The position numbers and the translations under genes were made by a program. Of a stretch of DNA of 64,000 nt, positions 1-64,000 are shown one piece after another; position 1 is the first letter of the stretch; each line of letters begins with the position of its first letter. The DNA is taken from contig NC_089278.1 in assembly GCF_963678975.1 (NCBI RefSeq), positions 12,365,479 through 12,429,478 of the forward strand. Direction: 5' to 3'. Below the pieces are notes generated by a model, which was not told the origin of the DNA, did not search any database, and worked only from the letters and a program-made list of their open reading frames with translations. The stretch comes from Dysidea avara. Lineage: Eukaryota; Porifera; Demospongiae; Dictyoceratida; Dysideidae.

Positions 1-1006
1 TGCTTCATACAATGTGCATTTTATAGCCAGTTTTTTACCTTCTGTTCTACCTTTTGCACGCTCAACAGTTGTCTGCATAATTGGTTTGGGATCAACATCA
101 CGCTTCCTTGGTCCCCAAACTTGTTTTACAGATGTACACAACTGTGGGCCTGGCAATTCATTACTTACTTCTGTCGTTTTGAGACAATATTTCTCAAGAA
201 TAAGTAGTAGAGCAAAAAAATGCTGGCAAAATCCCCCATTTCTGCCTGCTGGACAACAATAACAGGCTGCGTACTCCACACCTTTGTCTGATATCATTAC
301 TTTCTAATTATATTTCACAGATTTTCATTGTGATGCCCAACATTTTGATTGCACATGTCCTCCTCCTTGTGGATCTCAACTTCATGCAAATAGCCCCAGA
401 AAAAGAAATCATAACCTCTTCTCAGAGGTTTCTGTACAACAACAACATTGTCACTACCTACAAGAGCTCAAAACTAACATTATAACATACAATGATTTGT
501 TTACCAGGGACTTTTTTCCAGTCTTCAGCAGGTGTTTCAGGATTACATTTGTTGTAACAATTGGGAATTCTGTCGGTGAGGTGGACCATCCAGTTGCAGG
601 CCAAACGGGTGGAGATGTATGACTAGCTGCAACACTGCCAACAGGTGATACTGTCCTGGACTTTCCTTTCACTGCTTCCACATTATGGTGGTAGAACCTC
701 GCCCTTAATAAGTACAAATATTGCTAGTTAGTAACGGGTTTCATAATTACTTGTGTGGAACTGAAAATAGCCAGTGTGTACAGTTTATTTAAGAGATGCA
801 GTCTCTGCTTACCTTTCCAAAAGTTCGTGTTTTCTGTCACTAATATGACCACCGCATTCCCTTAAGTATTTTTTCAACGCTTCAACTGTCCACAAACTAG
901 TTGGAGTACAAACTGTTTCAGTTGCTGGGAATTCACCTGGTAAACCACCTTGCAAACCACAATTTGTGGTAGCTACGTAACCAAACTTGCCCCGTCTGGG
1001 CTTCAT
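1..1006 (-). CDS. Partial gene: SAP domain plus SWIM zinc-finger protein, 5' part, running off the left edge
   Basis: Read on the minus strand. Exon A (1006-813) starts at an ATG and ends at a GT donor in phase 2. It carries a SAP-like helix-extension-helix (LWTVEALKKYLRECGG, then HELLER). Exon B starts at 703 after an AG acceptor in matching phase and is proline/serine-rich. A third exon (303-1) starts after an AG, is open to the edge, and holds a SWIM-type zinc finger: CYCCPAG followed by GGFCQHF, giving the Cys-x-Cys...Cys-x-His ligands, then a WGPRKR segment. SAP domains bind DNA and SWIM fingers bind nucleic acid or protein. In invertebrates and fish this pairing occurs in multicopy proteins that often carry a downstream YqaJ-type nuclease domain; that part would lie outside the window. 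The join between exon B and the zinc-finger exon (about 304-460) is unresolved. A block there (RRGYDFFFWGYLHEVE) looks family-like but is in a frame I could not connect, so the copy may be damaged. Confidence 0.6.
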
Positions 1007-1269
1007 GTGATTTATTATGAAATCTGTCTATTAGTGGAGTATGCACAAGTGTAACTTGTAGAGACCTACAATCGGGTATCAGTTAACAGTAAAACAGTGT
1101 AAAAAATCGGATATCAGTTTTGCTTAAAATGTGGGAATTGGTACAACACTAATTGGCATGTACTGCTTGGACCCCTACTTCATTTTTAATTAATATACTA
1201 GTATAAATCAATTGAGTGACTGAACACATGCAGGTCCGGACTATCAATTACTCACATGTAATATTCATC

Positions 1270-1868
1270 ATTCTGGATCATTTTCAGTTACGTTCCATTA
1301 TACAACATTACAAATGAAGAACAGTACAAGAAGCACCTCTGCAATCAATCCAGTCACTACAAAAATTGCAACTAAATGCACACCTCAACTATTAATTAAG
1401 TGGCCATTCCACTCCATTTTCAAGTATTTTCTATAGCATTATAAATGAAGAACAGTACAAGAAGTGCCTCTGCAATTAATCTATACTGCGGAACTTACAG
1501 ACAGTTCAGTACTGTAATGTGCATGCCACCTGTGAATCAACACTTACGTGGTATTGGAAAAAATAAATGAACACAAAGGAGAACAAAAGTAAGTCCATGA
1601 TGCATGCTGTGGTTGGTTTAACAGCAAAGAAATTAACATTGAGTCATGCTTTGCTGAAGGCATCAGGCAGTCAGTTAGTAGAAAATTCAATCAAATACAA
1701 AAAGGTTAAAATTTCGTATACACTTGTTGGAAGGGTTTGGGTCACTCTGAAAACATAATTATGAGCTTGGTTATGCCTAACTAGTACTATCAAGCAGTTA
1801 TAAAAGAAAAGTAAGGCTGGTTTTTTTGTGATATTTTTGGGCAGGAAAGCTCAATCTTTTTGTATGAA
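1270..1868 (+). repeat. Dispersed repeat family R1, copy a
   Basis: About 600 bp with recognisable relatives at 8815-9055 (3' part only), 20910-21440 and 25690-26280. Shared landmarks are ATGAAGAACAGTACAAG, a GCCTCTGCAATCAAT block, GGCATCAGGCAGTCAGT and GGCAGGAAAGC near the 3' end. No coding domain or terminal inverted repeat is evident, so it is an unclassified non-autonomous repeat. A 63-codon open frame inside it shows no recognisable protein. Confidence 0.7.
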
Positions 1869-1888
1869 GGACCATGAAAGCATGCATG

Positions 1889-2935
1889 TGTAACGGGCTG
1901 GGGTGCCCCATTAAAGCACAACAACTGGACTCCAGCCATGTGGTTCTTCCTTTTACTATTCTTATTAACGTGACCCCCAATACCTCACAAGCATGCGTAT
2001 AAACACACATTAGTACAGTCATTCCACAACTCTGTTCCATTACTCCTCCCCTTGAGGAGCTTGGACTTCCAAGTTAGCTCTGGTTCAATAATGCATGCAT
2101 CATCATCATTCTTCTAAATTCCTTGACACTTCTGTTTGACTTCATAATCGCTGTTCTCAAACTCTTCGCATTATCCACTGTAACCCCAGCATCTCCAATG
2201 TAACCACAGATGGTACACTTCCCACTTCCAGTCCTCGCCACTAGCTACACAGTTCACCATCATTCTCACACTTCACCACAATCACTTAATCACTGAGCTC
2301 TCGACAGTTCCTTACCACACTACACAGTTCACTTCACTAGATGCCACAAATCACAGAGCACTGCTGGCAGACACTGTAGACTTCACGCTTGGTAGCTGCA
2401 GAACCCCTCAACGTCTTGTCCCTGATACTAGTCCGACTGCCCTACCCTTTCACAGTCCATCTACTTTCGGTGGCACGATTTACAAGAATTGGTCCTATAA
2501 CCTAGCCATAGTTGCTTATCTCCAACAAATCCTGCAATCCAATGAGACTCAACTGGCCTTGCCCAGTTGACATGTGTCTTAGTCCCATGTCTGGCATCCT
2601 TCACCAGGAGGTAAGCTTGCTCCGTTCTCCCCTCTCATCTGGACTCTTTCACCCAGAGAATTTGCCTAATGGCTCCAATGACTATCAATTTAGGGTACAC
2701 TGACAGGGATTAAGCGTCTCTTTTCCACCAAGTTCTGCCATTGTCACAACAAATCTACTGTTCTTATCTCACTAGGACCTCCAATGTAATGGGCTGGGGC
2801 ACCCCATTACAGCGCAACGACTGGACTCTCCGGCCACGTGGTTCTTCCTTGTACTATTCTTATTAATGCGACCCCCAATACCTCACATGCATGTGTACAA
2901 ACACATGTTAATACAGTCATTACACAACTGTTACA
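1889..2935. mobile_element. Small LTR (TRIM-like) retrotransposon with 151-bp direct terminal repeats
   Basis: Two direct repeats of exactly 151 bp (1889-2039 and 2785-2935) flank a 745-bp interior. The left repeat begins TGTAACGGGCTGG and the right begins TGTAATGGGCTGG. They end TGTTCCA and TGTTACA, so both have the TG...CA ends of LTRs. The 4-bp sequence CATG sits directly outside both ends (1885-1888 and 2936-2939) and is taken as the target-site duplication. The interior has no reverse transcriptase, gag or long open frame, which fits a terminal-repeat retrotransposon in miniature that depends on another element. No clear tRNA primer-binding site starting TGG follows the left repeat, so the copy is probably old. 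The paired frames seen in both repeats are not genes. Confidence 0.7.
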
Positions 2936-2973
2936 CATGAAAAATTGCATCCTTTTTCTTCCTGTCAATATTA

Positions 2974-3613
2974 TATGTGACCATCTCAGCGAAAACCCGT
3001 CTAGTTCGCACAACCTCCGAATTTACAAATAATAATTCTCTGCATTGTCCAAGGAATGGTTCACCTAAGTTTCAACCTTCTGTGGTGAGTAGTTTTACAG
3101 CGCTAGAAAGTAGGAAGAACAAGGAAATCGATTTGTACAGTGACTATACTAAAAATAAACTATAGGCGCTTGCATTCGCAGCCATAACTTCCGTTTGGAC
3201 TAGTCTACAAAGTTGGAATTTGGCTTAGAATGTTCACCATGGATTGGCAGATCAACCAAGGTATAGTTTTAGCCTTGGAGTCACTTGCGCATAGGCGTAT
3301 GAAGGTGGTTTTGTTGAAGAAAACAGCGATAGTTTTGATTACGTCTACCGCTTCGTAAACAAATGCACGTGACATGCGAACCATTGGAGCTAAAGAAATG
3401 AAACAAAGATTTTCGAATTCCCCATGAGTAGGCGAATAAGATGGTATATAGTTTTAATCGATTTGAGTCTTCCTTCTTTGAGTACTGGCCCAATAAAAAC
3501 TTGCGTATTTTTTCTTGTAGCATGCATAATTTTACAAATTATTTTTAAATTTTGATTTTCTCAATACGCATGCTTGTGCAAACTAGACAGGTTTTCACTG
3601 AGACGGTCACATA
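2974..3613. mobile_element. Harbinger/Tourist-like MITE with TTA target duplication
   Basis: Terminal inverted repeats of about 45 bp: the left begins TATGTGACCATCTCAGCGAA and the right end reads complementary to TATGTGACCGTCTCAGTGAA. TTA flanks both sides (2971-2973 and 3614-3616). A 3-bp TTA/TAA duplication is typical of PIF/Harbinger elements. No transposase is present. Confidence 0.6.
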
Positions 3614-3864
3614 TTATGTACCCATGTTAGCTTTCTTGGCAACACAGCACACCTACCGTGATGTTTTAATACTTAAAAATTACATCATCAGCTTGTGAAT
3701 TATCAATTTCTATACTAAAAATCCATTGAGATGGTCTAATTTTAATATAATGATCAATAGTGGGTCAGGAAGTTGTGCTTTCATGTTTACTCCGCCACTG
3801 ACTGCATACACTACAATTATCAGTGTTTAAAGATGTTATCACCACACTAACAGTTACATATTAT

Positions 3865-4168
3865 ACAAGCATAAGAAAAAATTCGGAATTTTAAATTAGA
3901 TTAGGGACAGTGTATAATGCTGCAATAAAAAGTACTGAAACAAGCTGGATCGGAGTAGTACGTAATGTCCAAATACTGTAAAACAATAAGAAGTGAATAT
4001 CCCTACTGTGTTACACTCAATGCACAGTAGGGATATTCACTTCTTATTGTTTTACAGTATTTGGACATTACGTACTACTCCAATCCAGCTTGTTTCAGTA
4101 CTTTTTATTGCAGCATTATACATTGTCCCTAATCTAATTTAAAATTCCAAATTTTTTCTTATACTTGT
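3865..4168. repeat. Near-perfect 304-bp palindrome (foldback element)
   Basis: Two 146-bp arms (3865-4010 and 4023-4168) are separated by a 12-bp loop. By eye the arms differ at four positions, all transitions, two of them CpG to TpG. Transcribed either way this would form a long hairpin. No clear target duplication was found. Confidence 0.85.
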
Positions 4169-4462
4169 TTGTGAAGTTTTTTTTGCAAGCTCATGACCAC
4201 TAAATATCTGCTGAGTTACTCACAGCACTAGATTATGACTCATACAATAACAACTGATCAGTGGGCAGTGGCATAACCAGGAATTTTAAAAGGGTTTTTC
4301 CAAATGAGAGAGCAGGGGGTCGGGGGGCACAGCCCCCCAGAAAAAATGGGGGTATGCCCCCCGGAAAATTTTTGAGTTTTACACCCAAAATGCATGCAAA
4401 AATAGTGTGTACAAATAGTAAGTTATTGACTCTATACATGTATGCTTAAAGTTACAGCTAGG

Positions 4463-7103
4463 TTATATTAATTTTTGTTCCATTATTCTACAATTTTTCT
4501 GCAGGAACTGTGACCTAATCTCTGCTGTTGACGGTATTAGTGATGAATGCTGGTGAATAGTTAGCAATCCCAGTCCAGTTAATCTTTCTTGACTCATAGT
4601 GGAACGCAAGTAGGTTTTTATCCTTCGAAGTGCACTGAAAGATCGTTCAGCTTCACACGATGTTACAGGAATTACCATCATACGGATCAAGAACTTCCTA
4701 ATGTGTGGGAACAGAAGTGGACTGGCATGCTCCAGGCAGGCTTTAGGAGTAGTGGGAAGCGTCTTGCCTTCAAAATACGAGCGCCAAATGTCAAGCTCAG
4801 CCTTAGCTACACTAGTGCTATCAATATCAGACCTAAAAAACTCCAATAATTCATCATCAGTTGCTTTCTCTTCTAATGAAAAGCAAGAAGGAATGATTCC
4901 TAGACATCTTATTGCCTTGATTGAATGAGATGTAAATCTGCTGTCAATTTCAGTCACCAGGTGATCTAAGAATGCAATAGCCAACGACCGACGATAATAT
5001 TCTTCTGCATTCTCTGCAGGATGATTCTCACGAGCTGTCTGTCTAGAACACCTTCGAGGAGTGTTTACTGAAACCTCATACTTCTCTGCAAGGACATGAA
5101 ATTGATCATTGATATTTGAGCGAACATCGGTCAAGACTTTCTGCAGAGTAGCAACATGCTCAGTAGCCTTCATAATATCCATTGCTTTGGCTTGTAAAGA
5201 TGTGGTTAAATTGTGGGTGAATGACATATACCTTTCAACCGTAAGCAATGTGATAATAAACTCGAAATTGAGCATGGCTTTAGAAAGTGACATTGCATCT
5301 GTGGTGGAATCTCTAGACCAATCCGATGAATTGGTGGTCACTTGGTCAAATGCCCTAATGATGCTTTCAAACATTTCAACAAATATTTGGAGGGCATCAA
5401 TTCTTTGGACCCATCTGGTTTTACATAAAGATTTCAACTTGCTTGTTGACAAACCATCAGCAGCAGCACAGAAAGTGTTCAGCAAATATTGGCGCTCTGG
5501 ATGATTGTCAAAGAATTTATAAACTTTATCAATAATGCCAAGCATATTCTGGACCTGAATCAAGCGGCATGCCTGCACTATAGCCAAATTAAGTATGTGG
5601 GAACAGCAGTGGGAATATATAGCAAGTGGATACTTTTGTTGAATTATAGCAGCGCAACCCTTGTATTTCCCTGACATGTTGCTTGCCCCATCATATGCCT
5701 GCCCTCTCAGTTTGGATGGATCCAAATGACAATCAGCTAAAGCCTTCTCAATCGTAGTTGCAATTGCTCTACCGGTTACTCCCTCACTAAGTTCAAAGAA
5801 TCCCACAAAAGACTCACACACCTGATCGTTTGCAACATATCGAACTGACAAAGATAGCTGTTCTTTATTGGAGCTGTCAGTACATTCATCACAAATGACA
5901 GAATACACCCCACTTTCTGCCACTTGCTTTGACAATCTGTCCCAAATCAAATGCTTGCAAATTGAAATTATTTCGTTTTGTGTATCTGGGCATGTATACT
6001 GTGCATTTTTAGGGGCATCAGTGAGATGCTTTTGAAGGGTTTTGTCACCAAGAGCTCTAAATTGCAAGATGGCTTTAAAATTTCCTTGATTGCTGGACTG
6101 AGCTTGTAATTGACTGTTTGCATCTCTATGTCCCCGTAGTGCAATATTTTGTTTCCCACATAAAACAATGCAATCTATAATTGCGTCAAGCCTGTTACAA
6201 TTGAGATCATATTGCTCTTGCCTATGTTTATTCATGGTGGTGTCGATGGTAGGCTGAACACCAGCATGTGCATCTTTGAAACTTTTCATAGCTAGTGAGC
6301 ATTTAACGTGTGTTGGACAAGTAGAGTGTAATTTTAGCTTCTGATTCAATGCAGTCCAGTTTGAACAAGGCTTTTCAACAAAAATTTTGGCATTACCACC
6401 ATCTGAACCAAACAAGCAACATGGAAGGCAAAGGCAACCATCAAGTTTGGATGTGTACCCAAGCCAACTGTATAATCGCAAATATTTGTGCTGAAAAGAA
6501 CGATTCTTTCCAAATTCAACCTTGGTAGGAAATTGGTATGATGAAGGAGGATTAAATGATGAAAAATTAAGCAAAATATCTAATTTGTTGGTATCTGACA
6601 GATCCTTTCTCAAAAGGGTTTCACAATCCCTGGGCAGTTGCTCATTGTGCATGTCGGTAACTGTAGAGGCACTCGGAGACACAACTAAGGCATCATCAAA
6701 AAAGGTCTAGGGGTGCCCGGCCTGTCTAAATCCAAATTCTCATTGTCTGAATGCACAGAGTCAGAATCAGCACTTGGAGACACAACTAAGGCATCATCAA
6801 GAGGTCTAGGGGTGCCCGGCCTGTCTAAATCTAAACTCTCATTGTCTGAATGCACAGAGTCAGAATCAGGCTCAGTACATTCAGCTGTGGCAGGCCCCTG
6901 TTTAGATGGCACCTCATCAGAATCCTCAATGTGGCTAAAAACAAGAGCCAAATAATTACAAATTTAACTTCTGCATGCCACTCAAAACTGTCACAAAAAT
7001 CGCTGTCAAAACCATACCTCAGCCCAGCTATCTATTTCTATAACGTTTCTTACCTTTTCTTCTGGAAAAAATTGCTAAGAGTTCGCTGTCCACGACGCTT
7101 CAT
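4463..7103 (-). CDS. ZMYM1/DUF4371-type hAT transposase, two exons, interrupted by a 2-nt indel
   Basis: Exon 1 (7103-7054) encodes MKRRGQRTLSNFFQKK and ends in a GTAAG donor in phase 2. The 118-bp intron ends TTTTTAG at 6935. Exon 2 (from 6934) continues in the matching frame with HIEDSDEVPSKQ, then two 33-codon acidic repeats, then the main domain. Seen in the main domain: a TTF-type zinc-finger region (DGCLCLPCCLFG), DUF4371, the first catalytic Asp in VICDECTD, the RNase-H-like segment GQAYDGASNMSG with SHCCSHILNLA, and the C-terminal hAT dimerisation block (TSCEAERSFSALRRIKTYLR) carrying the catalytic Glu. It would cut and paste the surrounding element. The second copy of the acidic repeat (6670-6770) carries two extra bases in an A-run at about 6698-6703. 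This shifts the frame, so the 739-codon main frame (6682-4463) is separated from exon 1. That is either real decay or a homopolymer sequencing error. Residues QRTLSNFF match the PCNA-interacting (PIP) consensus. Confidence 0.85.
6670..6869 (-). repeat. Tandem 33-codon repeat in the transposase acidic region
   Basis: Copy 6771-6869 is 99 bp (33 codons, D/S-rich with RPGTPRPLDDALVV). Copy 6670-6770 is 101 bp, and the 2-nt difference is in an A-run. The copies are otherwise almost identical, so the duplication is recent. Confidence 0.85.
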
Positions 7104-7405
7104 ATCACAAGCACTATAAAACGGTGTTCTATATAAAGCACACCATAAACTATTCGAGTGTGGTATTTGATTTATATTAAAGCTCAAGCAAGCGCTATTT
7201 AAGGCATCTCAGTATTTTAGGTGGCAAGGTAGTTAGCTACAGTTAGTATAAAACTTGCATGGGGAATATTTATATTGCTACATAAATAATTTTTAATAAA
7301 TTTTTCAAACTCATTTTCAAAGGGGTTTTCCAAAAAACCAGGAAAACCCCCTTGCTACGCCACTGGTGGGTGTGGGTGGCTCTACATAAGCCTGCAGACA
7401 ATAAT

Positions 7406-7563
7406 GGACGTGGATTCGTACATACCTACGGACTGGTGAATGGGCGTGGCTACCATATGTCTACAGGCAGCAATTTACGTAAGTGGGCGTGGATTCGTGC
7501 ATACCTACACACTGATGAATGGACGTGGCTACCATATGTCTACAGACTGTAATTTACATAAGT
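7406..7563. repeat. Two tandem copies of a 79-bp unit
   Basis: Units start at 7406 and 7485 with GGACGTGGATTCGT and GGCGTGGATTCGT, and both end near AATTTACRTAAGTGG. The following sequence (GTGGGCATGGCTCACAAAAG, 7562-7581) resembles 56330-56350 inside another element, so this is decayed transposon DNA. Confidence 0.7.
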
Positions 7564-7581
7564 GGGCATGGCTCACAAAAG

Positions 7582-9185
7582 AAGCAGAGCTACACTATGA
7601 CCTTTAGTAACACGTCCACATTTAATTTAGCACGTGGGGTCAGACCTGAATAATCTGTAAAGCAGGACCTGGATGACCAGACTATTGTTACTAAATAAAC
7701 TTTTTATTGAATTACACATTGCTATATAGTTCGCCATAAGTTGCTCTCTCTGATTGATATCAACAGCGAGTCACGTACGCGTGTTTTTGGTGCAACCGGC
7801 GACCACATGTATTCGAATAGTTTGATCAAGAGTTATGTACACTGGTATGGAAGCTGTACTGTAGTCTATTAACACTCAGTTTGACTGATGGCCATGGTAA
7901 AGAAGGATAAAAGGTAAGACAATAGCGCAAGCATTGTATGCTTATCAATATACAAAAGGTTTTTCTTAAGGTGGCGCTGAAGTAATTATGTGAAGCCGTA
8001 CAATGCCCATTTGTCACAATTAAAATTAGCCCACACACTTACTTAGCTATTTTAGTGTGGTAGAGAACTCCCCTTGTGAACCATGTAGTCTACATTTAAA
8101 GGGTTCTTATGATAGCCTGTAATGTTGTAGCTTAGCATGCCAAGTTCCATGAAATCACCCACTATAATTTCATGGCTATTAAACTCTGAACTTATGAGCC
8201 GATTTTAAAAATAACTCACCCCAGAAACAACCTAGCGCTAAGCCGCCTTGGCTCTTATGATTTCTCAACTTGTAGAACAACTCTATGGAATCCTTTTAAA
8301 TGATAACAACGTGGAAACTGGTTAAAATGCAAACCCACATTTTTCAACAAGTGATATCACGCCCGTCAACAGTGAATCGTGAAAAATCGTTCCATAGCCC
8401 TGTAAAGAAACGCTTCACCAGTGCCTCTGCCAAATGGTAAGGGTCTATGGTACATAAATATGGAGTTATTTCACGAATTGTAAGACAGCGTAACTGGCCA
8501 GGGCGTGCTCCGTAAAGCAGTAATCACGCGATGACAGCTGGTGTTGTTCACCGTGAAGTTACCAGAGTTTTGACAAGGTGATGAAGTTAGTACGTGACTT
8601 GTATCAACAATAGTAGCCTGACAATCTGATAGAGTTGGTTCTTTCAATATTTCGAAGCGCTTTGCTTTGTTCTACTAGTTTTCCGTGTTTTTTCGCACAT
8701 GGCCACAAACATGATGTCCCATTAGCTTTGTAAGGCTTCATTTGATTACTTCAGCGCCACCTTAAGCGAACTAGAAATGTTTCTGCAAAAAAAATTAGGG
8801 CTGTATGTGTAGCCACTTTTCCGCTATGCTTGACTAAAAGCATCAGGCAGGTAGTAGAAAATTCTGTTGAATAATTTATTTTTCTAAATTCTGTAGCAAC
8901 TTGATGCAAATGTTTTAGGTTGATCCGAAGACACTTTTGGGCTTGGTTTTACCCAACCAATACTGTCATGTCGTTGTGAAGAAAAATCGTGGCAGGTTTT
9001 TGGGTTATATTATATCACGGATCACCCCCACACCTTCGATGTCCCTAATAAACAGTACTATCGCACTGTATGATATGTACTAGTTGTACCTAAATCATGA
9101 ATATTTTACTGCTACAGGGATCTATTATACATGCATGATTTTGTAAACATGCATGGCTAAAAAGATAAACATACTTATTAATTAC
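7582..9185. other. Non-coding stretch; only a 3' fragment of repeat R1 (8815-9055) recognised
   Basis: No convincing coding exon, RNA gene or terminal-repeat element seen. The fragment 8815-9055 matches the 3' third of repeat R1 (GCATCAGGCAGGTAGTAGAA onward). Confidence 0.5.
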
Positions 9186-9443
9186 CTTTGGAAGCAGCTG
9201 GAGGTTGTGAAGATAAATTATCAATGGCTGACAGCAGCTCATCCCAAGTTGGATTATCAGTTGTCTGCAGCCACCTACGGAGTAAATCTTGACAACACCC
9301 TTCTGCATCACTGCCACAATTACTACTAATAATCTGCAATGTGGGAAATTCAAAGTGTAGATAAACACCGAGATCTCTCCATCTGTATGCATATTTTGGT
9401 ACCACATATTTGTACAAGTTTGGAAGGTCAGGTTTTTTCTGCC
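9186..9443 (-). CDS. DEATH-domain exon of an otherwise unseen gene
   Basis: On the minus strand a TTTATTTTATTAG acceptor precedes 9443 and a GTAATTAA donor follows 9186, giving a 258-bp exon. It encodes a six-helix DEATH-fold pattern. The start is KPDLPNLYKYVVPKYA, then the core tryptophan in YRWRDLGVYLHFEF, IISSNCG, a DLLRRWLQTT helix, and the second conserved tryptophan in NPTWDELLSAIDNL. DEATH domains build homotypic assemblies in apoptosis and innate immunity, and sponges and cnidarians hold many DEATH-domain receptors and NLRs. I could not find neighbouring exons on either side; the flanks are repeats. It may be a solo exon of a larger gene with long repeat-filled introns, or a gene fragment left by rearrangement. 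Confidence 0.7.
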
Positions 9444-9694
9444 CTAATAAAATAAAAAATATACGTACATTGAAAGAAAAATTCTTATCATCTGTATGCT
9501 AGTATGTTTTTGCATTTAAAAGTGTAGAATTGTAGAAAAATGCAACTTATAAACACATAAAACCTCTATTTTGGAAGCTTGAATAGTCAAAACATGCTAC
9601 TAAACATAAAAATAATATATATTTATTTACCAAATTTAACCAGTTCTGTGAAGAACTGACACAGCATATTTTCACTAGTATATATAGTATGTAC

Positions 9695-10040
9695 AAGCCC
9701 GAAAAACAGCTAAAATGAAAAGTGTTTTCCTCAAGAGAATTAACATTTCAGCCAACCAGATGATTAAAGGTGATAATAAAGGTGTTGGCAACAGACACAT
9801 GTGGTTTAGCTCCATTATAGGTTCAGGAGAGCATTGCAATAGACATTACACTTCTATGGTTTCCCATAGGAAATGTATGGTAAAATTTTACATTGACCGT
9901 AAATATTATGTCAGGCATTTGAACAAAAATATTTTTAGTGGGACAAGCAGTACTACAAATAAGCCAAATTTCAAGATTGTGTATAATTCCATCCATAAGT
10001 TATTAGCTAAATGTTTTGAGGATCCAGCTCAACATGTACA
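9695..10040 (+). repeat. Dispersed repeat R2, copy a
   Basis: About 345 bp, matching 59745-60095 over nearly its whole length (landmarks AACATTTCAGCC, GGTTTAGCTCCATTA, CAAGCAGTACTACAAAT). The second copy is in the NLR intron. The long open frame across this copy is chance and runs into the next element. Confidence 0.75.
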
Positions 10041-10051
10041 TATTATAGCGT

Positions 10052-10620
10052 CAAGAGTTAATAATAAGAGAGGAGAGTGTCTAACGCTGTATAGGCCTGT
10101 AATAGATGATTGTGCAGAAGTTAAACGGCTTCCTTTCCGTGTAACGTATAGGGTTCTAGTATTTGTTTGTTTCCTTACCGCAATTAGTTTAGCCGCACCA
10201 TGATGAATCCTCGAGAATATTCGAAGGCTGAACTAAAGACTGAGCTGTATGCACAAGGAACAGTGCTCCTTCAATTCAAGAATGCTCAAAGGTAGGGTAA
10301 CATGGCGACGCAGTGAAAATTTGAAGCGATACTCTGCCTTTGGTTCAGTGTTTATTGGTTTCTCAGACGCTCTCCCCCAGAGTTATCTTCGAGGTTAACA
10401 GCCACACTTCTTTACGCAACAGAGCGATGCTCTTCGTGGTGAACTTGAACATCGAGTTGAACGCACGCCCTTGTGTCTGGGATAGCCTTTGTGGTTAAAT
10501 GCGAAAATATACTAGCCAGTCTGTATGTTACACGGAAAAGAAGCCGTTTAACTTCTGCGCAATCATCTATTACAGGACTATACGGCGTTAGACACTCTTC
10601 TCTCTTATTATTAACTCTTA
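10052..10620. mobile_element. CAAGAG palindromic element, long form (569 bp), 7-bp TSD
   Basis: The ends read CAAGAGTTAATAATAAGAGA on the left and TAAGAGTTAATAATAAGAGA when the right end is complemented. The inverted arms are about 120-135 bp, with a 280-bp middle. Flanks are ATAGCGT (10045-10051) and ATAGTGT (10621-10627), a 7-bp duplication with one mismatch. It encodes no protein. It is the likely parent of the 39-bp copy at 61615-61653, which shares its first 22 bases. Confidence 0.75.
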
Positions 10621-11766
10621 ATAGTGTGTTGTGCACTCCAAGAGGTTGGCACACCACAATTTTCCACACACATATGTGTAGTGCTGTGTTAGGATGATCC
10701 ACATACCAAGTTTGAGCAGAATCACTACTGTCATTGCAGAGATATACACAATTAAATTTTGTACAAATTTCTTCATTTATTGCTGTTTTGTACATTTTAC
10801 AAATGACATGTAAATGCATACTCCAATAACTTTGAAATTTAGCACAAATAAAAGGAGTCTAAAGGAGAATATAGTCAATTGGTAGAAATCAGATAAAGTT
10901 TATGATGCAACTTTTGATTTGATGAAAGTGTGATCTGTAGACAGAGGCTGCCCATGAATCGATCTCTTTTCTGATTATATAAATTAATAGGACTAATCAC
11001 TGAAAAGTTGCTGTATGGAGACAAGTAATCTGGTAAATATGAAACTTGGTACACAAGTTTCTGCAATATTGACCTACATGGAGGTGTGTATATAGGACAT
11101 ATTTACTAAGACCATCATCAGATGAGAATGTGTAAGTACAATAAAGAAAAAAGAAAAATAATGAACAAGTGAAGTCCTCGCACAACATGTGACCACTAAA
11201 AGACTTACAATTGTAGGGAAAATATGTGTGTGAGACACTGTATACAAAAACATGGCAGAAGGGTAAATAAAGAGTTGGAGCCCTTCCACTCTTGTTCATG
11301 TGGGTACAGTCTTTGATCGAGATACTCTAATAGAGCAGTCACATACTCAAATAACAAGATCCAACTGTACAATTAATAATCAATAATCACCTCCTGCCTG
11401 CATCAGCTTTCGCTCTACTAGGTGATGGGAAACAAGCAATATAGTAATGATGGCCTAATAAATACAATTTGCAGTTTGAATTCAATTCTGCATATAGATC
11501 ATGATAAGTGAATTACTTCCCTTATAGTTGATTAGAAATTTCAGATGGCTCTACAGGACTATTCACAATGACAAGAACAAAAGGCTCAGTACAGTAGCTA
11601 TGGAAATAACACCTCCCGTCCCCGGGAAGGTACAAACAATGGACTGGACTACTGGACTGGTGTTTTCCCTTTCATTTTTTACATTCCAGGGTACAGGGTT
11701 GTTTGTTGCTGTACTTGTAAAAAAGAAATGCCTACTTGGTACATTCTCCACCAAAAAGAATCCTAT
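10621..11766. other. Non-coding; carries one copy of the CTCTAATAGAGCAGTCA motif
   Basis: The motif with its GATCGAGATA lead is at 11315-11342. No coding potential is supported. Several open frames here are low-complexity or lack splice context. Confidence 0.5.
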
Positions 11767-12468
11767 TAGTATAGCGGCACAACCAAAAAATTGTGCACTT
11801 TTTCATAAAGCCATGAAACTTTCCTCATAAATAGTAGTCCTCAATACATGTATTTTTAGATACAGTGCCATCACTGATTTGACCTTGGGTGACTTTTACG
11901 GCCATTTTTGAACAGAAAAATGATCACTTTTGTCTTTAACTCCCTGAGGCAGTAATTAACATGTTAAAACATGGTACCAAACAAAAGATCTTGCTGATAG
12001 AAACAATTTGGTTTTTATTTGAAGTCAATAGGTGATTTCATTCTTAAGTTGTGAGAGTTTTCATTAGCTGCAAAATTTGATAAATTTATGCATAATTATC
12101 TGCCCACAGGTAATTCACACCTCGAGGGCAGGTAAATTTATCAACTTTTGCAGCTAGTAAAAATGACCATAACTTTGTAATGAAATCACCTAGCTATTGA
12201 CTTCAAATAAAAACCAAGTTGTTTCTATCAGCAAGATCTTTTGCTTGGTACCATGTTTTAACAAGTTAATTACTGCCTCAGGGAGTTAAAGACAAAAATG
12301 ATCAATTTTCTGTACAAAAATGGCCGTAAAAGTCACCAAAGGTCAACTCAGCGATGGCACTATATCTAAAATTACATGTCATGAAGAGTACTATTTATGT
12401 GTAAAGTTTCATGGTTTCATGAAAAAGTGCACAATATTGCCAATTTTGGGGGCTACGCCGCTATACTA
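11767..12468. mobile_element. 702-bp foldback element, TAGTATAGCGGC ends
   Basis: Arms of about 330 bp meet in a short centre near 12110, and TAGTATAGCGGC is complementary at the two ends. TAT flanks both sides (11764-11766 and 12469-12471), so the duplication is TA or TAT. Internal sequence such as GACCTTTGGTGACTTTTACG is shared with the arms of the foldback at 32282-34074, so both belong to one superfamily. Confidence 0.75.
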
Positions 12469-12487
12469 TATAGCAGACTGCTTGTAT

Positions 12488-12515
12488 CAAGAGTCCATAA
12501 TATTATGGACTCTTG
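12488..12515. mobile_element. 28-bp perfect palindrome with exact 7-bp TSD (CAAGAG family, minimal form)
   Basis: The left half is CAAGAGTCCATAAT and the right half is its exact complement, with no spacer. CTTGTAT lies directly on both sides (12481-12487 and 12516-12522). Confidence 0.75.
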
Positions 12516-12539
12516 CTTGTATACATAGCATGCCCTGTT

Positions 12540-12700
12540 TCAAACTTGAATGCAGGGCCGGGGGAAGCTCTTAGTGGTTGGTCAGGCAACAAACCAGGTA
12601 ATGATTCAGAGATTGTGATGAGTGTCTTCTAGGGGGTCTGGAGGTATTCCCCCCCTCCAGGAATATTTTGAATTTTTAGTGTTTGTAAACCACATTCTAA
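12540..12700. repeat. Fragment of a G/C-rich subterminal transposon end
   Basis: GGGGGTCTGGAGG followed by CCCCCCCTCCAGGAA and a T-rich tail resembles the subterminal hairpins of the CAGTGGC element at 4266. Only one end is recognisable. Confidence 0.35.
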
Positions 12701-13105
12701 AGCAAATTTAGCACTTTAAAAGAGTTGATTTTAAGATATTGCTTCATACATATACTGACTTTTGTAACTTCCCTAGTTGTCACACTACCTTTCTATATGT
12801 TGTAAAGTCTAATAATAATAATTTCGTTTATACAATTGCAACCTACCTCTCGGCAGAGCTGGAAGAATGTCCACCGCACTGGTCACCATGCGCTTCGATC
12901 ATTAGACGTACGAATATATTAGAGGATAAACAAGTGGTACATGAAGTTGGTTGCACATTCTTTTACTGTATTAAAGGTTGGAATGGTTAGTATCTGTCTA
13001 CAAACAGATATAAATTAGTGTATATCATATCTGATGACGTAACTACTATACAGAGCTACCTTATTATTGTGTATTAACTTAGCTAGGCATGTGCTCACTT
13101 GACTG

Positions 13106-13201
13106 GCTGGGCTGTGAAAATCTGCTACAGCAGTGGTTGTAGTGCTTCCACCGCTGGGCTGTGAAAATCTGCTACAGCAGTGGCTGTAGTGCTTCCACCA
13201 G
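13106..13201. repeat. Tandem duplication of a 47-bp unit
   Basis: GGGCTGTGAAAATCTGCTAC...GTGCTTCCACC is repeated twice, with one visible difference (GGTTGTAG versus GGCTGTAG). Confidence 0.8.
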
Positions 13202-13692
13202 CCCTGGAATGTGTTAATTTGATAGTAAAATTTAGCTCGATGCATGTTAAAGAAAGTGTAACAGCCAATGTGCCTAACAAAAATGTTGAAAAATACAATC
13301 AAAATCCAAAAAAGCACCAGTCCAGTAGACCAGTCCAGTGTTTGTACCTTCCCCTACACAATACCAAAACTATAGGTTGTATACAATCACTGGACTGAAT
13401 TTTTTTTTTAGCACATAGCTATATGGGCAACTGGTTGTAGTTATTGCTACATTCATTGAATGTAAAAATCCAGGTGAATCTGTCTACTTGGTACTGCCCA
13501 TTCATCTTAGGATTGAGTGAAATTTGCATAATAACTCCCTCTCTTGGCATAGTCTCTATTGTATGATTACCATTCAATATAGTTAACTGTCTTACTATTC
13601 CATAGCTGCAACTGGGCAATGTTGACAAGTCTAGCATGATCACACCTTTTCTTTATGTGCGGGGAGTGGTCTAACTACATGAGACTTACAGC

Positions 13693-13733
13693 CAAGGGTT
13701 TATAATATAGTAATGGTATATTATGAACTCTTG
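13693..13733. mobile_element. 41-bp CAAGAG-family palindrome, 7-bp TSD with one mismatch
   Basis: The ends are CAAGGGTTTATAATATA and the imperfect complement TATATTATGAACTCTTG. Flanks are TTACAGC and TTACAAC. Confidence 0.6.
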
Positions 13734-14763
13734 TTACAACCAGTTGCCTTAATATTTGGTAACAAGTTAATGTTGTGCTACTTCTAAAAACCAGGAGCCC
13801 ATGCAATTAATACTATCCCATTCTAACTAAATAGGTAATTAATCAGCCATGTATATATATTCATGCTATAGTTATTAGTAATTTAGCAAGATAATTAGAA
13901 TTTGTAAATACTGTAATTTAGCATATTTCGTAATTCTTTCATTATTTTGTAATTCGGTAATTACATGCTATGCACTGCTAAGAAAGCATAACTATAACAA
14001 ACCACTTTAAACTGCAAATTACACACAAAAAAGTATCTTCTCAACTGTTTTATAGTGTGTCTATCATATTTTCTTGTGCGAATTGTATAGAGAAAGCCTC
14101 GAGGCTGCCTTTCATTTTCGCAAAGGCCTCTGGCCTCCAATGTTGTTCTAAAGTTGTTAAACGTCTATAAAGCCGAAAGGGAACACCGTTCAAGGAGTAT
14201 ATGAAGAGTAGCCATATCCGTATTTCAGACTGCCGAGAAGAAACCAAAGTTTATGTGTGTAGAAGTTAAATACACACTTAATTTAGCTTTCAATTCTTAC
14301 ATACTGGCTGCTTTTTACCATTTTTGCTCACGTAGGTGCATACGGGCAAACAAACATAGGTACAGTAGGCATGCACGTTTTTACGAAAACAATTTCTGTA
14401 AACAAGGCGCGTGTCCACAGCCGACTGTGGGCACGTGCCTGGTTTAAATCTCTGTTCCGTTCAGCTATTCAATGCATTCGAGGTGTGCGTTCATCCATTG
14501 GTGCTTACACTAGGGCTCTATCACCAATGGATTTAGTGCAAGTGGAGTCCCGCATGTCAGAATAACATGCTGGCTGCGTTACTCTGCTTTTCTATTGTCT
14601 TTTACAGTTGTCCAGCACGTTCCTTTCTTTGTGCTGGGGGTGGTTGGCAAGGGAAGTCCATCAAGCCTGGGTGAATAATAAAAAAAAAGGTTTAAAAAGG
14701 GGTGTAGTCCAGTCCAGTGAAACTACATACACAAACTTCATGCACCGCTTTCAGTGTTTTAAA
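13734..14763. other. Non-coding or unidentified
   Basis: Two short open frames (14371-14565 plus, 14050-14247 minus) show no domain I recognise and have no convincing splice partners. No repeat structure was seen. Confidence 0.4.
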
Positions 14764-14767
14764 TTAA

Positions 14768-15374
14768 CCCTTAAACCCGCATAATCCAGAAAACTGGATT
14801 TAAACTTAATAAATATGCATGCTTTACACAAAGCGCTGTAACTTTTGAAGCGTCCATCCTATGGCTATGCAATTTACGTCATTCTACTTGTGATGTAGCA
14901 AGGATTAAAATGATACCTAGGGTTTTACCCTAATGCTAAATGGTGAGGCCAAAACTAGCCGTGAAAATAACTTTTCGGTAAGGAAACACGCAAACCCATT
15001 ACATACCTTTATAAAATGGTCGATAACTCGATGGTAGTTGATCCTATTACCTTGCAACAACTTCCATTCAATTCGTCGTGAAATTTTGCATCAGGCCATA
15101 TATGACTCACATGAGTAAACCCACAATCAAAATTAAACACATGGCAAGAATTTAGAAACACGGAGACGCGACTCATCACTGTTCACCGCTTCATAACAAG
15201 TAAGCCACTGTAGTTACAGTGTTCATTTAACCTTCTCCAAGTAGCCCAGTAAACACACTTTTAATCTATGTGAATTTGTAGGCTGTAAGAGTTAAGTTAC
15301 CTGACCTAGTGTCACCATGCATGCCCATATTGTGTAAACACACATTTCCGAAGAGTTCTCTGCGGGTTTAAGGG
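14768..15374. mobile_element. piggyBac-like MITE, TTAA target duplication
   Basis: It starts CCCTTAAACCCGC and ends with the complement GCGGGTTTAAGGG. TTAA flanks at 14764-14767 and 15375-15378. CCC ends plus TTAA duplication are typical of piggyBac. There is no transposase, and the 607-bp interior has no long frame. Confidence 0.75.
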
Positions 15375-15700
15375 TTAACTAATAAATTGTAATGGGCTGA
15401 GATGCCTAGGCAATGAGTATTGCTAGGCTAGGCCGCAGGCCTTTGTGCATGCCTATACCTTCAGTGTCGTATCTGGACCTTCCCTATTGGTAGGGCACAG
15501 CTAGGGCACTGTATATGCAGGGGCATGGGCCCCCCCCAGAAAATTTTTTAATTTTAACAGCTGCAAAATGGCATCTGAGGCCATTTCAACAACAAAAAAC
15601 ATTTATAGCTATTATTAACCTGTTCAGATTGTACAGTAGTTAACACTAGCTAACAACATTAGAACAAGACAACACTAAACTAGCTAGTCTACACCTATAC

Positions 15701-16348
15701 TAGAGCTGCACCGATTCTAGTATCGTTATTGGGCCAATATTGCTGTTTTCATGAAGTATCGGAATCGGCCATTATATTGTTGCAAATACCCATTCTTATA
15801 ACGTGCGAGGAGAATAAAATAACGTTCGTTTAGCTACTTGCTTATTTTACTAGCACAGTGGACACCTAAAAGCATCGTGGCACTGAAGTATAACACTAAT
15901 AGCTAACTACCAGCAAAATTACTGATCTAAGCTGAAACTCATACGTGTGAAAATGCTTTACTGAGAAAAAGATCGATATTCTCTAATAGAACAGTCAATA
16001 ACTCTAATAGAGCAATCAGGTAGAAGTGACTTTCAGTATTAGAATCTTTTGTTTCTGTAAGCACATTATGATATTATCTACACTTCTCCAGAAGTATACT
16101 GGAATATCCACTAGTTTGCATTTCAATGACTTCTTTCTTTGTGGATCTTGATTAGCTACTTCATTATAAACATGAACTATACTGAAAACATGTACAAGAA
16201 TACCATGAAATGCACTATATAATAAATACATGCACTATGAAGTAGCTACTTTGAGGTACTTGGTATCGGTACTTGTACTTGCAGATACTTCCCAGCTTAG
16301 TACTTGGTATTTGAAGTATCGGTAAAATGTGGAATCGGTGCAGCCCTA
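15701..16348. mobile_element. hAT MITE with exact 8-bp TSD
   Basis: The ends are TAGAGCTGCACCG and the complement of TAGGGCTGCACCG, the GGGCTGCACGATT-type terminus known from animal hAT elements. ACCTATAC flanks exactly on both sides (15693-15700 and 16349-16356). The interior carries two copies of the CTCTAATAGARCARTCA motif (15971-16020). Confidence 0.85.
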
Positions 16349-16439
16349 ACCTATACATGATGAAACGCTACAAATCTTATAATTAGGATCTATAGATATG
16401 ATGATTATAAACTAACTACAAGAACACTAGGAAGGCACA

Positions 16440-17287
16440 AGGGGGTAGGACAAGCCCACGTGAATTCGTAATAGCATTACGTAAGACCCTTAGCGCTACT
16501 AAAATATATTTAAAAGAAACGGATTCTTCTACCTCTCTATAGGGATATATCCAACACGGACGATTGTTTGTGGTTGTGTGATAAATGTGGAGACCGTTAG
16601 TGGCGAATTGGTGATCACCACGTGTCGTCATTTTGGAATGCTGATTTCTTCATAACGGTTTTGTATTTCTTCACAAAAATCACACCTTTGTAAAGTACAT
16701 ACATGGTAGAACTCCATTATGCATAAACAAACTCCAATCAATTCCTGTCACCACTTTAATCTTAACACTAACTCTACAAGATCTCATCCACTGACTTTGC
16801 AGACTCGATCTTCTTCCATCAATGCATTTAGATATTCCTTCTACGTGAACACACCATTTGTTTGGAACTCAATCCCATATGAAATTTTGTCCTTACCATC
16901 ACGCTTATTTAGATCACGGCTCCGATGTTACTTGTTTAACTGATGTCTCTCACTTAGTATTACTTTTTGTATAGTTGTTTTTGTTTGCTCATTTGTTGTT
17001 TTTGTTTGCTTGTAGATAGTCAATTTTTTTTTTAAAGTCAATGTTTCTGTATTGCTTTTTGTACTGTGTATGTGTTTTGGGGACCACCTTGTACAGGCTA
17101 TGAGCCTTTTGTGTACCCTTTCTTTAGATAAAATTGATAATAATAACTCAAATATCTATCGAACCTTGTCAAACCTCTCGATCGATATTTTATACAGTAA
17201 CCATTTGCTCACATGAAATATTATCAAGCATCACTTAAATGCATTGCATAATGTACATCAGTTCACGTGGGCTTGTCCTACCCCCCT
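16440..17287. mobile_element. Inverted-repeat element with GGGGGTAGGACAAGC ends, interrupted by a LINE relic
   Basis: The left end GGGGGTAGGACAAGCCCACG is complementary to the right end (TTCACGTGGGCTTGTCCTAC). The middle holds a LINE 3' fragment. Confidence 0.6.
16719..17150 (+). mobile_element. LINE 3' fragment (reverse-transcriptase C-terminus plus 3' UTR)
   Basis: The translation contains RSSSINAFRYSFYVNTPFVW followed by NSIPYEILSLP. This is the usual extreme C-terminus of CR1/L2/jockey-type ORF2 proteins (R..F+......WNSLP....). It is followed by a 3' UTR with GGGGACCACCTTGTACAGGC and an AATAATAA tail near 17140. The copy is truncated at the 5' end and inactive. Confidence 0.6.
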
Positions 17288-17310
17288 GAGGAAGGCATAA
17301 TTAATATCAC

Positions 17311-17770
17311 CAAGAGTTCATAATATATATACTAAGGAGAGTATCCTACTCTCATATACCCCTGTAGAAGGGCGTATCGTGAAGTTATGACGTAACACTT
17401 CTGAGTTCGCCCGTTTTTCTTTGTATAATTAATGATGTCATTAGTTGAACATGGTATCGATTGAACGCGTGCCTACCAATGTCGCTAGCAACCAAATTAA
17501 CTCCAGCTCTAAGCGTTTCTCACCCAACTACAATCATTCCTTCATGGGTTAAGACCGCTTCGTAGGCATTTCTTACTAGACCATTCGCGAATACAGCTAT
17601 CCTGAGCGTCGCAAGTGTGAAATGGTGCTAACGATTCTTGTACTTTTACGGCTTCCCATACGTCACAAACCACAACATCTTGTCATTACATCATAACTTC
17701 ACGATATGCCCTTCTACAGGGGCATATGAGAGTAAGATACTCTCCAGTATATATATATTATGAGCTCTTG
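17311..17770. mobile_element. CAAGAG palindromic element, long form (460 bp), 7-bp TSD
   Basis: The left end is CAAGAGTTCATAATATATAT; the complement of the right end begins CAAGAGCTCATAATATATAT. The arms are about 90 bp. ATATCAC flanks exactly (17304-17310 and 17771-17777). Its first 27 bases equal those of the 46-bp copy at 53490. Confidence 0.8.
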
Positions 17771-18216
17771 ATATCACCAACAACAGGATAAGTAGTAATT
17801 TGATCACGTGGTCAATTGGTGGGCGTTAATTAGAATCGTCGTAATTATTGGCTTCGTGACAGCTCAACACTAATAGTTTGGTGAGTAATTTAGTGCAGAA
17901 TAAGTTCACTTGTTAGATAATGCAATGACCTGGCCATGAAAAGCTGGTGATTGTGGGTTTTGAAGTCTTCAGTTTGGTAGGGCACTAGCCAAATTTAGCA
18001 GGGCCTAGCATAGGCCCTACTGTAGATACGCCACTGCATATCTTGATTTCTTCCAAAAAAATAAGCCGGCTTTATATTATTTTCGCTACAGGTCCGTTTA
18101 TCATCATTTTTACGGTGCACCAACATCACTTACGTTGAGAAGTGGTTCTGAAGTCTTGCAGAGGCTTTGATCCAGTAGTGCTTAGGTTTAGTTCTGCCAT
18201 TTTCGTGTGTACATTA

Positions 18217-18766
18217 CTAGTCTCGCGTGGCCAGACCCTTTCCGCGCAGCCGCTTATCGATTGGAAATTATAAGCGCCGCGCTACAAGGGTCTGGAATAG
18301 TTCATGAACATGAAATTTTTCGGCACGTTATTGGTGACAATTGATTGATTGGGTAACACCTAAGATACAAAGGTACAAAATGCAACGTGTGTTCCCTTGA
18401 ATCTTTAGTCTGTTTTGATCGAAAATCCGCTTAAAACCTTTCGCCTACTTTCCTTGTAACTCGAGATGAACTGAGCTTGTTTGTCTTTATTCAGCCATAC
18501 TTGTTGAAGATTCAGTAGTGGGTAGATGGAAAAATCTACACGGGTCGATGCTCGTCATCCCCAGAGGCCTTCTTGAGCTCATTCTTCAGTAATCAGATCA
18601 CTTTGGCGATTAAGGGATCGCGTGAGCCAATTTACACTCCCCAACCACTGGGGATTGTAGATTTTTTTAAATACATGAACTATTCCAGACCCTTGTAGCG
18701 CGGCGCTTATAATTTCCAATCGATAAGCGGCTGCGCGGAAAGGGTGGTCTGGCCACGCGAGACTAG
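18217..18766. mobile_element. MITE with about 90-bp CpG-rich terminal inverted repeats
   Basis: The ends CTAGTCTCGCGTGGCCAGAC are complementary, and the arms run through GCTTATCGATTGGAAATTAT to about 18309 and 18672. The duplication is CTA or TA. A diverged relative lies at 35217-35345. The arms are strikingly richer in CpG than the surroundings. Confidence 0.8.
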
Positions 18767-19125
18767 GGCGTCACTGTGACCGTATTTAAAATCAACCACG
18801 CCGTCACTGGTAACGTGAGCGAATCACGTGCACCCACATTTCTAAGAGGCAGGCGCCGCCTAAATAATCTTATCATCATTGTGAAATTTAATCATAGATA
18901 ATTTATACTTTAATTAAAACTACTCTCCTAGGAAATTCCGTGCACCCAAACTATTACACATACAGTGCAGTACATTGACATACCAAGTGGAGTAACAAGT
19001 TAAAATAATAAATAAGTGCTAACTACACTGCAAGATTAAAAAAAGCCACTGAACTCTGGTGGAATATCACACCTCATAATAAATAACTATGTATAGTAGC
19101 TGTCTTATACTAATATGTTCCTTCT

Positions 19126-30177
<11,052 letters not shown>

Positions 30178-31347
30178 CTTGCGAGGTGACAATCAAACTA
30201 GTAGAACTTAAAACGATAACATACGATCACGTGAGTCTAATTAAGCGCGTTGAGCCTCGCGTTGAGCAGGTGTCTTTGGTCGTTAAAACGTTGACTAGGC
30301 ATCAACTCGCTACTTCATGTTGTTTATAAACATGTAGGTCCACATCAAAGCCCGTACTTAACAATCTAAATTACCAGTTTAACTCAGCTATGTAGCTAGC
30401 CTAGCTGCTACTCATGGTTCCGCTTGTACTGCTGTGACACTTCAATGGCCACCCAAACAATCATGATAACCGAGTAGCTAACACAGATAGCTGCAAAATT
30501 TTAGCCAATTATAGCACTGTTCTGGCCAAATTCCCGGCAATGAGCATCAGTCTTCAGTGCTGAGGGAATACCACAAAATCGAGGCACAACTTCATTTCCA
30601 GTCGTTATTTTAAAATGATAGCTAGTATACAGTACTTCACACACATGTATGCACACACATGTATGCACACACATGTATGCACACACATATTAGCTGCACA
30701 TGATGTGTCGTTATGCTATGTTCTCAATTTGAAGTGTGCATGTAGTACTATAGCTATACTGATTTGTACTTTGTACTGATTATTGCAGTCAATATCATGT
30801 GCCCATGCACATCTGTATGCATGAGCTGGGGGAAGAGTAGCTAGTTATGCTAGTCTGCATGTATATCATAAATCAAACTGCTCCATTAAGGTGATGTTAT
30901 ATGAGTCAATGATGGCTCTGCCATCTCAGTAATTCTAGGCCCTGAATGGCTGGCACTTCATGCCTTTTGTACACCATAATGATTCATTGAATTATAACTA
31001 AGTACATGCCCTGCATGCTGGCATATAGCTAACCATATAACATGTATGATAGCTATATAGCATAATAGGCTTTCCCTGATTGGCATACCTACATAGTCAA
31101 TTATAAATAGGGCAGAAATCTATAAAGGGGCAGCGAGATGGGTCATTGGGGGGGGGGGGGGCTATCGATTAACAAACATGCTAGTGTTTCAGACTTGATG
31201 ACTATGATATTTGCACTAAATTTACCATGTTGTAAAAATGAGTTCATCTATCAATGTACCACCTCACTTACAACACCCGCTGATTCCATCCTCTCCACTT
31301 TGCACAGTACATTACTGTACGTACCATGATCATTCACAACATATTAC
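30178..31347. other. Upstream flank of PDE3; non-coding
   Basis: Probably includes the PDE3 5' UTR and promoter (minus strand), but no TATA box or other element stands out. A short ACACATGTATGC tandem lies at 30640-30690 and a 16-base G-run at about 31146-31161. Confidence 0.4.
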
Positions 31348-31381
31348 CAAGAGCATATAATGGGGAAGGGATATGTTCTTG
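31348..31381. mobile_element. 34-bp CAAGAG-family palindrome with exact 7-bp TSD
   Basis: It begins CAAGAGCATAT and ends with ATATGTTCTTG, nearly complementary. ATATTAC flanks exactly on both sides (31341-31347 and 31382-31388). Confidence 0.65.
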
Positions 31382-32281
31382 ATATTACCAGATGAGTTTC
31401 TTCCCTGTTACACCACCAAATGATGTGATTTTGATTAATAAATTAATTGATTTGATTTCACAGTAATCAGCACAGTTGTTCTTCCTTGTACCAGAGTTCA
31501 CACACGCACGCACGTACGCATGTACGCACGCACGCACACACGCACGCACACACACACACACCTACAAAACTACAAAAAGAAAAAGTTATACAATTACATT
31601 TACAAAAAAAAAACATAATAACAAAAGTACAATATTCATGGATAGTGAACTGATGTGATTCAAACTTGATTTTCTGATTATTTACATTTTTGCTGACAGG
31701 TCATACTTATTATTTTATACATATTTTTGTAATTATGTACTTGCAACTAATATACATGTACATCATTGTTTACTGGAGCTGTGATGTTTCAGCTCACTGG
31801 GATACTATAGCAACAAATGCGCATGCCTATTCCAGTTACAAATCAATCAATCAATCAATCAAATTATTATAAATACTGATTCATTGCTCAGCCTGCACCA
31901 CAGGAAGGTAAAGATGATCGTATATGAATATATAAGGATGAAAATTTGGATGCATGTCAAGCAGTATACAACTAGCTGCCTATAAGCATGGTTATAGCCA
32001 GATCATTAAAAAGACCATGGCAAATTAATTGCATTTTGCAATTGCAATCCTCTATAAGTGCATGCTTAGCCAACAACATATTCTGTTTACCACTACACGA
32101 TGCTGGCATGCATGTCGTTTTCATAAAAAAACTCTAAATTAAGACTCACGTAGCTATATAAGCACATAACATGAGCTGGCCACATTAACAGATTAACAGA
32201 TTCAGATGACTTAAAATTCATATGAGTAAAATGACAATATACATGCATGCATGTGCATGTTACACTCATAGTTAATAGTCA
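31382..32281. other. Non-coding with short microsatellite (CACG/CA at 31498-31562)
   Basis: Mixed CACGCACGTACG and CACA repeats, then AT-rich DNA. An AATC tandem lies at about 31847-31861. No gene seen. Confidence 0.5.
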
Positions 32282-34074
32282 GGGTTGTAAGCCTTTAAAA
32301 AAAGTCTTTTTGTACACTTTGGATAAAATCATGAAACTTGGCAAAAAGTTTGTGTGTATGAAAAAAATTATTTTTTGATAGGGAGCCACCTCAGATTTGA
32401 CCTTTGGTGACCTTTACAGGCAATTTAATGCTCAAAAACTGTCAGTTTTTGTCTCTATATTTTCATGTTTGTATGTGGTGTCAAATTGAAGTATTTGCCC
32501 TAAAGAATAAGTTGGTTTTTACAGAAAGTCTATAACTTATTCTGTTCTAAAGTTACAATGATTTTTGTGGTACTATTGTCTCCCGCCCACACACAATTTT
32601 GAAATATGTGCAGGAAGAAGGTTTACTTTTCAATACTTTATAATTTTTTAAGGCTTTACAACACAAGTGCTGAAGGTCTGTAGGACACCCAGTCTTACAG
32701 CCTGTTGAAATTTGTTGTGTTTGAAAAGATGGAGAAAGGAGAAAAATCCATGACTGGAATTACCTAGGCAGCCAGAGGCAGCCTTAAACCTGCAGCCATC
32801 CGAATAATGCTCAAACGCTTACAGGAGTCTGCCAGGCAGCCAGGATGTTCAATTTCATGTATATGTATCCATAGGAACTCTAGAGAGTGACTTATTATCT
32901 CAAAGTACCCCAGGTGGAACCAAATGGACATTAGTATATTTATTAAGACTTTATACAGCACAAGTATATGAAAGGTCTGTAGGACACCTGCATGGTCCTA
33001 CACCCTGTTTAAAGTTGTTACATAAAGTGTATACTTATTCTGTATAACAATTTGACATAATTAAATAGGCATGATACTTAGGGATAGATCAATTGACTGC
33101 CATGGGTTACATGCCCATGCAGGTCATTATTCTGAATGGCAGGTTTATGTACGAGATACAACTTGTGTAAATTCCACTAAATTTTAGCTGCATGTTTTTG
33201 TATGAATTCACATTTCGACTAAGCTTTCCGGATTTTACTTTTATTGAATTGTCATAGTGAAGACCATTGTTTGTGTTTTATAGACTAAAGTTTGCAATTG
33301 CAGAAATTTCTGCTATGAACTCGCAAATATATGGTATCACTAATATCTATCACTGAAGAATATTTGAAACCACCCTATACAATAGCAACTCAGTATATTA
33401 GTGCATATCATACTATATAAGCATTGTTCTTATTATATTTTTTAAAGCAGAATGGGGAATTGTTACAGGGTGACAACTAAACATATACTGCATGCTTAAG
33501 TGTAGCTACTGGCTATTTTTAGGCATTAGCACCATTTTAACCAAGTGTTCTATCTTATGTTGACAAGTATGTAGTGCATTTTACTGTACAATGTACATTC
33601 TATGTCTAGAAGTTAACTTTATAGAAATGTGGTCTCTTAACACAGGCAGTCACTATATGACAGGTTCCACCTTACAATTGTAAATGATATCACATATCTA
33701 ACTCAGCATATGTTGGAAATACAAATCTGCACTATATAAACCATACTGCATGATGTGCGTGGGCGGGAGAAAATAGGGCTACATTTTGCTCTTATAAATG
33801 GCTATAACTTCGCAATAGTAAAAGCTATGGACTTTCTTTAAATGTTAGTGTACTCTTCAGAGCAAGAGCATTAATTTGACACTAAGTTTGTGAATTTTGA
33901 ACCATTTACAGGTGAGACAGATGAAAAACTGACCATTTTAAGCATTAAATTTGGTGTAAAGGTCATCAAAGGTCAAATCTGAGGTGGCTCCCTATCAAAC
34001 AATAACCTTTATGATATGCACATGTGGAAAGTTTCATGCTTTTATCTAAAAGTGCACAAAAAAGGTCTTAGCAC
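32282..34074. mobile_element. 1.8-kb foldback element with about 310-bp inverted arms
   Basis: The left arm (32282-32590) and right arm (33758-34074) are complementary, with shared blocks GGGAGCCACCTCAGATTTGA, ATAAAATCATGAAACTT and CCCGCCCAC. The middle contains a direct repeat pair (about 32640-32715 and 32940-33018, GGTCTGTAGGACACC). It is related to 11767-12468 through the GACCTTTGGTGAC block. No transposase. Confidence 0.7.
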
Positions 34075-34482
34075 CCTAGCTACCTATAATGGCTATGGCT
34101 GTTATAACCAAAAGTACATATTAGTTTCTGAAAGCAATGAAATTAGTTCTGTCGTTACTTTCATTTTTGCAAAAGCATATCATGTTGTTGTACATGAACT
34201 TGAAGAGTAACTGCTTAACTGACCTATACACTATGTGTATTGCTGATTACCTTGTTATGACTCTTATATGACCTTTATTATGCATAGTACAGCTGTACTA
34301 GTCCTGCCCCAAGGAGGATTTCCAATATAGCTACTATAGTTGACTACCCAAAACCTGCATACACCCTTCACTGTATGTGTAGGTATATACATAGTGAGCT
34401 TTATACTTACTAACCATGCATGTAGCTAAGACCTTAATCAAACATGAGCAACTTTAAATTAATGTAGCTAATGGGCCATGCA

Positions 34483-34936
34483 CAGTGGCGGATCTAGGAT
34501 TTTTAAAAGGGGGTTTCTGAAAGTTGGTGTGGCTGAATAAGGCATTTCTCCGAAAAATTTTGAGACTTTAGAAGTTCTGAGATTGGATTTTAGGCTATTT
34601 TTAGTTACCAATTGCAATAAATCCAATGTTTTAAATAAATGCTATATAGCTAACTATAGGGCAAAGATGGTGACTACAAGCTGTAGCTTTGATTGCTCTA
34701 TATTAGAGTAGTTACATGACTGCTCTATTAGAGTATCTCGATCGTTTTTAATGCAGTGAGAGAAGTGTTGCTGAGGGTTTAATAGCTATAAATGGTGTCA
34801 GTTAAGTGCAACTGCATGCATGCTACTGAAATACAGTGGTATATAGTTGTTTGCTATGACAAATTGTCAGTACAACAATGTTTATATATTTAAACTGCCA
34901 CTGAGCTAAATTTAAACCCCAGAAACCCCGCCACTG
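34483..34936. mobile_element. hAT-like MITE, CAGTGGCGG ends, 5-bp TSD
   Basis: It begins CAGTGGCGGATCTAGG and its right end, complemented, begins CAGTGGCGGGGTTTCTGG. ATGCA flanks exactly (34478-34482 and 34937-34941). It contains two inverted copies of the CTCTAATAGAGCAGTCA motif (34690-34744). Confidence 0.75.
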
Positions 34937-35216
34937 ATGCATGATGTCACTGCCATTCACAATTGCACCTACACTAGCTACCAAGGATCTATATATCCAC
35001 AATTCTGTCAGCTAATAATTTGAAGCGCATGCCCTGTAAAAAAATTAAGTGTGCTTTGCACACAAAAAGTGTGCCCTGTGACACCAAAGTGTGTTGTTTT
35101 GGTGCCCCGGTCACAGGGCACACTTTTTAAGTGTGTAGCTATATGCTTACAAATCATGCAACATCTAGCTGGCAGCTGTATAGCTTATTTTCCGATCATG
35201 GTCACCTTACATCTCC

Positions 35217-35345
35217 TTAGTCTCGCCGCGTGGCCAGACCAATTTTTCTCCCACGGCGCTTATCGATTGGAAATTATAAGCGCCCGCTCGAAAAAGATTA
35301 GGAGCAGGCGCTTATACTTTCCAATCAACAAGCGCCGTGGGAAGA
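35217..35345. mobile_element. Hairpin remnant related to the MITE at 18217
   Basis: AGTCTCGCCGCGTGGCCAGA then GCTTATCGATTGGAAATTAT, followed by an inverted partner (TTTCCAATCAACAAGCGCCG). It is directly followed by repeat R4. Confidence 0.6.
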
Positions 35346-35347
35346 AA

Positions 35348-35530
35348 AGCACCTGTTATCCGGGTACTTACCCGGTAGTTGTTAACCGTAGTCACCAGAT
35401 TCTACCTGAGTTACTGTTAACATGTTTTAGGTAATTTAGTCTGGAATCACAAATCCTATAGAAATAGGAACGGTTTTATAAATAGAAGGACAGGCAGACA
35501 GGGAATGCGCGAGGCCAGGAATCTGGGGAA
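35348..35530 (-). repeat. Repeat R4, copy a (inverted relative of 53118-53312)
   Basis: Complementary blocks include GGGTACTTACCCGGTAGTTG, TTCTACCTGAGTTACTGTTA and AGGAACGGTTTTATAAATAG in this copy and their counterparts at 53118-53312. Confidence 0.65.
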
Positions 35531-36889
35531 TGAACGGGTTGTTTGAGGTACATAAATTGTGTCTACACACACTTCTTTAATACTGGGTTGATGCATTTTA
35601 TCGTGTATGATTGGGTTAGAGAAGAATTGGACGGTTTATGACTTGGGAATGGGTTGGGGGGGAGTGGAACATAGATTCTATTTTGCCTGGAAATTAGCAC
35701 TTATATATCACCATGATTCTCGCTGCTTTTTTGTTAAAATCAGTCTGCTACAGTATACATGGAACAGTATACGACACCATACTTGGACCACGTTCTCCCC
35801 ATGGTTACCTTAGTGGGTCCCCCTTGCAGTAGATGGTGGACAGTGTGATATTATCAACAGCAAAGAATAGCTATACAAGGGGGTGATACACAGGCACTCA
35901 CTGGTAGATCTGTGACCGCAGTCAAAGTCTTGACCCACCGAAATTTCACTTTGATCTGTGACTAAGAGCCTTTTTCAATCTTTGACCGGTGACCTAGCGA
36001 CGATATTTCACTACTTTTCGATTGTGGGAAATTTTGACCGTTGACTTGGCTCAAATTTGGTGGCCTTGACCTTTAACTTAGACTTTGACCGTGGTTGTAG
36101 ATCTACCTACAGTGAGTGCCTGTGAGTCACCCCCTTGCTATAGAACCATCTGTAACCACACATCTTTTTTTTAAATTGACCTAAATGTAGCTTGATCTTC
36201 TGACAATGGGGTTTTATTGCTTGACAGTCAAAAGAGTGGTTAGAAGACGAGTGATTTGTTGGGGTAAATTGCTTCAGGCACAAATGGTTTTTGGGAAGAA
36301 AATCATCTGGTTTTTAAGTTACTTGATTATCTCTCCTTTTGATCCCTTGATTTAACCTTCCCATTGTTTGATTTGATGGTTGCTGGTTCTGCCATTGGCA
36401 GTGACAGGAACTTATGAGCCGCTGAAGGGTAGTGACTACCTCTTGAACAACTAGGAAATGGCTTAAAACAAGATTTTTGTCACTGCTGCTTGCTTGCTGC
36501 TACTACTGCTTTTGAGTGGCATAGCCAAAGACAATCAGAGCCTCAGCCTTTGTTACTGCACTTCAGTCTGTCTAATCTAAAGTGCAGTTAGCCCTGGTGA
36601 TGATACTGAATAAGCCCCTAGTGATTGACTATAATACTTGTTGCAGCTATACTGACATACAGCAATTAGTAGCAATAGTCAATGTAATAAGAACAGAAAC
36701 AGCAAGCTGTTACACCATGCTAAGTGTGCAGAAACTGCAGCAAGTGATCTTGAGTCAAAATAAGCTGGGAGACTTTTCTATAAGTATCAAAACCTTTGAA
36801 CTAGCTATTTTGCTACACCCTACGTATGTGTGCTCATTTACCTGGGTAGACCTTGGGTAACTGGGGAAGCAAATGTCGACTGTCTGCAT
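35531..36889. other. Non-coding
   Basis: No supported gene. A palindromic GGTGAC/GTCACC style region (about 35880-36130) begins TACAAGGGGGTGATACACAG and ends CTGTGAGTCACCCCCTTG, indicating a small inverted-repeat element of about 255 bp with GACCG repeats inside. Confidence 0.45.
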
Positions 36890-36892
36890 CTC

Positions 36893-37113
36893 ACACAATG
36901 GGTGGAGGTCCAGATGGGACTTTATGTGTCCACACCTTCACATGTGACACATGGTACAGCCTCCTGGGGTTCACTAGTTTTCCCCCCAGGACGATTTTGC
37001 TGGCATTAACTCATAGTACCTGAGCAACGCACAAGTGTCCCAGTGCTGGTTCAGTTGGTAGGCATGACTGTGCTAGCGGCAGCCAAAGGCTTTGCTTTGC
37101 TTTTGCCCATTTA
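36893..37113 (+). repeat. SINE-like repeat R3, copy a
   Basis: About 220 bp, shared with 38326-38514, 40124-40360 and, reversed, 48998-49140. Landmarks are CACACAATGGGTG, CCACACCTTCAC, GTCCCAGTGCTGGTTCA and AAGGCTTTGCTTTG. Two of the copies run straight into (GT)n. Confidence 0.7.
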
Positions 37114-37478
37114 GTTACTTCTGATGTGAATATGCCATGGGTTTTTTTTCCTATGTATATCCTTGTCTCTGATTATTGGATGGGGACCTGTAACATTAAG
37201 GCAGACCAACTGCTGCAATCTCATATGGTCCGGCTAGACTTCTTGAATGCACAGCTGAGACAAAATTGCATCAAATAAATGCTCCTATACCATTAATGTA
37301 AAGATGGTACCAATTGTACATTGCATTGGTTATGATAGCGTACAATTTGTTATATGTATGTGAGAGAGGGAGCTCACGTGCAGATCACCAGATACATAAA
37401 CACGTATACACAAATAATATTATTTATCCTATTACATATAGATCTGTATGGGTGTAGTATAATGTGTGCGTGCGTGTT

Positions 37479-37619
<141 letters not shown>

Positions 37620-37944
37620 GAGCTGCCAGAATGCAAACATTCATGTAGTTTCCAAGGTTACATGGTGATATACACATTTGGGGTTTAATCTAACTGACCT
37701 ACTCAAAGACAATTAAAAACTAATTTGTCTTCTGAGCAAATACTCAGTAAATAAACGCAAAGCAAACTCGTACATGGATCATATTGAACTCTGCATTTGC
37801 TTGAGAAATCTTATCTCCATTGAACGTTTATTATAAATCTAAATTAAAGTATGCTGCGGAAAAAATAGTCGGACATTTGATGCATATATTACTACTCAGG
37901 ATCAACAAGAAGTTACTAAATACATGTATATATATATATATGGG

Positions 37945-38245
37945 GTCAGAATCTTGACATCACAACACTGTTGAATACAGACTAGCTGGTGTCTTGATCC
38001 CAAACAACATGTAATTTAGTCAAGTGCCTAAGGAGCCACACAGTGGAGTTCTTGCTGCGTTTAGAGCTGTGCAGGTAAGACAGTTGCATCACTAGTCTGG
38101 GTAGTACTTCCACCACCTCTGTCCAGATTCCAGGCTAGGTGGCTCCTTAGGCACTTGACTAAGTTTGACTAAATTTGACCAAATGACAAGTTGCTTGGGA
38201 TCAACTCACCAGCTGGTCTGGGTGTTGCGATGTCAAGATTCTAAC
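37945..38245. repeat. Foldback repeat R7, copy a
   Basis: TTAGTCAAGTGCCTAAGGAG (near 38017) pairs with its complement near 38150. AGACTAGCTGGTG...TCTTGATCCCAAAC and the complementary GGGATCAACTCACCAGCTGG extend the arms. A relative lies at 50325-50620. Confidence 0.7.
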
Positions 38246-38325
38246 TCTCTGCTATGTTTGCTTGTTTTTGGTAGCCTTCTTGTTGGTTCCGAGTAGATTG
38301 TCCAACCATTTTAAGCAAATACTGA

Positions 38326-38514
38326 CTCACAATAAGGGTGAGATTCAGGTGGGACTTTGGGTGCCCACACCTTCACCTGTAAGTCATGGGACAGCCTCCT
38401 CGTAGCACCTGAGTAGCAAATTAGTGTCCCAGTGCTGGTTCACTGGGAAGGCATGCATGACCATGCTAAAGGCTTTGGCTTGTTTGCTTTGTGCGTGTGT
38501 GTGTGTTTGTGTGT
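38326..38514 (+). repeat. SINE-like repeat R3, copy b, ending in (GT)n
   Basis: Same landmarks as 36893-37113. The 3' end GTTTGCTTTGTGCGTG leads directly into a short GT array. Confidence 0.7.
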
Positions 38515-39298
38515 CCTGGTATCTTGAATAGTGGGTCCAGGTCAGGGTTTCATTTAGGGGAAGGGGGACACTCATTCATTTAGGGGAAGGAGAACCCTCA
38601 CTTATTGGTAAATCCTTGGTCCCTTTAAATTTTAGGCAATAGTTTAAATGAAAGTGCATCAGGAACAGTAGTAACCTGAGAATGCACTAGAACCAATCTA
38701 AGAGACTCTAAAATACACTGAATGAGCTTGTCATTCTCAGGTACCTGAGCATGCACTAGAATCAATCTAAAATGTCTAAAATACAAAATTTCCTGGATGG
38801 GCTGTCATTCTCAGGTTACTGAGAATACACAAGAATTTCTTGGAGGGCATGTCATTCATACCTGAAAATGTGCTGCGTGTATATTTTGTAGGTATTTTGT
38901 AGGTATCATTACTTTTATATGTTCCGTGTTTACAAGATTTATTGTAGTGTGTGCTGCAATGGTGGGACAAGTGTATAGGATAAAACCCTCACGACCAGTT
39001 AACCTACTATAGTGTGTAGTTAGAAAAAAGTGTTAGCCATTTTACTATTATTCATATACATACAGGTAGACAGGTTTTTCAAAACTCGCCAGTTTCTACA
39101 TATTTATGTAATCCTGCATATTGATACATAAAGATTGAATCATTGATAATGTCCCACCATGAGTAAGCATTTGGCAATGTGGTGACTTGTAATTTAGTTG
39201 AACGGTTAGCTTTATACATCAGACATAGTGATGAAAGATGTACATATAACCATGGTAACCATATTATCCATCATCAGTGATGTTTACAATGTATAATA

Positions 39299-39690
39299 GT
39301 GTATGGGTATGACATGGAATTTGGAATTAAAAGTCTGAAAGCGTGTAGCAATGCTACTAAGGGAACTTGTAGACCCCACATTGCTACTCAAATCATTTAT
39401 TTTTCAATGGCTTTTTATGCAGTTGTGTTGACAATGCATCTGATAATAATACTAGAGCCATGGCAACCATTACCGTGCATGCTCATATAAGCACCTTTAT
39501 GTCATTGGTTAAACCAACAACTAACATGTTCTGAAGGCATAAAGTAGTATCTGGGACAAAACCAGAAGCTTCAGAACCTTTAAAGGTTTTGTAACGTCTT
39601 GCTCCTCCAAAACTTTGTAACCATGGATGTTTATCAGTCAAAAAGCCAGGTGTTCCTAGAAGCATGCAACTATCGTTGATATATTGCATA
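39299..39690 (+). repeat. Repeat R5, copy a (inverted relative of 46980-47400)
   Basis: Blocks TTTTGTAACGTCTTGCTCCT, GAAGCTTCAGAACCTTTAAA and GCATGCTCATAT occur here and, complemented, at 46980-47400. Confidence 0.65.
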
Positions 39691-39715
39691 TGCATATATT
39701 ATGTATACTCTCAGC

Positions 39716-39756
39716 TTTGTGTGTCTGTGTGTGTGTGTCTGTGTGTGTGTCTGTGT

Positions 39757-39790
<34 letters not shown>

Positions 39791-39791
39791 C

Positions 39792-39822
<31 letters not shown>
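39716..39822. repeat. Interrupted (GT)n/(CTGT)n microsatellite followed by (GA)n
   Basis: GTGTGTCTGTGTGTG variants, then GAGAGAGAGAGA at 39808-39820. Confidence 0.95.
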
Positions 39823-39978
39823 AACCTGTTAATCAGGACACTTGAAAACAAGGACACCTGCAAAATCTGGACACTTGGAAATGGTCCAAAGTATTCCTTA
39901 ACATGCAAACAAACCTTGATAATCAGAACACTATTGATTGGTCCCAAGGCGTCCACAGGTTTCACTGTAACTTTAATT

Positions 39979-40100
39979 ATGTATGTATGTATATACATAC
40001 GTATGTATGTATATACATACGTATGTATGTATGTATGTACGTATGTGCATACTGCACATACACATGTACACAACATACGTACATATGTATGTATGTGTGT
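39979..40100. repeat. Palindromic TATG/CATA tetranucleotide array
   Basis: Alternating GTATGTATGTA and TATACATACG blocks, self-complementary. It adjoins SINE copy c. Confidence 0.9.
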
Positions 40101-40123
40101 ATACAAATGCCAACAGTCCATGT

Positions 40124-40360
40124 TTCACACAATGGGTGAAGGTTCAGGTAGGACTTTTAGTACCCACACCTTCACCCGTGAGACATGATACAGCCCCATA
40201 CAGGTTACTAGTCCTGCCCCAGGAGGATTTGCCAGTGATGACTCATAGCACTTGAGTAGTGCACAGGTGTCCCAGTGCTTGTTGACTGGGTAGGTGTGAC
40301 TGCATTAGTGATAGCTTAAGGCTTTTCACTTTGCTTTGTGTGTGTGTGTGAGTGTGTGTG
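40124..40360 (+). repeat. SINE-like repeat R3, copy c, ending in (GT)n
   Basis: It contains an internal hairpin (GGGTGAAGGT...ACCTTCACCC). The 3' end CACTTTGCTTTGTGTGTG enters a GT array. A partial copy follows at about 40730-40790. Confidence 0.7.
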
Positions 40361-40416
40361 GGGCCCCCATGCATACACTTCATACATTGCATACACAACA
40401 TACTGATTTGGAACAG

Positions 40417-43144
40417 GCTGAAGAAGCTCAGATACCTGCCATTGTCCGTAGCCCAACCTCCCGCTATGAGGTCCACCTAACCAGAATGAAAAGGCTTGTA
40501 AATCTAGGTTACTCAGTGTTCCTTGGCTAAGTGGGCGTGATGTGTCTCATGGGGGATGGGGACTGGGATTAAGAGTTGATCCCAGGACAGGTAGTGAAAG
40601 GTGTGTGTATCATATGTAGTACACTGTAGTGTGTGCGTGTGTGTGGTGTGAGGGGAAGCAAATGCCTAATTTATCTTGGATGTAGGGTTCCACGGCCTCT
40701 ATTTACATGAAACTATGACAGTTCTTATGCATGTTACCATAGTTCTGTGCAGCCTCAAGTGCCTAAGTGTTACACAGGTGTCCCAGTGCTGTTTCTGCTC
40801 ACAATAGGGTTTCTTTGGACTTGAGACTCATTAATGTGATACTGAGATGGGTGCATAGTTAGTGATTCTGCACTGTACTACACAGACAAAGGTCCATCGT
40901 ATCCACGTCCAAGTATGCTGTAAGCTTATCAAGTCTCAAGTCATATGTATTGTATTTCACAGAAGAATTATTGGACTAATGTTTCATGATATTATTGTGA
41001 TGATGTCTACGCTGATAGTTAATGGCTAAACACTACTCAGTCATTCAGTATTATTGGGTGATCTCTTGTTACATGACCCATCTAATTGTGTTGTTGTTTG
41101 GTTGTGTTGCTAGAGATGGTTGTCAAGCACTGAAGGAGTATGTTGCTATGACAAAGAAGGAGCTGCCAGAGCCGGACTCTTCCCAGTGGATGTCAAGAAT
41201 GATAAGTATGTCTTGTATCTGAGTAGTGAATGTGTTGGTGGTATGGTGAATTCTTGAATTGTTGCTCTCTATATATCCCTAGAGAGCAACAATTCGAGAA
41301 TTCACCATACCACCAACACATTCACTACTCAGATACAAGACATACTTACCATTCTTGACATTATATACATAGTTCAATATCTTAAAGTCAACCGTTATTT
41401 ACTAAGAATAATGGTACTGCAGTGTTCATAATGAAAAAGTTCCACTGCAGTATCCACAAATACCCATGTGATACTGAGTACCTTGTGGTGTTCACTTGGT
41501 GGCTGAGAACTTATTAACATGCTCAAGTCCATTTTTGGAAACTTTTCATCCCGGCTACTACCCTCTATGTTTCACTCCCCTTCGTGATTTACTCACTTAT
41601 ATCGCACAGATTTAAGTTTAATAGAAGGCAAGCTTCAATCTTGCCATTTATGGCACTGCACAGATTTAATTGTTAGAAGCTATGATCATACTAGACATTA
41701 TATTGTTCATTCAAAACCCAAGGGTTAATTTTGGGCACAATACCCTCAACAACTAAAACAGTAGTTTGTGTGGATGAGACCAGTTGCAGCTGCAAAACAG
41801 TCTTAAGACTTGCGTACAAGTCGTTTTATCAATATTGAGGGTTAACTTAAGGTGAGCCTTATTGCTACAGAAAGGGTCATCTGCAATAAATAAGTATTGT
41901 AACAGACATTATCAACAATCGACAAGTGGGTGTGTCTCCATGTAAGTCTACAGACAGCTACAGAGACCATAAGTGGGCTGTCTTGATGCCAGACTAGTTA
42001 CCTACCATACGCATGCAAGGAAAATTTTGACAAATCGATTTAATTCGTCAAATTTAAATTCATCAAATGCCCTTAAGCATCTTTAAAGATGCAAGTTTTA
42101 TCTACATCAACATTTATTTCGTCATATCTGCTGAAGCGTAAATTCATAAAATTTTACTTGCGTCTAAATTTCCTTGCATACAGTATAAGCAGCAGCAGCA
42201 GCAGCACTCGATCCCTATAAGTGGGAATGATGCCATGCATGCCCACAGACAGCAGCATTCAATCCCAATAAAATAATGGACATGGATCCATAATCGTGAC
42301 AAATACCAAAATACTCTCAAATGATGGGCATGGTTCCATGTAAGTTTCTTCAGTATGTACATGTATTTCCATCAATAAAATTGAACTTGTAAATTTATGC
42401 ACATGTGATCCCATCTGGGTCAGACCCAGATATTTAATAAAGTGGACAAGACCCACTTGATCTGGACAAAATGCAACCCAAGTGACCAGGATAATCTGGA
42501 TGACCCGACCCACTTACAACACTGGCACATACGTATGATAAGGTTGCTAACTATAGGTAATGGTTACTAGGTACACTACTAACTTTAAGTTTCTGATAAT
42601 AGTGCATAGGTACACATACCTCGTTCTGATTAGAATATTATGATTGTGGTGACATAATGTTTCATAAAAAATCACATGCCTTTTACGTTTTTATACAGAC
42701 CCATGTTGTGTTACTAAGGATTCTGACAATCGCCTCCTGGCTCTGGTAGCTAGGATCAAGGTACACTTCTGCAAAGTTTAGTATGCTGCTACATACAATG
42801 TATTTCTCTACACAGAAGAGGATGGTTCATGTTGCTGTAACTACTACAAAGAATAACTGCAAGGACATTATTATAGAATCCTTTACATGTATACTGTACA
42901 TAAATTTTATGACATCACGATGTATGTATTTATTGAGTTTTTTTAAGTGCATGATACTAATGTCGTTACGCATGTATGTAGTATGTGTGGGAAATGGCAT
43001 AAGCCATTTCATGTCCATATCTATTTTACCCATGAGATTATGCACTACACAACCTGATCATGACACAACTACTTTATACAGTTTGCAATGGCCAAACACA
43101 AACAGCAAGTGTTCTTGTATTTTGTTAACAATATAGCACTCTGA
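40417..43144 (+). CDS. Possible multi-exon gene of unknown function (four candidate exons)
   Basis: Candidate exons are 40417-40493, 41114-41205, 42699-42760 and 43082-43144. Phases agree through all joins (2, 1, 0) and a stop ends the last. Exon 2 reads ALKEYVAMTKKELPEPDSSQ after CQ, and exon 3 reads PCCVTKDSDNRLLALVARIK. Both look like real protein rather than random sequence, and the acceptors TTGCTAG and TTTTTATACAG are good. Weak points: the first donor would be a GC rather than GT, no start codon or upstream exon was found, and I recognise no family. The exon 2 donor lies inside an 81-bp inverted repeat. It may be the 3' end of a gene, a decayed gene or chance. Confidence 0.35.
41190..41361. 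repeat. Inverted duplication, two 81-bp arms with a 10-bp loop
   Basis: Arms 41190-41270 and 41281-41361 differ at two positions by eye. The left arm includes the last 16 bases of the candidate exon 41114-41205 and its splice donor (AAGTATG). Confidence 0.85.
42775..42905 (+). repeat. Repeat R6, copy a (inverted relative of 44715-44870)
   Basis: CAGAAGAGGATGGTTCATGT and TTTACATGTATACTGTACAT occur here and, complemented, at 44715-44870. The pair flanks about 1.8 kb. Confidence 0.65.
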
Positions 43145-44714
43145 ATAGTAATACTTGTTTTGAACAGTTGCTTAGTACAGTTAGTAGCTAGTATGTATAT
43201 GACTGAGGATATATCTGACCGAATTAGCATAGAGGCTTTCTGTTCATGTCCTTGTATACCGTATTATTGTGAAATTTCTATATACCTATTAATTTTGTAC
43301 ATGTATATAGTTCGTAACTGATCATGACTAGTTTTCAAACAAATACCAGTACTGTGTAGAGGGTAGTTTGTAATTATAATCAATGCTTAAGCAATAATTA
43401 TTATAAATTTAGTTTGTGTGTGGAAGAATGTATCTAAAGAGATTGATTTGATTTTTTCTCATGCATACAGTAATACGTAATTGCCGTTCTTCCCTACCAT
43501 TGCACACACACAGCACACCAATAAACACAATACAAAACACAACCACTAGACAGACATTGCCACTCACACACACAAAATTTAATAGCATGATTATTTTGGG
43601 TTAAAAGGATACAAATTCATTATACTATTTACAAGTAACAGGCCTGAGTGTGGCAGCAGTGAGAGAGGTCCACCAATTAAGAAGCGGCAGGCAACCGGAA
43701 AACTTTATGGAGCCATCACATAATGCAATATTATCTAATAAAGCATACATGTACCGCTAGCTGCTTATTGTAGTGATAATTAATATAAAATACATAACTT
43801 AGGCGGCTGAAAATATTATTGTAATGACATGAAAAGTTATGGCTCATAAAAGTTTGAAAGTAGTTATGCAGCAAATTAATGTGCTCATGGCCACATGTAC
43901 TGTTTTTGTTGTTCTAGAAGTGAGAGGTCTGTATAATAATTATGTTATTATACATTTTCAGTTTTTCAATGGAATTTAGACCCCACAGAATCACAGATAT
44001 GGAATAATAAAGTCATAATGATGAACATAACTTACTTTGGGAACAAATTGAATGTAATAGCTTTGTGCATGTATGTTTTTAGACAAAATCAGTTATCAAT
44101 TGAACTTTTAACCAGACTTGTAAATACAGACCTTCCGCACATAACCACATTATTAACTTCATATCAGACTAAGATGTGAACTATACACAACTTCAAGCCC
44201 ATTCCAGAAGCTTCAACAGTAGAAGCTGTATAATAAGTGGTGATATCTGTGACAAGATAGTGATTGTCACTGCTTATACTATCACTAAGAAATCCGGTGG
44301 CGATCACTATCTTTAAGTTATTACCATGGATCTCACCACTTATTTTTAACAGTATAATAATAATGTGCTCTGTTAAGAACAGCTTATCTCTATATAGCAA
44401 AATAAAATGTAAATGAATCAGCAATAACATTATAATAGCTAGGAGTCTTATATTAGCTACATGCTCATTGAATCCTGTAAGCTAATGCTATTGTAAAGAA
44501 GTAGTGATGCACCATAATCAGCTTGTTACAGATTCAGTGAAATTAAACATGTACCCCTTAAAAATGGGCATTAACAATTTCCACAAGTTGTTATTGTTGA
44601 GATGCGCATAGGTGACCCATGAGAATACGGGCATGGAGTGGCTTAAAGTACTACATACTATATACATTATATTACTGTGCACTTTGAAAAACTCAATAAA
44701 AATAATATATGCAT
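42906..44714. other. Mostly non-coding DNA between the R6 copies
   Basis: Apart from the weak exon at 43082-43144 there is no supported gene. A 26-codon exon-like frame at 43643-43720 (after AAGTAACAG, reading PPIKKRQATGKLYGAIT then stop) is an alternative last exon for the gene candidate above. Confidence 0.35.
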
Positions 44715-44870
44715 CATGAAATGTCATAAAAATTAATGCGTGTACAGTATACATGTAAATATTTCTATAAATGTCCTTGTGGGATCATTATTCTTTGTGT
44801 AGAAGTTAACATGAACCATCCTCTTCTGTGTAAAGAAGTAACACATGAATACATTGTGTGTAGCAGCATA

Positions 44871-46979
44871 CCAAACTGTGCAGAAGCATACTATCCTTGG
44901 TAGAATGCTTAGGAACATGACATGGATCTGTGTAAAATGTCTGGCAATTAAAAACAAAAAACAGTACATAAACAAATTGATGAACTAAACACTCCTCAAT
45001 ACATATAGAGCAAAGCAAAGAGCCTACGGTAATTACATATGTAAATTGAAACACAGTCCAGTCAGCTCACTATAACTCCAAAAGTATACTCACTAGACAA
45101 GGCTGAAACTTTCACCGCCCATTGAATTTCCCACTAGACACCAAATTTAAAGAAGTCATAAAATGAAGTTCAAGAACAATGCAAACTGGTTAGGTTTATA
45201 CCTAGCGGGTTACATATGCTGTCTCTGAAACATACTTACATGTATACACACACACACACACACAAATACAAACACACCTAACCAAAATAAACTCTCGGTC
45301 TCAAATAAAGGCCCTATTTTGTTACAGACCAGGTCAAAAATGTTTTTAAAGAAATAAAAACTCAGTTTTTATATGATACATACATACACCTATACTGTAC
45401 ATACAATCATAGTTATGTACATGCATACAGATGTAGGCTGAGAGTATGCATAATATAATATATGTCTGCATATTGTATCAAAACACTGTTTCTATATGCA
45501 CATGCACTTGGAGTGCCCATGCAGATCCATTCCTAGGAGCAAAACAACCGAGTTATACTTTGCTACTTCTAAAAACTAGAAGCCCAGTAAATACCTTGCT
45601 TCAACCATCAATAAAATTTTGGCAAATAAATTTTTACGATTTTGTTTAGCAATAAAGAATCTCAATATTTTGTAATTCACAAATCAATACTTATTGGTTG
45701 CATAATTGCACAAAAGCACTTCAACACAAATACCAGAAATACGTATCTTCTCAAATCTAAGGGTAAGCCTTGAGGCCACTCTCCATTTTTGCACATATAT
45801 TATGCTGATTTAAATTTAACTGAATGTGCCACTCCTGTTAGCCTACAAGACATCTACATTATAAACAATTGGTAAACCTTTTTGTAAAGGTTTCACAACT
45901 CTTGTTTAGTACACTTATCAGTAAGAAGAAACCATAAGCTTGTGCTGAGTTAACACACACTCTATACAGCAACCATTTCTTAGATATACATTAGCATAAT
46001 ACATTTTGCTCAACTGACTGCAGACAGGTAAACATACATAAGTACACACCCCCACACCCACCAATTCACATGGATTTTCAGACAATTTGATGTCAGTAAC
46101 ATAGCCAGCTGTGGTGAGCTGAGTGATAGTTCTGCTTAATCAATTATATCATGATAGTGAGTAATATTATGATGACAATGATAGCATGCAATTGTACTGT
46201 CGTGATAAATTATGCATATCTGTAGTTAGTCAAAAACATGGCAAACACTGATAGTGTTGAAGTTGAGGAAACTGTGAAAGTCTAGTAGAACATGCACATC
46301 AAAGATTACAACAACAATGGAGTGTAAGAAAAGCAGCTAGCTACGTGGTGTGTACTAGTGTGTCGTTATGAGACGTTGAGTGACTGCTAGTAATATCGTA
46401 ATACTGCTGTTATTGTGATAAGTGATAGCTTTACTATCACTCAGCTCTATATATGTAAGCATATACAGTACTTGGATAAAAATTTGCATGAATCGATTTT
46501 TTTATAAGAGATTTGTGCAATACTAGGGTATCATAATCACTAAATCAATGCTAATAACAGTCTAGATTTACAATGCACCACTCAGGGACAGAGTTGTCAT
46601 GTGTCCTTAGCAACAGTTGTTCTATCCCAAGTGGTATATTGCATCATTTTTTGTGCCAGCTGTTTTCATTGGCCCTGCTAGAATTTTTCCAGTGTCAACT
46701 AAAAAGTGGCAAATATAACCAGATGATTTTTTCTACACCTACACACATATGGAAAAACCAGCTGTACTCACAAGACTATTATGTACAAGAACATCACCAT
46801 TCTATCAGGGCATTTTTACACATGTCTTTCATCTGATTTTTAGTACTCTATGCTAGGGTTGGAACGGAGGTCAAATTTTAACCTTTGAAGCTTTGTACAC
46901 ACCCACATGGTCACACACTTTTTTTGCAGCTGTACTACACAGGCTCTATTGTAATTACTTAGACTACAAAATTTGTCAA
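44871..46979. other. Non-coding
   Basis: Short (CA)n at 45245-45264. No gene or element could be supported. Confidence 0.45.
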
Positions 46980-47400
46980 CGATACTGTTGCATGCTTCCA
47001 GGAATATCTGGGATAATCTTGACATTCCAGTATCATGGTTACTAAGTTTTGGAGGAGCAAAACTACCTTCAATGATTACAAAATCTCCAAAGGTTCTGAA
47101 GCTTCTCTGGTTTTGTCTCAGTTACTACTCTTATTATTCCCTCATAACAAATTCATAACAATTAGTTGGTAGTCTTAACTAACCAAATAAAAGTGCATGC
47201 TCATATGGTAATGCTTGCCATGGCAGTATATTATCAGAGATTCAGCTGCTTTGTCCACACTACTGTATAAAGAACCATTGAAAAGTGAATAATTTGAGTG
47301 TAGAGTCTATGAGTTTCCTTAGTAGCACTGCTACATGCCTCAGATTACAGATTCTACACTGTACCCATACACTATTGTAGTGGATAATATGGTTAGCATG
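46980..47400 (-). repeat. Repeat R5, copy b
   Basis: Complement of 39299-39690; landmark TTTTGGAGGAGCAAAACTAC. Confidence 0.65.
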
Positions 47401-48867
47401 GTTACACGTACATCTTACAGGGTTTTGTCCCATGAAACATGCGTGCTATCAGTGTTAATATACATGCATGTTTCATGTAAGATGCATGGATTTTGGACAC
47501 TTTCCCTACATGTTGCATGCATGAGACTAACGTGCATATTCTTTATTATATATGTCATAAAATGTACTGATACTAAATGCTGGCATGCATGTAACTTGCA
47601 TGGTGTTTGTTAACACTATGATTACTGCTATATCTAATGCTTACCATGCACCCGGCTGCTATGTAAAGTATTACTGACTATCACAGTATGTAGAACTGTC
47701 ATACAAACAGGAGTTATATAACTATTTCTCACAGTTCTAACAACCATACAATTGTTGGTTTTCATTGTGGGATTCTACACATAGCATGCCAATGTGCATG
47801 TACTATGCATGGCAATGGAATTTAGTCCCTGTATCCATGGTACATGCATGTCCCCCTCACTGTAACATCCATGCTCCATGATACATGCACTTCACATTCA
47901 TGTAAAACTCATGTTACAGTAATGATGCATGGAGGTTCAAGTTAGCTGGCCAGGGATGAAGCAATTGCTATACATCACACTCTCTTTCTTGTAATGGTAA
48001 ACAATCTGTCATTACTGTACCCACAACATATATCCTATTTTGAACCCTAACCAAATGCCACAATCACATTCTACATAACCCTAGGAGTTGGTATAAAAAA
48101 CAGGACTAATAAGATGGCCTAGTATAAGAGTGTGCATGGGTACAAAATAAGAGTCTATTAATACTCACATAAAAAGCATATGTACACACATCAGTTGTAT
48201 CACATCATCACTCCACCAGACGGTTTCTCATCTTACATCTGCAGTCTTTATGTATCAACATTTGGGAAGCAACTGGCAAGTTAACAATATTATTTTAAAG
48301 TCTTTTTAGTGACCATACAATATGGTACATACAGTATGGTATAATTATAGTTGTAGGTATACAGTACAGTACAATTCAGTATGGTATATAACAACAAATA
48401 AACTAGCATGACTAAGGTAGATACTAAATTTGCAGTTTAGGTGATGATCCCCTTGTTGAGCTTGAGCGTTTTCATAGCAATGATTCCTACTACGTAGCTT
48501 GTAATCCCATGCACCATGTTCAAGGTTAACTGATGGTGAGGTTACGAAATAAGTGCATATCAAAAGTATTTGTCTCACCACTATAATTCACTTTACAATA
48601 CAACCTTTTTTGCTGGAACATTAAAAAACCTTGCACATGAGACATAGAACAACAGACACATTAAGATCATAATAAAGGGTCTTCATAACCCTGAAAACTT
48701 ATGTATGTAAAGTAGCCTGGAAGCCCATCAACACAAGGGGCACTTGAAACAATGATCTGATTTGTGTTAGTATACACCATTTAGACCCCACGATACCTCA
48801 CTATTAAGGGAACTTTTCATGGACAGGTTCCAAAGCACTACAGCACAATACATTGGATTGTTCTGCA
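47401..48867. other. Non-coding, many short ATGCATG palindromes
   Basis: The region 47440-47940 is full of GCATG-containing words but shows no tandem period or gene. Confidence 0.45.
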
Positions 48868-48880
48868 GTGACAGAGGTGT

Positions 48881-48957
48881 CCATCTCAGCGTGTCCATCT
48901 CAGCGTGTCCATCTCAGCGTGTCCATCTCAGCGTGTTCATCTCAGGGTGTCCATATT
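48881..48957. repeat. Tandem repeat of a 15-bp unit, about five copies
   Basis: The unit GTGTCCATCTCAGC(G) is repeated from 48887, with the last copies altered to GTTCATCTCAGG. Confidence 0.9.
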
Positions 48958-48997
48958 GAGAGCTCATGTCTTCAGCATCTGAAAAATTGGTACCGAC

Positions 48998-49140
48998 CTG
49001 CAAAATGAAAGCAAACAAAGCCTCCAGCAGCCATCCTAACACAGCTATTACACCCAGCAAACCAGCACTGGGATGCCTGTGCACCACTCAGGCAGTTGAG
49101 TCTTGTGCAGGCAAATCCTCCTGGGGCAGGACTAGTGGAT
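48998..49140 (-). repeat. SINE-like repeat R3, copy d (reverse)
   Basis: CCAGCACTGGGATGCC and GGCAAATCCTCCTGGGGCAG are complements of the landmarks in copies a and c. Confidence 0.65.
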
Positions 49141-49246
49141 CACAAGGAGAGGTTGCTGAACCTGAATTTCCACAACTACCCACATACCACTAAAGGACAG
49201 TTAAAAATTTGCTTTCTCAATAAATACCAAAGTACATTCCTACGTA

Positions 49247-49358
49247 CATATACATACATACATACATACATACATACATACATACATACATACATACATA
49301 CATACATACATACATACATACATACATACATACATACATACATACATACATACATACA

Positions 49359-49390
<32 letters not shown>
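49247..49390. repeat. (TACA)n microsatellite, about 140 bp
   Basis: An almost pure TACA array. The Tyr-Ile-His and Met-Tyr-Val-Cys open frames across it are artefacts. Confidence 0.97.
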
Positions 49391-49784
49391 CATATGTACT
49401 ACGTAATATTCAGTCAACTTTGGTTAGTTCTATGGTATGCACACTGGACACATACACTGGCTGTTGTGAGCACAGCCACACTTATCCAGTGAAACAATGA
49501 GACAGTTCTGCCTCACAAGTAAATTGTCTGTGCATTCGAAAATCCCACCTACTGTGTGACACGAGACTGTACAGTCGGCACTTGCTTTCAAGAACATCAA
49601 GTCCCCATTATACTGTATACAGCTGGGTTGGCTTTTCCTCAGTTTATAACAGCACCTGGGAAGAATGGAATGGGTAAAGCTGCTTGGTAAAGGAAATGGC
49701 AACAACAACTGGGTATTTCTATACATTGCGTGCGATTGCCAAATAATCAGCTATGCTACCATGGGGACACATGCACTACGACAC

Positions 49785-49925
<141 letters not shown>

Positions 49926-50324
49926 CATACACACACAATATACACACATTACACTCACATCGTAGTACATACAGTTAATGCACCCATAGAGATCCATATA
50001 TACTACAAACTGTATTTTTAATTAATCGTTTTAATATTTTTTATGAGACCAATTACAGATGGCATTTATTGGATGCAACCTTACTCACTCTGCTGAGCAC
50101 TTATTGCAAACACAATTCTCAAAAGGTCACAAGGTGATTTATACTTCTGGAGTAGTAATGGAAGAGACTGACTAAGAGACATAAATTGCATCTACCATTA
50201 GTTCAATGAAGGCTTCCCCTAAGAAATTGATATGTACGTATGTCCCGCTATAATCAATAAATAATTGCTGGGAAAACTCACCAGCCCAATATACAGATTA
50301 CCTTCAACATTGCATTCGCTTGAG

Positions 50325-50620
50325 ATTAAGAAACCAGACACAAGTTGTCTTGGAATCAAGTCACCAGCTGGTCTGGGGTTTTCTGTATTGTCATGTTGAG
50401 ATACTGACCCCCTGTTATGTTTACATGTTTTTAGTAGCCTTCTTGTTGGTCCCAAGTAGTAATATAATATGCATCAACTGTCTGATCATCTTTTCCCCAT
50501 AAATATATTGTTGAAGATTTAAAATTTATAATTTAGTCAAGAGGCTAAGGAACCACATCGCAGCCCGGGATCTGGAATTCCTGCTGCATTCAGAGCTGAT
50601 GGAGTGATGCAACAGCCTAC
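50325..50620. repeat. Repeat R7, copy b
   Basis: GGAATCAAGTCACCAGCTGG, TTTTTAGTAGCCTTCTTGTT and TTTAGTCAAGAGGCTAAGGA match the copy around 37945-38310. Confidence 0.65.
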
Positions 50621-52119
50621 TTGATCAGTATTTTACTCTCCTGGCACATATAAGTTAATTATAGTCAGAAAGAGCTGACAAGGTTTCTATGTTATTTAGA
50701 AACCCAAAGATGATGAGGGCAAGAGTTACCCACAAATTAATTGCCAAGGCCACAGGCTGGGATAATTAATCGTGGGTAGCCAAGCCCACATTGTCTGAGG
50801 TGCTAAATGGCATAGAAACTGATGTTCGCTAGCTCTAGAAAATTTTCCTGAGCAAAGTGGATACAGAAAGAGCAAAAGTAAGTGGAAAAACTGTGGCTGC
50901 TATATTGATATTTGCTTGATGTACCAGTTGATAGTGACAGATCAGAGCTTAGTAGGCAGTGGCAGAAAGTAAGCAAACGGTAAGGCTATTTCCCTGCTGA
51001 GTAAAGGAGGTAAAGTGAGCAAAAGAAACTGACTGTGCATCTAGTGCATCAATGACAATGATGTCTGTCTTGTGTAGAAATAATAATCTAACTGTAAGAA
51101 TATTTCCCTACCAAATGAAGGAGGAAAAGAAAGAGCACAAGAAAGTGGCAATCTGTGGCTGCCTTCGAGTCTTGATAGTCAGTGTCACACCATGGTATCA
51201 GTGCATCAGCACAAGTTTCTTATCCAGAAATTAAACAAACAGCTAGGCTATCTTGTTTATGGCTTTGTTGATTTTCATTGGATAAATGTAGTGAACAACC
51301 ACAACTATACCACAGGTTGCATTTAGTAACCTCATATAAGCATCAAATCTAGGAAACTGAGCATAAATTTTCTAACTCACTTTAATTCTTCCAGTAACCA
51401 ACCATAACAAAGTCATATTTCGTGTTACCCTAGGTTTTGCATTTTACAGGGCTTGATTTCAGTGCTATGAATAAAATGAGAATCAGTAAATTGTATGATG
51501 GATTGATGGTTGTGATTTGTGTTCCGAGTATATGGACAGTGTGAGACTCCAAAAATATTCAGCATTTTAATAATCTATTCTTGTACATAGTTAAGGTAAC
51601 AACGTCAACATTTAATCGTAGACTTGTCATGTGCTTTTTCAGTAGAACATTTCATCCTATAGCTCATAAAAACAATTGACAGGGACGGGCAAAACTCATC
51701 GAGAGTTTACAGCTTATCAAATGAAGTTTATATACATACCCACGATTCAAAACTAGTACATTCATAGGCTCTATCCAGGTAAAGGAACCAATTTTTTATC
51801 ATCAGTTCTAATTTTGGCTCTGTCACACTGTAAGTGGTAAGTGATCTGACTAGACTAACTGCCACTCAAGTAATCTGCTTGGACCATACAAGATTCAAAG
51901 GTGGTAGCAGCAAATGAGCAAGCAGCAGTTTTGTTCCATCGAATGCACCAAACCGAGGACTACTTATGGCGGAGGGATCTGTTAGGCATACCATAAGTTG
52001 TCCAACCAGACAATTTGCAGTGTTGAAGGGGACCAAATAGCTATGGTTGTGCTGTAAGACCCTATCTAGCAAATGGTCCATGGCACTGAGAAAAAGCATC
52101 ATGGTAATAACTGTGACAG
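50621..52119. other. Non-coding; degenerate direct repeats at about 50860-51200
   Basis: TATTTCCCTGCTGAGTAAAG and TATTTCCCTACCAAATGAAG, each followed by AAGAAAGTGG- or AAGTAAGTGG-like words, suggest an old local duplication. No gene recognised. Confidence 0.4.
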
Positions 52120-52990
52120 TGCCTGGCATAGCCATACCACATTATCTCCAAATCCTATCAGGTACTTGGACTTCTAAGAAGATCTTTCTCCCTACAAAAT
52201 TATGTCCAAGCCAAATCTCGACTATACACCTCTCTTGTTAGATCCCAGTTTTTCTACTGCTCGGTCATCTGGAAACCCCACCTAATTAAGCACATTCAGC
52301 AACTTGAACGTGTTCAGAGGCGTGCAACTAAATACATTCTAAATGATTACTCTACTGACTACAAGTCTCGTCTTATTAATCTCCATATGCTACCCCTGAT
52401 GTACATTCTTGATGTAAATGATGTGATGTTCTTTCTTAAAAATCTCCACAACCCCCACAATGGATTTGACATCAATAATTTCATTAAATTTCACACACGT
52501 CTAGCTTCTGGAAACAAGCTACTCCAAACAAGATCACCTGACAATTCCACTAGTAACTTTTATTTTAACCGGCTTCCTTGCATCTGGAATGCCCTTCCCG
52601 TTATCAACTACCAGGACAACCCACTCAAGATAAAGGCCAAACTTTTAGATTATCTGTGGAATCATTTCACTGCCAATTTCACCTCCAACAACACCTGCTC
52701 TTTTTTCATTTCTATGTCCACGCTCAAAGTGTTCAAAGATCCCTCACCAACCTAACTTCAACTCCCTTTAACTGTTAATTCCCCCCCCCCCCTTTTAAGT
52801 AATCTAGTAAGTAAACTTTGTAGCTAATCCCTACTACAATTTAGCTTCTGGCCACTGACACAGGATGTCAGTGGACCATCAGTGTGCTGCCATATGTCCC
52901 GATTTTACCATACCAACATCTGCAACTTGTATGTATGTATATGTACACTGTAAAGTTCATTATTATTATTATTATTATATTAAACTTGTG
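52120..52990 (+). mobile_element. LINE 3' fragment (CR1/L2-like reverse transcriptase C-terminus, 3' UTR, ATT tail)
   Basis: The frame open from at least 52138 to the stop at 52753 reads SKSYQVLGLLRRSF, SLVRSQFFYCSVIWKPH, then LERVQRRATKYILNDYSTDY and NFYFNRLPCIWNALPV. These are the thumb/C-terminal signatures of non-LTR retrotransposon ORF2 (VLGL..R.F; YCS.IW; LE.VQRRATK.I; WN.LP). The upstream fingers/palm and endonuclease are missing, as in usual 5' truncation. The 3' UTR ends in (ATT)n at 52963-52980, a tail type known for CR1/L2 elements. Not functional. Confidence 0.85.
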
Positions 52991-53117
52991 TTCCCCCATT
53001 CCTGTCCCATTCTAGTCACAAAAAGCGGTAGTTATATATAATTATGCCAAAACAGAAGTGCGTCAGTGTAGACAACAAATTGTACCTAAAAACTCTCCAG
53101 ATTCCTGGCCTCGACCT

Positions 53118-53312
53118 ACTCGCTAGTCTCAGTCTATCCGCCGGCCTCCGGTACGCATTCCCTGTCCTTCTATATATTTATAAGAACGTTCCTATTTCTA
53201 AAGGATTTATGAATCCAGGTGGACTAAATTACCTAAAACATGTTAACAGTAACTCAGGTAGAATCTGGTGACGACGGTTAACAACTACTGGGTAAGTACC
53301 CGGATGACAATG
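53118..53312 (+). repeat. Repeat R4, copy b
   Basis: Inverted relative of 35348-35530 (AACATGTTAACAGTAACTCA, AACAACTACTGGGTAAGTAC). Confidence 0.65.
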
Positions 53313-53489
53313 CGAGAACCGGGTGAGAAAAGCGTCTCCTGTGGCAACATTAAAGGGACAGTACCACAAGCCATAGTCTACAAGTGCTAATTTCACATCC
53401 CGTTAAATATGTTCATGACGTGATAATTTGTTGCGTGTTATTACATGGTGCACCTTATTACATCACGTCACGAAATGGCGAACTAGTAG

Positions 53490-53535
53490 CAAGAGTTCAT
53501 AATATATATACTAAGGTATATATTATGAACTCTTG
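53490..53535. mobile_element. 46-bp CAAGAG-family palindrome, 7-bp TSD with one mismatch
   Basis: Arms of 19 bases (CAAGAGTTCATAATATATA and its exact complement) enclose an 8-base loop. Flanks are CTAGTAG (53483-53489) and CTTGTAG (53536-53542). The first 27 bases equal those of the 460-bp element at 17311. Confidence 0.75.
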
Positions 53536-54005
53536 CTTGTAGTGATCTTCTAATGGGGGATAATCGTAAACAAAGCTATGGTAATGGTATAAACTTGTAC
53601 TGTTTTACTCGTAAGGTATATCCCTGCAGTTCACATCGTTGTTTGGTAGTGAATAAAGACTGCTCCATAAAGCCAACAGCCACTTCAGCACCCCGGGGAA
53701 AAAAAATGCCACTTCAGCCAGGCTCTAGCAGCTGGTACAAGCTTGTACTGTTATCACGATTGTTGCACTGACAAGAACTTGTAGTAAACAAGCCTGTTGA
53801 GTTAATTAACAGTCTACAATGGGCTGGAGATGCTGTTCTTGCGGCTACATTTCTAAGCGCTTCGTGCCGTTGCATATTAGAGCATTTTCAACACGTGATC
53901 TTCATTACGTAATTTAAAGTTTCGCCTACGCGTCCACCATATTGGTGAACCACTGTGCTGGTGAACTGTGTAATAGTTCGCTCAGTGTATCGTGTTTACA
54001 GTATT

Positions 54006-55540
54006 CTACTGGTGTTGAAGAGAACTCGTACTAGAAGTGGAAGAAAAATACACTCTGGCAATTCTTTACAAGGTTGATTAGTAACTGCTCGAAGGGGCGG
54101 ACTAAAACAAGGACTCAAAATAGATCCTCGAATAGAGCCGTTCAACAGGGAATTTCTCTTAAAGGCTATCCCGGACAAGTTTCGTTACTCTGTTTGCTGT
54201 TGTTACTAAAGGTATTGGCTACTGGCCGGAGTACCGCCCGTGATTTAACCGGCTCAGCAGATCTACTGTAGCTGAGTTCGAGCTACAGTGTGAATGGTTC
54301 AGGCTTAGCCTGATTTTTAGTGAGATATGAGCTCTGTATGTCTTTGTAAATGTTATTACTAATTGTTTCATGATAGAACTATGATGTTCTATGATTCTTT
54401 GGTCCATTGTATATGTAGCCAGCTGCCACCTAGAAATACTCAGTGCACATATTGCAATTGAGATTGCTGAAAGGAAGACTCTAGGAGGTGCCTTTCACAG
54501 ACCTTGCAATGAATGCTATACTTTTGGGTATTACTGCTGAGGTGATGAGACTGAATATGTTAAAGTTGTCTTTATGTTTGATGACTTATTACAGTGGTCC
54601 TTCCTTTATACGGCCATATCTGAACTGTAGAAGTGATAGTTTTGTTACAGTAAGTGTGCATTCTATTAGACTAATTGAACAGTTCTGTACAGAAATGAAT
54701 GAGCTTCAATTTCATTTCAATTATCTGAACATACTCTGGGTTTGGATAGTAGATGGGTCACTGTACTAATCTTCTCTTCCCCTCAGATGTATACAAATGT
54801 AAAAACTTACAAAACCAAATATGTAAAATAATCATTCACTAAATGCAAGAACTTCGTGAAAATTATAATTTTGGGTGATCCACTTCACAACTATGAAGGG
54901 GTGAGTCTCAGTGGTGGTTAATGCAATATACCTTTCTGACATGATTGTCATAATTGTGGCTTATCCAGTGTATGTAGATGTGAGAAGTTAAACTACATTT
55001 ATGTAGTGCTGATGGGACACATGGACAGACATGACAACATTTAATCAGAAGTGATTGATTCCCCTGATGTGTGTACTGTTTACGTCATAAATTGCAGATA
55101 CTGGTTTCCTGGTAAACAGTGCATGGAACCCAATAATATGGCTGTTTTTCTATAACAAAACAACAACAAATCTTACAAACAACACAAACACGTGGACTGA
55201 TCCATCTGTTGTTAACAATAAAAATGCATAATAGATTTTCTGGACATCTACGATCTAGTCTACCACTCTAATTTTGTAGTTGATCATGACACTTGAGTTT
55301 GTATGCAGGTGTGCAGAAGATCTTCACACAACTCCGTTTGTTTGTGTGCAGCACTCGCCATGGAGAAACAACTACTATAATTATCTGTAAAATTAATTGT
55401 CCAATAAGACAAAGTGTCCAGTCATACCATCACGGCATAGCTATCAAGAACAGAACACATGTGGCACTCAATAAAATCCTGAGATTTGCATTTGCTGGGC
55501 ATACTTCAGCAGTCATAATTACTTTTGCCTTACTTTCATG
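54006..55540. other. Interior of the TTAA element, coding status unknown
   Basis: Frames at 54488-54769 (93 codons) and 55293-55544 (83 codons) have no domain I recognise. The interior may once have held a transposase. Confidence 0.35.
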
Positions 55541-55860
55541 TTAGTTCTGACAGCCCAAGCCTATCCAACACCTAGTAAGCCATACTAAGTGCTGTACCTG
55601 GGTGTTGTTATTGCTGGACAGCAACCTAAAATGAGGACAGCATACAGGTATCAGCATGATCACTGCAAAGGCAGATTCAGTAAGGGGTCTTTTACAATGT
55701 AACATAGCAGTTATAATACATGTGTTCATCCCACTCCAGGCTGGTCTCCATACCATGAACAAACTATTTACAAACTAGATATGGTGCAAAGAAGGCCAAC
55801 AAGGTTGTTGCGCTGAACAGCTGCAATATATAAACAAACCTAGCTAGCTATAGTGCCCTC
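55540..55860 (+). mobile_element. Probable LINE scrap
   Basis: PGWSPYHEQTIYKLDMVQRR (about 55735-55795) resembles the WSPY.....I..LE.VQRR signature of LINE reverse transcriptases. It is interrupted by stops on both sides. Confidence 0.4.
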
Positions 55861-56021
55861 CTTATGCGGAAATGTTGAACAGCCTTACCCATCCCAGTCC
55901 TTTGACATTGAACCACTACACACTGGAATGATCACTCTTGTCAGGGATGCCAAGAAACGGCTGTTTAACAAGAGAAATTCCCTCGAGATTCTTTATAAAG
56001 AACGGCTTCTTTCAGCTCAAT

Positions 56022-56510
56022 CCAACGTTGAAACCGGGTCACTACTGCTGACCCGGATGACCCACTGACCCGGATAGCAATCCGGGTCAGACCCGGATTA
56101 ATTAAAGCCGAGACGTGTTTCGGCTAGTCTCGGGTGAGTGAACGAGTCTACATTTTGAGCGTTCGATTCGTGTTGAGTAAATATTGCAACTTCAGCCTAG
56201 CTGTAGGTTGAAAAAGGTCTTCACCTACTGACAATAGCTACCCCTCACCATAGATACCCTCAGTTTCGTGCTACATACTGCACTTACTAACAAATAGGCG
56301 TGGCTGAGCATATGTTGGTAATGCGATAAGTGGGCGTGGCTCACAAAAGAGCTACGCGATAGCGTTTATAAGTTCCACGTCGTCAAACGAACAATTTCGT
56401 TTCTCACGTGATCCAATCGGGGTAAGACCTGGATAAATTGTAAACCGGGTGAGACCAGGATGACCCGGAGAAAATGTGACCCGGATGACCCGACCCGGTT
56501 TCAACGCTGG
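56022..56510. mobile_element. MITE with CCAACGTTGAAACCGGGTC ends
   Basis: The right end, complemented, reads CCAGCGTTGAAACCGGGTC. Direct CTCAAT flanks both ends (56016-56021 and 56511-56516), and CTCAATCC if the end is set two bases inward. The interior is full of GACCCGGATGACCC words. Related decayed sequence occurs at 7640-7680 and 42410-42530. Confidence 0.7.
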
Positions 56511-56553
56511 CTCAATCCCGGCGCCTTTCATGTTTATTAATCACCCTCCTAGC

Positions 56554-56837
56554 TAGTCTGGCGCCGCCCGCCCCTTCGCAAAAAGTAAGGGTCTGGTGAA
56601 ATACAAATACCTAATCATTTCAAAAGGAATTCAATTAGACAGTGCACATAATGTTTGTTACCTCAGATGATTGCACTTCAATTCGAACAAAAGCATTGTG
56701 TTGCCAAGGCGATTTCTGTGTGAACGTCATTGGCATGCACTAATTGGCTAGCGCCGAATCTGGGCGCTAGAAATGATTTAGTATCTGTATTTCACCAGAC
56801 CCTTACTTTATGCGAAGGGGCGGGCGGCGCCAGACTA
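56554..56837. mobile_element. 284-bp MITE with exact 9-bp TSD (Mutator-like)
   Basis: The ends TAGTCTGGCGCCGCCCGCCC are complementary, and the arms run about 55 bp (through GGGTCTGGTGAAATAC). CCTCCTAGC flanks exactly on both sides (56545-56553 and 56838-56846). A 9-bp duplication is typical of Mutator-like elements. A decayed end of the same type is at about 58518-58560. Confidence 0.85.
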
Positions 56838-57083
56838 CCTCCTAGCCTCTAAAGCACTGCCAAAGATGCAATTCTCTTTCACAGCAACCATAACTTCTCT
56901 CCACTGCCAGAAGAATGCTGTAAACACACTATACTGAGCGAACTATTATACGGTTCACCAGTGCTTGGTTCACCAGTATGGCGGACGCGTAGGCGATATT
57001 TGAAGTTACGTAATATAGATCACGTGTTGAAAATGCTCTCACAGCAAAATGATTCCAAGTCATTGTAGCAGGCTGTATGGAAG

Positions 57084-57114
57084 CAAGAGTAGATAACTCC
57101 ATTATCTACTCTTG
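57084..57114. mobile_element. 31-bp CAAGAG-family palindrome with exact 7-bp TSD
   Basis: Arms CAAGAGTAGATAA and its exact complement around a 5-base loop. ATGGAAG flanks exactly (57077-57083 and 57115-57121). Confidence 0.75.
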
Positions 57115-57167
57115 ATGGAAGTGAGAATTGTTGTTCATTTCCAAAACCACAATTGCTCAGTAATAGA

Positions 57168-58360
57168 TGAATTTCATAAGTAATTTTAAACCGTTGCCCC
57201 TAGCAACCTGAATTTTACATTATTTTGTAGGTGTGAATGTCAAAAGTAACACCTCCAATTTTTAAAAAGACAGCATATAGCTATAGGTGATGAGATACAA
57301 CATTTTAAAGTTTGCAGTTTTCCAATACGTTTTCTATGGGAGGGGGTGACAGTTGCCCCTTCTGGGCAATCACATGGATAACGTATGGGAAAACCACAAA
57401 TTTCAGAATGTCATATCTCATGATCTATATACTCTATCATTTTAAAATTTGGAGAGGTTAATTGTGAGATTCACATCTACAAATGTGACCGGATTTCATA
57501 TAACAAGGCTTCCACACACACAAAATCAAACTTACGATTTTACCAGAAATGGATTGCTGGTCTAATACAATATCATATTTCACACTGTACTTCCTTCAGC
57601 ACTGGCAGGTCTGGTTTCTGTAGCAGCTTTCTTCCGACCCTGTCAAAGCCACGAGTGGGAGATTGGTGCCATTAAATGGCCATGGCTTTGTGATAATGGT
57701 GTGTAGTGAGCTGGGACTTCACAGAGAGCTCGCCAATAGTGCTCCCAGTCAATTTGGAGTAATTTGAGGGCCATGGATGGAGAGCCCAAACTTGGCCTCT
57801 GGATTCCAATCGTCTTCTTACTTCATTTTATACCCCTATATTAAGACCACTGTCCACCCCCACCCTTCCACCTTATTACTACCACCTGTGATATTATTAC
57901 CCGCTCAAAAAAAGCTGCCCAAAACAGGACAAATTTTGGGTATCAGAAATGTATACACCCACTCAGTGATAGCTAGTGAACAGATGAACAATTGGTGCAA
58001 ATTTTGTTTGCACAGCTGTAGGCACTGGGAAGTTATTACACAATGATTCCTTAAAATCGCCATATCTCCTAACAAAGCTTTGTGCGTCGAAGCCTTGTTT
58101 TGTCAAATTCAGTCACAAATGATGTTAAACTGAGAAATGACATTAATTGAATTTGTTGGTTTCCCACACATTATTTATGTGATTGCCCAGAAGAGGCAAC
58201 TGTTACCCCCTCTCATAGACAATTTATAGAAAAATGACAAACTTTAAAATGTTATATCTCATGACCTATATATGAAATTTAGAGGTGTTACTATAGACAT
58301 TTACCCCTACAAATATTGTAAAAATCAGATTGCTAGGGTTATTATGAAATTCATTCATTA
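57168..58360. repeat. 1.2-kb foldback inside the right arm of the TTAA element
   Basis: The left arm (57168-57420) and right arm (58130-58360) are complementary. Shared words are CTTCTGGGCAATCACAT, TAACACCTC and AACATTTTAAAGTTTG. Confidence 0.65.
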
Positions 58361-58835
58361 CGTAAACAACGTCAAATGCTTGTCGCACTTGTATGGTTTC
58401 AGCACTTGTATGGCTTGGCGTACTGTCCCTTTAAACAAAACTGCATGAGAGTGTCCAAAAAAGGAGTCATGCAATGCATGCATGCACTCAGCTGAGCAGC
58501 TTACACTGGTACGCATGGCGCCTCACCCACCCCTTTGCATAAAGTATAACCAGAAATTTTTACCAACCACCTTGTCATCACACAATAAATAATTTTATGT
58601 ATGCATGTATATGTTAAATGTTTTTTTTTGTTTGTAATTACCTGGGTCAATTGTCAGCTGTGCTGTCTCGACCCAGTATATAATCATAATCATAATCATA
58701 GATAACCTTACCTTTTATTTTTATAATACACTGAGTCTTCGGTACAGACTACAGATTCATGCATGCATTCTTGCATGACTAAATAAACTTCTCGAACTCG
58801 AGTCAAACGGATATCCTCGTTAATTTCTGTGAACC

Positions 58836-58845
58836 TATATAAAGG
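58836..58845 (+). promoter_or_regulatory. Possible TATA box of the NLR gene
   Basis: TATATAAAGG lies about 120 bp before the start codon at 58965, which would put transcription start near 58870. Position and match are good, but there is no other evidence. Confidence 0.35.
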
Positions 58846-58964
58846 CTCGGTGGTCAGCTGTCTAGCTAAGTTAAATCACTTTTCAGTGAGTGATGCATGC
58901 CAACTGGTGCACCATGCACTAGCTATATAACAGCTACGTATATAGATGGAAAGCTGGTTTGTAG

Positions 58965-61900
58965 ATGTCACTGTCAAGACCAAGTATAGAGGAAGCAATC
59001 TTAACGAAGCATGTGGCAGCGTTTGAAGCACGCTCGGATTGTGGCATTGTTCTAGGCAAACTTCTGGCGTCCGACGTGCTATCAGAATTCGAATATCAGC
59101 GAATATGGGCTGAGAGAACTCAAATTGAGCGAAACAGGTTAGTGCTGAGTATAAAAGGTCAGTGTAGGTCTGCCGGATGGGGAAGGTGGGGGGGGGGGGG
59201 GGGGAGAGAGCTTGTATTTAAAATAGCACACGTACAATTAAAACTTATCAAAAATGTCAGATTCGGCTCAGAATGTTGAGCCCAGGTTAAAAGTTGCAAA
59301 CTGGACGCAACCTTAACTGCTCCAGGCTCAGATTTAGTTGTTTAATTTTTATAAATCTCTACTGGCAGGCTATAGGGCACATAATTATACAACCAAGTGT
59401 ATACAACTAACAAAAATTCCTGACACAATTATATTGATGGATATTCAATATCTGAGAGCCCAAGTTTACGCAGTTTCTTACTAAGTAGCATGTTTAACTG
59501 TCACCGCATCAGAAAGTGTAATTTTGTGGCCAGTTTAGCTACTTTCAAAATGGCATGCACAATTTAATCTCAGGACTGAAGCCTGATTTAAAAAAAAAAT
59601 CCATAATCATGAAAATACCATATAATATTATTCGATTCAAATAGCCTGGAAGACATCCACCCATGCAGACAGATAGTGCTTTGTCACATGATATCAATGG
59701 TCAATACAAACGCAATGCACTATAGTATGTTCACGTTGAGCTGAATCCTGAAAAACAGCTAAAAATTAAAAGTGGATTTTTTCTCAACAGAGTCAACATT
59801 TCAGCTAACCAGATGATTATTGGTAACAGCAAAGGTGTCAGCAACAGACACGTACGGTTTAGCTCCATTACAAGTTCAGGAAAGGGCTGTAATGGACACT
59901 GCACTTATATGGCTTCCCCAAAGGAAATGTATTGTGAAAATTTTGATTGGCCATAAATATTATGTTAAACATTTGAACAAAAAGATTTTGAAATATTTTT
60001 AGCGGATCAAGCAGTACTACAAATGAGCCAAATTTCAAGATCGTGTGTAATTGCATTCGTGAGTTATTAAATATTTTTGAGAATTCAGCTCAACGTGAAC
60101 GTACTATACTAATAGGATAATTGTGTACATGCATGAGGTATACGTGGTTGTACATGTCCTAGTTATTACATTGTTATGTCATCACTACTATACACTTATG
60201 CATCATGCAAGCTCTACCAACCATAGGATCTGACTTCATGCACCGGCCAATCGATCACAAAAATCAAAATCAATACTCATGCCACAGCAATAAATGACTA
60301 ATCAGTTTGACAACTAGCTTTTAGTTGTGAACTTGGACAACTGTACATAGACTTTCAATGTGTACCTGGTCCTGATTCCCCCCCAAGGAAAAATCCTAGA
60401 ATAAATACTGCTAAAGATTACAATTAGGTTTTGAGTCTGGCAGTATTATAGCTATATATTATACTTTGCCATGCGGCCCTCATACAGCGGTTCCCCATGC
60501 CCTTGTACTGTCCCATAAGCATATAGTGTGTGCATCATATAAAACAATAGTCATGGAGGGTTTGTGGGTTAATTTGCACTATACTATATAGCCTGTGTAA
60601 AAAAAAAGATACAAGAGTCAAACAAGCCAGCATGTCTAGTTAAACACACAGAGATCTCTATTTGGACTCGATGGATATGGTAGGGGAAAAAAAGTAGCTA
60701 GTTTCCATTAATCAGGGACAGATAGCTTGCTGTATAAATGTTTCTTTGACTCCAAATATAGAGATCTCTGTGTGATTAACATGCTGGCTTGTTTAACTAG
60801 TCTTGTTTTTTTTCAGCGATTACCATAATTTAAAAAAAAAAATTTACATTAATTTAGTTTGTTTACCTTTTTATAAATCCATTTATGGATTGCTAAAATG
60901 ATAAGAGGTGCTTGATATTACACTGTACTATTAAGTCAGTCATCATACACAATAGCTTAGCTGTAAGTAGAGTTAGCTAATAACAGGGGCGGCTCCAGGG
61001 GGGTTTCTGAGGTTTCCGGAAACCGGTCACATTTAGATCGAGATACTCTAATAGAGCAGTCAGTCACTCTAATAGCAGTCACAGTATTCAGAGAAGTAGT
61101 GTAGCAAACTATGAAGTTGTGAATAAAGATTTTTATGTGCTTTATCAGTGATACAAATATTATTTAGTGGAGAATAGCCATTCTTAGGTGTTGACTTTTT
61201 TTTTTTTTTTTTTTTTGGTCTTCACCCAAAATCTAGCTGTGCTTTTGATCAGAAACCAGTCACCAAAAATCCTGGACCCGCCTATGAATAATATTATCAG
61301 AGTTAACAAACACTAGTGTATTATTTCCTTACAATAATAATAATAATAAATAATTGAACATACTTTACACTATATATATCCAACTAAAGGCAGTGTATAG
61401 CATGTTACAGTCAGCAATAGTATGGCTTCTGATATACATGCACACTTGTGCAACTATTTAAGTGATAACACATTGCATGGTTTCTCTAAAAAGATTAATA
61501 ATTGTGACTGCATGTATAAAGAAGCAAATTTGCTTCAAAGTGGATGTTAACATTACAATATGCATTTAAATAGATCATGGACATGAAGAAAGACTTAACA
61601 TGAAAGCATGAAAGCAAGAGTTAATAATAAGAGAGGGGTATTATTAACTCTTGATGAAAGGCTATGTAGTTTTTATCCCCAAAAAGTACTCGAGGGTAAT
61701 ATTATAACTTGTCTATACAATAATGCAAGCTAGTGATGTTTGAATATGCAATATACTTTTGCATATTTGAGACACCACATTTGGGTACATATATAACCAC
61801 ACACCCCAGCATATATTTCAGTATACTGCTGTTTTTCTTTTTTGCTAGTGTGTTTGTAGCTATGTTGTGCTGGAGTTAATATGTTTTGTGTTTGTTTATA

Positions 61901-64000
61901 GGAGGTTGATGTTTATCATCATACCACGAGCTCATGTCAATGACAACTTTGCCAAGTTCTGCCAAGTCCTTTCCAGTGAAGAGTGTTATGTGAAGTTTGT
62001 AGACAGTTTGTTACTGATGCTTGCTATTAACCAGTGTAGAGATCACATCATCAAATTAGCAGATGTAAAGCCGTTTGTGAAAAATCATGTAAAAAATTCT
62101 TGCACACTTGAAAGCCTGATGAACAAATTGGATCATGCAACTCCTAAATTTCAACATACCTTCTATCTCTATCTTAAGGGTACACCTTCTTCAAATCATG
62201 GTAAACTTGTTCATATTATAGAAGAGAGTATTTCAAAGCGAAAACAAGCAGCTAAATGTTTCAGAATTTGTACTTTACCAGATTCCCAATTGAAAGATTA
62301 TCAATGTTACCTAAAAAAGCAATACATGAATAACTCAATTGTATCAACAGACAGCTTTTGTCCACCACATGACAACTACATTGACCTCAATTTGGTGGTA
62401 TGTAGGGGCACAGTAGAAGACGAAGCAACCTGTGTCAAACATTCTTTCCTTCACTGTGAAACAGAAACACTAGGTTCTCTCTCAGACATTTTCCAATCCA
62501 ACATAGGCCGACAAGTAGTCCTCATACAAGGTCATCCTGGAAGTGGAAAGACTACACTGGCCAATAAAATATGCAGAGACTGGGCAGAAGGTAGTTTTAT
62601 ACCTGACTATTCCAATGTGGTGCTGATAACACTAAAGGACTCCAGAATAGCTGAAGCTAAGTGTATGAGAGACATCATTGCACTGTCTATGGAGAGAAAA
62701 GCAAGTGAAATCGCTTCAAAAATGGAAGAAATTGAAGGGAAGGGTTTTGTTCTGATCTTAGAGGGATGGGATGAACTTGAAGAGTCCAGAAAATATCATT
62801 CTTTGTTTACAGATATCATCATGGGAAAGGTGCTACCACAAGCAGTAGTCCTCGTCACAACTCGACCATCTGCAGCAGGCTCTATAAATAAGAAATTAAT
62901 TTCCCAAAGAATAGAAATACTTGGATTTACCACTAGTCAAATTACTGAATATTTAACCCACAGCTTTACTATTCCTGACAATACTGATAGTAAATCTACC
63001 GATGAACTCATACAGCTGTTTCAAAAGCAACTAAATAGTGTCCCATTTTTGAAAGACCTTGCTCAAATTCCAATCAATTTGTCTATACTAGTCAATCTAT
63101 TCAAGGAAAACCAATTGTCATTACCCAACACACTAACAGAACTGTACAAACAGTTTATACTACTTAGAGCTAACCACCACTATCAGAGATTAACCAGCGA
63201 CAGAAGAATATGGGATGATACAAATGTGCCTGATCAAATCCTTTCAACCGGAGACAAATTGGGGAAAATTGCATTTGATTTTTTACTAAACCACAAGTTG
63301 ACATTTACTGAAGGAGACATCAACTCATATTGCTTTGATTCCAATAGTGTAGTCCCCTGGAGTTTTGATGGGTTGGGATTGTTTCATATTAATAGTTATA
63401 CTTCGAATTTTGGAGTCGTTCGCACTTATCAGTTTCTACATAAAACTATGCAGGACTTACTGGCAGCACATTACTTGTCAAAACTAGAGCCAAAAAGACA
63501 AGTGAAAATATTAAAAATGACATACGGATCTACTGCCTTTGAATTGTTGTGGGTTTTCTATGCTGGTATGACCGAATTTAAATTAGTGAACTTTACAGAA
63601 TGTCTTCCAGTACCAGGAAGAACATTGTTACCAATGTTGTCTATTTCAAAAAAGAAAACAGCAACGTCTCCTACAAGTAGACCACACTCCTCAGTTACAA
63701 ATGCCCATATCAACAACACTGTTTACAAAGAGTTTATGATAACGTTAGCATTATGTTGCATCGAAGCTAAAAATTCTTTTCTCTGTCACTGTCTTGGTAA
63801 TAGTGCCTCACTCAATGACATTTGCTACTTTGCTATTCCAGAGTCAGCCAATTCATTTGTTGCCCAAGACAAAATAGTATCTGCTGTATCTTATGTCATT
63901 GAAAACTGCAAAAAACTGTGGATTGTAAAGAGTCCGTCAATGAAAAGTGGTACTATTATAAGTTCCTTCAACTATCACTTCAGCCCAGGAAATTTGTATG
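58965..64000 (+). CDS. NLR-type gene: CARD-like domain and NACHT ATPase, 3' end outside the window
   Basis: Exon 1 (58965-59137) starts at ATG and ends CAG|GTTAGT in phase 2. Exon 2 begins at 61902 after TTGTTTATAG in matching phase and stays open to the edge, giving 757 codons so far. Residues about 5-85 form a DEATH-fold, CARD-like domain (ILTKHVAAFEARSDCGIVLG, LSEFEYQRIWAERTQIERNR) split by the 2.76-kb intron. After a linker comes the NACHT domain: P-loop GHPGSGKTT at 268-276 (Lys274), Walker B LILEGWDEL at 342-350, and sensor-like TTRP near 377-380. Then follow helical regions including YQFLHKTMQDLLAAHYLS, the QE.LAA.+-type motif of NLRs. Glu345 replaces the usual first Asp of Walker B, which may affect nucleotide hydrolysis. 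A leucine-rich or other sensor region would follow downstream. Role (inferred): cytosolic innate immune receptor assembling through CARD contacts. The intron holds R2, a foldback, a hAT-like MITE and a 39-bp palindrome. Confidence 0.88.
59745..60095 (+). repeat. Repeat R2, copy b, in the NLR intron
   Basis: Matches 9695-10040 (GAAAAACAGCTAAAA, AACATTTCAGC, GGTTTAGCTCCATTA). Confidence 0.75.
60612..60805. repeat. 194-bp foldback in the NLR intron
   Basis: AAACAAGCCAGCATG and CACAGAGATCTCTATTTGGA pair with complements at 60745-60805. The outer bases are CAAGAGTC and GTCTTG, resembling the CAAGAG family, but no 7-bp duplication was seen. Confidence 0.6.
60984..61286. mobile_element. hAT-like MITE, CAGGGGCGG/CATAGGCGG ends, 5-bp TSD
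   Basis: The left end is CAGGGGCGGCTCCAGG and the right end, complemented, is CATAGGCGGGTCCAGG. AATAA flanks exactly (60979-60983 and 61287-61291). It contains the CTCTAATAGAGCAGTCA motif (61045-61061) plus a partial second copy, and a T-run at 61197-61217. Confidence 0.7.
61615..61653. mobile_element. 39-bp CAAGAG-family palindrome with exact 7-bp TSD
   Basis: 15-base arms (CAAGAGTTAATAATA and its exact complement) around a 9-base loop. ATGAAAG flanks exactly (61608-61614 and 61654-61660). The first 22 bases equal those of the 569-bp element at 10052. Confidence 0.75.

Follow-up and report, generated by a model that had tools for sequence, protein, structure and literature searches.

Palindromic loci of the window

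The window, 64,000 nt of the forward strand of contig NC_089278.1 in the Dysidea avara assembly GCF_963678975.1 (12,365,479-12,429,478), carries eight palindromic loci with related ends (CAAGAGTNNATAAT; the single-end pattern that includes the inner site is CAAGAGTNNATAATN{0,20}GGAGAG), and all eight were re-found where the first-pass annotation had placed them. Two are long, non-autonomous elements: 10052..10620 (569 bp) has 99-bp terminal inverted repeats (93%) and the target site duplication (TSD) ATAGCGT/ATAGTGT, and 17311..17770 (460 bp) has 85-bp terminal inverted repeats (89%) and the exact TSD ATATCAC. The other six make up the short class of 28-46 bp described earlier, which we argue below to be excision scars: 12488..12515 (28 bp, a perfect palindrome, TSD CTTGTAT), 31348..31381 (34 bp, ATATTAC), 57084..57114 (31 bp, ATGGAAG) and 61615..61653 (39 bp, ATGAAAG), all with exact TSDs, together with 13693..13733 (41 bp, TTACAGC/TTACAAC) and 53490..53535 (46 bp, CTAGTAG/CTTGTAG). 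The 7-bp flanks are therefore exact at five loci (12488, 17311, 31348, 57084 and 61615) and differ by one base at three (10052, 13693 and 53490), as annotated. Three ends depart from CAAGAG/CTCTTG by a single base: 10052 ends in CTCTTA, 13693 begins with CAAGGG and 31348 ends in TTCTTG.

Abundance, flanking duplications and empty sites

When one 6-bp end was allowed a mismatch and total length was set at 16-60 bp, the window yielded 10 pairs, of which 4 have exact 7-bp flanks and 6 have flanks with no more than one mismatch; random windows drawn from the window's dinucleotide chain (n = 1544) held 6.2 pairs on average, with no exact flank in any of them and a mean of 0.010 (maximum 1) with at most one mismatch. 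Across the 550.8-Mb genome, CAAGAGN{4,34}CTCTTG (16-46 bp) occurs 3866 times versus 380 for a reversed-pattern control, and CAAGAGN{35,65}CTCTTG (47-77 bp) 1405 times versus 320. The loci are thus more frequent than chance allows by both the random-window and the genome-wide count, and the high copy number first noticed in the window extends to thousands of short palindromes genome-wide; the window itself holds 4 exact pattern matches versus the 0.45 that the genome mean predicts (Poisson P 0.001), having been chosen because of them. The strict palindrome occurs in no stretch of the viral contigs and once in 257 billion bases of a prokaryote collection, in a Tissierella contig that we take as a chance match, records close to the window's genome being possibly excluded from both collections.

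Flanks were compared in 44 distinct pairs, 4 of them in the window (a nested pair is counted, two duplicates are merged), the genomic samples being drawn from the 50 matches listed for the 16-46 bp pattern, which lie within the first 8.4 Mb of contig C1. The 7-bp flank is exact in 21, has one mismatch in 10 and two or more in 13, and at 4, 5, 6, 8, 9 or 10 bp exact flanks occur in 0/44 sampled pairs. Exactness at 7 bp only identifies real insertions with a 7-bp TSD. hAT elements make 8-bp and Mutator elements 9-bp duplications; the absence of exact 8-bp and 9-bp flanks from the 44 pairs speaks against membership in hAT and in Mutator (MULE), which bears out the earlier remark that the TSD size is unlike that of hAT (8), Mutator (9) or Harbinger (3). 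Nine further listed places gave three exact 7-bp flanks, two with one mismatch and four worse. The pairs without a good 7-bp flank (13/44 and 4/9 of those sampled) count against the interpretation of the short copies as scars, and some of them are chance matches.

The 7-bp signal also emerges from a less directed scan. Inverted pairs of 18-60 bp tipped with CA..TG in 304 kb include nine with exact 7-bp flanks, every one of them CAAGAG; the same rule finds 0 at 5 bp, 1 at 6, 0 at 8 and 13 at 9, these 13 belonging to one single tandem array. A second scan, for 8-bp inverted tips of whatever sequence together with direct repeats, was too strict to be useful, since its rule dropped true cases; it returned 7 pairs at 7 bp, 5 of which are CAAGAG, and 11 at 5 bp, 35 at 6, 7 at 8, 1 at 9 and 2 at 10. 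The 32 sites with at most one flank mismatch define the target motif VTANTAB, in which position 2 is T at 28 sites, position 6 is A at 27 and the middle is A/T-rich.

At three insertion sites, a repeat copy elsewhere lacks the insert and carries a single TSD; the counterpart of 17311..17770 is an 81% identical repeat copy. The first-pass annotation had looked to other individuals or alleles for such empty sites, and the ones we find are between repeat copies. Short and long copies share 7-bp TSDs and common ends, and several of their sites have empty counterparts.

Arms, breakpoints and lengths of the short copies

We posit a cut-and-paste DNA transposon family, most likely within the P superfamily, whose short copies are probably scars left at donor sites by excision with a long stagger. 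The transposase would nick one strand at the tip of the element and the other ~22-28 nt inside, directly before an inner AGAG, so that the departing element would leave behind both TSDs and, on each side, a single-stranded overhang from its own end. End joining could then seal the overhangs into a short palindrome, using microhomology or a few copied-in bases. Short copies up to about 56 bp would be such scars, marking former donor sites and immobile thereafter unless the tips alone suffice for movement.

The arms of the short copies carry much of this argument. The 53490 copy is identical to the left end of the 17311 element over 27 nt, with 19 nt on its other side, and the 61615 copy to the left end of the 10052 element over 22 nt, with 15 nt and 2 extra bases on its other side; both matches stop directly before the same inner AGAG. 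That the arms of both testable short/long pairs break at the same inner position supports excision scars, the fixed cut site being based on these two pairs, while the other GG-ending arms were read, and their orientation chosen, by eye. Of 41 short copies (counting duplicated places), 53490 and 61615 are alone in matching the two long copies of the window over a full arm, the next-best matches covering 21 and 15 nt, a pattern that local hopping would give and which likewise favors scars. Also by eye, the arms of 31348..31381 are asymmetric, reaching ~22 nt from one end and 11-12 from the other, and a copy outside the window (L017, 4965-5021) contains a duplicated 16-nt tip whose resemblance to a templated insertion points the same way.

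Among the 50 places listed for each pattern (16-46 and 47-77 bp), all on contig C1, counts per Mb per 10 bp exceed background by 1.40 (16-26 bp), 2.04 (27-36), 1.68 (37-46), 1.12 (47-56), 0.22 (57-66) and 0.30 (67-77), a five-fold fall between 47-56 and 57-66 bp. This thinning of the listed lengths above about 56 bp agrees with donor-site scars, but the edge is soft, since an excess persists above 56 bp within the class of 1405 versus 320; copies of only 16-24 bp exist, and there is no length peak at 34 bp, all of which speaks against that reading. Of the 12 matches listed at 67-77 bp, 8 measure 70-71 bp and are perhaps a separate small family.

The short copies might instead have arisen by internal deletion of hairpin-prone long copies, through replication slippage or aborted gap repair and independently of where the transposase cuts. 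Long palindromes are unstable, the long copies have inverted repeats of 85-99 bp, and internal deletion with the ends kept has been proposed for P-MITEs (PMC1562414). Such a process should produce intermediate lengths over a broad range, yet a scan of 134 kb for copies up to 6 kb, made without length selection, found seven copies of 20-46 bp (31348 added by hand, since the scan filter drops it), two of 460 and 569 bp, and none of 47-459 bp; under a crude model of uniform internal deletion, 7/7 at ≤46 bp has P below 1e-15. These two discrete size classes make uniform deletion improbable and support scars, and together with the five-fold fall among the matches listed and the common inner breakpoint in both testable pairs, they lead us to regard internal deletion as unlikely. 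The same 134-kb scan returned long pairs with other flanks (3 at 5 bp; 0 at 6, 8 and 9), and a 4570-bp pair with a 7-bp flank was rejected as a long element because it simply bridges two scars (57084 to 61653).

Alternatively, the joined tips of 28-46 bp could be ultra-short mobile elements, recognized and inserted by a transposase and creating their own TSDs. Their TSDs are intact, their copies number in the thousands, the empty sites show that something was inserted there, and certain 28-mers are found beside more than one TSD (L039 and the 12488 type of the window). The recurrence of a 28-mer would be expected anyway if joining reuses one microhomology, and 32 short copies compared have varied interiors rather than being a few amplified ones. 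Moreover, 28 bp hardly offers room for two transposase-bound ends. The sites bound by P transposase are located inside the terminal repeats (PMC7776569). Arms that match long elements and break at the common inner AGAG, and listed lengths that thin above ~56 bp, likewise go against short copies that are themselves transposons, and we hold this to be very unlikely. Of the two options offered by the first-pass annotation, the smallest DNA transposons are not supported, and products that keep ends and duplications come close to the donor-site scars proposed here. None of the sites examined occurred both filled and as a scar, which weighs against such scars.

Superfamily assignment and known systems

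From its sequence features, the CAAGAG family likely belongs to the P superfamily. The P-type transposase domain PF21787 has at least 151 matches in the genome and none in any of 14 control genomes, and the 7-bp TSD and VTANTAB motif resemble those of Galileo, all of which supports this assignment. The open P-type frames among these matches include groups with 464, 484 and 405 residues. CA...TG termini characterize the P superfamily and are shared by others; the CAAGAG...CTCTTG ends agree with them, as do the TSDs (21/44 exact at 7 bp) with the 7-8 bp of this superfamily, and VTANTAB with the palindromic GTANTAC of its Galileo branch, more weakly than Galileo at positions 1 and 7. Drosophila P begins with CATGATG (PMC2895639) and Pdre2 termini with CATACC (PMC10983969). 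Remnant arms of 22 and 27 nt and the length edge near 56 bp would fit a long stagger, for which the Drosophila value is 17 nt. Transposases of the P superfamily combine RNase H and THAP domains with a GTP-binding insertion. Against both the P assignment and the scars stands the lack of a transposase gene linked to CAAGAG ends. One P-type copy (L056:5811-6233), 14 kb upstream of the window, is interrupted by a stop and carries PF21787 and a PF21788 piece below the curated cut-off; its surroundings yielded a single weak candidate pair with different ends and no CAAGAG ends, and its 110-residue piece had no match among PDB chains. P-type pieces were found in the scan of two open frames of this locus and the piece around its PF21787 match, and P-type domains neither in the seven open frames of ≥150 aa that the window contains nor in the 10 scanned of 36 listed open frames.

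Scars of the same kind could also have been made by a transposase from another or undescribed superfamily with a 7-bp TSD and long stagger: the CAAGAG ends are tied to no transposase, and Dada also makes TSDs of 6-7 bp (PMC3706591). The excerpt of that paper describes Dada-U6 and Dada-U1 as lacking terminal inverted repeats and clear-ended Dada elements as sitting in small RNA genes. Dada membership, which TSD length alone would fit, is rejected on the 85-99 bp inverted repeats and the absence of Rfam matches at gathering level in the window. Given the abundance of P-type domains in this genome and the Galileo-like target motif, we give another superfamily little credence.

More tentatively, the genome may preserve some thousands of P-type donor scars as a fossil record, in which the stagger of ~22-28 nt would be set by the inner AGAG and not by how far the cut lies from the tip, with expanded A/T runs giving a deeper cut; we would not yet bet on this extension. 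If the scar reading is right, transposase cleavage and host end-joining habits would be readable from an assembly alone: arm lengths would give the cut position, junctions would tell of microhomology and of templated insertion, and the number of scars relative to elements would count departures that normally go unrecorded. As a caution, "minimal transposons" of 28-50 bp may be scars. A limited search of the open-licence literature, as available in excerpt, found P junctions made in the laboratory and a survey of natural excisions in rice, and no genome-wide collection of natural scars from the P superfamily.

Galileo, a Drosophila member of the P superfamily, resembles this family in the 7-bp TSD of most of its copies, in a palindromic target with a TANTA core (GTATTAC/GTANTAC) and in long, foldback-like inverted repeats, whereas the excerpted account mentions no tip-to-tip scar class (PMC4168063); the likeness is drawn from TSD, motif and repeat layout, the CAAGAG ends being tied to no transposase. 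Zebrafish Pdre2/THAP9 is a P-type element with terminal CA but has an 8-bp TSD and 13-bp inverted repeats, and its excision in assays comes with larger flanking deletions (PMC10983969). The P-MITEs of Anopheles gambiae, non-autonomous elements with P ends, parallel the long copies here, but their TSD is 8 bp and the excerpt mentions no 28-56 bp class (PMC1562414). Natural excision footprints of DNA transposons in rice are likewise genome-wide, most with filler or deletion and 8/94 perfect; they differ in coming from a two-genome comparison, and joined retained tips are not described as a class in the excerpt (PMC4423477). A further parallel is Drosophila P, even though its TSD is 8 bp and its stagger 17 nt, compared with 7 bp and arms of up to 22-27 nt here; arms longer than 17 nt count against scars in that the cut must then lie deeper than in P. 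Experimental P excision junctions keep up to 17 nt of each end (PMC2895639), remnants that derive from the 17-nt staggered cut (PMC7776569). The P{wa} junctions were made in the laboratory, whereas the scars proposed here are natural, but the layout of the two is the same, with a TSD on either outer side, a remnant of each element end inside it and microhomology or an insertion at the centre (PMC2895639), and this equality supports the reading of the short copies as donor-site scars.

CAAGAG insertions and their target sites

All eight loci with CAAGAG...CTCTTG-type ends claimed in the first-pass annotation are present, and each lies between 7-bp direct flanks, exact in five and with one mismatch in three. 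Two copies are long (10052-10620, 569 bp with 99-bp arms; 17311-17770, 460 bp with 85-bp arms) and six are short, at 28-46 bp. The high count suspected there is borne out against controls: the window holds four exact-flank cases versus none in 1544 random sequences of its dinucleotide make-up, and across the genome (550.8 Mb, 108 contigs, animal-like in its gene content) the short palindrome CAAGAGN{4,34}CTCTTG occurs 3866 times versus 380 for the reversed pattern, with 1405 versus 320 at total lengths of 47-77 bp. Flanks were sampled at all 50 genome places among the matches listed, which lie within the initial 8.4 Mb of a single contig. In a set of 44 distinct pairs (four from the window, one nested pair counted, two duplicates merged), the 7-bp flanking repeat is exact in 21, has one mismatch in 10 and is worse in 13; exact repeats of 4, 5, 6, 8, 9 or 10 bp are found in none of the 44. 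The remaining nine of the 50 places gave three exact, two one-mismatch and four worse flanks. The target site duplication (TSD) follows the motif VTANTAB (32 sites).

For elements inserted into repeats, other copies of the repeat can reveal the empty site with one TSD. The flanks of the L005 copy reappear joined, at 97% identity and with a single GTATTAC between them, in array units of that locus some 4 kb off. L055:5746-5835, which has one ATTATAT, is the empty counterpart of both L039 (95.6%) and L044 (94.5%), and L020, with one ATATCAC, is that of the 460-bp element's site (81%). Cases at L007 and L057 are weaker, with extra gaps. The expected single-TSD empty sites exist between repeat copies, all of them paralogous, not allelic. 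The CAAGAG copies are real insertions.

Probable derivation of short copies from long ones

Two parental matches, and only two, point to long elements as the source of short copies. The copy at 53490 is identical to the left end of the 17311 element over 27 nt, and that at 61615 to the left end of the 10052 element over 22 nt; both matches break at the same aligned position, before AGAG. Past the break, 53490 continues with the initial 19 nt of the end in reverse complement, and 61615 with the initial 15 nt, likewise inverted, plus two extra bases. By eye, long arms also end after GG at 31348 (22 nt), 13693 (24 nt), L016, L031, L040 and L046. When 41 short copies (counting duplicated places) were compared with the window's long copies, 53490 and 61615 alone matched over a full arm, which fits local hopping, described for P over ~50-150 kb (PMC7776569).

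Among the matches listed, the numbers in excess of background, per Mb and per 10 bp of length, are 1.40 (16-26 bp), 2.04 (27-36), 1.68 (37-46), 1.12 (47-56), 0.22 (57-66) and 0.30 (67-77); bins draw on the first 50 places each of the 16-46 and 47-77 bp classes, both counted by pattern, with flanks read in the former class. Eight of the 12 listed matches in the last bin are 70-71 bp. Over 134 contiguous kb, scanned up to 6 kb, CAAGAG copies comprise a short class of 20-46 bp and two long copies of 460 and 569 bp (31348 fell outside the scan filter and was added from the window's locus check); a 4570-bp pair was rejected as merely spanning two short copies.

Related elements and superfamily

TSD length and motif fit those given for Galileo (PMC4168063). 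The genome holds at least 151 matches to the P-type transposase domain PF21787 (447 candidates, 150 scored), versus none in 14 control genomes. One of them belongs to a P-type transposase remnant in L056 (5811-6683), 14 kb upstream of the window, with a stop inside and a weak PF21788 piece; CAAGAG ends were looked for around it and not found. With reserve, we treat the CAAGAG family as a likely member of the P superfamily.

Eighteen kb right of the window, a 247-bp element (L057, window coordinate 81998-82244) has CAGGAG-type ends, CAGGAGCTTATGAGCC, AAGG then AG inside both ends and an exact 7-bp TSD, ATACTAT; it appears to represent a sister family that shares the target motif. A 20-bp perfect palindrome, CAAGAGTAAATTTACTCTTG, lies 13 kb to the right (77186-77205) with an exact TSD, ATAATAT; L016 holds a 20-mer one change from it, with an exact 6-bp flank. 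An identical 28-bp short copy with similar flanks recurs in L019, L042, L043 and L029 (reverse), and so seems to have been carried along as a repeat family spread.

The window also contains a long minus-strand open frame (4463-6703) whose domain matches, DUF4371 and hAT dimerisation, mark a hAT-type transposase; two near-perfect large palindromes (3865-4168, 146-nt arms, 97% complementary, 12-nt spacer; 41190-41361, 82-nt arms, 98%, 8-nt spacer); and inverted arms of 81 nt (95%, 349 nt apart; 18235-18745), perhaps another non-autonomous element. A minus-strand frame at 22111-22620 encodes the beginning of a cyclic nucleotide phosphodiesterase domain; public metagenome data hold a protein 97% identical over half the frame's length, so those data seem to include DNA of this host or a close relative.

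Short copies as probable excision scars

Drosophila P transposase makes a staggered cut, one strand being severed at the element's tip and its partner 17 bp further in (PMC7776569). In Rad51-less flies the sealed donor site carries a TSD on either side; between the TSDs, remnants of both element ends, each ≤17 nt long, are joined through microhomology or with extra bases inserted, and in many such junctions the remnants are shorter or missing (PMC2895639). We read the short copies as probable excision scars because they share this layout (TSD, end, join, end, TSD) and because one at L017 4965-5021 has its first 16 nt repeated in tandem, a duplicated tip that resembles a templated insertion. 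We infer that a transposase would cut 22-28 nt inside the element end, and the donor ends would then be sealed by end joining; the parental matches, the TSDs and the empty sites are direct observations. Counted against the scar reading are the pairs lacking a good flank (13/44 and 4/9), the soft upper length edge, the 70-71 bp cluster, copies of 16-24 bp, absence among the matches listed of a 34-bp peak, arms longer than 17 nt, parent-scar pairs numbering only two, and absence of a filled/scar allele pair. For all the likeness in layout, the window's short copies differ from Drosophila P in their 7-bp TSD and in arms that reach 22-27 nt rather than 17 nt.
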